A stretch of 64,000 nucleotides of DNA from Asterochloris sp. CNOR1 (lineage: Eukaryota > Chlorophyta > Trebouxiophyceae > Trebouxiales > Trebouxiaceae): NCBI GenBank assembly GCA_963969365.1, contig OZ017754.1, positions 1,178,001 through 1,242,000 on the forward strand. The letters are read 5' to 3'. Both the position numbers and the translations under genes were made by a program. Under the pieces are notes generated by a model. It had not been told where the DNA came from. It made no database searches and saw nothing but the letters and a program-made list of their open reading frames with translations. This document shows, one piece after another, positions 1-64,000 of this stretch (positions are counted from its first letter, which is position 1; each line of letters starts with the position of its first letter).

Positions 1-1495
1 CTTGGCCTCAACCCTCCAGCTTCTCATGTCACCTAACCCTGGCAAACGAGATGACTGGTGTGATCTCACAACAGGCTTGGGGTGCCACGACATCAGGCTG
101 TGCTCGGCAGGCCACTCACCATGGAGGCATACCTGCTGAGCACAGCAGAACCCTGACAGCTGACAACTGTCAATTCAGCTTCTGACTCCAGCACCGCTGC
201 TGAAAGATGCAGTGACTGGCACCAGCCTGACCAGGCCCACAGATTGCACAGCGCCGTGTAGCAGCCTTGGAAGACAATGAGCATGCACACACCATCCAAT
301 AAGCATCAGTGTGTGTGCACAGCCCACCAGCATTTAGCTGGCTGAGATGCTGGCCAATGAAGTTGGCACTGGAAGCAGGTGACAGGCGAGGTCCACTATA
401 TCACAAGAAAACAATGGCCTGAGCAGCCCATGTCAAGACTCACCTGCGTCGAATCTTCCTGGCGCGCCCGCCATGCAATCCAATACAGCCTCAAGCCGAA
501 AAAAGTGTACAACACGGTGGCCACGTGCTGTGTGGCCTCCCGTGATATAAGATTGGGCAGGACATAGCCCAAGGCTGTGGAAATGACCTGCGACACAGCA
601 GCAGGAGTGGGATGCATGCCCCTGCCGTGCAGATCCAATGTGTGTTCTTGCAGTATGCCTTGGAATGGTGCCCCATTACACCATGCAGAGGCCCGGTAGC
701 GATATCATCGTTGACACATGCAGGCGGCAGCTGGACCACCACCAAGTTGAAGTGCTCACTGTCATGGTGATGAGCGCCGACATAGCTCCCACGAACACCA
801 CCAACCGGGCGTGTCTCATTGCCATGATGGCTGCAATGATGAAGGTCTCATCACCAACCTCTGTCACGAGGATCTGCAGACAGCCAGGGGGCCAGGTGCA
901 ACCAGCGCCCACCAGACTGCTCTAGGTGCTGCAGCTAGCGACCTGCAGGGATGCCTACCAGATGGCTGCAATTTGCCATAGGCCATCAACAGGGACTGCA
1001 GGGGCAGCCGGCAGCAAAATCCCTGATGGTCAAAGCAGGCTGGGTTGCAGGCACACAGCAGGCACTATGGGCCGCCGACCTGGTTCACTGCAGCTGAGCT
1101 TGATATTGCGAGCACGGCTGACTGCTAGCAGGAGAGGCAGGGGTAGCAGGTGGCAAGGCTAGCGCATGGGCTACCAGCTTATGCTACCTACATGAAGTGC
1201 TGCAGGCAGGGCACCTCACCATGATGAAACTTTTTGCCAGGGCATGCACCACATCCTTGTTGTCCTCATAAAACTCTCCTGCAGTCTGCTCCCCACGGCT
1301 GAGCTGCTCCTGCAATCCAGAAGGGTGACACTGATCTCATTGCCACCAGGGGGCTCAACAATCTGCACATGGCCATCATTTGCTTACAGCCTCCTTGCCC
1401 AGCACCAATTGACTGCCGTGTGGCAAAGTCCTTGCTGCTTCTACAACAGAGCTCCATATCATGAGGGCCACCAGGCAGCAGCAGAGGGTTCTCAT
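1..1495 (-). CDS. GDT1/UPF0016-family Mn2+/Ca2+ transporter (PML3/4/5-like), 3' part missing
   Basis: Multi-pass cation/proton antiporter expected in the Golgi or secretory pathway, where such proteins supply Mn2+ for glycosylation. Exons read on the minus strand: 1388-1495, 1220-1309, 760-873, 444-587 and 133-215; the phases agree at every junction and the gene runs off the left edge. Residues 1-20 (MRTLCCCLVALMIWSSVVEA) look like a signal peptide, which is why this ATG was preferred to in-frame upstream codons. Exon 3 carries the family signature as TEVGDETF followed by a hydrophobic helix. EVGDET rather than ExGDK[ST] is the form I recall for the plant Golgi clade. Exon 4 holds two further helices (LGYVLPNLIS, VATVLYTFFGLRLYWIAW). 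Exon 5 starts the acidic cytosolic linker. The second signature half is outside the window. The end of exon 5 is the least certain boundary. Confidence 0.88.
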
Positions 1496-2008
1496 ATGGT
1501 GCCTGCCGAGCCCCAAGCTCGGCAAGCATGAGGTGAGCCTCATGCAGGGCCGAGGCTCCACCTGAAGCTCAGCTGAAGTCGAGCTGAGCTTTAGCCAGAC
1601 ATCATGACAGGTTGGGTCAATGTGCGGGCAGCCGTGTCGATCGCAGGTGATGTTATGCTGCCACTTGCCGCGGGTCTCTGCAAGACAGTCAACAGTTTGA
1701 CTAGCCTCTGCCCTGCAGAGCCAAAAACCCCTGACCCCTCTACAGCTGCTAAATGAACAGATCTGCGGCAGTCAGCTTTGCTTTAAGCACCTAGAACACG
1801 AAGTCAGTTGTGTAGACTTGCAACTGAGAAGCACAAAACTGCTTTGCTCAGCTACATGCACTGTGGCCAGAGTCAGCTGAGACCCTTTGCTGCAGCAAAA
1901 CGGCAAGCGAGACGCTCAGCTTGTGCCAGGCGCTATTCTACTTGCTGCCGAGGGCACCATCAACCTCAGGTGGCACATGAGCCTCCCTTTGAGACAACCA
2001 GGCTCCTG
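1496..2008. promoter_or_regulatory. Divergent intergenic region between GDT1-like gene and kinase gene
   Basis: About 510 nt separate the start codons of two divergently transcribed genes, so promoters and 5' UTRs of both must lie here. I see no coding exon with consistent splice sites and no obvious TATA box. An open frame continues upstream of the kinase ATG to about 1808, so part of this stretch could be coding if the kinase starts earlier. Confidence 0.45.
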
Positions 2009-5000
2009 ATGGATACACAGCTGCTGCTCAGCCCAAAGTGGTGGGCAGAGCATTGTGCCAGCCTGCCAGAGGTGTTCAGCGTGGAAAGGCAGCAGGGGGA
2101 AATCCGCCAAAAGAACAGCTTCATCCAGTTCCTCCTGCTGAGGTGGGTTCCAAGACGCAGCTTGAGTGCTGCTCTCAACTGCCAGAACTTGCATTGTCCC
2201 TGATTAGCTTGAGCATCCCCTCTGTATGGCTGCACTCTGGTCTGTGCTGCAGCAAAAGTACCAGCTCTTGCATATTTGTCCACAGGGCAAGCTACTATCT
2301 GGCAGACCAAAACAGCAGCCAACAGTGAAGCCAGACAAAGCTGTTGCACCAACTGGATGTTGATCAAGGGACGGGCTCCATTGCAGGCTCTCCAATGGAC
2401 AGGACCTGTCAGTGGTCGCCAAGCTGGTCAACTTGGCGCAGAACCAGTACAGGCAGGTTGTTGCCTTGGCCTCTGCAGCCGGGCAACATGCATGTCGTTG
2501 GGGGTGGAGGAAAGGTGCAACTCTAACATGATGCAACGTCGGCCCCGTCAGGACAAACAATCAAGGCGGATGTTGGTAGCCCTGTCCTGCTGGGGGTGGC
2601 ATGCTTGACATAATGCCCTGTGCAGGCCCACCCTGCGCCCACCCTGCGGAAGCTTTGTCCACTGTGTATCCCTTCACACCGTGACCTACGTAACCTGCCT
2701 TGTTGAGTGTTGCATGCCCCCTCCTGCAGAATCGTCAAGAAATTTTCATTGTTGAGTATGGCATGCCCCTCCGCAGAAGTGACACTCCTTGTGGTCAGCG
2801 CTGAAGTGTTGGTGGTCTCTGACTGATCTTGCTGTTTCCACCAAACCAGTGCCCTGCAGGGATGAGGAACACCGCGCCCGCAGTGTGCAGTCCTACCGGG
2901 TTGAGACCAGCTTCTTTCAGAAGTGCGCTCCCCTCCTACTGCAGGTCCTGCCATTGCTTTCACTCTGCTGCCCCGCAGGGGACTGCTCTGCCTGCTGCCT
3001 GAACCGTCGCTGACCGACTCCCTGCCTCGCCTTGTGTATGCTTGAGAATAGAGTGCAAGCGTTTGGAGGTCAGAGCCTGTTGCGTGCTCAGCTCAGCTGC
3101 TGAGGCTGCAGCTGCCAGTGCCTGCCCAGCCCTCTCAGGCATCTCATCCTCAGCCTGTCTGCCATGACAATGCACTGTGGCACCCCATGTACGGCTTAGA
3201 GGGGGTGACTCAGGCCTCTTGTATTTACTATGCATCTTCTGTAGCATGCAGGCAGGCGCCCAGCTGTCAAAGACAGGTCACGCTTGGGTGTTATAGATAT
3301 ACATATATGCTGCTCACTCTGCCTCCTTTCTGGTGTCCAGGCAGAAGTCAGGCTGCCAGCAGCTGTCTACATACGCTGGGAGCCAGAGAATGCTGGTCTG
3401 ACAGTGATATTACAGGACTTGAGGGCTCTACCAGCTCCTGGAGGCACGAGCAGCCTCACAGTGGCCCCTGGTACCCCTGGGCTGAGGCACGGCCAGTTCC
3501 ACGCTCTCACCCAGCTGCAGGTGGGTTCAGGCAGTCCGGTTGCCTTGTGGGTGCTGCACTGCAGCGCCTGCCCCTGTCAGGTCCCTCATGGCCTGTCTCC
3601 TGCCCTTGAGCAGCAGCAGGGGTGCTGAACGCAGTGTGCCTGTCCCGCACCTTGCGACACATGCACACTGCAAGTGCTTGTGGTGCCTGTGATGCTTTGT
3701 AATGCTAAGCGTGGATGGTTGCCATGCCTCATCAGAACTTGGAGGTCAGGCCATTGCGCAATTTTCAATGCGTGCTGTTGTCAATGTTCAGGCGCCAGGC
3801 TGCTGTATGATGTCAGTAAACTTTCCGAGCTGCAGGCTGCTGACTGCACTCACGAAGCCATCCAGCCCTGCAGGCAGAGGCAGCCCTGGCATGGTTGGCA
3901 AGATTCCACGCTGCCTTCTGGGGGGCCCGAGTCGCAGTATGTGCAGAGGAGCATGGCCTCTGGTGCCAGGTGAGCTGATTGCAGTGGTGAGTCACTCAGG
4001 ACTGTTGGTGCACCTCCTGCTGTGCATGACATCAGTGCCATGCAGGCTGCAGAGCATCATGCAGCGTCTAACATGTTCAGAAGCAGTCTGTCCTCGTGTC
4101 CACATCAGCACCTTCGATTGATGTTGCCACTGCAAGTCAAAGCCCCCACAAAGGTGACAGCCAAAAGTGTCCCTGGACAACCTGCAGGGAGGCTATTGGA
4201 CGCTGGAGAAGCGCCAGCCTGACCTGCACAGGATGCCGGCTGAGTGGCGCCGCACCGTGGCCAGCTTTGCCGGCAGCTTCCCTCAGGTCTTCCAGTGCCC
4301 CTCTGTGCAGGTCAGCTCACGCATGCAGCACATGCAGGTGCAGCCATGCAAGCCTGTGCGATGTGCACACTGGCAGGGTCTGCCACATCTTCAGCAGGCA
4401 GGCAGTCAGCAATCCCAATGGGACAGCCCTGTCCCACTGCTAGATTTGGTGTGGCTGAGCCCTGATTTTTCCAAGAGAACATGGCCCACCCTGGGTGAGA
4501 TTGTAGTAGGTAGGGGTCTAATGCTGGGTGCGACCAGGTCTAGTGTCCTGGTGTCAGAGCATGAGGTTCCACAGCTACTGTTCCTGAGCATGAAAAAGCT
4601 CGTTGCCATCAATGCATCACATCTCTGCCGAGGCAGCAGCACATCTATTTGCAGCAGTGCACGGGCCCCTTCTCTGGGCTGGGGGTTGGTGCAGAGCTTG
4701 CTTGCTCGCCTCAACAGCAGTCGCGTTTCCCCTTTTGCCAGACAGCAGATCAGGGCTTCTGATACGTTGATTGGTACAGGCTCTGGGGGTGCGCCTGGCA
4801 GCTGCAGCGTCCAGGCTGCATGCCCAGCTGGGCGGCAGGGGCATGGACTCGATACAGGCCACAAAGCATGGGAGCTGCCAGCATCAACCACGCTGGACGC
4901 TGCTGCATGGCGACTTCAAGGTGCTGCAGCAGCCTGAACACCCAGCACTGATGCGCAATGCATGCCTTGATGCTTTACATGCAACTTTCAGGGTGCCCTC

Positions 5001-6049
5001 CGTGCGCCATGCCAGCTGGCAGAAGGCCTGATCAGCAGCTTGCAGTGCACGCCGGGACGCAATGCTGCTGCCACCGCAGCTTCTCCCAGGCAAGAATCAG
5101 GTCTCACAAGCAAGCGGTCTGGTGCGCCATGCATGCAGAGTGTGGGCACATGCTCAGGTCTTTGGCATTGAATGCTGAAGAGTAAACAGCCTGCGCTGCC
5201 CTGCCTGCAGACTGCCAACATCTTCCTTGCTCAAGCTGAGGGGCAGGCGTGGACAGCCAGTGCCTGTGACTATCAGTGGACTGGTGGCGGTCTGGGTGTG
5301 CGAGATGTTGTCTACCTCATCTGGACGTCTGTAAGTGGTTCTGTTCAGGCACTCCTCCAATGCCCTGTGCTTGCTGACAAGATCCAGGGCATTTGCCACC
5401 TGCATAGCCTTGACAGTGCCAGCGCTGGACAGGAGGCAAACCAGCAGACACATCATTGTGCAGCTGCCGGCAGCCTGCCTGACATAGAACCAGAGCTGCT
5501 GTTGGCATTGAGCTGCACTGAGCGATGGCTGCAGGTGGAGCCTTCAGTAGCACAGCAGCATGAGCAGGAGCTGCTGCATCACTACTGGGACCAGCTCAAC
5601 GAGGGCCTGCGACGGCGGAATGCAGCGGTGTACACAGAGGAGCAGCTGCAGACCGATGCTGATCTTGCCTTCCTGGACTACACGCGCTTCCTTATAGGCA
5701 GTATGTGGGGCAATGTCTCACCTGAGAGCTGCTCCAAGATGGCTGGCGACATGAATCAAGGCATGCACAAGAGGTAGGGGACGTGTCACAACAGGGAGCA
5801 TGCTTGAGCTGTATGGGGTGATCAGCTGTGCTTGGAATCTTGCAAAGTTACTGTGACTCTCTATATCAGACCAGCTTGCAATGTTGCAGGTCTGCTCAGC
5901 ATCTTGTAAACATGGTACATAAGGCTGACCAACTACTGCAAGCTTTTGAGCAGCAACGTCCTGCCAACATGTTGATGAACACAATTCGTGATGGAGTCAG
6001 CCAACCTCACCTGCAAGCAGGTCTGCTTCCCAGCAACACAGCAGAGTGA
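2009..6049 (+). CDS. CHK/APH-type (ecdysteroid-kinase-like) small-molecule kinase
   Basis: Predicted 467-residue kinase of the aminoglycoside phosphotransferase/CHK-kinase-like fold; the small-molecule substrate is unknown. Ten exons: 2009-2142, 2387-2456, 2891-2944, 3341-3520, 3874-3969, 4188-4310, 4780-4920, 5211-5330, 5448-5773 and 5890-6049. All phases fit; the start of exon 9 (5445 or 5448) is ambiguous and several donors are weak. The ATP-binding lysine is probably in SVVAKLV (about K57). ALAWLARFHAAFW and GGYWTLEKR (exons 5-6) are typical of the family middle region. The Brenner motif HxDxxxxN is formed across the exon 7/8 junction as HGDFKTAN (D264, N269). The metal-binding aspartate follows in DYQWTGGGLGVRD (D286). 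The C-terminal exon gives the usual helical end. The start ATG is tentative because the frame is open upstream to 1808. Confidence 0.8.
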
Positions 6050-6276
6050 TTTCCAGAGGATGTGATCAGATAGCTGCAGGACTGGGTTCAGCCCAGCACA
6101 TGTGCTTAGCTTGCTGTATTCTGTAGACAAACCTGAAATGCTCACTTAGCACTGCACTATACACTTGTGATCCATCTTCAATGCAGACATAGCCAGCAGC
6201 TCTTGTGATGCGTTATCTACTTCACTACATGGATCATACAGGGGGAATAGCTGTAGAATGTGGATGAGAAGGCAAT
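6050..6276. other. Convergent 3' region between kinase and large disordered-protein gene
   Basis: This 227-nt stretch lies between two stop codons facing each other and should hold both 3' UTRs. No further coding potential or structured element was recognised. Confidence 0.5.
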
Positions 6277-9200
6277 TCAGATCACCATTGGTGGCGCAGA
6301 TGGCTGCTGCTGCAGCTGACTGGTGGCACTGACAGACCCATGGCCGTGTAAGAGCAGTTGCTCTAGTGCAGAGGTGGCAGTTGGGATTGATTGCAGAGCC
6401 TGCATGTTGCTAGCTGCCTGCCAGGGCTGATCAAAGGGCTGCCGAAGGCCCGGGGGCTCAGCAGCCTGCTGCGTGCTGAACACTGGTGCATTACCAGCAA
6501 CGAACTGTCTGTCTCGAAGAACTTGTTGGCCGGTGGACTGCTGCACTGTGCCAGCGGCCATCTGGAACTGCAGTATCTGCCCCTGCAACACGTGATTGCA
6601 GTGGGCTGCACAGGCAGAGGCATGCCAGCCAGCAGACAGCCTTGCATGCAGCTCAACAACATGCAAGGCTAATCGTGTTGTAGACGGGTATCTCCATGCA
6701 GCAGCTGTGCTCGCTTGCGCTATAGTGAAAGACAGGTAAGGCGCATCAGCCACAGCAAACTTCAGCATGCGTACCTGGGGCTGCCCGGCTCCTGTGGCAC
6801 TCCAGTCAGCCTGCTCCAGGGGTGCACTCAGTGCCAAGCTGCCTGGCTGGGAGCTGCCTGCGCCTGGGTCACCAGCCAGCATGTGCAAGCCTGGCTGCCC
6901 CCAGGCTGGCTGCAGTCCCGCAGCAGCAGGCTGCTGCAGGTCTGGCTGCTGCACCACCCCGCCTTGACCAAGCGGCAGAGGCGCCTGTGTGGGCTGAGGC
7001 CCGCTCATCAGCAGGCCTGCCTGATACTGCGGGAGCTGAAGGCCATCAACCATATCATTGTATGGGTCTGTGACTTGCCCAGCCTGCCCAGAAAGCAGCA
7101 GGCTAGACATGGCAGCTGCCTGCACCTGTGCGCCAGCAGCAGCAAGCTGCTGCTGCTGAATGGCAGGCGGCGGCATCATCTGCATCTGCAAAGGAAGTTG
7201 AGAAGCTTGCCTTCCAGGCCCAGGGTCCTGCGACACCCTTCCAAGTCTGCCACCGTGCAGCATGCCGGTGGTGGACTCACCAACAGGCAGCTCTGAGGTC
7301 ACGGGGCCCTGCTGCTGCCACTGCTGCTGGTTAGCCATGTGACCAAGTGGGAGCCCTCCAGTGCCTGCTGCAGCGCTGCTGCCGGCCTGCCCTGGGGCAG
7401 CTCCACTGTGCACCCTGCCCAGCTGCACAGCTGGCACCTGGGCGCCAGCATCCCCCTGCCGCCTGACCTGGTCACCAGCGGGACCAGAGCCTGCCCGACC
7501 ACCAGCAGCAGACCTGGTGGCAGCAGACTGCCAGCCAGACCCCGCCGAGTAGGCTGCAGCCAGCCGCCTGTCAGGTTGCCATCTGCTTTGGTGCAGGACA
7601 GCAGCTGCAGGGGCGTCCTGGGCTATGGAAGGGGCGGCAGCCTGGGGCTGCTGGTGTTCAGGGCCGGGACCTGGGGGAGCCCACTGCTGGCCACTGCCCT
7701 GCCACTGCTGCTCCAGGCCTGCAGGGGACTGCCAGCCAGCCTGCTGCTGCCGCCTGCCGCTGTCACGTTGATGCGCCTGCGCCAGGTGCTGTCGATCATA
7801 GTGCCTCCCCTCCCAGCCAGCGGGCGCGCGGTGCGGCAGTGCCTTGTACAGCCCAGCATCCCCTGCAGCTGCGGCTTGCCATGGCGGCATCTGCGGCCGT
7901 CCCTCATCCCACGCATGTGGTGCCTGGCGTGCTGGCATCTCGCGGGCATGCTGGTGCCGGTGCCTCTCCCAGGATGGGCGATGCTGGCTGGCTGGCACCC
8001 AACTCTGGGCAGCCGAGGGCCCCACCAGGACAGTCCCTGCGGGCGGCAGGAGGTCGCTGCCGGGGGCACACCTCTGCTGCAGGTCACCTGCGCAGACAGG
8101 GACGGCATACTGTCAGCCCAGGCTTGCGTCATGAGACAGCTCACGCCTGTGGACGGCAGCGTGAAACTGTCAGCCAACAGCTCACAGCACAATGCAGGCC
8201 TGACGCAACATGCTTGCAGGCTTGTTGCCAGGCCCACCGAACTGCTGGGAAGCCATGCCATCAATTTAGGCACATGTATGGGACCCAGCTCATGCCTTTC
8301 AAGACAGAGGCGTCCGCAGCTTCTGCCAAGCTGAGGACACCTGCAAGCAAAGTGCAGCCTGGGCCACAGGTGATGCTCTGTGGGCTTGCCATGCTCACTC
8401 TGGTGCTGGAAAGCTGCTGGAGGCCTGTATGCATCCGGCCTGTCGGGCCTGGGGCGCCCGGAGGGCCACGTCTGCTGCAAGCCTCTGTCTGGCGCCATGT
8501 CGCCATACTCAGGCGCGTCCCTGTTGGGCTTCCAGCGCCCTGCAGGCACAGGGGGACATGGTGACAGAAAGTGTCCGGGTGGCAGGTGGTTAGATCCCTG
8601 TCAGGCTTCCAGCGCCCTGTAAGTAAAGGTGGGCACAGTGACAGTCAGGCGAAACGCCGACCTGTGCAGGGGTGCCTGTCTGGAACAGACAGCAGCCCAT
8701 GCTTCTGTGTGGCGGCTGCATCTGTCTGGCTCCCAGTGCCCTGCAGGTGCTTGCCCTGCGCCTGCATGCACTGGCAGTGGGGTGATAAGGACAAGGACGA
8801 GCGGCGAGATGGGCATCGGACTGCTTGTCAAGCCAGGGATGAGTGAGCTGCCTGTGGCTGCTCTGTTCTCTGCCAGATGCCTCTATGGTAGGGCTTGCTG
8901 TGGCATCTACAGCTAAGATCAGTGCACAGACTGTCTGCTGCCACCACCTGCCCAGTCTGCACAGGCAACACCGCACTGCACAGGCCACCTGACCTTTGGG
9001 ACTGCCCTTCCGCAGGCCGCTGTGCCTGCTGCACCCCCCCTCGGCCAGCACTTCATCCAGCAAGCTCAGCTGTTAGGTGAGGTTGTGACGTGCAACCAAG
9101 CATTAGCATCTGCCCACCTGGGGGCTGCCGCGCTTGCTGCGCCCCCCTCTGCCAGGCCAGCACCTGGTCCAGCGAGCCTGCAGCGCTGAGCTGCCGCGCT

Positions 9201-12200
9201 AGCCTGGTGGCAGGCCGGTACTGTGGGGGCACCCCAGCTGCATCAGCTGCACCACTGCTGGTGCCCAGGTCAGAGCCCCGCTGCCTGCTACCCGCCCCTG
9301 GCTGGGCCTGCCTGCTGTCCTCTGCAGAGACCTCAATTACAGCGCCAGAGGCCTCCCTGTCGGAGCCTGGGCGCACCCAGATCTGGGCTGGCTCTTGGGC
9401 GCTCTCGCTGTGGCTGCCTGCAGGGAAGCAGGCATGGGGGTGTGGTGCATGGCAGGCAAACAGACACATGCACGCCTGCAGTGGGCAGCTGCCCGGCAGA
9501 TGGCAGCTCGGCAGCAATGTCTGCCCCTCCATGTGCCAGCCTGCCCTGGCGCGAGTGCGCCCTGCAATGGCCTGTCCTGCGCTGTCTCCTTGCAAAGCTG
9601 CAATGCCGTCTGCCATTAAGGTCCCACCTGCCGCTGGCAGCGAGCCATGCTGCGAAGGGGGACCCAGCTCCTGCGAGGCTGCAACAGCTGCTGCAGCAGG
9701 CGCCACATCGTCATGCCCTGCTGCCTGCAGCTCCCCTCCTGCTGCTGCTTGCCCCTGAGCAGCCTGCTCAGGTGCTGCCTGAGCCATGGCGGGCTGCTGC
9801 GGCCAGCCAGACTGGGGCAGCCCCAGGCTGCCAGGCAACCCCTGACCCCAGAAGGGCAGCACAGGCATGCCCAGCGCCAGCAGCGGCGGTGCTGAAGGGG
9901 CTGCAGCAGACTGCCCATCACTGGGAGCAGCCTCAGACGGTGCTGCCACCTGGCCCAGCCCAGCTGCTGCGCCGCTGCTGCTGCTCCTGTCACCAGCGCC
10001 GACCCCAGCAGCAGTCACAGAGGGCCTGCGCAGCTCTGAGTCAGCTGGTGCAGCATCTGCTCTTGGGCTGTTGGGTTCTGTGCGCACCAGCAGGTTGCGC
10101 AGTGCTCTGTCCAGCTGTAGACAGGGCAGGCTGCTTGAGCAAACTTGCCTGACAGCTTGAAATCGAGGATGTGAAGAGCACAGGTGTCCAGACATACCGC
10201 AGTCTCGGGCAGCCACCCGTCAGCAAAGTTGCTGCCTCCTCTGCAGGCTGCTGAAGTGGCATGCGAGTGGTGCCAGGTTGGGCATAGCAGCGCGACTCAA
10301 TTATGCAATCAGGCCAAGGTGAAGCCCACCTGATGGGTTATCATCTGGGCTGTCCTTGTGACTTCGTCCACATGCATGCCTGTCAGGCTGGCAACTGCGG
10401 GCCAGCTGTCCTCACTGTCCTCCTGCTGCAGGTCACTGGCATCAGCCTGCAGCCAAAACACCAACTGAGAGTCACCAGGCCGTGCCTGAGCCAAGACGTG
10501 TTCTGCTGTGGTTGCAGCAGGGCCTTGGGAAGCAGCAGGTAGTGATTAAGCAAGGCATGCAGCAGGGTTTGCAGTGCACCTCACGTGCTGGTGCATCAAT
10601 GGCAGCCCAGAAAGCAAAGGTGCGGTGACACTGACGTGTCACACAAGATCACAAGCAGCCCAAGCAGTACGTCAAGGAGTATGCCCCACAGGGCAAGCAG
10701 GGCTCAGAGTTACATGGTCAGTGCACCTGATCCACAGCAGCAGGATGCTCCCTCTCAAGGCGTGCTGCATCCATGCCCAGCTCTGCCAGCTGCGCCAGCA
10801 GGTTCCTCCCCAGAAAAGAACCACCCTGAGTGGCGGCTGTCTCCACCTCCACTGGCAGCCCCTGCGCTGCTGGCTGAATTGTCTCCGCCTGCACTGCAAT
10901 GCTGCTCACATTGAGGAAGGGCAACCACAACCTACAGCAAGAGGCTGCTGCTACTGCGGCCTGCACTGGGTTTCCCCTGACTCCACCCCTGTACCCAGGA
11001 GGCAGCCTCATGCAGCGCATGAGCCAGCACTGCACTGACACGACGCCTGCAGATCAATCTGGCCTGCACTCCCGGCTTTCACGGTGCACACACCAGGCTT
11101 CTTGCAGCTACAAGCTTTCTGAAGGAAAACCCCTAAACGTGCCGTACCTGGGCAGGCTGTTGCTGAGCAATTGCCTCCAGCAGACGCTGGTTGCCAGATG
11201 CTATATTCTGCAGCTGCCCTGACACCTGCAGCACATACACAGGTCTACGTCAAGCTGTTGCCTGCCGCTGGCAGGCTGCAACAGACAGGCATTGCGCGGC
11301 AAACAGATGGCTGCTGCCATGACAGCTGCGGAGGTCAGAGCTGAGTCAGTGCCAGCTCCAGCAGCTTGCTTGCATGAGGAGCAGTCAGCTTGGGATTTCA
11401 TGTACAACGGCGTGCCAGCTTCACCTGCTCCTGCATTGCCTGCAGGCCTGCTTGCAGGACAGCCTGCAGCTCCTCACGGCTGACTCCTGCTGAAGCAGGG
11501 CTCGCCTGCTGCACGGCCGCCTCCTGCAGGTGGAACATCTGTGTCTGTGAGCAGGTGTGTGAGCAGGGAGGTGCAGGTGCGTGTTGGTACCCAGCAGGTC
11601 TAGGCTGGCAGGCAGATCAGTGCATCAAAAGAACTTCAAGGTGTCGTTCAAAGCATGATGCAGCACTTGTGGCGTGGCAGCTTCATGCGCATGAGCTCAA
11701 GTGTTGCATGCACAACAAGCTCACCCTGCCAGCCTCTGCACGAGCCTGAGGCTGCCCCACCCCTGTGCCAGGAGCCCCAGGTCCAGGCAATTGTGCAGCA
11801 GCTTTGTCTGCGGCCTCAGAGGCCTCAGCAGGCTGTGCTGCAGCAACTTGCTGAGGCCCTCCACCAGCCTGTGGTGCTGCTGCAGCAGCAGTCAGCAACA
11901 CCTCTGGCCGCAAGGGCGCAGCCCGCACTGGCTCCAACACAGGCTGCTGAGGCTGTTCTGCAGCGGCAGCATCAGTGGCCTGGCCTCTGCTGCTGCTACC
12001 CTGGCTGCTCAGCATGCGGCCGTCAGCCTGCTGGCGGCCTGCTGCTTCTGCATCACCCCCCTTAGGCTGCCGCCTACTGCCCTGGACGCCCAGCATGGTG
12101 GAGGCAATCTCATCGTACACAGTTCGGAGATGCTCCAGGCTGGGGCCAGCAGCAACACTGGTCCGGCGACCTGAAGCGCCAGGCTGCAGCCCAGCGGGGT

Positions 12201-15200
12201 TTGAAGCTGAAACTTGACCAGGGGGCTCATGCTCGTGTTGGGGACTGCTGGCTGGCTGTGGCCCTACTGCAGCCGGCGGCTTCCTCTGGGGACTCTCCTG
12301 CTGCTTGGTGGACGCTGGCTGGGCATCTGCAGGGCGCTGCAATTCCCCCATGTGCATCTCGGCTGCCAGGGCAGGCCCCACGGAAGGTGCCGCATCCTGC
12401 ACCGTTTCGACACTGCCAGAGGGCCGCACGCCCTGATCTGATGGCACCCCATCGGCCTGGGCTGCTCCTGCAGGTGCACTGCCAGCTGCCGCCTGCTGCT
12501 GCTGCAAATTCTGCCCCTCTGCATGAGGCAAACCTGCTGGCGAGTGCAGCGCGTGATCCTGGCCAGTAGCGCCGGCAGAGCTGGGTGCTGCCAAGCCACC
12601 CGTCTGCTGCTGAACAGGCTCTGATGCGCCACGGGGCTGTATCCCATCTGCAGGCGCCTCAGAGGCTGCTGGTTCGCTCCCCTGCAGCTGTGCAGGGGCC
12701 TCTACCTGCTCCTCTGCTGCCTCAGCACCACCCCCGCCCACATGGCCGCTGCATGCATCGCTGAAGGTGTCCTCTTCAGGCGGAACTGTAGCTCCTGGAC
12801 TCAGCAGCTGCGCAACAGGCTGACCAGCACTCTCTGCCATAATGTCAGCAGCCTCCAGCTCTGCATAGCAGCAAACAGTCTCTGGTCATGCGTGATGCCT
12901 GGTAAGGCTGCTTGTGACGTAAAGCAGGGACTGCAAACGTAAGATGACGCTTAGCAGTGCAGGCAAAGGACATATCCCGGGCAGCTCTCAGCAGCAGGCA
13001 TTGGCACCTGGGCCCTGCTGCACTGCCCCATGAGCGCCCATGTCGGCATGCCTGGGCAGCTGGGGCAGCTGCAGACCGCCCTGGAGCCCAGCTGCCGCGG
13101 CTTTGTCGGCTGCATGGCCCTCCCTCCTGACTGTTGGACCTGCAGGAGTGCGCTTGCGGTCCGGCACGCCTGCCAACACATGCCGAGACGGCACAGAGGT
13201 GACACTGCCGCACACACAGCAGCCAGACGCAGCTCCATGACTGACACCACTGCCACTCGACGCTTGTGCAGGGAGGTGCCAGCTGCTGACATTGGACGGT
13301 GGGAGTCTCACCATGATCAACCGCCCTCAAGCGAGCAGGGCTGCTGCTAACCGTGCCAGGGCTGCTGGCGCCGCTGCCTGGCACGAGACCCTCCCAGACG
13401 ACCGGCCGCAGCGCAGGGTCTGCCGTGACCATCAGCCGCGGCCCCGCAGCAGTTGTGCTGATCTGTGTCCCCATGCTGCCACCATCATGCATACCTGTTT
13501 GCAGCACGGCAGTCGCGCTGTGCCTCACACCAGTGCCTGCCGAGGCTATGCTGCCAGGGCTGGGCAGGGCGCCCAGGCTGCTGTGCACTGCGGCATGTTG
13601 GCCGAAGCCTGCACGCAACTGCTGCCCTCGTTGTGGGCTGCCCGAAGGTGTGCTGGGGCTGCCGCGCGCCTTCAGAATGCTGTATGTAGGGTTGCTTGCA
13701 CCCATGCGGCCTGCTGCAGAGGCAGCTCGCTGGGCCTCTGAAGCAGCAGCAGCAGTGCCTGCTGCCGCTTGAGGCAAGGGGTGCTGCTGCCTACTTGCCG
13801 CTGTGTGCTCCTGTGCAGCACCTGTGCTGCTGTCTGTGAGGCGCTTGGCGAGCCGCTCAGTACTGGCCCTGACGCGAGGGGGACTGAGGGCTCCAACAGA
13901 CCCTTTACCACCTGTTGCCACATCTGGCTGCCCTCTACCAGCTGGGCTACCAGCTAGGCTCAAAGGCCCTGTAGGAGAGCGAGACCTGTGCCGTGGCAAC
14001 AGCATCCTGCTGATCGGCGAAGCTGCTGGCTGTTTCTCCTGGCTTGCCGTGCTCGTATGTGGGCTGTGAGGCTGCCTTTGGCGGTGCCCCTGCTCTTTGC
14101 GGGGGCTTGCATTGCTTGAGGCGGGGCTGTGGGACTGCCTGCCTGCAGGCTGCAGGCGTGCCCCGGCTGGGCTGGCACGTGTGGATCGCGGCGATGGCCC
14201 TCTCGGGCTTGCATCCCTGGACTGCGGGTCTGTGCCTTGGCTGCCCCGCAAACTAGCCCCCGCTGACGAGCGCGTTGTCGGTGAACTAGGCCGCAGCGGG
14301 TTCCACCCAGCAGGCAGCCAGGGGCGCCGTGGCTGCTGCTGCCCATTGGGCCCAGCACTGGATGGGCGAGACGACTGCCGGCTGCCAGGCCCCGCAGCAG
14401 CAGCAGGGTCAGCTGGTGACAGTGGCACGGATGCGCCACCCTGGTCGAAGGCATCAAGGCCCTCGTCTGCCCTGCTTTGCAGGTCATGCTCCCGCTGCTC
14501 AGCAGCTGCGCCCTCACGGCAGCTGCTAGTGCCTGGAGACTCCGGCTCCTCTGCCTGGGCCAAGTGGCCCCTGGCCAGGCTGGCAGGGGAAGCTGAGCTG
14601 GCAGCATCGCCTGGCGCTTGCAGACCTGAGCCTGCTGGCTGCCGACCCACTGCTGCAGCATGATGTGGCCGTCCACCCTGAGAGCCACTGCTCCTCTGCA
14701 CCTGCAAGTCAGGGCGCCAACGAGTGTCCCAGCCTGCGCAAGGAGCCAAGGGCTGCCATCAGAAGACGCCTCGGCTGACAGCACCCTAACAATGAGCAGT
14801 TGCTCTGCAGAAGTGAACCCCGCTAAGCCAAAATCTTCTGGCTGACTGCAGGTCTCACGTCCTCACCAGTTTCTGCATGGTGCTGCCCACAAATTCCCAC
14901 AGCTTGCTGGATGGCTGTGCATGGGGTCAGTAAACTCAGAGTCTGCCCCTCAAAAGTTTGTCAGCGACCCCGATGATGCCAGACGAACGTGACATGCGGG
15001 CCTCACCTCCTCATCAACTGCGTCGTGTGCCTCTGCATGGTTTGGCCCATAGACCCCCTCAGCGCTGGGCTCGTGGGAGGGCGGTCGGCTGGGGTGGCGG
15101 CTGCTGGCCAGGGAAGCATCGTCCATGGCTGCCTGCACCTGCAGAACGGAGCATGCCAGGTCCAAGTCAGCCTGCGGCTGGGCCCAGCTCACTTGAGTGC

Positions 15201-16395
15201 AACTGGCGGGGAGCCTGCCCCCTTGATGTTAGTCCAGAAATCACAACGCAAGGCAGAGCAGCCTGACGCCAAGCCCTCTTCAATGTAAGCACAGCCTGTA
15301 TCACACCAGATGTGCCACCTGGGAGCCCTGTCCTGGTGACAGCACCACAAGAAACCCAACTGACCTGCTGCAGAGTGGCTGCGGAGATGCGCCCATGCTG
15401 GTCCTTCTGCATGTGCAGCAGGGCCCTGTACAGCTTGGGGTTGGTGGCAGCCAACCTCTTCAGCGCCTCAATGGCACCACCTGCATGCCAGTGAAGAGGT
15501 CTGCCAACAACTCGCTGCATAGCACTGCTACAAGCTGTGCTGCATCAGCTCCTGAGCAAACAGGCAGCCTGCTGCTGGAGTGTGTGCACCAGTAAACTGA
15601 GATACCCAAAGGAGTGCTGCCAGTGAGCAGCAGAAACTCCAGACGCAGATGCATACCTGGACGGCTGCTTGAGTCAGATCTTGGCTCCGAGTTCTCCGCG
15701 TTGCCCTGAGGGGCAAGCCGGTGTCGAGCCTCAAATTCATGCACCGTGACGCGAACACCTGGAAGTGACGCAGCTGAGTCTGCAGCACATCACGAGCATC
15801 GTTCCAGAACACCTGGTGTGCAGCAATTGAGCAGCGGCTGTCGCGAGCTTTGCGCTGATGAGCACACAGCAACCACTGAAACTTCAGCTGATGCTGCAGC
15901 GCCGTGTTGACTGCATCCACTGCAATTGCCAGATGCAGAGACTGCAGGCCGCACACACCTGCACCATCTGTTTGCAGGGAGAAATTGCGAATGTCTGAGC
16001 TGCCCTGCCCTCTGGAGTACTCATGGATGTGCACTGCCAGCGGCGTCCCTGAGGCTGCCTTTGAAGCGAGCAGCGACCCTGCTGCAGACTTGGCTGTTGC
16101 AGGGCTGTCCTGCCACCAAAACTTGGAGGGCTGCCCTTCCACAGAGGAGGCCCTGCACCATCAAGTGGACTGTAATGCTGCTGTAGTTTTATCTTGTGCT
16201 TTGTTGCTGTGGCCATGAGGCCTTTTCAGGTAGGTTCAGGCTTAGCAGCATGCACAACTTTGGTGTCAAAGCATAGCCTGAGCTGTTGGCGGCTACACAC
16301 CTAGCCTCCCTTGGCCGAGGTGGAGCCTGCCTGAAATTTGCAATGCGCTCAGCCAGCACGCTGCTCCTCCTCTTGTTGTTAGGCGAAGATTGCAT
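6277..16395 (-). CDS. Large, mostly disordered protein of about 2,200 residues, function unknown
   Basis: I do not recognise this family. Well-supported exons: 16301-16395, 15965-16152, 15657-15779, 15365-15480, 15007-15138, about 14785-14841, 13312-14701, 13008-13169, 11725-12860, 11425-11523, 11148-11225, 10727-10888, 10330-10446, 9118-10114, 8368-8539, 6775-8076 and 6277-6582. Phases fit except around the 8368/8076 junction. The 57-nt exon near 14785 is weak, and 9118-10114 may contain an intron. The N-terminal 200 residues look folded: SSVLAERIANFRQAPPRPR, then FWWQD, then a helical stretch with AIEALKRLAATNPKLYRAL. Residues 230-700 are Ser/Pro/Arg-rich with many SP sites. The rest is Gln/Ala/Gly/Pro-rich with short helical islands (GGSFLGRNLLAQLAELGMD, REELQAVLQAGLQAMQEQ, SLEHLRTVYDEIASTML). 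The composition suggests a scaffold or regulatory protein, but this is a guess. Confidence 0.6.
8595..8760 (-). repeat. Two copies of an acceptor edge in the large disordered-protein gene
   Basis: The real junction (8519-8565) shares GGCTTCCAGCGCCCTG and TGACAG, at the same spacing, with 8595-8645. A weaker copy lies at 8715-8755 (GGCTCCCAGTGCCCTGCAGG). Both are on the upstream side of the exon in the transcript sense. Confidence 0.8.
9005..9075 (-). repeat. Copy of the exon 9118-10114 donor end in the large gene
   Basis: The copy encodes LLDEVLAEGGAAGTA where the real exon end encodes SLDQVLAWQRGAQQA. Similarity spans about 65 nt. The copy was first considered a separate exon but has no phase-compatible acceptor. 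Confidence 0.7.
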
Positions 16396-16654
16396 GTTGC
16401 TCCAGAGGCTGAACGAGCTCCTGAGGCTTCAGTCGTGCTGTTTGTGCATTGAAGGATGCCTGACAAACGTCGTGCAAGACGCTGAGGGCTAGCCTTTGAC
16501 CAGGTCCTGAGTGGTCATAAGCCTATCGGATACACGTCTCCAAGCTGGGTGAGTCTCACTCCATAATTGTATGGTTCCTGCAGCTGAGTGTATGGCACTT
16601 GCATGCAATAAACATTCGTTTGGCCTCCTACAGGGTGCTGTGGACTGGACAGCA
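16396..16654. promoter_or_regulatory. Short bidirectional promoter region (large protein / EMC3)
   Basis: Only 259 nt separate the ATGs of two divergent genes, so both core promoters and 5' UTRs must be packed here or overlap the neighbouring first exons. No clear TATA box was seen. The EMC3 start lies just after a CTACAG that could be an acceptor, so an upstream non-coding exon is possible. Confidence 0.45.
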
Positions 16655-18545
16655 ATGGCAGGGGCAGACCTGGTGCTGGATCAGCAGGTCCGGGACTGGG
16701 TGGTGGTCCCCCTGACGCTTTGCATCCTGCTGATGATGGTCCTGCGTCAGTATGCCACCAAGGTGAGCCAGCCAGCATGCGTGGCCCAAGATACTGAAGA
16801 GGCACCCAATCGTTGCTTTTAGTTGGTTCTGGGCTCTCAGCTGGCCTGGTCATGTGGACAACTTGAAATTCAGCAACCACCTGGTGCTGCAGCTGCTGCA
16901 AGGCAAGCCAGGTGGTCAGCCTGTGGAGATAAAGGAGTTGCGGGAGAAGCAGGCCCTGCAGCGCAGCAACATTCTTCGAGTACATGCTGGCTACATCCCA
17001 GAGCATGGCGTTCGGCAGCGCAAGCATTTCCTGACAGCCAAGGTAGGGTGCTGGGGCCCTGGCAACCCTGCCTGCTCTGGTTGAAGCAAAAGAGACCTGC
17101 TTAAGAGGTGTAAGTGAACTGGCAGGGATTCAGCTCATCAAGAACAGCCTCGCACTTGCTCGCTGTGTGTGCTAGCAGCGAGAGGCAGGATTGGGAGCCG
17201 CGACAGCTGGAACTGCCCTTGCTCAGCACCAGACAGGGCGGTGTGCCTGCTGGACTGCCACCTGCACGCATGGGCAGAGACTGGGAGGAGTGGTGGCTGC
17301 AGGACTCTGGCGTCTTCAGCAAGAAGACTGAGAGCAAGGGCATGCAGGAGCAGATGCTGTCCAACCCTGACATGATGACCAACTTGATGAAGCAGAATCT
17401 CACTGGCATCGTGCCCCAGGTACAATTTACATCTTGGCCGAGCGTATGTATGTATGTGGATGGCATGGACACCTGCAGACACGCAGTCCCTCCTGTATCA
17501 CAGGCTTTTAGGACCTGCCAGTGTGTTGCGGTCAGCCCTCAGTGTGGCCTCTCCTGTGGTTACTGTGTGCAGAGCATCTTTTCAGTCTGCAGGTCCAACA
17601 GATGTAGAGGGCCAGGCAGGCTGCGCTGGGGCACTTGCTCAGTGGTGCCCGTGCGCCATTGCTGTGCACACCCTGCAGCAGGCGCCTGCACTCCTGCTCT
17701 GCATGCGCTCCCATGTGTGCATCCCAACTGCCTGCAGATTGCCATGGGCACCTTTGTCAACTACTTCTTCTCAGGCTTCATCATGGGCAAGATCCCCTTC
17801 CCGCTCAGCCCATCCTTTCGGCTGATGCTCCAGGTGAGCCAGCACTCTTTTTTGGTTTGTCAATCAGATATCATGCTCGTTTCCTGTCAGCCACTTGCCA
17901 TGTTCCCCCACGCTGCTGTGCCAGGAAGCCGAATGCTGGCATGATGTCTGCGGCGGCCTTTTGCCCGCTCCCATGTTTATAGAGGCTGCATACATGTCAG
18001 CTGCATGCTTGCTGTCTTGTGTCTGCAGAGGGGCATTGACTTGCCCACTCTGGATGTGACCTACTTCACCTCCCTCTCATACTACATGCTGCTGCTCTTT
18101 GGCCTACGTGGCGTCATGAGCCTTTTCTTCAAGGAGGACACCATTGATGAGACTCAGGTAAGGTTGCTGCAGTCTGAGCAGAAAGCTTTCTCTAATTGTC
18201 CTTGAGAGGAAATGTCGGTGGCTGCTGGTGAACAGCCAGAGATGTTTATGATGCACTGCTCATTTGGCATTGCAGTTGCAACGCCAGCAGATGACAATGG
18301 GCATGGGCGCCATGGGTGCTGACCCACAGAAAGCCTTTGACGCAGAACGCAATGCTCTTGAGATTGTAAGAGCCTGTCTGCTGCCCATTGTGTGCTTTTG
18401 CAATGCTGTTCAACAGCCGTTCTTGAGTGTTTTCTTGATACTGCAGCTGGATTATAAGCATAAGCTGGAGACAGCGGAGAAGGATGCTGCAGCAACCATG
18501 CAGCGCCTCTTAGCCAGACCACCAAATATGAAAGCACTGAGTTGA
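16655..18545 (+). CDS. EMC3: ER membrane protein complex subunit 3
   Basis: EMC3 is the Oxa1/YidC-superfamily core subunit of the ER membrane complex, which inserts tail-anchored and multipass proteins. Seven exons keep phase 0 throughout: 16655-16762, 16893-17042, 17303-17419, 17738-17833, 18029-18157, 18276-18365 and 18447-18545. They give 262 residues, close to the usual length of about 260. The start MAGADLVLDQQVRDWVVVP matches the conserved N-terminus and leads into the first membrane helix. Next come the cytosolic segment with NILRVHAGYIPE and the conserved GTFVNYFFSGFIMGKIPFPL helix. Then FTSLSYYMLLLFGLRGVMSL forms the last helix. The C-terminus is charged. The gene diverges from the large-protein gene and converges on RPC8. 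Confidence 0.95.
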
Positions 18546-18753
18546 AGTCATGCTAACACAGCATGTTCATCAGAGCTCCAAGAATGCCAACCAGACAAGT
18601 ATTGGCTGTATGCTGTCCAGCTCCAGCATGCAGGCAGTACATGTCATGTGTGCAGCCTGCTCGTGTGGGGCATGTGCCACTTCGGCCGCTGGTGCACACT
18701 GCTGCACACTGTCCTTCTCAAAGAATCTGGCCCTCCTCATTTGGTGGGACGTC
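18546..18753. other. Convergent 3' region between EMC3 and RPC8
   Basis: This 208-nt segment between the stop codons of convergent genes should contain both cleavage/polyadenylation regions. No other feature is visible. Confidence 0.4.
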
Positions 18754-20160
18754 CTATGCCTGGGGAGCCTCATCTAATGCTTCCTCTGCAATTGCCTCTC
18801 CCTCTCCCCACCAAGCCTCCAGGCCCAGGCCGTCCTCTGTGATGTTGGCAACTATCTCAAGGGGCGCAAACGGGTTGCCAGGCAGCCCTTTAGGTGTGGG
18901 CCCATTTGCATTGCCTATCTGGAGTTCGCTGGCTGTGGGGATGGGCTTGAAGTTGACCTCCTGCACCCTCATCCTGCAGACGCACTTGGCTCGGAATGGC
19001 TAAAGTGGGTCCCAGCAAGGCCAAGACAGAGGCCACCTAGCAGTTTGTGACTGCATGGCCCGAAAAGTGCATGTGCTGCAGCCAGGAACCTCACCCTGGC
19101 CAGTGCCGAGCTGCAATGGATTGAGTGCGTGCTGGTTGCTCACTGCTCCAGACTGCAAGCCCACCTGCAAGGCTCCTGTGGGTCGATGAACAGCTCTCCA
19201 ATGTCTTTGTCAGGGTGGTTCCAGACCCACACATTCTCCTCTGACTTGAACTGATACTCTTCTGTGAGCACATCACCAGGCACAAAGACATCATCAAAGA
19301 AGCCCAGTGTCATGGCAATGCCATCCCTGCAATCCAAGCACAGACTCAACACAAGCCGAATTGTTACTTCTCTCCAAACGAGGCGTCTATGTCTGTCTTG
19401 CTGCCTGGGGCGCAAAGACATGGTCAAAGCAGCCCACGATCATGATGATGGCTCCCTGTACCGCAGTCATGGTTTGCACTCCAAGGCGATGACACCATTG
19501 GCTGCCTTATTACATGAGCATCAAGTCTGCCCAACAGGAGACTGTGAAGGCCCCAGCCGACAGGTTTGCTGCAGGTTGGAAGAAGCCTGCGACGCTTGGG
19601 ATGTTGCATTGCAAGCAATGGGCATGCCTTTATGACAAAACACAACATACCACCAGCTGCTGTGCTGCATGGACAGCAAACTTGCACAGCAGAGGGCCTA
19701 GAATGCATACTCGCTGCAGATAGGCCTGCCTGGCACATCAATGTAGTGCAATGCTGCTGTAGAGATGAAGCTGGGACACACCTGTTGCAGCTCTTCACCT
19801 TTCCCTTGAGGACCTGGCCTGGGAAGGGCTTGAAGCTGAGGAGCTCAAATTTAACCTCATACAATGCAGAGCCTTCACCAGGGGCCACATTGCCGCCACT
19901 GACCTCCAAGATGTTCCAGATTGCCACTGCAGAGCAGGCGCACCGCACGGATCAAGACTGTCTGTGCTAGTGCAGCAGACAGCTGCAGGGCACTCTGACA
20001 GCTGTGTCAGCTGAAGCTGCTTGCCTGCTAAGCCTATCTCCGGCAGCACCTTGTCATAACAGCTTGCCTCAAGCTCTGCCCTGATGGCATCAACTGGTGT
20101 CTTCCCCAGGTCCTGGGGCTGAACCTGAACAGAGTCCTGCATTCTTGAGAGCAGGAACAT
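18754..20160 (-). CDS. POLR3H: RNA polymerase III subunit RPC8 (RPC25/POLR3H)
   Basis: The Rpb7-like stalk subunit of RNA polymerase III, which binds the RPC9 homologue and takes part in initiation. Four exons, minus strand: 20025-20160, 19782-19926, 19165-19326 and 18754-18973, giving 220 residues (about 204 in animals). The start MFLLSRMQDSVQVQP and the following PVDAIRAELE match the N-terminal Rpb7 domain. VAIWNILEVSGGNVAPGEG and FKPFPGQVLKG close that domain. GIAMTLGFFDDVFVP opens the OB-fold domain, and the C-terminus ends with the diagnostic LEIVANITEDGLGLEAWW. Intron 1 is GC-AG (donor GCAAGC, 98 nt); reading the protein through it restores the conserved LAVAIWNI. The last 15 residues form an acidic tail. 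Confidence 0.95.
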
Positions 20161-21480
20161 GGTGGCTGATTACTGTTGTAGTGACAAATTTGTGTGAACC
20201 TACCTGATACACATATGTTGGTGCCTCTCACAGCTGAGCATGCCAGAGCGGGCAAATGCTGCCTATGCAGCCATGTTTGTAAGCCGTATAATGACAATCT
20301 GCCACCCAAACACGTCCGCAGATCAATGCAGATCACAGAAACTTCACTGGCAAAGTTCCACACATGCACGCTAACAGCACAGCATGATGCTGGTTTTGCG
20401 ACATGACCAGATTCTTGACTCTACAAGAATCTGCCAGAGGAGCTGTCCTTCCAAGTCATGCAGCATGCTGTGCAGCGCTGCATCTGCAGCCTCAGCATGC
20501 AGCCTGTTACTCCCAAAGCTCACACCATGACCCTTCCAATTTGGCAGTTCTCACCCCATTGGAATTGCCACCTCAGCAGCCTGGGCCATAAGTTCATGCA
20601 GTAGATCAAGGCCTGTTTGCAAGTCAAGTGCTGTTAGCATTGCAGTCCATGTACTGTACAGATCTCATTGAAAGGCATGCTGGTGATGCTTCTGCTCCTC
20701 TTATGATGTGTCTTTGTAAGAGCTGGGCCTGTACTGGGTCGACGTCCACCTGCAAAATGTGAGTGGGTTGCGTGGGCACATCTGCAGCACAGTTCCCGGA
20801 ACCCAAGAAGTAGACTACACCAAGGCAAAGCCCCTCAGGTGTGCTGTCGCTTCTGCGCTCCTTGTGGCTGTAGTGTATATGGTGCTGCTTCTCATCCATT
20901 GTCTGCAAATTGCTGGGCTGCGGTGCTGTATGCAAACCCAATAAGGGACACCCGCTTGATGAGCGGCTGGCATCGTGGGCGCATGGCCACCTGCCTCGCT
21001 GGGGCAGGTCTACTTCACAGGGCTCCGTGACCAAGCAGCAGGGAAATGGCACAGTGAGAGAGCACTGCCAGCAACTTGCGGTTGCATTGCAGCTGCGCTT
21101 GAAGGGCAGGGCAGCTACATGGGTGCCGCTGCTATTGAGTAGCTTGATCCTGCATTTGCACAGCACCTTATGCAGCTCTTGGGGCAGGGTAAAAGATGGT
21201 GTTGCACTGCCAGTTGCATCGTAGAAAGACCCTTTACGTGGCTGGCATGCAGGCACAAGCAACCGCAGGTGCTCAAGAGGCACCCTGCAGCTGCCCATGA
21301 GACAGCCCGGAAGATTCTGCACATGGCCCTTAGGGCGTTTAGCCGCATCAAAGCTGCATGATTGCTGCGCCTGCAGCTAGCACTGTGCAGATCTGAAACC
21401 TTAGGCAGTATTCACTTGACCCGCTGAAAGTTTGGCGCCACACCCTAAACCCGAAAACCTCGAGTCTGGCACATGGTACC
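20161..21480. other. Intergenic region upstream of RPC8 and of the recombinase-like gene
   Basis: The two flanking genes diverge across 1.3 kb, so both promoters lie here. Apart from one uncharacterised open frame on the minus strand (20624-21298), no exon set with homology was recognised. No tRNA or other RNA gene is evident by eye. Confidence 0.4.
20624..21298 (-). CDS. Uncharacterised single-frame ORF (about 224 aa), doubtful
   Basis: An uninterrupted frame from an ATG at 21298 to a stop at 20624 in a region where other frames are mostly broken. The first part (RKGSFYDATGSATPSFTLP, then a Lys/Cys-rich stretch) has a protein-like composition, whereas the second half is His/Ser/Cys-rich and less convincing. 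No family is recognised. In GC-rich algal DNA open frames of this size arise by chance, and the plus strand is also open here over 100 codons, so this may be spurious or one exon of an unseen gene. Confidence 0.2.
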   Translation of the reverse strand: MGSCRVPLEHLRLLVPACQPRKGSFYDATGSATPSFTLPQELHKVLCKCRIKLLNSSGTHVAALPFKRSCNATASCWQCSLTVPFPCCLVTEPCEVDLPQRGRWPCAHDASRSSSGCPLLGLHTAPQPSNLQTMDEKQHHIHYSHKERRSDSTPEGLCLGVVYFLGSGNCAADVPTQPTHILQVDVDPVQAQLLQRHIIRGAEASPACLSMRSVQYMDCNANST

Positions 21481-24400
21481 ATGTTGCATTATCAGATACC
21501 GTCTACGGAGTACAGCAACTACATCGGTCATGTTGTGAACCTGGGGCTGGCTGAGGACTACATAGCTCACCTGAGAGCAAGCTGTGCCTCTGAAAACACC
21601 CCTGTTAATCGCATTCATGCAGTGGAGCAGGCATGCAGGCACCTGTCGGGGGTGGTGGAAGAGCTGCAGCCTGTGCCAGTGTTTGCTCAAGTGTCCCTGG
21701 CGATACAGCCTGCCGGCCACAGCTATGTAGACGCCTCCATCCCGCAGGCAGATGCAGGAGCTACACTGCACTCTGTCGACGCGGTCCCTGCGGCAGATCC
21801 CAACAGTGCTCTGGATGCCGGTCAACTCATCCCAACAGTTGCCGAAGCTGCCCAAGCCAACAGCATCACTCATGCTCAAAAGACGGCTGTCAATATCTTC
21901 AAGGTGAGCCTCTGGGGGGCGGCCTTGCTATGAGGTGACCCCTCCAATACAGAATCCCACATCGGCATGCCTGCTGGTGATGGTCTGCCAGTGGCCTCCC
22001 AGCCCCCTGCTGTCGCTGGCACTAGATGGGCCTTGCAGGCCTGGTGTAACCGCACCCTGCCTCCGGCCCCATGGCCGTCAGTGACCAGCCGATCATGTAC
22101 CTTACAGGGCTGGTGCAAGGATCGTGGCTTTGCAGATGCTGACCTGCTGTCAGAGGCCAAGGGCCTTGAGTTTGCGACCTTCCTGGTAGACCATGGCAAG
22201 CAGCGCAATGGGCTGCCATACACTTGGAACAGCATCTGGTGAGAGGTGCTGTGCAGGTCTGCAACTGTACACGCTAGATGCTGGCCTGGCATCCCCATCC
22301 TCTGCCCCAGCTTCAGGCGTCTTGACATTGCAGGGCAGCCATTTGCTTGCCAGCAAGTTTCCCTGCCTGCAGCTATCTGCTTCTCTCTGCCCCTGCAGTG
22401 ACTTTCTGACCCATGTGGCAGAGCTGGGCAGGGCGCAGGCTGGGGCCAACCTTATACGCATGGACGTGCCCCCACCCATGGAGATTCAGGCAGTGAGGGA
22501 GCTGCTAACGCTGCATGGGCGTGCCCTGACGACTGAGAACTGCAGGGCTCATGTGGCAGCTCAGGTGCGTATGTAACCGCCATAGTGGACAGCTCCCATA
22601 TCCAGCATTTTGATTATTCTGCCTGGCAGCCTGTATCATAGCGCACGTGGCAGCCGAAGAGAGTCGGCAACTTCGTACCTCTACAACATCCAGCGCTTTG
22701 TATGGCTGTGCCACGGCGCAACAGCCATTGAGTCCTTCTCATGAGCCATGCTAAGCACTCCTAGGCTGTGGCCATCCAGCCCCAAGGTCTGGCTCAACAG
22801 AGCTGCACATCAGATTCCACAATTACCTGCCTGCAGGTGGACGCCGCCCTCAGTGCAGACCAGTTCTGTCACTCCCTGGGGACGGCGCTGAACCAGAAGG
22901 ACTGGCGGTGGGCCCTGCTCCTGGGGGCATCCATGACATACATGCCCGCCACCATGAGCCGCTCGGACAACCTGCGCAAACTGCAGTGGGCATGCCTGTC
23001 GCTGGAGGAGCAGGAGGAGGCAGGGCCTATGCCGTCTGTGGCCATTCTTTGCGGCAACCTGGGGGCAAATGGCATTCCCGGCTTTGTCAGGTGGGCAGTT
23101 TGCATTGGGAGGCTCTCTCCCTGAAAGCTGTGTTCCACACACGCAAATAATGCACCAGGAGCTGTGAAGTCCTGAGTTGGCAGCGCATACAAGCTGCTGT
23201 CCAGGATCCTCTTCCAGAAGCCTTCTGCCCAAGTCACAAGTGCTGAACACAGCTGCAATCATGGTCCTCTGCTCTCTTGAGACATACACCTCTTTCACTT
23301 CTGAGACATACGCCTGAGCAGGTCTGAGCATGCCGCTGCACTGAGACATGCACGCAGCTGGGTCTGGCAAAAGCTTTGCAGTTTGCGTCAGGTTGCGTCT
23401 GCTGTGGGCTGACGGCAGGGGTGTACAGACAAACAGCCCCTTTGCTGCAGTTAGCTGGCCGCATGTCGGCTGCGTGTCATTCTTGCAACTTGCCGGACCA
23501 TTCACAGCTGGCAGGTTCAAGACGGTTCCTGCAGTTGGCACCCCTGGCATTGCAGAGGAGCCAGGGCTCCTGCCGGTGCAGCTCGCATTTGCAGAACAGA
23601 CGTGGCTGCTGATCCTGGCTGCTGCTTCCTTGGCAGGTATCGGGATCATCGCCGGTGCCCCCAGGCTGCCCTGGCAGACCTGGCCGTGGCTGTCTTCTGT
23701 CGGGGAGTGAAGCTGGAGGACCTACAGAAGCACCTCATCTCAGCGCCGGGGATGCAAGGGGAACGCCCCATGACCATTGGCACGCTGTACCTGCATGTGC
23801 AGCAGGCGCTGGACATGGCAGGTGGGGGCTGGCCATCTGTTGTATCAATCACAGCAGTATGGATGTGCACGCTTTGCTTCTCTTGCTAAAGGTTTGCCTT
23901 TCGGCAGATAGGCCATGGATCCCTGTACCTGCATGTGCAGCAGGCGATGGAGCGACGGGTGGCTGTTGATCCCTGCTTCTTGAATAAAGTGGCTGGCGGA
24001 TTGCAGCGCACCATGACGCTTGGCGTGCTGTACTTGCACATGCAGCAGCCGCTGTGTCCAGCAGGCGCATTTGCGATTGACCGGGCCCTGCTGTCTGGCC
24101 CTGCAGCAGGCCAGCACAGCCCCTGGAACATGGCTGCCTCACAGCTGGCAGTGTCAGACATGGCATCTGCTGCAGGGCTCACTGGGGACACTCCTGCTGC
24201 CTGGTCATCTGTGGTGCAGCTTGCTCATTGTCAAGCCGCGACCATCTGCAGGCCTTCCTGTCTTTGGAAGCGTGCCTGAGCAGCCACACGCCACAGCACC
24301 TTGCCTGCAGGCGTCCCCGCTGGGAAGCTGGAGGCCTGCCCAGCTAAGGGTGATGTGGCACTCAAGTTCAAGAAGCATGGGTTTGAGCACGCCAAGGCTG

Positions 24401-27400
24401 TGGGTGTGCCCCGCTCGCGGATCATGATGACTGCCAGGTTCGTTACATAGGCCTAGGACTGCTGCTGTCTGTGACACCCTGTGCATTTTGCAGTATGGCA
24501 GGATGGCGCAGATGGCTTTGTCTTGACTGTCCCCACCCTGCAGATGTCTTTGTGGGGAGCACTCAGGTCAGCAGCAGTGCTGCCTGCTACACTCCGCTCT
24601 GCCTGGTGGCGGCAGGGAGGTACTGGGCGAGCTCTACCGCTGTAGGGGTGGAAACAATGCAAAGCTGGCTCCTGAGCTGCTGCCGCTGCAGGCATGAGAA
24701 CGACTCAGATCTCTACTGCGCCTTTGATCCAGACGTGGCGCACATGCTAGCAGGGTGGGGTCTGGACTGGAGGCAGATGCACTGCTTGGGGCAGGCCACT
24801 GTGGAGGTGGGCCTGGGACACATGTAGGGGCATGCATGGCAGCCTGCTCACCCAGGGGCTTGTACGACAGACCTGAGCAGGCAGCCATCGCCCTGTGCCT
24901 GCTCAGCTTCTGTCCAGGGTTTTGCATGTGGCATCGGCAAAGGCAATCTGTTTGGGTTTGCCTGCTGCACCGTGCATTGGTGGTTCCTGCAGGGGTCAGC
25001 TGCCTGTGGCTCTGTCCAGTCACCCCCGCAATATTCCAAGGCTCGTGCAACGCAGGGGTCATATATCCCGCTGGCAATGCAGCCACCGGCGCAAGCACAG
25101 TCGTTGCCACCAGGTTCACTGTTGCACCCTTGTCTGCCCGCAGCCGCCGGCAGAGATGCTGGATGCGGTGATGCCTGGCCTGACTCCCCTGCTGGAGCAG
25201 GCAGCCATCTTCGGGACCCCTGCGCATCACTACGGCGCGGCGCTGCGTGTGTTGCACCACCTGCGCATGGTCTTTCTGCAGGTGGGTCCCCAGACTGTCC
25301 CTTTGAGGGCATGTGTCTCCACGTCCTGGGTTGTAGCATTGCTTGGTGCCACTGCCAACTGTAAGGGGCCTGAGACTGCCCCCTGCATTGAGGCGTGCAC
25401 ATTCTCACTGTTGCTGGCTTGGCTGATGTGTACGTTTGTGTCCATGCCCCCTGGCGTGCAGCATCCATGCACAGGCACATGCTGACTGAGGGCGACGCTT
25501 CAGGCTGTGCCCAGGCTTTGTCGTCAGGGTGCTACAAAGCTGCTCACGCGCTGCTGCTCTGCAGCTTGCTGCCCTGCGCACCCGCCAGTGTGGGGAACAG
25601 TGGCTGATCACCATTTCCGGCATGCCGTGCGCATACTCCACAGCCTGAGGTCAGACCATGCGAGTCCTGCTGCAGACTGCTGCACTGCGCCTCCGCTCGT
25701 ATGGAGAGCAATGGCTGAACACCATTCCCCCGCATGCTGGGCGCCTGCTGCGTGGCCAGAGCGGGCGTCAGCTGCGCCAGGAGGCCTGGGACGCCCACCT
25801 GGCTGCAGAGGCGCGGCTGAACAATCGGCGGGACCCCATGGCTGCGGCCGAACCCCAGGCAAGCGCTGCAGCCTTTGCTGGCAGTATTGGCTCTGGGTGC
25901 CAGCCAGGGCTGCCTGCGACTACTGGCGACCTTCAGGACTGAGGGGTCTTAGGTGCTATGCTGACTGTTTGTTGCGTCTGATCATTTCGGGACATCTCCG
26001 ACTGCTGCTGGCTTTCAGGCGAGCGCTGCAGTAGTGTCTGCTCTGCCAGCCTGCTGGCTAAGGCAGCCTCAGCATTCATAGGCTCATGATGGCTATAGAC
26101 ACTAGGCAAGTGCTGCAGCATTGCCTGCTGTGTGTGCGGGATGCAAGAGCTGCGTTGGGCACCCGAGCAAGGACAGGCAGTGTGGCTTGCTGTGGTTCTT
26201 GTTGGGCAGCTGCACAAATGGCTGATGCTTAGGCAGGTGCTGCAGTGTCTCCTGCTATGCCGACAGGGGCCCTGGGCTGCTGGCCAAGCAGCAAGGCCTG
26301 CAGTGCTGACAGAGGACCAGGACTGCTGAAGGCTTCCAGACAAGTTCTGTGGCTGACAGTGTTGGGCCGGTCCCTGTTGCTCCAGAGGTGTTGCTCGCTG
26401 TTGTGCACCTTTGCTGGCACGGCCTTGGAGCCTGTGGCAGCAACAAGCAGCAGAACAGCATTACGCTGGCATGTACAACACTTGGTGGTGACCAGGCCCC
26501 AGCCAAATGAGGTGCTGTGCAGGACACCATGCCAGCTTTGCCCCGCCCCAGGACGCTGCTGGACGTTCTGGCAGACAGGGACGCAGCTCAAGCCCCAGCT
26601 GTGGGACTGAGCACAGCGTCCTCTGCTCAGCTGCCCCAAGGACAGCCCACTGGTGACCTTGTGGCGTCATCTGCTGAGGCATCAGCGCCTGCACAGCCAG
26701 CACGGCCGGTGCCGGCTGCCTGGGCGCCACCTCGTGTGTCAGTGGATGCGGAGGACAAAAGCCCCTTCGAAAAGCAGGTGGGCTGCCTTGCAGCGCCGCT
26801 CTGAGCTGTGCATGCCAGGCCGGGGGCTGTGCCAGGTGCTGAGGGGTCCAGCAGCAGGATCTCCTCTCTGCCTGCTCTTGCAGTTATATGCACTGCAAAG
26901 GTCCTGCTGCTGGCCTGCGGCTGGGCCTAAGGGCCCCGCTACAAAGCTGGTGGATCTGGTAGCCTAGCTAGCTGTCTCTGGAGCTGTGCAAGCCAAGTTG
27001 GAGCATGTGGCCCCCTTGATCAGTGTTGCAGTCAGCTGCAGATCAGTGGCAGGCAGGGTCACCCTAGGGTGTCCTGTACGGCAGCAGCAGCTACATTGTT
27101 GATGTCTGCGGTGAAGATGAGGTGGGACTCATCGGCAAGCAAAGGTCCAAAGCTGGCTCTGCAGGTCTCTCCTATCTTCATAGACATCTGCATGCACCCC
27201 CTACACCTTGCAGGTCTGGCGGCTCGCATCCTTCACAACTGTCCCCGAGGCCTATGAAGCCTACCTGGAAGTCCAGAAGGTGCCCCTGAAGCACCGCAGG
27301 TTCCACGGCAGCAAGCAGGAGGCTCGCAACAGCAGCAAGGCCTTCTCCCGCTTTGGGCTGGGCCTTGCTGCTGAGGTGCACCACCGTGTGGCCGCTGGCA

Positions 27401-27561
27401 CAAGTAAAGACCAGGTTGTGCTAGAGCTGGAGGCAGAGAGGCTGCGCATCCCGCCCAGCAAGAACTTCAGCTCGCTGCAGCAGCTGTGCAGTCAATACAA
27501 CGCAGGCAACAAGAAGCGCAAGCTTGCTGCTGCAGAGGAGACAGACCAGCCAGTGTCATAA
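21481..27561 (+). CDS. Crypton/Ndc10-type tyrosine-recombinase-like protein, probably domesticated
   Basis: Eleven phase-consistent exons: 21481-21903, 22108-22238, 22399-22564, 22837-23090, 23637-23821, 24311-24437, 24692-24806, 25144-25281, 25676-25858, 26523-26777 and 27214-27561, giving 774 residues. Exon 2 (GWCKDRGFADADLLSEAKG) resembles the N-terminal SAM-like DNA-binding domain of these recombinases. The core carries the first catalytic arginine as SRSDNLRKLQW (about R282), aligning with the RGDNxR motif of Ndc10/Crypton proteins. YRDHRRCPQAALADLAV matches the family's Cys-Pro helix. In the place of HxxR the protein reads HGFE (409-412), so the second arginine appears lost. LYCAFDPDVAHMLAGW supplies a candidate tyrosine (about Y437). 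The last exon (VWRLASFTTVPEAYEAYL onward) resembles the Trp-rich DNA-binding tail of related proteins, tentatively. Intron 9 is GC-AG. No terminal repeats were seen, which supports a resident gene over an intact element. Confidence 0.68.
22031..22060 (+). repeat. Copy of the recombinase-like gene exon 2 acceptor edge
   Basis: GCAGGCCTGGTGTAACCGCAC parallels ACAGGGCTGGTGCAAGGATC at the real acceptor (22104-22124). The tryptophan codon is kept, but the copy has an in-frame TAA. Confidence 0.6.
23905..24062 (+). repeat. Two copies of the recombinase-like gene exon 5 donor end
   Basis: The real exon 5 ends with TIGTLYLHVQQALDMA. Copies encode HGSLYLHVQQAMER (23907-23962) and TLGVLYLHMQQPL (24003-24062). 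The frame through both copies is open for over 110 codons, so alternative exons are possible, but I found no acceptor in the required phase. Confidence 0.75.
25556..25675 (+). repeat. Upstream copy of the recombinase-like gene exon 9 acceptor edge
   Basis: The copy encodes LAALRTRQCGEQWLITI where exon 9 (25676) has TAALRLRSYGEQWLNTI. Between them, 25621-25645 encodes AVRILHSLR, resembling ALRVLHHLR near the end of exon 8. The duplicated unit of about 110 bp therefore seems to have contained both exon edges. The copy ends in a stop. Confidence 0.8.
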
Positions 27562-29092
27562 TGTGTTACAAGGTGTATGTCTGCCCAAACCCCTCCGCCT
27601 CTTGCCCAGCATCGGAGTCGACTAAACGTGTGCATGTCGAGCTGAACCGAGGTCCAGTCAGGTGCAGTGCTGTGGCCTCCCAAAAATCCAGTGACCTGCA
27701 AACAGATAATGTCAGCAGCATGCCCCGCCTTGCACAGCAGCAGCAGTATTGCAACTAGTGCATGCTGGCATTGTTTATGCTGAGTGTGGACCCCAGGTCA
27801 GCTTTACCTGGTAAGCTGCATTTGCTACCTGTGTGCAGCGGCAGCAATCAGGTGGGAACCTCGGATGAGCTGCCTAGGCCAACAGCATCCCATGCAGAGC
27901 ACACCTTGTCGGCAGCACCAGTATGCTGAGCCCCGCTGAGCAGTTGAAAGCAGCCCCGCTGGTCTTACATCTGGCATGCCACCCGAGCATGGCTCAAGGC
28001 AGAAGGACAGCTCCACCAAGCGCTTCCCAGCCCTTCATTCTGAGCTGCCTCATCATTTTGGCAACAGCTTTGGCAACAAGACGCAGATTGTACTTATTTG
28101 TACTCATTGCTGTGCACCTCTGCAACATTAACCATCATTCTGGACACGATCACCTGCGTTCAGCATAAAGAATCCCTCATCAGCCCTGTAATTCTGCTTG
28201 GGCATGCATTTAATGCTGCACGCAGCTGCTGTGGCACAGCTGAGGTAGAGTTAGTATAGATGGCTGGGCTAGCACGTACAGTCGCCTAGACAGCGTCAGA
28301 GAGCAGGTTCTGCAGAGGGCTTCCACATGGTCTGCAGAGAAGCAAAGCAACCTCAAGCCAGTTTGCTGAACCTGCAGGGTGGGTGTGGTAATGTTAAGTA
28401 TCCAGCAGGCATGTCACTCCACTTGCGAGACAGACCACCACATGCAGAGGAAGCATTGAAGCTTATGGCCAACTCACAAAAGTCAAGGGTGGTATGAGCA
28501 TCAGCAGCCAGCCAGCCAGCCTGTGCATCAAAAAGCAGTGTGGTCATGGCTCCTGCTGCCTAGACCCCTTGCGCGCTCTGCATTGGGTCAACCGACTTGC
28601 CTGTGGTTGCTTAAAAGCATCCACCTAAGTGCAAAGAGAACGCTAGCCATACTGCAAAGTGCTTTCTCCCGAGCATCCTCAGGCAAGGACGATGTCGAGA
28701 GCTCCCCCTGCTGCTCAGACGGCATAACACATGCTCAGCTTTGAATGCACCTTATTCGATATGTTCTGGTCATGGCAGTTTCATCAGTGTGGGATCTGTC
28801 CCAAATTTGGGGTGGTACAAGAATGCACATCAGCTTTGCTGCTCCTTCTCCACTGCTGGCTGCCTGTCCACCAAGCGACATGATGCTCTGAAGAACATGT
28901 GAGATACAGAAGAGGACATGCAGAACCACCTTGACCACCGCAGACCAGCATCTTGTACTGAGAACGTCAGTGTTTGGATTGCCGGCAGCCAAGCTTGTCT
29001 GACAGGCTGGGTCTCATAGGCCTCAACAGCTAGGTCAGCTGACGCCTGAGCGCAGGGGAAATTCGCCCATAAGGCTCTCCTTGAAGGGCACC
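27562..29092. other. Intergenic region between recombinase-like gene and uL13c gene
   Basis: About 1.5 kb without a recognisable conserved gene. It should contain the 3' UTR of the recombinase-like gene and the uL13c promoter. It also holds a possible two-exon small gene on the minus strand (28286-28725). Open frames elsewhere are short and lack coherent splice partners. Confidence 0.35.
28286..28725 (-). CDS. Possible two-exon small protein (48 aa), hypothetical
   Basis: An ATG at 28725 opens a frame beginning MPSEQQGELSTSSLPEDARE and continuing with a helical KALCSMASVLFAL. It can end at a donor after 28625 (GTGGAT) and join an acceptor (CTCTGCAG) at 28331, keeping phase and giving PCGSPLQNLLSDAV and a stop at 28286. 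The N-terminal half is acidic and protein-like. No family is recognised, the donor is weak and other joins are possible, so this is only a candidate. Confidence 0.22.
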
Positions 29093-31078
29093 ATGCAAGT
29101 CCACATTCACAGCAGATGCCCTGTGGCCACTGCTGCCCACAACAAGGTAGGCCTCATGTTGCGGCACTGCTGCGAACAGTCGCTGAGCCAAAGTGGCTGT
29201 GCCTGAGGGCTGATTCCCTTCTGTCCGGTGGCTGCAGGTCAAGTCAGTGGCTTTCCTGGGGTGCACAGCTAGATTGCAGCAGAGGCAGCAAGCAGCGGCG
29301 CGGCGGCAAGGCTGTAGTGTATCATGCGCAGGTGAGCACCCTCACCACAAACCCCTCCCAAAGCCGGCAACGCAAAATGTTCGCCCTCCACTTGTTTTTC
29401 TGCCCTGCAGCCACAGAACAGATAGAGGCTGAGGCCCCCAACAGGCCTGAGGCGCTGGACCTGGGCATTGACATCCTGAACAGAACGTACTACCCCAAAA
29501 TGGCAGATGCGGCTGCTGTGAATAAGCCCTGGTATATGATTGATGCCAAGGGCCAGACTCTGGGGCGGCTAGCCTCTCTCGTGGCCCAGGTCCTCAGGTG
29601 AGTGCGACTCTCGCGCTGCGACTCTCGTGCTGCTGCGCTGCCTAAGTGTGAGGAGTTTCAGCCTGCCCCGCCGTGCTGAGTTGTGGCACGGCAAGCGACA
29701 TGCATGCTCCGTTCTAGGTTGTGGCGCTGCCAGCAACGTCAGGGCCGGGGCATGCTGCAGTGCCCTGCGGCAAGCAGCGTCTTGGTGCCAGCAGGCCCAG
29801 TCTGTGCCCCCTCCTTTGCAGTGGCAGTGTCACACTGCAAGCCGTGCCTGGCTGCAAGCATGCACATCCTGCTTCCTGTGCTTTGAGATGTGACAGGTGG
29901 AGCAGAATGTGGGTGCATGCATGCTGTGCCTGCCTCCCTTCCCTTCTATGCTGTGCAGCAACAAAGGGTCTAGGCAGATTTGCCGACTTGCGTACCTGGG
30001 CAAGTGGGCGGGCGGGGGAGCAGTGCCCGAACGACATTCCCTCTCCACCTGCAGAGGGAATTTGTCAGGCCACTATTCATGCGCAATGCCAAGAGCAGCA
30101 TTTTTGTGTTGCTCGCAGGCAGGCTGCATGCCTGGCAGTGGCTGGCTGGGCAAGCAAGCCCTGACTTTGGCTGCAGTATCTTCACTAATGGCTGACCTTG
30201 CAGGAGCAAGGACCAGGCGACCTTACATGCTGCAATGCACATCGGCGCCTATGTTTGCTGCTGAGCTTCGACACGCTGCAGCATTGAAGCAAGACCCCTG
30301 CGCTCCTGATGTAGGGGCAAGGACCAGCCGACCTTCCATCCTGCCATGGACATGGGCGGCTACGTCGTCATCCTCAACGCAGAGCAGGTGGAGGTCACAG
30401 GACGGAAGAAGAAGCAGAAGCTGTACCGAAGCCACCCCACTGCTCGGCCTGGCACGCTCAAGACAGAGACATTTGAGCACCTGCAGGAGGTAAGACGACA
30501 GGGCTGTCTACTGGTGGTGTCCCTGTGCTGAGCTTGCTTTGTCAAGGAGGCCATGCTTGTCGCAGTGCTGACGCAGTGCTGAGGTGCTTGAGTAGGTGGT
30601 GGCACCTATAGGTGTTGGCTTGCATGGCCTTGCTGCCGACACTGTCTGTCAAAGGACCTTAGAGCAGGTGCAAGTGCAGTTCAGCACTGCACCAGAGCAA
30701 GGCGACACTGTGATGTTACTCCTCTGGCTGAGGGTGCCCTGGAGCCAAGTGAGAGGCCCACCTATGTTGGCACATTGCACGTAAGGTCTGAGGGTCCTCC
30801 ATACCAATGATTGAGCTGCCCCTTACAGTTTTACTCACTACCGGTCAGGTGCAGTGGCATATACTCACCAAATGCCCCCTGCCGCTGTGCAGAGATTACC
30901 GCAGCGCATCATTGAAAAGGCAGTGTGGGGCATGATGCCCAAGGGACGCCTGGGTCGGAAGCAGATGACTCACCTAAAGGTCTTCAAGGGGACCAGCCAC
31001 CCTCATGAGGCCCAGCAGCCAAAGGACATCACCAGCAGGATCAATCAGGCCTTCAGTGGCCCCCTGATCAATGCGTGA
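29093..31078 (+). CDS. RPL13: Plastid 50S ribosomal protein uL13c (nuclear-encoded L13)
   Basis: Large-subunit protein of the chloroplast ribosome, imported after translation in the cytosol. Five exons: 29093-29146, 29238-29331, 29411-29597, 30315-30489 and 30893-31078, phases consistent, 231 residues. Residues 1-50 form a transit peptide: few acids and many Arg/Gln/Ser/Ala ([17 protein letters not shown]). The ribosomal domain starts at [18 protein letters not shown]. It continues with [20 protein letters not shown], the L13 signature region [19 protein letters not shown], and LKVFKG. The C-terminal HPHEAQQP matches the chloroplast and bacterial form, not the cytosolic L13a. The 717-nt intron 3 contains a decayed copy of the beginning of exon 4 (30211-30271). 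A TGTAA polyadenylation-like signal lies 91 nt after the stop. Confidence 0.95.
30211..30271 (+). repeat. Copy of the uL13c exon 4 acceptor edge
   Basis: The copy translates as [17 protein letters not shown] where exon 4 (from 30315) has [17 protein letters not shown]. It includes an AG acceptor and then runs into a stop. A more decayed third copy may lie at about 30050-30115. Confidence 0.85.
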
Positions 31079-31168
31079 TTGCCCTCCTTTCTCCCATCTT
31101 TGACCAATCTTTTCTAAAGGGTAAAGATTGCAGACCGCGGTCATTATACATTGAGCAGTCTCCAGGAC

Positions 31169-31173
31169 TGTAA
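31169..31173 (+). terminator. TGTAA polyadenylation-like signal of the uL13c gene
   Basis: TGTAA is the usual green-algal near-upstream poly(A) signal, and this copy sits 91 nt after the uL13c stop codon. It lies in the 181-nt gap between convergent genes, so the uL13c transcript probably ends very close to the 3' end of the ankyrin-BTB gene. Confidence 0.45.
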
Positions 31174-31259
31174 TGAAGGCCACACACAGCAGCTCTGATT
31201 GGTGTCATAAAGTAATCATGCCTGACGGCACAGGTCAAAAGTTGTCAGCTGTGGGGCAG

Positions 31260-34200
31260 TCAAGCGCTCTCAGCTGCCTGTGCCCTCGCTGCAAGTGCCT
31301 GCAGCCGTGCATCAAAGTGCCTTGCGACTGCGTCACGGCCCTGTCCTGTGCCACCAAAACGCTCTAGGTAGGCTTCTCGCAGGTCCTGCAGAAGACTGCC
31401 TATGCCCAGTCCCGTAGCCCCTGAGCCCTCTATTTTGCCGCGCGAAGCCCCAGCAATGTTGCTGCCATCCAGCAGATCGCTGGAGCCCTGCAGAAGAGTA
31501 CAATGTAAATTTCCAGTGTGGGACTTGTGCAGGGGACACAGCCAGAGCATGCCAGCACAGAGCAGCCACCCCAAGCCAAGGATGTAGAGCTGGCTGATGT
31601 GCACCATGCATGTGTTGAAAATGAGTGCAAGGCTGACTCTGGAGAAGAGCAGCACTGATGCCACATCTTTGGGACAGCATCACCTCGGGAGCAACAGCCA
31701 CCACAAAACTCTCAAACAGGGTGCGCTCTTGCTCCGGTCCATCCTCAGAAGACAACGCGTCAAACAGGAAGGCGAGGCGCTGCAGGCAGAAGGTGCGTAG
31801 AGGGGCCACGCTGAAGTCGTCGCCGCACAGCAGCAGGCGACAAATCTGCTCCAAGTTTTGGCCTGAGGGCCCCACTGCCGCCATGATGTGCTCTGCAACC
31901 TCACGCTGCAGGCACAGCACGGGCCAGGCTGGAGAGTGATGGAGCAGCGTTCAGCAGATCAGGTGCACTCATGTGCCCAGCAGAGCAGCAGGCAGCCAGG
32001 CTCTGGCGTGAGGGGCCAACCCGCTGCCCCATGTGTGCTGGTCGGCAAACTCACCCTGCAGGATACTAGGAACGTGTATGCACACCAGCAGTTGGCTGTG
32101 CAGCAGCACGGCAGGGTTGCTTAAGGTTCTGACCGCTGGTCCACTGCTGTCATCATGGCCCCGCGTGGCAAAGAGGGTGTTCATGCGTGGCAGACATTAC
32201 TGCACCTCAGCAGGCAGCCACAGACTGCAGCCCAACTTCCCATCAGCTTGGGCACCAAACAGTGGTCTGCCGCTACCAGCAGCTGGGCAGACCCATCTGC
32301 AAGCTCAAGTCTGACCATGCAGAAGTCACTCAGGTGCTTAAGCGTGGCCGTGCGTGGCTGGGGAGCCATCAGAGTGCAGGGCAGATGTAGTCCAGGGACC
32401 AGGCAATCGCACCTTCAGGTTGGGCACCAGGTACCTATCTGCCGCATCCAGCAGCAGCGCAGCCCCGCCTGCCCTAAGCAGGTGCTGCGGCAGCCTCTCC
32501 AGCCGGTCTGTGTACAGGAACTCTACGAGGAAGGCAAAAACCTCAGCGTCCTCCTGCAAGCTAAGCACAGGCAGCTCCTGTGGCTGCTCGTCCGCCAGCT
32601 CGTCATACGCTGCGCGTGGTTGCACCTCGAGAAAAACGCGGCAGAACTCTGACCTGCAGGTACAGGGCAGCGCGCTGTGTGACTGGCAGGGCCTGGCAGC
32701 TGTGCAGTCACACTGCTAAGATGCAACAGTCTCCGAAGGTCTCCAAGCTGCAGCAAAAGATGGACATATCTGCAAGCACAATGTACACAGGCAGGCCGCC
32801 TGCATTGATCTCATTCTGCTGACGACTGCATGCCAGCTTCACATGGGAAGACGGGTGCTGGACCACCTGCTGAGAGGTGCCGTCGGGAGCAGCCCTAGCA
32901 GGTCAAAGCGATCTGCCTTGTCGCATGTGCACAGCAGTCCCCCTCAAGAGAATGCGCTTCCTGGAAGCTGAAATGCATCTTACCTGACCGCCAGGATGCA
33001 GCGGTGGCATCGGAATCGCTGAGTCCCCACGTCCAGCACCACATCTGCAAAGTCCCCTGCTCCAACCCAGCAGGCCGCTGCCTCCAGGGCAGCAGATCTG
33101 GCACGAAGCCCTGCCAGGTCGGCCGGCAGGCGTGCCTCTGGCAGCAGGGCGCCCGGCTGCAGCACGAACCTGCAGCAGGAGGGGGCTGGGTGACTGTCAC
33201 CAGCACAGGGCACATGGGACACATTAGGGCAGTGCGGCTGCCTAGTCAAACCACATGCCTTGAAGACAGGGGCAGGTGACTGCCACCAGCACAGGGCGCA
33301 TGGGACGCGACAGGGCGCTGCAGCAGTCTGTCCCAACCCCATGCTTTGTCTTCCAGTGAGCATCGCCCTGTGGTGGCAGGGCACCAAATACCTGACGCCC
33401 AGTCAGGCTCATCTCCCACACTCCCGGCATAGTCGATCAAGCTGAAGGCCTCCCACCTGCGCGGCGCTGGGTCGTCGCTGCGGTCCTTGGTCTGCTTGCT
33501 GTGCCAGTAGTAGCGCACCATGGACAGCTCATCCTCCATGGCGGCCGCCACATCAGCCAGGCCCATCTTGCGAATCACACACAGCATGGCAGGCATGTCA
33601 TCCCTGATCACATCCAGCCTCTCTGCAGCAGGGCAGACCACTGCTGGGCTGCAGATTTCAGTGCAAAGAGTGCCAGTGCACAGCAAAGGGCAGGGACTTT
33701 GTGGGAGGCACTGTGCTTCCAACCCTCTGGTGCATTGGTCATCTGGATGAAAGACACATAGCTTACGGGGTGTGCAGGCTAGAGGAGGGGGTGCTGTCCA
33801 GGGGGCAGGTGACTGCCGCGGCACAGCGCTAGGGTGCAGCTCAAGCAGCGGCAAGCGTATGCAGACAGCTAGATGCATTGCTGGCGCAGACCACATGCCC
33901 AGAGTCAGGGCAGCTCTCTGACCTGTGTAGCAGTAGATCAGGGCAGCCTTGAGGCCGGCTGCAGTGAGGCCCTTTCTACCCAGGTGGACGACCCTACATG
34001 CTCCACCCTGCAGGTGCAGCAGCAGGGTGGTGCCCGGTACAAGGCTGCCGCAGAGCGTGGGAAGGTGACAACTGCCGTGAGCTGGCCTGACAGACCCGCG
34101 TGCCACGTTGCCACTCGTAGCGCTCTGATGATGCACAGTTCACATGGGCCAGTGGCAGCTGCCACACATGCACGCCGCTCCACATTGAGCTGCACTGAGC

Positions 34201-36020
34201 CTAGCATTGCTGCCCAGGCTGCATGGCAGCAGATGCTGCCTGCTACCTGCTGCAGCTCAAGTGCTGCACAGGCAACACAAGGCGTTCCAGCAACATACCT
34301 GTGAGCACCACTGCCTGCGCAGGGCCTTGCGGAAGAAGCGCGACCTTGCTGCCAGCACGGCACGGTGCACCGGAATGGCCTCCCCCTCAATTTCAAAGAC
34401 CAGGTCTGCATACAGATCCACCAGGCGCAGCTCCTCTGGGGCAGCAGCCTGCAGCAGCGGACAGAGAGCCTGGTCTAGCAGGCTGGCTGGTGTGTGAGGG
34501 GATGGCTGACGGATTTTGTGCTCAGGCTGGCAGGCCACCTTGTGGCGCTGGACACTGCAGTCCCTGCTTCAGGCTTCATGGTAATGAAGTAAGCCCCAGC
34601 TGTTCTGTACCCTTGCCTGAGCGCTTGGGTGCACCAGTCAGCCTGCCGTGACCTGGAGCAACAGCGGGCCAGCGTCTGCATGCTCAGTCACCAGTCTGAG
34701 GGCACAGCACTCACCTCACGGTTGGCGCACAGGGAAGTCAGAGCCCGCAGGGACAGCGCGAGGGGGGCCAGGGGTGGCGGCCGTGCCTCATACTGCCTCA
34801 GAAGCACCCGCATACCGCCGGTGAGGGCAGCATCTGCACAGCACAGGCAGCCCTCAGGCGCCTTGCACCTCCAGGCGGCCTCTGCAGCAGCAGGCGCGCT
34901 GGAACCTCCAAGGGCAGCAGGCAGCCTCTGTACAGCAGAGTCACCCTGAGGCATGTTTCCAGTTGCAGGCACCATGAGCACAGGGCAGGCAGGATCTTCA
35001 CTCCTTAAGCTGCATGTGCCTCAAAGGGTGACACCCCAGCCAAGCAGTGGCAGTCCATGTCATTGAAGCTGCCCCCCATGCAGAGGCTCACAGTGGCAGC
35101 GATCGCCGTCAAAGGTGTAGGGATTGCACACAGCCCCGCGTTGCAGCAGGAACTCTGCCACCTCCTCATGCCCTGCAATGCAGTGGTGCAAATCAGGGCT
35201 GGTGGCACAGCAATGCGGGTGGGACACCAATTGCCACCTGCTACACCACAATGGAGCAGTGGAACCAGCAGGTTGCGGCCAGCAGCACAGATCATGGCTG
35301 AATCTAGGCCCAGAGTAGTCGCCTGCTGCTGTTTCAGATGGCGGTCAGCAACCTCAGCCGCAGGCAGAGCAGGGCAAGGCATGGCAGCCTCACAATTGGC
35401 ATGTCAAGGCAGGGCAGGGTTGGCTTGCACCGCTGTTGCAAGCGTGCAACAGGCAGCTGCCTCAAATCAGAGCATGATGCCTTGATAGGTGCAGCTACCT
35501 GTGAGGCATGCGTAATAAAGGGGCACACTGTCCCAGCGATCCCTGCATGGCCCAGGCAGCCTGCCTGAGTCTGATTGCAGACCTCCACAGAGAATCTGGA
35601 CGCAACCGCACAGCCCCAAAGCAGTGCCAGCTCTCAGTTCTGATCGCCAAGGCTGACCTGAGGTTCACATCGATGCCTTCTTCTTCTATCAGGTACCTGC
35701 ACTGCAGCACAGACTCCTGTCAATCTGGGCGTCATCCTTGCATGCATGTTGAGAGCAGATGATGCAGACCTGGCTCTCTCGACGTCCCCAACCCTTGCTG
35801 CTCCATGAATGTCAGCTCCAGGGCGCTGCTGGGCTTGCACAAAGTAGAGGGGGTCGTCGTCCAGCTCCACCTCTTCATTTAGTTCCCAGCTGGCAAACTC
35901 CTGATCAAACTCTGAATCCACATCAGAGGGCTCCTCATTTAGCTGCTGGTACTGTTCCTGCAGATCCAGGCAACTTTGCAGGCATATGCCCTCTGCAGTC
36001 CACTGAGACTCTGACTTCAT
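31260..36020 (-). CDS. Ankyrin-repeat and double BTB/POZ protein (ABTB1-like)
   Basis: Probable adaptor for a CUL3 ubiquitin ligase, by analogy with ankyrin-BTB proteins. Twelve exons: 35770-36020, 35658-35696, 35499-35542, 35092-35172, 34715-34833, 34299-34448, 33923-34007, about 33385-33622, 32984-33169, 32413-32653, 31684-31905 and 31260-31487. This gives about 627 residues; the donor of exon 8 is weak. An acidic N-terminus (WELNEEVELDDDPLYF) precedes ankyrin repeats (YLIEEEGIDVNLR, WDSVPLYYACLTG, GHEEVAEFLLQRGA). The first BTB begins DLVFEIEGEAIPVHRAVLAA. The second begins FADVVLDVGTQRFRCHRCIL and runs through AVFAFLVEFLYTDR-like sequence (residues EVFAFLVEFLYTD). Helical repeats after each BTB resemble a BACK-like region. 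The C-terminus is Gly-rich, then helical. An in-frame ATG further upstream cannot be excluded. Confidence 0.85.
33188..33360 (-). repeat. Diverged tandem repeat of about 91 bp in an ankyrin-BTB intron
   Basis: CACCAGCACAGGGC followed by CATGGGAC occurs at 33199 and again at 33290. Further similarity follows (CAAACCACATGCCTTG against CAACCCCATGCTTTG). It lies within intron 8 and may represent the same process seen at exon edges elsewhere. Confidence 0.65.
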
Positions 36021-36419
36021 CTCCGCAACATGATGCAAAGGACAGCAGCCACAGGGAACAGCAGCAGCATCATTAGGACCAGCGCATGGCGTTGAGCACC
36101 AGCTACCTGGAGCTCCCTCAGCCTGTTGTGACCTTGCTGACCGGAGCTTTGCATGGCGACGCGATTTGATGTGCTGCACAGGTGAAAGGCTTCTAAATTC
36201 GGCTGTGGGCTGTGGTGTTTACTGAATCTGATGGCATGAATAGCTTTTCAATAAATGCATTGTTTCATGTGTTCTGTTGACAGGCTAGTAGTTTGCAACA
36301 GAGAAGTGACAATCACCATCTGCAAGGCTCAAAGAGACCAATGGGGTCCACAGGAATGGGCTTTGGCTGCTATACTCTCTCCAATCTCTCAGATCACTCA
36401 AGCAGCAACCAGTGGCTGC
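36021..36419. other. Intergenic region, ankyrin-BTB promoter and monooxygenase A 3' end
   Basis: About 400 nt between two tandem minus-strand genes. It should include the promoter of the ankyrin-BTB gene and the 3' UTR of monooxygenase A. It is slightly AT-richer than its surroundings (around 36190-36300). No other element recognised. Confidence 0.35.
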
Positions 36420-39400
36420 TCAACAGAACTGGATTCTGGGTGTAAGGGTCAGAGCAGTGTGGGATCGTAGGGCGGGGCGAACTGAGTACTTATGCAAATG
36501 CTGCCTCTGTCGGGCGCCCAGCATAGCTGAAGTGCCAACAGGTATGGCCTCCCTCCCTTTCAGAGGCTTGAATTTCCGGGATGCCACAAACTCCTGCAGG
36601 GCGCAATACTCTGCTGAGCAAATGCTTCCATACATACAGTGGAGTCTGACAAACACTGGGTTTGTGCTGCAGTGCTGACTTCCTGGGCACCCTGGATCAT
36701 GGATCAGGCAGGCCAAGCATCAGGCACAGTTGGAGAGGCAAGTGCAGCTCAGCAATGGTACACATGACACTCCCGCTGGCATGTCTGCAGCTTGACTCAC
36801 TCTGTAGCGTGGGTCTGAGTTTCCTTTGTAAGGCGACTTGTTGATGGCTGCTGCCTTGGCCTCATCAATGCCTTCCTTGTAGGAGCTCAACCCCTGAGCC
36901 TGCAGTTGTACAAGGCTCAATGTATGCAAAAAATGCTGGAAGGGCTTCTTTTCGCAGTGGGGATGGACCGGCACTGTGCACACTGCAGTCTGGCAACAAT
37001 ATTGTCATCATTTTGCTCTGAGTGCATCTCAGGCCATCATCAGCGAAAAGGTTGAGGGCTGCTTGTGCCAGCCAGCAAACTCGCAACCATGTGCAAGAAG
37101 ACATCATGCAAGGCATCAGTGATGGTGTTCTCCGTGGCAGAGACATGCACAACAGGACAGCAGAGATGATGTGGTGCATGACTGTCGCCCTGCAGGCACA
37201 GGTATGGAGCATACATAAATTCTTGGGGCACCATAATAAGGGGTGAGTCATGCAACAGTGTCTGTTTTCTCACAATCAGAAAGCAATAGCACCTACCATT
37301 TCGACTTGGGTGATAATCTTCATCCTGGGCCCCCGCATCTGCTCGTAGGCCCTGAATGCCTCTTCCGTTACGCCGTGGAGCTGCACTGACGCTGCAAGGT
37401 CTGCTGCATCTTCCAGAGCTGTGTTGGCCCCTTGACCTGCATGGGAGGCAGGGACGCTTCAAACTCTGCTTGGCTCAGCTCAGGCAGCAGACCTGCTGCC
37501 CGAAGCACACAGGCATCCAGGTTCACATCTCTTCAGCTCAGCAGTAACTCAGGATCCTGCAGATGGAGACCGCCAGCATGGATGGCAAGCTCCAGGCAAG
37601 CTCCATACCGCTGTGACTCTGCTCTTGCAACAGTAGGGAGTTGGAGGCAAGTGATAAGTTCGCTGAGCTCAAGCAGGGCTGCTGCAGCAAGGCAGCAGCA
37701 TGGCAAGTTGCACAACAAGGCAGGAGCGTCACTCCACTCAGCTCAGGTGAGATCACTGCTTGCAGCACGCTGTAGCCTTGTCTACGCTCTCACAGCCAGG
37801 CAGCACCACAGCTGAGACCGAGCTAAAATGAGAGGATAGAGCTCACCAGTGGGGCGCAGGGGATGGGCTGCGTCTCCAAGAAGCGTGACAGGGCCCCTGC
37901 CCCAGCCGCCATCAGGAATGGCCTCAGCTGGGCGCGTGTAGGTGCCGTGCTCCAGCACTGCGTCTGGATCAGTGGCCTCAATGATCTTGCGCAGATCTGC
38001 CCACTTCTCATCATGGCCAGCGTGGCTGAGGACCTGGAGGCAGCGCTGCAGAGCAGAGGGAGGGGCGTCATCCAGCTGCAGCATGCGTCAGCTGTCGTTT
38101 GGCATGGCTGGGCCCTTATGAGGGGAGAACGGCCGCCAGCTGCAGCGTCAAGACTTGACTAGCAGCAGCACAGACTCTGAGCCAAGCAAGCTTACATCGA
38201 CCTTCACAGTGCACTGCACTGCTTACTATTCAGGCCCAAAGCTCAATGCCAAAGCAGGGCGCACAGCTCACATCTTTCTTTGACTTTCCAGTGCTCCACT
38301 CATTGTCAGCATCGTCCTGGAAGTGCTGCTGAAGCTCGTCCAGCTTTTCCTGGGGGACGTTGCGCGGCACAAACTTGACTCCAGCATCTGACACGGTGCC
38401 CAGCGGAGATCCCAGCGTCCACACAATGTTGTCGTTCACGATGGGGAAGAGCAGGCCAAGGCCCACCTTGCCAGAATACCTGCAGGGGCAGGCGCAGGAG
38501 ACTGCTTGAGTGCCTTGCTGATGCCAGGCCATGGCTCACAGTCTGTGGCGCAGAGGCTGCTGTGCCCCAAGCACATGGCACCGCAGGCTACACGTGCCAC
38601 ATACTTGCAAAAGTAGGGGCGCTGCCCTGACGTGGCGGTCCAGCTCTGAGCAGAGTCAGTCGTCAGTAATGCACTTCAAGACACCAGCTTGTTTGTCTAT
38701 AAGCTGAGAACTGGCAGTCAGCCTGTGAGGGAATACATGTGCAGTGTGCAACAGTTTCCTGATGGCCACACAGCGCAAGTCATGAACCAGCTCTCAGGGA
38801 CTCACATGTAGCTGCGGTCCTTGGCTGCCATCCAGTCCTGTGCTGGGACTCTGGCCCTCCAAAAGACGGTCTCCTGCAAGGCACGGGAGGCGAGTGTACT
38901 TCCGATGCAGGCGGCGAACTTGGATGCAAAGGCAGGCCGCCCTCAATCATCTGCAGACTCAGAAAAGCTCTTGAATCTGGGGCTTCTTGCCCCAGCACTA
39001 CTCTCTGAAGCTGCTGCAGCCTGCCTTTGCTGATGCAGACCCACACCCTCACCGCAAAGTCTGGTGGGCCGTCCCCTAAGCAGTGCTGCCGAACTCTGCT
39101 GTGGTAGCCATCTGCTCCCAGTACCAACTTGGAGTGCACTGTGCTTCCATCTTCAAAAGAGACCTCAACACCATCACCTGCAGTGCCAAGTTGAGCCTAC
39201 ACCCACAAGCCCTGTGCTAGCTGTGCAGAGACAAGGCAGCAGGATGCAGATAGATGGTAGTAGACGCACAGTGCAAGTGACCTGAGGCAGCACAGCCTGA
39301 AACTGACGCAGGTGCTGTACAAATGCGGGCACACCTGTCTCCTGCAGGCTCTTGAAGCGCTTGCCCAGATGCACATTTGAGGGCTGAACGTGCCTGTAGA

Positions 39401-39994
39401 GCAGCTGCTGCAATTCAAACCAGCCTGTCGACAGGACCAGTTGGGCCGAAGGCCTTGGCTGGTCACCACGTGACGGGGCGGACATCTCCTTCGCATTGCC
39501 TACACCGCCAGCAGCACTGATAACAGCCAGACTATGTACAGCAAGGTGCTGACTCTTCAAGCTGTGGTCACGTGCTGAGCATGAGGCCCAGGCCACTGCG
39601 TTGGCAACATGGCAGAACGTGAAGATGCTACAGCTGGTGTGGCCCACCTTCGTCATCGATTTGCAGCCCAGGGCGATTGGCTCCAGATTTGCGGCTGGTG
39701 TCCTCAAGCTCCTGATAGGCTGCCGGGCTGATGGCTTTCAGGGCACTGAGGCCGTTGGGGCTGAGGGCCAGGCCTGCCCCGCACAGTCGAAATTCAGGCG
39801 CTTGATCAAACACACCCACTTTGATGCCTGGGGATGCCTCCAGCAGGCCCAGAGCAGCAGCGAGGCCGCCTGCAGCATGCTGGGAAAATTCATTGTGGTA
39901 GCCCCAGCTGCAAGTAACAGCTTTGGGAGTGGTGGCTGTGCTCACCTGGGCCTCCTCCAATCACACAAACATCATACTGATCTGCAGCAGGCAT
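36420..39994 (-). CDS. FAD-dependent monooxygenase A (class A, UbiH/zeaxanthin-epoxidase-like)
   Basis: Flavoprotein hydroxylase of the NAD(P)H-dependent single-component class; the substrate is unknown. Ten exons: 39946-39994, 39648-39869, 39335-39499, 39053-39177, 38806-38873, 38272-38479, 37847-38045, 37297-37436, 36801-36899 and 36420-36593. All phases fit, giving 482 residues. The FAD-binding Rossmann motif is YDVCVIGGGPGGLAAAL (GGGPGG at 13-18). The DG motif is LVLGADGYHSRVR (166-169). The second FAD contact is LLGDAAHPLRPTGQGANTAL (GDAAHP at 336-341). No clear targeting peptide is present. It is a tandem duplicate of monooxygenase B, with identical intron positions except one. The C-terminus is 43 residues longer than B's after the shared EFV block, and that tail is the least certain part. 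Confidence 0.88.
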
Positions 39995-40479
39995 GCGAGA
40001 GTCAGCTGTCTTATGCTTTGTGGACAGCAGGCACCTTATTCAGACTAGACTGGACGCATGCTGACCAGACATGTGGACTCCCTTGTGAAACGCTTGAGCC
40101 TGAGCGTCCTTGACAAACAATCAAAGAATGCAGCAAAGCTCAATTCTGTGTAGCCAACAAGGTTTCTACCACGTCGCCAAAAGAAAGACAGCCACAAGAA
40201 TGTGTTCGATTAAACATTAAACAATTCTCAAATGATTCATCATGCATCCTCTCGCACGAATAGGGAGCATCATCACTCGGAATGCATGCAAAGCCACAGG
40301 CCATAGCATAGAGATAAAAGAATGGACTGCCCGGTCTTATGGTGCAGCACAATTCACACAAGATGTGCAGCAACAGACTCTGTGGGCATCGCAATGTTCT
40401 CTGCTGCAGCGGACATCAGGCCAGCTGCGTGAGTCTCCAGATGTTCTCAGCCACATGTGAACATCTGGGAGGCGAAGAT
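39995..40479. other. Intergenic region between tandem monooxygenase genes
   Basis: About 485 nt holding the promoter of gene A and the 3' UTR of gene B. It is AT-richer than the coding parts, especially 40140-40330. No open frame or repeat of note. Confidence 0.35.
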
Positions 40480-43400
40480 TCATGCCTCAACAAGACTGCG
40501 GAATTCTCTGTTGTTCACAAACTCCTGCAGGTAGGCAAGGGAGCTGCTCAGCAATGTGCACCACCTGCAGCAAGGGTTATCAATGAAGGGCAAGATATGG
40601 CGCCGACGGCATGGGGTCCCCAGCAGGACAGCCCACCCAGTCCTCAAAGCCACAAGGGTGCATTCATAACTAAACTTTGTGCACAAAGTGGCCTACCCTG
40701 TACTCTGGATCATTGCCACTCTTGAAACGAGACTTGTTTACTACAGCAGCCAGGAGATCCTCCACGCCCTCCTTGTAGGCGCTCAGCCCCGTGATCTGCA
40801 CAGGAGAATGTGGTCGAACTCTTGCTGGAGCTGTGGAGGCAGCAGTTCAAGAGTGAGACATCAATTTCCAAAGCAATTGATGTACTATCTCAGAGCAGCA
40901 CACTTCCCATATGAGCTCCTCAGATTGCCAGCTAGGGACTGAGCAGCAGATATGAGCATCTGTTCGCCTGCCGTTGGCACCAGTGCCAGCAGCACCCCTT
41001 GCGCTGCGAGTCAGAGACAAGACAGGCCCTGCATGGCAAAGGGGCAGCCAGGCTGCCGAGCATCACAGTCAGGCAAGGGTGCTGCCTCCATACCTGCGCT
41101 GCCTGTTGCTGGCAGCACAGTGAAGGCACCTGCAGATCAACAGAGCCCTGAGCGCAGCCAGTGTGGAGGCCCGTCACCACTGTCTGCATGCAAGCCCACC
41201 ATGCCAGTTGTATGACCTCCCACCTCATGGTGACCCTGCATCTGAACTCACCATCTCCACCCTTGTCATCGTCTGCATTCGCACAGCTCGCCCCAGCTCG
41301 TAGGTGCGCAGCGCCTCCTCACACAGGCCGTGCTCCTGGAGCGCAGCTGCCAGCTCTGCAGCATCCTCCAGAGCTGTGCAGACGCCCTGTCCTGCACGCA
41401 GCGCGGAGCAAGATGCCTCATCCAGTCTCAAGCTGGGCGCCTGACAGGGGTCCTCCTAAGCCTGTCTCACAGGTGCGTCACCATGTCAGACAGTGTGCAG
41501 ACACAAGGGCTGGACGCCTGCCGCTGTGCACTGTGGAGACCAATGGTCCAGCTGACCTGTTGGCCGCATGGGGTGAGCAGCATCGCCTAGGAGACTGACC
41601 CTGCCCTTGCCCCACCCCTTGTCAGGGATGGCCTCTGCAGGCCTTGTGTAAGTGCCATGCTCCAGCACGGCATCTGGGCTGGTGGCCTTGATGAGCTTCA
41701 GCACATCTGGCCACTTGTCCCCATACTCTCCCAGCACCTTCAGGCAGCTCTGCAGCAAGTAGAAGCAGAGCCACTGGGCATGCTTGATCTGCTGAGCAAG
41801 AACGCCCTGCAAGGCTGGCCGTGCCGCGGGCAAAGTGAAACCTGCGGTGGCAGCTCAGTCCCTGGTTGAAGACCTCCGCAGTGTGATGGCACACTGGCCG
41901 ACCCTTCCTGATCCAGGTCACCAACACACCAGCATGCATGCACTGAAGTGCAAAACTACGGTGAATTCCACTGCAGCCATGTCACCGCTGTCCGCAGCCC
42001 TGAACAGCAGTGCTCACATCTTTCTTGTTCTGCCCAGTGCTCCATTCGTCCTCATCTCTGAGGGCATCCAGCTGCTTCTGTTGGTCCTCTGACAAGCCCC
42101 TAGCAGCAAAACTGACGCCGGCGGCCACCACTGTCTTGAATGGGGCTGCCACTGTCCACACTATGTGCCCGTTGACAATGGGGAAGATGATGGCAATCAA
42201 TTTCTTGCCAAAGCATCTGCAGCGCATACGGGTCCATGAGGGGACTGTGCTTGGTGGAAAGCATCAGCGCCAGTGCCCATGTGAAGCCTCAAGCAGTGGC
42301 AGACAGAAGAGTGTGGCTCACGTGATGTTACGGTCCTTGGCAGGCAGGCCCTCCTGCCAGGGGACTCGTGCACGCCAATACACAGTCTCCTGCACCAGCA
42401 CAGGCCAGCCTGGAAGGGTGCCCTCGAAATGCTAGAATGAACAGTGCTGGTGAAGGTGGGGTCCAACGGCATCGCCCTGAAGCAAGGCTCACGTCAACTC
42501 CAGCTTGTTTCAGCTAGCAGACAGGCTGCTGTCTAATGTCACTCTGTGGGGCATTCAGCTGCCTGGGAGGCTCACTGCAAAGTCTGGTGGCCCATCTCCA
42601 AGGCAGTGCTCGCGGACTTTGCTGAAATAGCCATCTGCTCCTAGCACCAGCTTGCCCTTGGCATGACTGCCATCCTCAAACGCCACCTCCACATGGCTGC
42701 CTGCAAATAGGACTGGAGGCTTCAACAATGCAAGCAGCACACCACCAGCTTGCCTATGGCACTGCTGCCATCCCCCAATTGGGCCCTCCACGTGGCTGCT
42801 TCAGGATGAAGCACAATGGAGGCAGGGACAAGCTGCCGCACAGGAGCTCTTCAAGCAAGTCATTGCTCGACTTTTTCCAATGCCTGCCAGATGCGGCTCT
42901 ACATATGTAGCAGAACAAGCCACTGAATGTGATGAACCTGTTGATTGCTACAAGAGGGCAGCGGACATTCAGATGACATACCTTTGTCTGCCAGGCTTGT
43001 GAAGCGCTTCCCTAGCTGGATGGTATTGGGCTGCAGGTGCTTCCGCAGGAGCTGGTGCAGCTCGAACCACCCAGTTGCCACAAACTTCTGAGGCTGACCG
43101 CGTCCTGTGTCCTTATCGCTCAGCCCCGCTCCAGGCACTTCTCTGCCATTGCCTGCATGCAACACGATAGTCTTCTGGCTGCAGCAGTATGCATGGGACA
43201 CCTGAGGCTCACAGCAGCACAGCATGATGCAGCGCATGTGCTGCCCAAGGACGTCCACTGAGGCAAGGCTGCTATAAAACACGTTCCCCCTGCCTCTTAA
43301 GAGGTGCCAGTGGCAATGCAGGAGCAGCTCAATCCGCACAGTAATTCCTGCAGGCCCTAGAGGTGTGTGTGGGCCAACAGGCGACCCCCAGCATTTGTGA

Positions 43401-44041
43401 CACCAGACAACTGAACTGCTACTTGCAGCTGCGCACTCCGCCCTGGATCAAGATCCTGGTGACACTAGCAGGATCTGGTGGGCCCCAGACAGCAACCCCG
43501 TCATGCTTCCACTTCAAAGAGGCCTTCCAGGGTGTGCTGCTGCAGGGTTCCCCACTGTGCTTCACCCTTTGCTTGCCTTCATCGTCAAACATTAGGGTGG
43601 GCTGGTTGTCTGATGGCTTGCGGCTGGTATCTTCCAGCTCCCGGCAGGCCCCAGGACTGATGGCCCGCAGAGCCTTGAGCCCATTTGCGCTGATGCCGAG
43701 GCCGGCGCCACACAGCTTGAAGTCCTTGGTTGAATCAAACACCTGCATACCAACAGGCTGCCTGAGCAGCCCATGGCAGGAGAAAGCTGACATAGCTGTC
43801 AGATCATGTGCTCACCTGAACCTTGATGCCAGGGATGGCTCGTTGCAGGGCAAAGGCTGCTGCCAGGCCACCTGCATTGCAGCACTGCTGGATCAAACTG
43901 GCTGCACCACCTGACTGCCAGCACTGTCTCGCAGACTTATGTGTCAAGATTTTTCTATGAAGCAGACGGTGCACCTGGCCCGCCACCTACGATACAAACA
44001 TCGTACAGATCTTGGCTGCATGGTTGACAGTCCTGCAGCAT
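40480..44041 (-). CDS. FAD-dependent monooxygenase B (tandem paralogue of A)
   Basis: Same enzyme class as the downstream copy. Eleven exons: 43975-44041, 43816-43871, 43577-43742, 42982-43152, 42576-42700, 42322-42389, 42018-42216, 41557-41749, 41252-41391, 40697-40795 and 40480-40524, giving 442 residues. FAD motifs: YDVCIVGGGPGGLAAAF, LVLGADGYFSKVREHCLG and SLLGDAAHPMRPTGQG. The third contact has VCT in place of the usual ANT after GQG. Exons of 125, 68, 140 and 99 nt are the same length as in A. Exons 2 and 3 together (56+166) equal A's single 222-nt exon, so a 73-nt intron is specific to B. Intron 3 is GC-AG (GCAAGC). The C-terminus is short (EFVNNREFRSLVEA). Intron 4 carries an echo of the start of exon 5. 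Confidence 0.88.
42747..42806 (-). repeat. Copy of the monooxygenase B exon 5 acceptor edge
   Basis: Matches the real junction region 42648-42707 over about 60 nt. On the plus strand both contain AGCTTGCC, TGGCA, CTGCTGCC or CTGCC, and then CTCCA and ATGGCTGC or GTGGCTGC. The copy lies 99 nt upstream in the transcript sense. Confidence 0.8.
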
Positions 44042-44636
44042 TGACAAGCCACGTTTAGGATGTCGATGTCAGCAGCTGCAAATCCAGCATCAGCCTGCAA
44101 TGCGCACCTCCATCGCCTCTCAGCCCCTTGATCGATGAGTGGGAGCTTTATAGACTGTGTGGAGATCAAATTTCAGGGTTGCTGTATAGTTGGATCTGCG
44201 AAAGTGAAAACAGCTAGGCCCCAAGCCTAATATATCTCTGTCAGGGGACAGTCTGCTTTGCGCCCGACCATCATCATCGTTGCAATATGTGGCAACAGCA
44301 TTTTACTCAAGTTCTGGTCTGCCATTAACAGCATTGCAGCCATAATTTCGGGAGGAATGCCGTCATGCCAGCACTGCTCTGCTGAAAGGCAGACAGCACT
44401 TTGCCTGCCAACTTTGCCTGTGCCAATTCGGCTCTGAGCAGATTTAGACATGGGTCACCCACTAGTAGTGTGTTTCAAACTGCTCCACATCCAAAAAGCT
44501 GCAGTGAGCAGATGTCTCATCTACACACAGTGCACGCTCCATGCATGCATGGTCTGCATACTTTCCACCAATTCAGCAGAGCTGGGCACAAGGGGAAGGA
44601 TGACTTGGAGGCACCCTGAGGGGTTGTCAGCAGGCT
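44042..44636. other. Intergenic region between ARP3 and monooxygenase B
   Basis: About 595 nt expected to hold the promoter of monooxygenase B and the 3' UTR of ARP3. Open frames here are short and show no homology or splice logic. Nothing else was recognised. Confidence 0.35.
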
Positions 44637-47600
44637 TCATATGTGCCTGGACACAGCGTTTGTTCGGCAGACCGAGGGACCATGCTCATCATACTCCGCT
44701 TTTGTGTGGCACGCTTGCTGGAACTCTGGCATCATGCCCAGAACACTGCCGCCAAACCAGACAGCAAAGCTCTGCGTGGGGTGGGTGATGACGTTGACAT
44801 CCACCGCCTGGGCAGTGGCAGGGGTCCTGGCATCCACCAGGCGCTTCATGTCCCGCTGCACACGCCTCCCAAAGTCCTTGAACATCGTAGAGCCACCCTG
44901 TACAGCAGTGCATACACAAGCTAGGCCACACCTAGGCCGACCGGTGCAAGCTGCCCTGCAAAGCAGCGGGACAAGCATGCAGGCGGCGGCATTGCGGCTC
45001 CTCCTGGCCTGGGCTCAGCCGTACTGTGGTATGGCGGTAACCCTTACAAAGTTGTTTTAGGATGGGGGGAGTTGCCCTGCAACACAGCAGTGGGTCCACA
45101 TGGCCAGGACAGATGTGGGCTCCCTGTGCTTACACAGACATGGAACATGGTGTAGCCGCCCTGCACAGGGGAGGCATGCAGGCAATGGCATTGTGGACTG
45201 CCCCTCAGCTGGGCTCAGCAGCATGATGGCCAGTCTCCTCCAGAGTCATTGGAGAAGGCAAAACTGCCCTGCACAGCAGTAAATGTGAGCAAATGGGGCT
45301 ACGTCGCTGCGGCTAACCGCTTGGCCCACCCAGACAATGCACAGTCCATCAGGCAGGGCACAGGTCATGCTCAGGATAGGGGCCATCTTCACACTGATGA
45401 GCAGCAAAGCTGGGTCGGCAAAAGCAGCAGGACAAAGCAGCAGTCTTGGCTTTGTGTGCCTGGGGGTTGTTGCGCTGATTTCGCCATAGCAATCTGATCA
45501 CCGACAGACTCACGCTGAGGACCACATTGCCGTACAGAGCCCTGCGGCAGTCAATGGGGCAGGTCTGGACCACCTGATCAATCACCTGCAGGGCAGCACA
45601 AAGGTGTTGAGGGGCACCTCTCCTTGCAAGCCCGCTGCAGGACGGCCAGGTGGCCCTACATCTGCTGCAACTGAGCACCTGTTCAGTCCCACCAACCAGG
45701 GGCATCATCAGGTGGCCCTTCCTTGGTGGCTGCTTGGCATGTCTGATGATGTCAGCAACAGTCAGCCATGAATGCCTAGACTGACTGTCGCCTAATGGCA
45801 GCCAAGACTCAGCAAAATGCATGGCGCCAGCTGTGGGGTTTCTGGTGTGGCATCAATATTGCAAGACGTGCTGATGACGCAGAGATCTCCTCACTCACCT
45901 CACCTGAGGCAGCGTGAGGTGCACAACCCTGCACACCCCCTCCCTTCCCCCGCAGCCGTGGGCCATCTACATGTGCGGCTGCCGGATTGTGCTGCACCTG
46001 CTGCAAGCCCAGCATGTGTTCTTCTTGTGGCGCACTGTGCGCTTGCTTGGGCATCAGCACCAAGTGGTTTGTTTGGCTCGCCTGAGATCCAACACCGATG
46101 CCAGATGTGCCCCAGGGTCCCTGGTGGCATGTCAAGGCAGTCCCCAGGCCCACCTGCGGCAGCGGCGTGGTGTAGGTGGGGGAGTAGATCTCAGGGTTGA
46201 AGAAGATCTCTGGCCCCAGGAAGCGCTCATATCCCACATCGCATGTGAATTCGGTACCAGTCTTCTTGTTGAACCCCTTGAACAGCTTGACGTACTTGCT
46301 GGGCTGCTGGTGGTGCTTGTCAAACTCCTGCACCAGAACTGAGCTGCCAAATGCGTTTTAACACCGTTGCCATATGCAGAGCAAATGCTGTCACTCCTGC
46401 ACAGAACTGAGCTGCCAGTATCGGCCTGTGCCTGTGCAGTGCAGGTGCAGCTTGCCGGAAGACAGACCAGAAAGCAACAAGACGGACGCTGCAGACGGAA
46501 GCAAAAATGCTGGTATTGTGTGAAGGTATCAGTGGCGTTCGCAGGCAGCCTTGCAGAATGGCGGTAGGCAGCAGAGCGTGATGAGTGTGATGCCCTCCAG
46601 AAATGCTGGCCTGCTGGCGCACCTGCATGCACCATTCCTGGGGCAGTGGCAGCCTTGCGGTATGCAGCCAGCACAGGGTCTGCTGCTGGTCGTGGTTTCT
46701 GCTCCTACGGCAGGGCATGTCAACCACCAGCAGCCTGCTGAATGGCCTTCCATCAGGCAGCAGGAGTGCAATAAGCACAGGGTGAAGAACCACTCTTGCC
46801 AGATAGGTGCCAGCCTCTAGCAGCCTGCTGCTTGGCCCACCTTGGCAATGTCGCTGGCAATGTAGCAGTAGCGCTCCTTGATGCGCCTGGCCACATCCAG
46901 CGACATATCTGGGGGAACAGCCTCCCCACGCTCCCTGCAGCATTTTTGAGTAGTGACTGGGCATCTGGGAAACGTTCTGCACCATGCCCGCCGATGCTCT
47001 ACCATCTGTATCAGTCAGGCAGGCTGCCTGGCAGGAACGCACACGTGTCTCTGGTCAGAGAGGCAGCAGGTGCTTTGCTGCACCAAGACATGGAGATGCT
47101 GCTGTGCTCGGCTGCAGCTCGCACAGCCAGGCAGGCTTACGCCATAAGCTGCCGGCACCAGCACCCAAGATAGGTGCTCTCAGCTGCAACCACGGTTTGT
47201 GAGACTTGTGCTGACGTGAGCTGCTGCTAAACAAGGTGGTATCCTGCGCACAGACAGAGCCTAGACATGTTGCCAAGCGCGGGCTCGTCTGAGCAGCTGC
47301 TGCCCAGACAGGATCATCTCACACTCAGCAACGATGAGCATGCCATCGCAGCACTCAGCAGCTGCTGTCCAGACAGGCTAACACCCATCAAGCAATGAAC
47401 CGCCTTGTGCTCACCTCAGCAGCTGCTGCACATACAGGGTGATGTCCCGCCCAGCGACGGGGATAGACTTCATGTTGCTGCCTATGACATAGCCATCAGC
47501 CACAGGGATGATGTGTGTGACGCCATCCCCGCTGTCCACCACTGTGCCCGTCAGGTTGCTGCCATGGCGCTGCAGAAGGCTGCACACAGTCCGTAAGATG

Positions 47601-49441
47601 CAGGCAGATCTGCCAGCATACACGTGGTTGTTGACCTACATGCCGTGAGCTGTCAACCACTGTGCCTGTCCGGTCGCTGCCATGGTGCTGCATAAGGCCA
47701 CACATAAGTTTTCCTAGGCAGGCAAAGCTGTCAGTGCGCCAGCCTTTTGAAATCACACCCCGAGAGCTGCCAGACAAACGGCCGACAGTGAGCGCCTGTC
47801 AGCGGCTGTTTGGCTCAGCGATAAAGTGGGATGGCATGCAAATGGATGCAGCTGCTGCCATGGCCCTGCAGCAGGCCATGCCAACCTTTGGGATGCATGG
47901 GAAATGCTGTCGGCGCCCCAGGCAGCCTCCTAGTTGACTTTCTGAGGTCAATGTGGCCAGACTGCCTGCAAGCTGCCTAAGACATTGTGCAGGGTGGCAT
48001 GCTCACCTTGCCCAGCTTGTCTGCAGCTGCAAAGCCTGCGTACAATGCCAGCACGGCCTGCACCCCGATGTAGAGGCCGGGGACATTGAAGGTCTCAAAC
48101 ATGATCTCTGCAGTGTACTCCCTGCAGGTGCCAATGCATGAGCATGTGTGTTGACTGCTGCAGGGCAATTGCAAGGGACAGAATGTGACGGCACGCAGCC
48201 AAGGCACCGCTACATGCAGAATCCACATGCGTGGTCATGCTGTGCTTTGCAAGCGCACCTAAGTTCAGGAGGGTTCAGCGGGGGCTCTGTCAGGATGAAG
48301 TTGTGAGCTTCGGGGTCTACCCTCAGGTACCTGCAGTATATTGGCCAGAAAAAAATGAGTGCAAACTGCGCAGGCAGATAGGAAGGCACGGGCCAGACAG
48401 CTGGGAAGATTTCTGCAAGAAACTCTGCGCAAGGCAAAGCTGGAATGAAGCACCTCTGGACTCTGTGCACCACTGGACATGGTATGCATCACGCCAGTGC
48501 TCAACTGGGAGGTATGAAGCAGCTTTGTGATGAGCAGCATGCACCTCAGCATGCAGTGCTGGCCTGCTGCACTTATCCAGCTTCAGATGTAAAGTTACCT
48601 CAGGCAGCAGGGCTGATAACACTTTCTGATGCGATTTGCTCACCTCAGCAGGTGCATGAAGCAGCACATCAGCAAACAGGTGATGGAACATCTTGGGCAG
48701 ACCTGCTGGGGCAGCTCTGCAATGCAGGGCACTCACTTCAGCAGGCACTGCTGGTAAAACCTCTCCATGTGGTCCCAGTTGTCTACCTGCAGGCAGGAGG
48801 CAATGCGCTCAGAGGGCGGCACTCACGTGTGCCCATTGCCTGAGCCTTACCATGACTCAACACCAACTGCGGCACACTGCAGTCTGCACTGGCTTGGGGT
48901 CAGGGGCCAGCCCAGACCCGCATACCAGAGCTGAAGGCGTGAAACACTGAATTTTGGCATGACTGCACACCCCAGGCAGCCAGCTGACACTGCCATCAGG
49001 GCGGCTATGCTCCAAGTCAGCCCCTGCCAGACTCAGCCCAGAAGTTGCATTACAGCTTGAAAGTGTGCAGGGGACCTGCTTGCTGAGACCAAAAGACGCA
49101 CCATGCCTTGGCGGATGGGGTACATGATAGAGCGCGTGGAGGCATTGTTGAGGGCCTCATTCCCCACATGAAAGTCCAGGTCCTCCAGCCCCGTGCTGCG
49201 GCTGCCTGCTGCCCTGCCTGTGCTGCTTGGAGCCGTGATGGCTGTGGGGATGGTGAGGCTGGGCTGGCCAGACAGGAGAAAGGGGGTTGTCAGCATGTAG
49301 CAGCTCTACTGGATTGCTTTGCGTTGCAGACTGAGAGAGGTTACTGCAGACCTCAACATTGCCAGCAAAGCCCATCTTGGTGTAGCCCGTCCCGCAGTCC
49401 AGCACCACGGCAGGCTGCTGCATGTCCATTGTCAACACCAT
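44637..49441 (-). CDS. ARP3: Actin-related protein 3 (Arp2/3 complex)
   Basis: Arp3 pairs with Arp2 to nucleate branched actin filaments at membranes. Ten exons: 49352-49441, 49102-49263, 48737-48786, 48259-48330, 48007-48121, 47415-47569, 46841-46934, 46154-46327, 45514-45585 and 44637-44897. Phases agree, giving 414 residues (about 418 in animals). ATP-site loops are visible: [17 protein letters not shown] (phosphate 1), [19 protein letters not shown] (phosphate 2) and [20 protein letters not shown]. Other Arp3 hallmarks are [37 protein letters not shown] and the C-terminal [17 protein letters not shown]. Exon 2 has a Gly/Ser/Arg insert ([15 protein letters not shown]) where homologues are also variable. 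Three ATGs lie close together; MVLTMDMQQ was taken as the start. Introns around exons 3, 6 and 10 contain several exon-edge copies. Confidence 0.94.
45126..45280 (-). repeat. Two copies of the ARP3 exon 10 acceptor edge
   Basis: Read on the minus strand, the real exon starts GGTGGCTCTACGATGTTC. Copies at 45126-45168 (GGCGGCTACACCATGTTCC) and about 45245-45280 (CTGTGCAGGGCAGTTTTG) keep the acceptor and decay progressively with distance. Confidence 0.75.
47283..47400 (-). repeat. Two copies of the ARP3 exon 6 donor edge
   Basis: The real exon 6 ends at 47415 with CAGCAGCTGCTGAG before GTGAGC. Copies at 47283-47333 and 47350-47390 preserve GCAGCTGCTG and 20-30 nt of flanking exon-like sequence. 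They are spaced about 65 nt apart, giving three tandem versions. Confidence 0.75.
47652..47709 (-). repeat. Copy of the ARP3 exon 6 acceptor edge
   Basis: GTCAACCACTGTGCC and GCTGCCATGG here match GTCCACCACTGTGCC and GCTGCCATGG at the real acceptor region (47534-47590). Similarity holds for about 57 nt with few gaps. Together with the downstream copies, this exon is bracketed on both sides. Confidence 0.82.
48590..48670 (-). repeat. Two copies of the ARP3 exon 3 donor edge
   Basis: The real donor region (48730-48750, minus strand) reads GCCTGCTGAAGTGAGTGC. Copies at about 48645-48670 (ACCTGCTGAGGTGAGC) and 48590-48615 (CTGCCTGAGGTAAC) retain plausible donor sites. Confidence 0.65.
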
Positions 49442-49725
49442 GGCTGCCTGAAGCTGTGCCAAGGGCTGCTCTGCTGGCAGAGCGATCAGTCATTGCAGCT
49501 GGCAGGCACGGCTGCCTGGTGCATTACACTGCGCTTATCAGGCCACAAGTAGGACATGTGCCCCGCAAAACCTCTCCCTCCTAAGTTTTTGCCTTCTTTC
49601 AGTGCAGCAGATGACGCTGACATAACTGCTTTCAGGAACATTCCAGTGCCGGGTGCCCAATAGGCTCCGCGTCTGTGCAGAGGTGTTGACAGAAGCTGAC
49701 CTACCTGGCTCCCATCCTGCCCAGC
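49442..49725. promoter_or_regulatory. Bidirectional promoter region (ARP3 / PA200)
   Basis: Only 284 nt separate the start codons of two divergent housekeeping genes. Both core promoters and leaders must share this interval. No TATA-like element stands out. Confidence 0.45.
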
Positions 49726-52700
49726 ATGAGCCTGCTTGATGCATGGCTTCCTCCAGATCTGGCCAATCAAGTGGCTTCTGAAGAGCCATTGCGGTTCGAA
49801 GCCCTGGTGCGGTGCCTCCAAGATGACTGGCAGCGCAACAAGGACGCCATGGCCATGTTCAAGTGGCTATCGTTGCTGCAGCCGTGAGCTGATAATCTTG
49901 GACTCAACGCTGTATTGCACAAACTGGTACTGCTTCAGCTCAAAGCGCAGCGCTTTGCAGTGCAGCCCTTCTTGGAGCTTCTAAAGGACACCTGAGCCAT
50001 GTCTCCTAAGCCGTGCCTCCAAAGCCCAACTGCTGTTCATGGAGCTGTGCCCCTCAAAGCTGTGAAGCATGCATTCCATGTTGATTGTGCAGGTTCCTCA
50101 ACCCAAAGGCAGAGTATGGCAAGGACGCCATTGATTCGTTGGTCAATATCATGTTCGAGATGCTCTTTGCCTCAGCAGACAATGTGGCCACCCAGGTGTG
50201 CTGCTCAGCTGTCTCAAGTCTGCTGGCCACCCCTCAGGGTGTGCACATGCTCTGAGACCTTTTCTTGTCACTATAAATGGGCATGCTTGCTGGCTTTGGG
50301 GCTTTTGTGTGCTCAGTCAGTGTGACTGCCATCTGGTGTGCAACGCCGTCACTTCCATATGACCAAACTGCCCAGAGCTGAACTCAGGCGTGGCTGCTCA
50401 CTCCTAAGGTCTCATGATACTCCACCTGCAGTCCCGATGGGGGTCCACCCTGGCAAGAATCCTGCGGCTGTGGCGCAAGCGCATCTCAGTCTCTGTGGCC
50501 TGGAGGCCCCTGTACGACCATGCCCTGAGGTCCTGGCGCACCCAGGAAACAAGCTATGAGGGTGAGATGGGTCCTAGGTCCTTTGAGTTTCAGGAGCTGG
50601 ACTTCAAGAAGACATTTTGGGCGTGTCCCCATCAGGCTTCAAGAAAGCTTTCTCTCCTCTGAATAGGCAGTGGCACCACCTGCTCCGCAGGCCCCCCACC
50701 CTTGCAGCACAGTGGCCCCCTTCATTTTCTCAGGCATGTGCTCAACAGTTGCTCACCAGCAAAGCAGACACTTTGCGAAGAGGTCTGCTGCCTGCCCCAC
50801 CGGGACACAGCCTTTGCAGCTCATCAGCTGGAGTGCCTGACATGGCTCGCAACTTGTTCACTGACTGAGACATAACCAGGACTCATGCTGCCTGCATGTC
50901 AGCATGAGTGCCTTTCCACTGCTGCTGAGCATGGTGCCGCGCTGCTGCACGATCTATGATGTATGGCTGCCTGACAGGGCAAGACCGCGCAGTTGCTGCT
51001 GACAAGAGGCCTGACTCTGACTGCTTGGTCTGAGCTCACCAGAGGTTTGTGCTGTGGCAGCTCCCGTCAAGCATGGCACCCCGCTGCACCTGGCTGCACT
51101 GGTGCAGTACCCATCGATCATGGCACCTCTGTGCATCTGTCTGCCAAGTAGCTGCAGCCAGCAGGGGCCTACGCAGCTGCAGAGCCCTTCATACCCTGGA
51201 CTCACTAGTGCATAAACAGTCCACAGTACCTTCCTCTCATTCAAGGCTCCTCCTGCTGCAGGGCCCATGATATCCGGCAACCGCGCCAACGCGCTGCGGA
51301 ATGTGGTGCACCGCAGCAGGCGCTTCATGCCTTCTGGGACGGTGCAGGACATCTGGAGCAGCTTCAGGCCCCTGCTTCAGGACACCAACAAAATTGATGC
51401 GCAGGAGGTGGGCTGCCAGCTCTCTGTGCACATCTTGTGCACGTATCCAGAGCTGCCGTCTTTTGGGCAAAGAGCAGCTGATATAGGCATGTCTGCCTTC
51501 GCGGTTGGCATTCAGCATGTGCACAAAAAGAATACTGCTTCACACAGGCTTGCTCGTGCTGGTGGCGAGTGCCTGCTCGCTATGCGCAGGCTTCTTGCTA
51601 GCTGTAACTGATTTTGCCCACGCAGGCCATACACAGTTTGTTGGACGGCAATTTCTTCGTTAAGGTGGCAAGCAGGCTTGGTACGACAATGCTGGAAATT
51701 GAGGGGAGGCTTCTCTTTGAGCATACAGGCCTCTGCACCGGATGTCATTTCCCCGAAAGGAGCTTGCAGTCTGCAGGCTGGGCGGTGAATGTGCATGACT
51801 CTGAAAAGGGCCTCCTGCAAGAGCACAGCCCAGCGTTGCAGAAAATTGGCAAGCTTCTCCTGATAGGTCCCGTGTTGAGTGCAGGCTTCTGGGCTGTGGA
51901 TGGGCATGCTTCTGCCCGACAATGTGTTGAAAACATGACGGACTGCAACTGTCTTGTGCATTGCAGCACTCAGGCTTTGGCCCCGAGCGAAGAAGAGCCA
52001 GTTGCTGTGTGCTGGTGCCAGGCTGGCTGTGCATGTTGTTGCCACCAGGGCCCCCGCGCAAAGAGCACCTGCATCAGAATGGCAGGGCTGTGCTGCAGGC
52101 CCTGGTCTGGGCGTGCATCTTGCTGCCCACCCAGACCACTTACATATGGCAGCACTGCAGCGGTCCCTGTATTGTGGCACCCAGGCTTGGCATCGCGCTC
52201 ACAGCAATGTCTTGCCGCCTGCAGGCACTAGGCTGGATGTGCATGTTTCTGCCCACCCAGGCCATCCACAAAGGGGACAGCATGGACTGGAACAGCCTGG
52301 TCAGCGATGCCTTGCTGCTGCTGGAAGCAGATGAGCAGAACCAGTTCTGGAAGAGCATGTGGATCAGCATCCTGGCGCGTCTGGCCAAGCATGACCACCA
52401 AGGTGTGTTGCAGGTTTTGCCTTCTTGAGTGGCGATGCATGACCGGGCTAGGCGCAGACCCTCACCTGCCTGGCCAAGCACAACCACCAAGGTGTGCTGC
52501 AGGTGTTGCCCTCTGTGCTCTGTCTTGCATGGGAATGTGCGGGCTGGGGAAATGCAAGGTTCTTGGAACCCCTGACCAAGAACATGACAACTGCATGGGG
52601 CAGTCACAAGACGTGGCTGCAACCTGACTTGACCCCAGCTTTGCAGTGCTTTGTGTCACAGGAATCAGTTGCATCTGCTGGGCAGCACTGGGTGTCACTG

Positions 52701-55700
52701 TCAGCTTTGCTGCCCGTGCAGGATTGATCAAATGGCAGGACCACCTGCCACGACTGTTCACACAGATCAACTGGGCCTTCTCAGTGCCAGTGGGATCTTC
52801 CACTGCTCAGTCCCCTCTGGGTGAGCAGACAGCCTATGCTTACTCACATTGAAATGTGTTCGTGGCCCAGGCCAGGCTGTGGGACTGCTGCTGTTTCTCC
52901 AGTGTGTGCTGGTGCTAAAACACATCAGCAGCTGTTGCCCTTGAACGGAAAAGATGCTGTTGTGTGCACCAGCACGCCAGCAGCCAGTGAGTTTGCATCT
53001 TGTTGCCTGCAGCGCTGAGCTGTTACAATGCTCTGTACTTACTGGACTAGTGTTGGCAATGGCTGCGTGGCAGCTTGCTTGAGGCATATGCCTACTTCTG
53101 ATGATGCACTTGCAGCGCGTAACCCCAGCGGCATGGTGGCAGCTGCCTTCTCAGCAGAAGTGCGACCAATCAGCTCAGTGGGAGCCAAGCTCATTGTCTA
53201 CCTGGTTGGCTTGATGCCAGCCGCAGGTCTCAAGCAGGTGCAGTCCTGTTTATGCTGCACTGACTGCATCCAGTGGCCTGATGCCAGCCTTAGGGTGCAG
53301 CAGATCTCCCACAGCCAGACGCTGCACCATGGCCTGCAGACCTGCATACGCGGTGCTTCAGGTGGCTCCATGTGAGCAGGGCTCAAACAGGGCAGTCCCT
53401 TTGTCTATGCTGCACTCAATGTCTCAGAACTTTTACAACAAACAACACCCTCGATGCTGCTGCTGGTGTAGCTGTCATGATGGCACGTCAGCATCAGGCA
53501 TGGGGCCCAGCAAATGTGAGCAGGAATGCATGCAGGTGCTGAGCAGCGGCAGCGTGGAGCAGGCAGGGGCTACTGCTCTGCTTGCGGGGCAGGCAGAGTC
53601 TGTGCCCAGCACTGCAGGAGAAAAGAAAGGCGAGCAGGATGCAGTTCTGCTGCAGCTGGGGCAGCTGGTGGATCTACTGGAGCAGTACTTCCACCCCAGC
53701 AATGAGGGCAGGTTAGTTGAGTGCTTGTGTGCATTTCTGTCCTATGAAACGGGGTGGTGAGGCTGGGCATGCACTACTCCAGCCTGGTTTGGTCAGCTCA
53801 GCGCTGAGGGCTAGCTGTCTGAAGCTTGCTGCAGCTTCCCAATGTCCGCCCAGCTCAGAGGTCTGGAGGGGCTTGGTTTGCCCTGATTGGCATGATGCTG
53901 GTTGCTTTATTGCTGTGCAAAGCAATGAGGTTTGATGGGGCAGCACTGATCCAGCTGCCGCGTGCTGCCTTGGGCTATAGTTCATTGTGATCAAGGGACA
54001 GGGGGCCTGCATCTTGCAGCAGCCTGGTGCTGCTGACTTCCATATGATTATGTCTGCTCTCTTGCTTTCTGCACCAAGGGTCCAATGCTGCTGCTGCTTA
54101 GCAACGATTGACAATCATTTACACAACAGCAGCCTGCCTGAGCAAGAGCTGCCACGAGTTGAGGATGATGCAAATGCAGGTGGACCAAGTTCCTGCAAAA
54201 GTTTCTGTCAGGATTGTGCAAGCACCTGATGAAACGTCTCCAGTTTGAGAACAGCAAGAGGGATGGCAGCAGCAATGACAGGCCCTTGCGGGCACCCCTG
54301 GGGCGCGAGCTGCAGCGCAGACTGGCCAAGGTCATCCTGCGCATGGCTGACAAGGCACAGTTCAGCAAGGTGAGGCATATCATGCTATACACATAAAGAC
54401 TGCATGCATCTCCCTAAACAGCATGATTGAGCTTAGTGAACCATGGGGGCACCCCTTCACAGAGCATGCACTTGGGCCTGCCAGCGCCATTTGTCTGTGA
54501 TGTGTGCGCCACAAGTCAAGCAATGATGGGCATGTGTGGCTCTGTGTCCTCCACTTGTCAACTGCCTGCAAAAGTCTTGCTGTTGCTGCTGACAGAGGCG
54601 TCTGGCACCAGAGCCAATGGAAGGTGCTGACCGTAAGGGCGCTGAGAATGCACTGATGGAGTCAGCGTGGGGGCTCAAGACTGTCTGCCCTGCAGGACAA
54701 TGACATGGCCATTGCTGCCTGCTCAGCCATGAGCATCATGGCCTACCTGGCACCAGATCTTGTGGTACCACTGGTGCAGGACAGATTCCAGGTGCGCAGC
54801 ATGACATTCCGCCTCTGTCTGTGTGGACTGGGTGCTGATGCTTGAGTACCTGCCTTCTGGCTGTTACAGAGGGAGTGTGCTCACCTTATGCCATACTCCA
54901 TGGCTGCTCATGCTTGAGCTGCTGTACCCTGCGGCCTTGTCACACAGGGCTGCTGCTGAGTAAGCTGCTGCCCTTTTACTATAGCAGACCTGCTGTGCGT
55001 TTTCGTCTATGTGGCTGGGGTTAGCAGACCAAAGAGCCCCTGCCCTCTGCAGGGTGCTCTTGAGAATGTCACAGCTGCCCACCAGCTGGTCAGCGCCATT
55101 CACACCCTGGGCCTCTGCGTGCGGCCTCTGCTCGTGTCTGGCTGTCTGCTGGCCCCAGACAGAGCCGACGGCGCAGGCATGGCTGCGTACGAGGATAAGG
55201 TATGGCCCTAGTTGTTTCAACCACGTCATGCTGAGGATGTAGTACAAGAGATCGTGGTACGCAGCGCACTGACTACTCCCAGCTCCTGTCAGTGAAAAGA
55301 TGCTACAGAACAGCTGGGTCAGCTCTTCTGCACATGGCTGTGTGCACAAGCAGCGCAAGGCCTCTCTCCTCACCAGTCATCTGGCATTGGCTGTCATGCA
55401 TGCTGCATCCCTCCTCAAGCGTGGTGGGGATCAGGCAAACACTCCATGCCATGTGGCAGTTCTGTGCCCTGTCTGACGACATGCCCGGATGCAGCTTGCA
55501 CCCATGCATTTGAAGAGGACGAGGGGGGGATTTTGTGGCTGGGACCATGGTGCAGACCTCAGTGTGTGCTGTGCTTTGCTGCGCTGAGGTGCCCATGCAC
55601 CTGCAGGTGATGGCAGGGGAGTTCGTAGCTGGCGCAATGATGGCAACCCTCCCTGCCATTGATGCAAATGACCCCCCCAAGACATTGGCTTCCTTCCGCT

Positions 55701-58700
55701 TCTACTGCATGGTGCTCTCGTCTGTGGGGACGCTGCAGGTGAGCTGGTGCTGCTTGCTTTGCCCAGCCCTGTTACTCTCATGAACTCCATGTGGGAGATG
55801 AGCCACAGGTATGCAGTCTTGGCCTCTGTGGGAACGCTGCAGATGAGTCAGAGAAGGGACGCAACCCACTTGCATGTGGGTGCTTCTTCTGGCAGCAGAT
55901 GAGCTGACCGTGGCCTGCCTGCTGCAAGTCCTGCTGCTGCCCTGCACCTCCACCCCATTGCTCTCGGTCGACCAGCACAGAGCGGCCTGGCTCTAGCGCT
56001 GGTTTGGGCGCTCGCTTGTGGCCACACTTGTACAAGGAACAGAAGTGCTCATGTAGAAGCAAGATGAGGCAGTTGATCCGCAAGCTGGGACCTGGTCGAG
56101 ATGCCCCTGGATGCAACAACATGAGTGCAGGCAGCCTTGCCACCATGCAGGCCTCTGACAAGCTGCACCCTGCTGTGCACAGGAGGCCTGCTGAACCGCC
56201 GCTCTGCAGGCTCAAGCCTGCCACTGACGCAGTGACTGCACTCCCTCCAGGCAGGGCATGGTGGGCTCCCTCTGGATGCAGAGGAGTGGGTGGAGGGCCT
56301 CCTCAGCCGCATCTTTGTCATTCTCAGCAACCTGGAGTCCCCTGAGACCCGCGGCGACCACGCCAGCAACCAGGGCAACCTGATGACGGGGAACTCCCTG
56401 GACCACGCATCCTTCCTGCTGGAGGGGAACAGCATGTTCAGGTGGGAAGGGAGCCGCAGCCTCATATCTGCGTCTTTTGGGGTCCTGCTGCAGAGCAGCA
56501 GCATCTTAAGGTCGGGCTGCTAAAGCCTATGCCAGGGCTTGCTCCTGATGCTCAGCTGGGGCAATCTTCAACGGGGGCACTTGGCTGTTCCCACTGGAAG
56601 GAGATATCAGGATTAGGTGAGGCATCAGGGGCATGTGCTGGCTGTAAGGCAACACAGGCTCGTGTAACACCGATTCGTGTCTCCTGTCTGCTGGCGGAGG
56701 GTGAGAAGTTCAGGCTGTGGGAGTTATCCCCATCCTGCCAGGAGTCAGGTCAAACGCATGTCTGACTTAGGGGTCAGCCAGGGGAAGCACACCTGCCGGA
56801 CAGTGAGCAGCCCCACTACCCACTCTCGTGTGCATTCACAGAGAGAGTGAACATCTCTTGACTCAAGGTTGCTGCGGTGCACATCATGGCCGTGACTGCT
56901 GCCAGGCACTGAGCGGCCCACTGCCCTGGTCCTGCTGGATGGTTCAACAGGGCATTCATGCCTGCCTGGCGGGCGCTCAGCCCACCCCTGCGGGGCGAGT
57001 GGTGGTGCTGGGTTGTAGCAAGGCGCTGCCCTGCAGGCCACCAGTGTAGCATTAGCTGACCAACCTGCCCCCACACCAGCAGCCATGGCCTGTGCAGGTC
57101 CTCAGCTGGAGCTTTGTGCCTTACATGCACTGCTGTTTGCCAGTCTTTACACAGACTTTTAGCAAATGACCATCAGGCATGGTGCTTGCCTTATGCAGGG
57201 CACTGACCGCCTTCAGTCAGCGACAGCGTTTCGTACCTGCCCTGCAGGCCACTGGTGGAGCTGTTGTTTGCACGCCTGCCGCCCGGCCTGCAGCGTGTTG
57301 CCATGAAGCACGTGACCCGCTTCATGCTGGGCACCACCATGCCCTCAGTCAGCAACGAGGCCTCCCTCATCTGCAATGCGGCGGCCTGGGCTGCCCCTGA
57401 GGCAGCTGGGGAGCTCATGCTGGAGCCGATGATGCAGAGGATTGAGGAGGAGCTGTCTCACAGTGGCGGCGGCGGGGCCAGGCTGTCTAAGGCGAGTCCC
57501 CCGGGGTCTGTTGGGAGGGTCCCCTGCAAGGAGCCAGGCACCCAAGTGCTGTTGCACAGCGGTCTCCACCTGTGCAGAGTTGCTGCAGAGCAGGTGTAGG
57601 GCGACAGGGCTGTCCAAGGCAGGTGTGACCCTGGCTGCTGCTTCCCAAGGTGCAGAGATCTGAAGACGGGGTGTCTCAGGGCAAACACAAGGTTGTCAGA
57701 CTGTCAGTGAGTTGGCACCTGGACGCTGCTGCACAGCTGTCTGACGCCTGGCTGCCAGTGACTGGGGGTGTCCGTGGTATTTTGTTGCCTGGTCCCTCAG
57801 GCATAGACACTAGACCGATGTCAGTGCAAGCTACTGCCGGTCTGCTGCTGCCCACTCTCTTTGTCGTGCTGCCAGAGAGGCAGGCTGCTGCTGCCAGTGC
57901 CCATACCTGTGCTCCTCCTCCTGACACCCGGCTTCCCAAGCAAGCCTGCTTGCCCAGCTCCCAGCACCATTGGAGAGTCTGCACAGATTGCTGTGATTCT
58001 CTGATCAGCTTATATCATTTCCAAAGATTGCTTCTCATTTATCTGTGGCAGTGCAGGGCGAGAATGCCAAAGGTTGCTTTCATACCAGTTTGAGGAGCTC
58101 AGCAGCTTTGCAGATGATGGTCGCCACCGGCCTGCGCACATGATAGTTCTGACCGGGCACCCTGCTTATTCATGCAGGTTCAGGAGGGAGCCCTGGACTG
58201 GCTGCTGAGCGTGCTGTCAGCCACAGTGATGCACATTGGTCCCCAGCTGCTGCCCTACAAGCAGCGCCTCAAAGCCCTGCTTGACGCGTTCTTTGCGCTG
58301 CCGTCCAAGGTGAGCCCGCATCAGGCGTCACTGTCTGTCTGGCAACTTTTGGTACTGGACTTGGCAAGTCTGCCCAACAGCAGACAGAAGCAGCTGCTAC
58401 CACCTAGGTTGACAGCCAGGCAGGTGCTGAGGGGTCAGTGCACGCCTTCTGAGCTGCAGGCCAGCCTTGCGCATACCATGTCTTTCTCTGCGCCTGCAAA
58501 CCCTACTAGTGCAGTTCTGGGGGGTTCTCGCAGCTTGTGTTTTGCCTGGAGAAGTTGCACTGGGGGACCCACAAGTGTGCTCTGCTACTGCTGTGGGCAT
58601 CATCTTGCCTGGACCTGTGCCAGCTGGACCAGCTGTGCTGCGACAGGCAGCAGCAGCCTCCTTGGCTGCTGTAGCCCTTGCATGCAGCACTGGTCAACCA

Positions 58701-61700
58701 CGGAACGCCTTGCCTGCAGAACCTGCACATGCGCGCCACTGGGCTGCTGGGACCCATCCTGTCAGCGCTGGTCTCCTGGTACCCCCTGGACCAATTTGCG
58801 CCCCTGGAGGAGGCGCAAGCAACAGGCGCTGCAAATGGCAGTGCTGCAGCTGTGCACCTGGAGCCGTGGGTCATAGGTGCATCCCTGGAGGAGGCCAAGA
58901 AGTGGAATGCGCCCAAGTGGCACGTCCCCAGTCCCAAGGTAGAATATAGCCTCTCAGCCCTGAACAAGCCCTGCTGCTGCCTCAAGCACTGCATCTAGTA
59001 TGTATGGATTCCGCACCCTACAGAGCTGCTCAGACCACACTGACTGAATTTCCCAGCGTCCCTTGTGCAGCACAGCATTGGACAGCTGGCAGCCTCCCTC
59101 CTTAGCAGCAACCAAAAACATAAGTTCCTTAATTGTCACCAGCAGCTTCCAAAGACGAGTGTCTCTTGTGTCCCTCATGCAGGCAGTAGGGTTTGCGCAC
59201 CACCTGGCGAACGAGCACCTGCTCATGCCGGCCGCTAGTGAATGGCATTGTGTCTTTCATTTGCAGGCAGTGGAGTTTGCACACCAGTTGCTGGAGGCGC
59301 ACATGCAGAAGCCTGCTGCAGACCTGCTGGCCTGGGCCCAGTCCAAGGATGGCAGCGCTGCCATCCCAGGAGGCGCAGTCTCAGCGGTTGTGGGCGCAGC
59401 ACGAAGTGCGGTGGTTGGCGCTGCAGCGGCTGTCGCCGGCAGCGGCAGCACAGGCGCCCAACAGAATGGCGCCTTTACAGAGAAGCAGCACATCCAGGTG
59501 GGCAGGTGTGCACTGGGGCACAGTTTGGGCAGGCATGCACGTTGCTTCACAGATTGAGCAGGTGAGGAGTCATGCACAGGTACAAAGCCTGTGCAGGTCT
59601 GCTGCACCAGATGCAAGCAGCATGTGTGCAGGTGCATACCTTTCTGCTGGGTTTGTTCGGTCGCAGTGCCTGCAGCTGCATGGTAGTGTTGCAGTATTGA
59701 GAAGGAGGATCTCTGAGTTGGCAGTCCTGCCATAGTAATGCTGCAGCTGCATGACGTCGGCGTAGACAGGGCAACATGCCGTCTGACCAGCTTGTGCTGC
59801 TGCTGCGCCTGGAAGACTCATGTATGCATTACTGTTTGTGCCCACACCAGCTTGCAGCTTTGCTGTATGTTTTAGCACACCCTGGCAAATAGCAAATTCA
59901 AGTCTAGCTGCACTCGTGGGCCCCTGCTCTCGGCTGCAGCACCATCCTGCTGCAGCATCTTGTGGTGCTGATGCCGGCATCTGACACCGAGATCTGGTGC
60001 TGCACCTGCCTCCTGCTGATCAGCCTACAGTGCTGGATCCCAACAAATTGCTGGTGTATCAGATACAGGGCACCCTGTGGTCTTGCCAGTCTGAGCTGGC
60101 CTTGTCTCTGCAGCAGTCCGCCTGCAGGTATTGCTGTAATGAGATGCCCTTTTCAGCCTTGCTGCTGTCTGTCTGCAGGCGCTGGTGTACCAGATAGAGG
60201 GCACGTTGCTTGGCCTGCGTTCCAGCCTGCCAGAGCTGTCCTCGATCGCGTCCCCAGCAGCCAACTCAAAGCCCCTGCACGTTGTGGGTGCCTGTGGGCC
60301 GCCCATTGGCAGCGCTGCAGCGCGGGAGGAAGTGGGGCGCGCCATGCTGGCTGCACTGCGGGCCGTGGGCAGCAACGACTTCGAGTCGCTCAGCCTGATG
60401 CTGCGTGTGAGTTACTCCGCCTGCCATGTGCGAGAGTGTTCTCTGCGGCATTGGATTACAGAGACAGTGCAGTGCTGGCTGCGCCGTGGGGTGTGGGCCG
60501 CAATACTTTGAATCGCTGAAGCTGCTGCTGCAAGTGATTTGAAGCTTTTATAGGTGGGCAATGATGCAGTGCTGTGTGCTTTGTGGGTTTTGGACAACAT
60601 TCACTTGGAAGTTGCTGAGCCTGCTGCTGCAGATCAGTTTGAGTCAACTGCTTGGGATACAAACAATGAGCAGCTCACCAATGTCAGGCATCAGGGAGGG
60701 ACCCCTCTCATGCACATTGCACTGCCATCGTGTTTCCAGGTACTGGGGTCAGTGCTCACCCGCGGCTCCCACGAGTTCTCAGAGAGCAAGAGCAGCATGT
60801 CTGCCTGGAAGTCAGACCAGCAGGCAGTGCACGAGCCGCCTGTTGCCCTGCTCCTTTCTGGGGTGAGTGAGCAGCCGTCTCTAAGTCTGCACTCTCACTG
60901 CTGCTCTTTGCCCAGGCTTCTAAATGATGCATGTCCCCTTTGTGTCACCTGCTGTTGCCCTGCAACTTGTTCTCCTGCTGCAGTGTTATACCCTTTTGCT
61001 TTGGCTGTGACTGGCAGCCATGCCTGCAGTCTTGCAGGTACAACACAGCCAGTGGAGTCTGCTGCATGTTAGCTTGCAGCAGCCGCAGGCTTTGTTCTGG
61101 AGCCGACCAGCAAAGTTTGTTGCACCCGCCTGCAGACTGCAGATGGTAAGTGGGCGCGCATGCGCCCCCGGTGGCTCACTGTTGAGCGGGCGTACTTGCA
61201 CCTGCTGGGGCGCGCAGGGTCGTCCTCGCACAAGTGGTGGGCCACAACAGCTCAGCCCTCCCCAGCTGTGCAGACTGTACCCACGATTGTCAAGGTGACT
61301 GTTGACTTGGAGCATCAACCAGATGCGCACTGCAGGCCTGCTGACACCTGTGGCCGCAGAGCCGAGAACGATAAAGACAGAACTTGATGTTGAGCTGTTG
61401 AAGCATGCACAATGTGGGCTTTTCATGAGCTGTGGTGCCTTGGCAATTGAGGTGGCTGAGTGATACCATGAGCAGCTTGGCGCCGCGGGGGGGGGGGGCA
61501 TGTCAATCGCGCCTATGTGTTGGTGCCTCAACCTAACAGTGCCACTCTGCTCATCTATCAGCATTGGGCCACATCAAGCCTGAGAAGGCCATATCAGCCC
61601 AACCTATGGCAGCTCTTGCCTGCACTTGCCCTATTGCACAACGAGAGGTGCGTTCATGCATGTTGATGTCCATCACTGTCCGTCATCGTGCAGGATGTGA

Positions 61701-64000
61701 TGCCGGAGCTGGTGACGCTGTCCCTGCACAGCTTCAGGGGCGTGCGCGACTCTGCCAGCCTCCTCGTCGAGCAGCTGCTGAAGCAGTACCCCTGCCTCAG
61801 CAATGGCGTCATGCAGGTCGCCCTGTTTGCAATGGCCAAGCTTCCACTGCCGGTGAGCGTGGCTGGCTGGTGGTCAAGCTGACCACAGTGCTGAGGTGCT
61901 TGTCTGTGACCAAGAGTCCATGCTTGAGGATTGTGCTTGCATGGGCAACCACCTTGCCCAGCAGAAGATTGCCACTCGACCAGGAGCCTCAACCAGGGCG
62001 CATGCCTTACTTTGGTCTTCAGGTAATGCATGCAGCCCCTGCCAGCGGCGAGCTCAGGTTGCACCCTTGCATCTGCTGTGTGCGCCTCTTGCCAGGCCAC
62101 CCACTGCTCCACACTGCTCTGCGGTGTCTGCTGCCATTTATGCCAACCAGTCTTGTCATCTCTGTCTGTGTACTGCCCCGCCAGGCCATCAAGAGTGCAG
62201 ATGGACTTGGGTGATATGTGTTATCGTTTGCAGGCCATCAAATTCACCGACGAAATGGATCTGCCCGCCAGCATTGTGGAGCAGCTGCTGGAGGCAGCTA
62301 AGGAGGCGGCTGCTGCCCCAGTGCCTCTCATGCCCCGGCAGTCCAGCCCTTCCTCTCAGTCTGTAGGTGAGAGCCTGCAGCAATGCTGTGCACAGCACTC
62401 CTCACGATTGTTGTTCACACCTGCGTGAGCTGCCGTGGGTGAGTTGCCTCTCACAGCCATGTCTGTAGGAGCCTCTTCACCCCCTGCCGCATCTTTTGAG
62501 CCATGGTGCACGTGAGTGTCGCTTCTCCAGAGCCCCTGCCCGTGCAAATACCCTCACAGAGGAGTTGCAGTTCTGCCCGGCAGTGTCATCACGTCGCATG
62601 CATGTCTCTCGGTGGATGATTACCCCTGCAGGTGGCATGCCTTCCCCTTGAGACTCTGTGGCATCTGGGCCATGATCTGGTGCGATGTGCAGTCCTGGCT
62701 GGGACCTAACCCTGCAGAGTTTGTCAAGGAGCATGAAACCTCCTAAACCTGTTTTGGATGCATCCAAATGTGATCCCTGCATCTTGCTGACCTGATTCAT
62801 GACTTGCACTTGCTGTACTACAGACACTGTCAAGGAGGAGGGGCTGCTGCATGGTGCTGTGGGCCTTCTGAGGGCGCAGCCACTGTTGCGCCTGCGAGAC
62901 CGTTACCCTGGCGCCTTTGCGGGGTCAGTGGCGGCCCTGATGGCCACCAGCCGCTACACAGGGCCCACTGCCCAGCAGGCGATCAGCGAGTGCTTCGTGC
63001 TGACGGCGCTGCGCATGATCAGGCCGCCCTCACTGGTCAGGGCACAGGTGCGATCTTCCAGGCCTCGTGTTCTCGAGTGGCTGTCTGCCTACCCGGTACT
63101 TTCCTGTGTCTGTGTCCTTGCAGACCCCCCTCAACCACGGGCCCCCTGAACAGCAATCCTGCTGTCACTTCTTGTCTAGCATTCACTGTGCGGGAGAGGC
63201 AGGCATGTCAGTGACTTGAATATCTGTCAGCCTGAGTGCTCTGCCCCTTCTGCCATCACTGCACACATTGCAAGTCAAATGAAACGTTTGTTCTGCCTGC
63301 AGGGCCAGTACCCAGCAGGCATCCAGCAGCTCTACTCCAACCTGCTGCAGCTGCTGTCCCCCAGCCAGGGGCCGGCATCTAATCTGCAGGGTCAGCTTCA
63401 CTGGCGCTACGCACTGATGGCCAACTCGATTCTCATGTTTCTGCTGCCGCCCCCCAACGCCCAGGTCGCTGCGCAGCTGATGCGCCACTGCCTCAGCCTG
63501 CTGCTGACCCAGCAGATCAGCCAGCAGTCCATTGGCATGAGCGGGGTGCTGTTCTTGCTGCGGCCTGGAGCCCCCTGGCGCAAGGTGGGTGACTGTGGCG
63601 CTGCACTGCATGGCATGCTGCTTGGCCTGCCAAGTCCCACATGGCAGGCCATCAGTATGGGCAGGATGCAGCTGCCTGGAGGAGCCTGGACCCAGGCAAG
63701 CTTCTGTTAGACTGCTTCTTTGACACCTTGCCCTGCGCTCTTTGTTGGCAGCTATGGGGCAGGCGCCTGAGGATGCCACTCTGTGTACTGGCAGACGCTG
63801 CGCAGCGCAAGGAATGGCTGCAGCTGCGTGGTGTCACAGCCGCAGCCCTCGCAGTAAAGCTGTCATGTGGCCTGGCTGCCCAGAGCAGCTGACAAGTTGG
63901 ATGCCCTGCAGGATGAGCTGACCCAGGCTGTGGAGGTTACCGCAAGGGAGACCATTGCGGGCAACACAGCCTTTGGAAAGAGCCTGCTAGAGCAGCTCAG
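49726..64000 (+). CDS. PSME4: Proteasome activator PA200/BLM10 (PSME4), 3' end outside window
   Basis: HEAT-repeat protein that caps the 20S proteasome; in plants and animals it is mainly nuclear. Twenty-five exons are visible: 49726-49883, 50093-50195, 50432-50561, 51262-51407, 52225-52402, 52722-52820, 53116-53237, about 53656-53711, 54180-54369, 54696-54791, 55053-55199, 55607-55738, 56251-56441, 57248-57491, 58178-58309, 58720-58938, 59267-59497, 60179-60406, 60740-60862, 61136-61294, 61694-61852, 62234-62366, 62824-63047, 63303-63584 and 63912 onward. They cover about 1,320 of an expected 1,800 residues in phase. Matches to plant PA200 include DAWLPPDLANQ with MFKWLSLL, VSVAWRPLYDHAL, DLLEQYFHPSNEGRWTKFL, MRPRWLTVERAYLHL and LHWRYALMANSILMFL. 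Intron 14 has a GC donor (GCGAGT). The starts of exons 8 and 20 have alternatives. The C-terminal proteasome-docking motif is not in the window. Confidence 0.92.
51880..52148 (+). repeat. Serial decayed copies of the PA200 exon 5 acceptor edge
   Basis: The real exon 5 starts at 52225. Similar stretches occur upstream at 52094-52148 (best: both read GCAGGC, CTGG, GTGCAT and then CTGCCCACCCAG in register), about 52008-52060 and about 51880-51930. A short further one at 51617-51645 still translates as PTQAIH, as the real exon does. Alignment was by eye. Confidence 0.72.
52470..52511 (+). repeat. Near-identical copy of the PA200 exon 5 donor edge
   Basis: The 42 nt at 52381-52422 (last 22 nt of exon 5, its GTGTGT donor and 20 nt of intron) recur at 52470-52511 with about five differences by eye. 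The copy keeps a potential donor. It is the youngest-looking exon-edge copy in the window. Confidence 0.88.
55516..55850 (+). repeat. Copies of both edges of PA200 exon 12
   Basis: Upstream copy 55516-55565 reads DFVAGTMV where exon 12 (from 55607) has EFVAGAMM. Downstream copy 55808-55850 reads AVLASVGTLQ where the exon ends MVLSSVGTLQ (55738), again up to the junction. The real exon lies between its two echoes. Confidence 0.78.
57027..57074 (+). repeat. Copy of the PA200 exon 14 acceptor edge
   Basis: GCCCTGCAGGCCAC is shared exactly with the real acceptor (57237-57251), followed by similar sequence for about 30 nt more. The copy lies about 210 nt upstream and is broken by stops. Confidence 0.7.
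59179..59238 (+). repeat. Copy of the PA200 exon 17 acceptor edge
   Basis: This stretch starts GCAGGCAGT, then GGTTTGC and CACCACCTGG, and aligns without gaps over about 59 nt to the acceptor and start of exon 17 (59263-59322). It even translates similarly (AVGFAHHL against AVEFAHQL), but it is followed by an in-frame stop and no donor, so it is treated as intronic. Confidence 0.82.
60047..60110 (+). repeat. Copy of the PA200 exon 18 acceptor edge
   Basis: LLVYQIQGTLW is encoded here, against ALVYQIEGTLL at the start of exon 18 (60179). The similarity extends for about 60 nt, to the stretch encoding the GLRSSLPEL region of the real exon. Confidence 0.82.
60495..60540 (+). repeat. Copy of the PA200 exon 18 donor edge
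   Basis: This stretch matches the last 40 nt of exon 18 and its donor (60367-60411): GGGC-GCAA, then ACTT-GA-TCGCT, then CTGCTGC ahead of a GTGA. It lies about 130 nt downstream of the real junction, so exon 18 is flanked by copies of both of its edges. Confidence 0.8.
61487..61498. repeat. Poly-G run of 12 in a PA200 intron
   Basis: Twelve consecutive guanines lie in the intron between exons 20 and 21. Runs of this kind are unstable and prone to length errors in sequencing, so the exact count may be unreliable. Confidence 0.7.
62180..62210 (+). repeat. Copy of the PA200 exon 22 acceptor edge
   Basis: CAGGCCATCAA is shared with the real acceptor and first codons of exon 22 (62231-62241), followed by similar sequence for about 20 nt. 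Confidence 0.6.

Follow-up and report, generated by a model that had tools for sequence, protein, structure and literature searches.

Close direct repeats and short paired duplications reportedly occur in eukaryotic genomes, direct copies outnumbering inverted ones nearby and fading with age, in the surveys that Achaz and Thomas and their respective colleagues are said to have made in 2001 and 2004. We know of no analysis of such repeat surveys by exon junction.

Several systems with short local copies have been described. In human, small tandem duplications are named as the commonest short (<100 bp) insertions, and their formation is ascribed to fill-in and end joining where breaks have complementary 3′ overhangs (PMC8355091). 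Rice duplications are reported to be tandem, partly tandem, or situated nearby, at ≤200 bp (PMC7407515). In the human study of proximal capture by Pace et al. 2009, 824 probable cases are counted, 4 of which have partial exon/intron donors, with copies within 50 bp excluded by design; two duplicated exons were tested there and showed no constraint (PMC2671141). A tandem duplication that includes an intron-exon junction is described for the RdRp gene of potato (PMC4974935), as are novel introns by tandem duplication for Drosophila (PMC2891723). These two papers cite Gao & Lynch 2009 and Rogers 1989 for intron gain and intron-exon tandem duplication.

The initial annotation of a 64-kb stretch of Asterochloris DNA, called the window below, had described introns littered with decayed copies of the adjoining exon edge and had proposed recurrent local duplication anchored at exon-intron junctions. 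The analysis reported here establishes that exon-edge copies in introns are real and occur genome-wide. They are probably ordinary short direct duplications, tandem or partly tandem, that cross junctions and are visible through the conserved exon copy.

Experimental Procedures

The window (G000:C9:1178001-1242000, 64 kb) belongs to a genome of 56,383,464 bp in 21 contigs. It was presumably chosen for showing the pattern. An unselected sample of 20 stretches of 10 kb (200 kb) at fixed positions on 17 contigs was analyzed alongside it; L001, which covers the window's own place, was omitted. All counts refer to this one genome. Pair lists, the junction, decay, contiguity, and cluster counts, and the recount at ≥85% identity were made with no diversity filter.

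Gene models were obtained with a purpose-built two-strand finder (codon table, splice matrices, Viterbi) that was retrained on its own output; they are predictions from sequence, in which some adjacent genes are merged and some small exons are surely incorrect. In the window 8 gene models with 129 introns were predicted, and the retrained finder predicted 425 introns in the 20 sample stretches. The ARP3 model matches solved ARP3 (E 3e-91), the uL13c model matches solved uL13c relatives with a consistent exon start (E 2e-57; plastid uL13c), and the PA200/PSME4 model matches solved relatives (E 2e-23). EMC3, BTB, and FAD-binding domains were recovered among the window models. Pfam gave no match for the N-terminal piece of PA200 or for the recombinase-like piece, whose label is that of the initial annotation, made from sequence alone. 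An Rfam scan of the window returned nothing at gathering thresholds.

Results

Local repeats were compared by orientation, a contrast that is independent of gene models. At ≥32 bits and offsets of ≤600 nt, with low-complexity sequence excluded (3-mer diversity >0.4, inverted arms non-overlapping), the window contained 26 direct and 0 inverted pairs and the sample 71 direct and 1 inverted, in agreement with the earlier statement that the copies keep the same orientation. Self-comparison of the window (word 7) at ≥40 bits and offsets <400 nt yielded 13 direct and 0 inverted pairs. Three dinucleotide shuffles of the window gave 0 direct pairs at ≥40 bits closer than 400 nt; one shuffle gave 1 inverted match, in the 0-100 bin, for which arms overlapping themselves had been left in. 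When the threshold was lowered to ≥28 bits, 41 direct pairs were found within ≤600 nt in the window (29 exon/intron, 6 exon/exon, and 6 neither), and 26 of the 41 cross a predicted junction; a separate tabulation of pairs by threshold used a 3-mer diversity cut-off of 0.6. TRF reported 25 arrays of period 45-450 versus 0 in one shuffle, and 113 versus 40 in shuffled sequence at a looser setting.

Exon edges were then aligned with their adjacent introns and with control introns, the comparison that the initial annotation had outlined. Introns <110 nt and edges of exons <30 nt were dropped, which left 761 of 1,082 edges. At a score of ≥30, 43 of the 761 edges matched their own intron, compared with 0/761 for the reverse-complemented edge and 0/3,805 for other introns, of which a small, random fraction may be shorter than the intron replaced. 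Under sensitive scoring the own intron was matched by 61/761 edges (8.0%), versus 2/761 for the reverse complement and 0.29% of 15,220 comparisons with other introns. The own intron outscored all 20 control introns for 109 of the 761 edges, where 36 are expected and the reverse complement gave 32. With the same sensitive scoring, 37 of 42 clear edge alignments span the junction. The distance of 60-350 nt claimed for the copies is roughly right: the median edge-copy offset is 117 nt, and offsets extend from 51 to 417 (minimum to 99th percentile). A visible copy is present in 63 of 556 introns (11.3%); the copies cover 2.8% of the sequence of these 556 introns and copy plus spacer 6.7%. The copies are real, and "littered" is a strong word for them. 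Under a slightly different rule 65 introns bear a copy; their median length is 394, compared with 211 in the remaining 491, but a long intron also offers more room for one.

An origin from a dispersed repeat family, low-complexity chance matches, misassembly, or faulty gene models has a next to negligible probability. CTG/CAG words abound in the sequence and the gene models are predictions unvalidated by RNA, but both edge controls at a score of ≥30 were empty. An introner or other dispersed repeat has many genome copies; three pairs (uL13c 30199-30365, ARP3 47525-47710, and PA200 52381-52514) each gave a single match, at their own locus, in a search of 56.4 Mb in which very common words were skipped. 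The copies have diverged and therefore are not assembly duplicates, and the direct/inverted contrast needs no gene model.

Exon-edge copies were present in all six genes for which they had been named: those for a disordered protein, a recombinase-like protein, uL13c, monooxygenase B, ARP3, and PA200. Alignments in transcript orientation bear out that upstream copies carry the acceptor and exon start and downstream copies the exon end and donor. In the disordered-protein gene (minus strand), the acceptor edge at 8540 (source 8518-8567) has a copy in the upstream intron at 8595-8644 (8518-8644; offset 77, 80% over 50 nt, 22 exonic and 28 intronic nt). The gene at 18754-20139, which we take to be RPB7-like, has its acceptor edge at 19327 copied at 19409-19458 (19279-19458, minus strand; offset 130, 76% over 51 nt). 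These two cases, at 8518 and 19279, extend the pattern beyond 22031-62210, the interval first assigned to it. On the plus strand, an exon 3′ end of the recombinase-like gene at 23764-23813 has serial copies at 23923-23951 and 24007-24054 (23764-24054), 23785 pairing with 23923 at offset 138 (97% over 29 nt) and 23764 with 24007 at offset 243 (81% over 48 nt); the cores stop 8-10 nt before the predicted donor. The same gene carries a copy at 25559-25632 upstream of the acceptor edge at 25676 (source 25670-25744; 25559-25744, plus strand, offset 111, 77% over 75 nt), and uL13c (plus strand) one at 30199-30254 upstream of the acceptor edge at 30315 (source 30310-30365; 30199-30365, offset 111, 82% over 56 nt).

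Further pairs lie on the minus strand. In the BTB gene the acceptor edge at 31906 is copied at 32004-32062 (31859-32062; offset 145, 75%) and the donor edge at 32413 (source 32412-32472) in the downstream intron at 32240-32300 (32240-32472; offset 172, 74%). The pair 33189-33262/33275-33348 (33189-33348; period 86, 77%) is confined to an intron and includes no exon. In monooxygenase B, 42645-42700 is copied at 42743-42799 (42645-42799; offset 98, 77%), the core stopping at the predicted exon start, 42700. ARP3 has three such sites: the acceptor edge at 46328 with a mostly intronic copy at 46393-46417 (46324-46417; offset 69, 96% over 26 nt), the donor edge at 47415 (source 47409-47459) with a copy at 47283-47333 (47283-47459; offset 126, 76%), and the acceptor edge at 47570 (source 47531-47588) with serial copies at 47649-47704 and 47853-47876 (47531-47876; offsets 118, 86%, and 296, 92% over 24 nt).

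PA200 (plus strand) shows a further series. Upstream of its acceptor edge at 52225 lie copies at 52093-52138, 52002-52052, and 51763-51803 (51763-52264; offsets 126, 83%; 210, 75%; and 448, 77%), together with a similar predicted exon at offset 340 (82%). Donor edges are copied downstream at 52470-52514 (edge 52403, source 52381-52425; 52381-52514, offset 89, 89% over 45 nt, 22 exonic and 23 intronic nt), at 53376-53416 (edge 53238; 53223-53416, offset 153, 83%), at 55825-55847 (edge 55739; 55721-55847, offset 104, 91% over 23 nt), and at 60473-60540 (edge 60407, source 60345-60413; 60345-60631, offset 128, 75%). Within the last of these spans, 60468-60532 and 60565-60631 form an intron-intron pair (offset 97, 75%). 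Acceptor edges at 57248 and 59267 have upstream copies at 57026-57050 (57026-57261; offset 211, 88% over 25 nt) and 59166-59235 (59166-59319; 59166 pairing with 59248, offset 82, 72% over 72 nt), and the start of the exon at 60179 has one at 60050-60073 (60050-60204; offset 131, 92% over 24 nt), whose core begins 2 nt inside the exon. The copies had been described as serial with decreasing similarity and as including the splice site. The first description is partly right, serial copies being seen at PA200 52225 (83/75/77%) and ARP3 47570 (86/92%); the splice site is included in most exon/intron pairs and is missing from 9 of 62, examples being monooxygenase B and the 23764/23785 cores.

The geometry of the pairs was examined for tandem arrangement. 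Of the nine pairs with the highest scores, six form contiguous units arranged head to tail: a 404-nt unit with a whole exon (L015), three units of 68 nt across a donor (L016), 119 nt across an acceptor (L011), 64 nt inside an intron (L005), 65 nt across a donor, the copies lying 5 nt apart (L004), and 148 nt inside an intron (L014). By BLAST coordinates the copy ends overlap by about 0 (L005), 1 (L016), 2 (L011), and 13 nt (L015), that is, with little end homology; TRF lengthens the L005 array by 6 nt. Tandem duplication by fill-in and end joining is consistent with the direct orientation and with the small end overlap seen in contiguous cases. At ≥38 bits, 10 of 77 pairs are contiguous. Among the 17 with ≥85% identity the number is only 4, mostly because the others consist of short cores (26-58 nt). 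In most pairs the alignment spans roughly half the offset, and cluster offsets have a median of 111 nt (5-95% range, 67-316 nt).

The spacers of the remaining 67 pairs were compared with the flanks. Under strict scoring they averaged −0.75 per nt versus −0.79 for the null, with 0 above the 99% and 3 above the 95% null level. A lenient anchored test was applied to 57 pairs (≥36 bits, offset 40-260, spacer ≥20 nt, 150 nt free at each end), and its six comparisons drew on 48 of them. On the intron side the rank z values were 3.0 (n = 20) and 2.9 (n = 14), on the exon side a weaker 2.1 and 1.9, and for intron-intron pairs 2.8 and 3.7 (n = 14); an earlier lenient version with 56 pairs had given 4.6 on the intron side and 4.1 on the exon side. 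A strictly contiguous tandem reading of all pairs was rejected on the contiguity counts, and "tandem or partly tandem" was retained. Given this residual similarity, we read the pairs as units that were tandem, or partly so, and have since decayed in their free parts; with few contiguous pairs and strict spacers at background, many events may have been only partly tandem or non-tandem.

Repair-mediated capture of nearby DNA, by synthesis-dependent strand annealing or serial template switching, would leave direct copies with an unrelated spacer and with microhomology, filler, or deletion at the breakpoints, and we consider it a possible though rather doubtful source of the set. The 67 of 77 strong pairs whose spacers have no strict flank homology, among them 13 of the 17 with ≥85% identity, are what it would leave, and proximal copies of ≤619 bp, some with exon/intron edges, are described in human by Pace et al. 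2009 (PMC2671141). The lenient test, however, detects spacer homology. Free insertion should also often copy exon interior without the junction, and 9/62 pairs lack it. The sample has only one inverted pair, whereas an exon copy in opposite orientation is part of the human set (PMC2671141).

Overlapping pairs were grouped into clusters and classified by position. The window gave 20 exon/intron, 1 intron/intron, and 1 exon/exon clusters, and the sample 32 exon/intron, 10 intron/intron, 9 exon/exon, and 2 outside genes. The junction share is 32/42 (0.76) in the sample, 20/21 (0.95) in the window, and 52/63 combined. Simulations placed contiguous units uniformly over the actual annotation, the working copy of the exon being under purifying selection. 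Uniform duplication is predicted to yield most of the excess at junctions, since similarity is lost through changes in a single copy where the unit is exonic and in both copies where it is intronic. The simulated junction share was 0.55-0.60 with ages uniform from zero and 0.65-0.83 with ages of 0.15-0.35 substitutions per site, a range picked after the data were seen. At these older ages, simulated identity was 0.79-0.83 and aligned length over offset 0.35-0.70 (observed, 80% and 0.49), and codon-position mismatches were 0.15-0.19/0.16-0.19/0.21-0.26 (observed, 0.15/0.17/0.22). The observed values for identity, aligned/offset, and offset modulo 3 come from 58 pairs with offsets of 40-300 at ≥32.5 bits. 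The model fails in two details: junction-missing alignments made up 0.22-0.57 of simulated pairs at older ages versus 9/62 observed, and stops 5-7 nt into the intron 0.08-0.12 versus 13/62. These misfits leave room for a possible modest junction bias or for constraint beyond six intron letters. Frequent collapse of fresh tandem repeats would be expected to leave few very young copies.

Preferential copying of exon edges by a process linked to splice junctions (shared CAG|G motif, R-loops, co-transcriptional breaks) was also weighed and appears unlikely. The combined and sample junction shares both exceed that simulated for uniform placement with ages from zero, and junction-missing alignments are rarer than simulated. 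Yet older ages alone lift the simulated share to the range given above, and pairs confined to introns occur (L005 5285, L012 1148, window 33189). The 17 strong pairs with ≥85% identity comprise 10 exon/intron, 3 intron/intron, and 4 exon/exon; decay alone should give about 2:1 for exon/intron to intron/intron, and 10 versus 3 is too few to tell. The window, in addition, was presumably selected for its appearance. We judge junction anchoring unnecessary for the observed pattern. Of the earlier interpretation, recurrent local same-strand duplication is upheld by the direct-only local excess and the own-intron edge matches, whereas most of the junction excess that had suggested anchoring is predicted by uniform duplication with purifying selection.

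The mode of decay was assessed from codon positions. In a copy under coding constraint, changes would be concentrated at third positions. In 63 exon/intron pairs, mismatches amounted to 98/651, 109/648, and 143/639 at the three positions (0.151/0.168/0.224), as expected for a free copy and synonymous exon drift: the copies decay neutrally, and the coding constraint of an alternative duplicated exon was not found in these pairs. That the copies serve as alternative exon edges or decoy splice sites under selection is very unlikely. Their acceptor-motif letters are fairly well kept (18/181 mismatched), but donor-motif letters mismatch in 24/115, the mismatch rates at the three codon positions point to no strong coding constraint on the copies, and the offset modulo 3 is flat (21/19/18 in 58 pairs). 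Selective retention of decoy acceptors was considered separately and set aside; 18/181 looks low, but simulations at lower divergence gave 0.08-0.11. In alignments with one junction the copy lies on the intron side in 51/53, a result that the classification largely forces. The intron overhang is most often 6 nt (10/62), the length of the splice signal, and such a peak is expected if the working side conserves only exon and splice signal.

That the introns themselves arose when an AGGT-containing exon segment was duplicated in tandem (Rogers model) is extremely improbable. One strong candidate was found, at L011 7327-7701, where the 25 nt preceding the donor agree at 21 positions with the final 25 nt of the intron. 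However, the register test, which asks whether donor surroundings recur at the acceptor in step with intron length, stayed at the null over the 441 of 541 introns kept for it (means, 14.87 versus 14.75).

Discussion

The reading as ordinary short direct duplications is based on the direct-only local excess, the genome-wide occurrence, the single-locus origin of three pairs, the head-to-tail strong cases, and neutral decay. Such duplications, with copies mostly 65-300 nt apart, would arise all over genes. Inside exons they would mostly be purged by selection; inside introns they would be tolerated and lose similarity at twice the neutral rate. A duplication across a junction would leave the original mRNA unchanged if, as the reading frames suggest, splicing uses the site that adjoins the rest of the exon. 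The spare exon edge with its splice signal would then stay in the intron and decay neutrally while the true edge is conserved. The exon part would be recognizable longest because the true exon edge is conserved while the spare copy decays. We infer staggered-break repair or slippage as the DNA event, an initially contiguous state for most units, and use of the original splice sites in splicing. The known short tandem duplication is the most likely event, with replication slippage and proximal capture as alternatives.

The conserved exon edge serves as a reference that reveals otherwise invisible copies, and the history of intron growth thereby becomes readable. With a trace in about 1 intron in 9, a single genome could suffice to measure how fast local duplication adds sequence and how many spare splice sites it offers to alternative splicing. 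The initial annotation had further suggested that duplication drives intron growth and supplies decoy splice sites; the former is plausible in size, copy plus spacer making up 6.7% of intron letters, and as far as sequence goes the copies would constitute a supply of decoy sites. Were junctions true hot spots, which we doubt, exon edges would repeatedly seed introns with splice-site-bearing sequence, edge copying would have built a sizeable part of intron sequence, and cryptic splice sites would be in constant supply. The analysis also carries a warning that junction-centred patterns can stem largely from selection and visibility.

Our search, which left subscription literature largely aside, found no published report of introns loaded with decayed exon-edge copies. 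Like the close direct repeats of the Achaz and Thomas type, those of Asterochloris show a nearby excess of direct over inverted copies, likewise fading with age.

The staggered-break duplications of rice and human, including those at Cas9 nicks, are alike in direct orientation, in size of tens to hundreds of nt, and, for part of the Asterochloris pairs, in adjacency or near adjacency (PMC8355091, PMC7407515), and the contiguous cases in Asterochloris show little end overlap. Those duplications are polymorphisms or induced events, whereas the Asterochloris copies are old, decayed, and read against a conserved exon. In vertebrate proximal capture, too, exon edges and intron splice sites are among the sequence copied locally (Pace et al. 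2009, PMC2671141). There the human set has at least one opposite-orientation exon copy, whereas the Asterochloris copies are almost all direct; per kb, Asterochloris has far higher raw counts than that set, by methods that are not comparable (PMC2671141). In the intron gain by tandem duplication described for potato and Drosophila (PMC4974935, PMC2891723), intron-exon structure is likewise included and splice signals come from the parental junction. A new intron or exon results in those systems, whereas in Asterochloris the old junction probably stays in use and the copy is left as intron. Each ingredient of the pattern is already known from other systems, and what the analysis adds is the controlled count.

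In the recombinase-like gene on the forward strand, the acceptor picked by the retrained gene finder sits within a decayed copy of the preceding exon's end (23822-24064). The first gene model bypassed this acceptor and went on to 24311. The decayed copy may provide a real working acceptor, or it may merely mislead prediction.

Three further cases lie in 10-kb sample stretches from elsewhere in the genome, each with its own local coordinates. At 545-748 of L016, a 68-nt unit is present three times at 93-96% identity in an array that spans a predicted donor site, giving three consecutive candidate donors. A whole exon together with flanking intron is tandemly duplicated at 6184-6987 of L015 (82% identity, offset 404 nt). 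For the intron at 7327-7701 of L011, the last 25 letters repeat 21/25 of the exon letters preceding the donor; this intron is a candidate for birth by tandem duplication.

Within the window, the long-range direct pairs at an offset of ~3.5-4.0 kb are due to a gene duplication, as 36801-43871 holds a tandem pair of similar monooxygenase genes.

The minus-strand ARP3 exon from 47569 was compared with solved ARP3 by protein alignment. Three additional residues were found at 47555-47569, located at the exon edge that has serial intron copies. The start of this exon may have moved.
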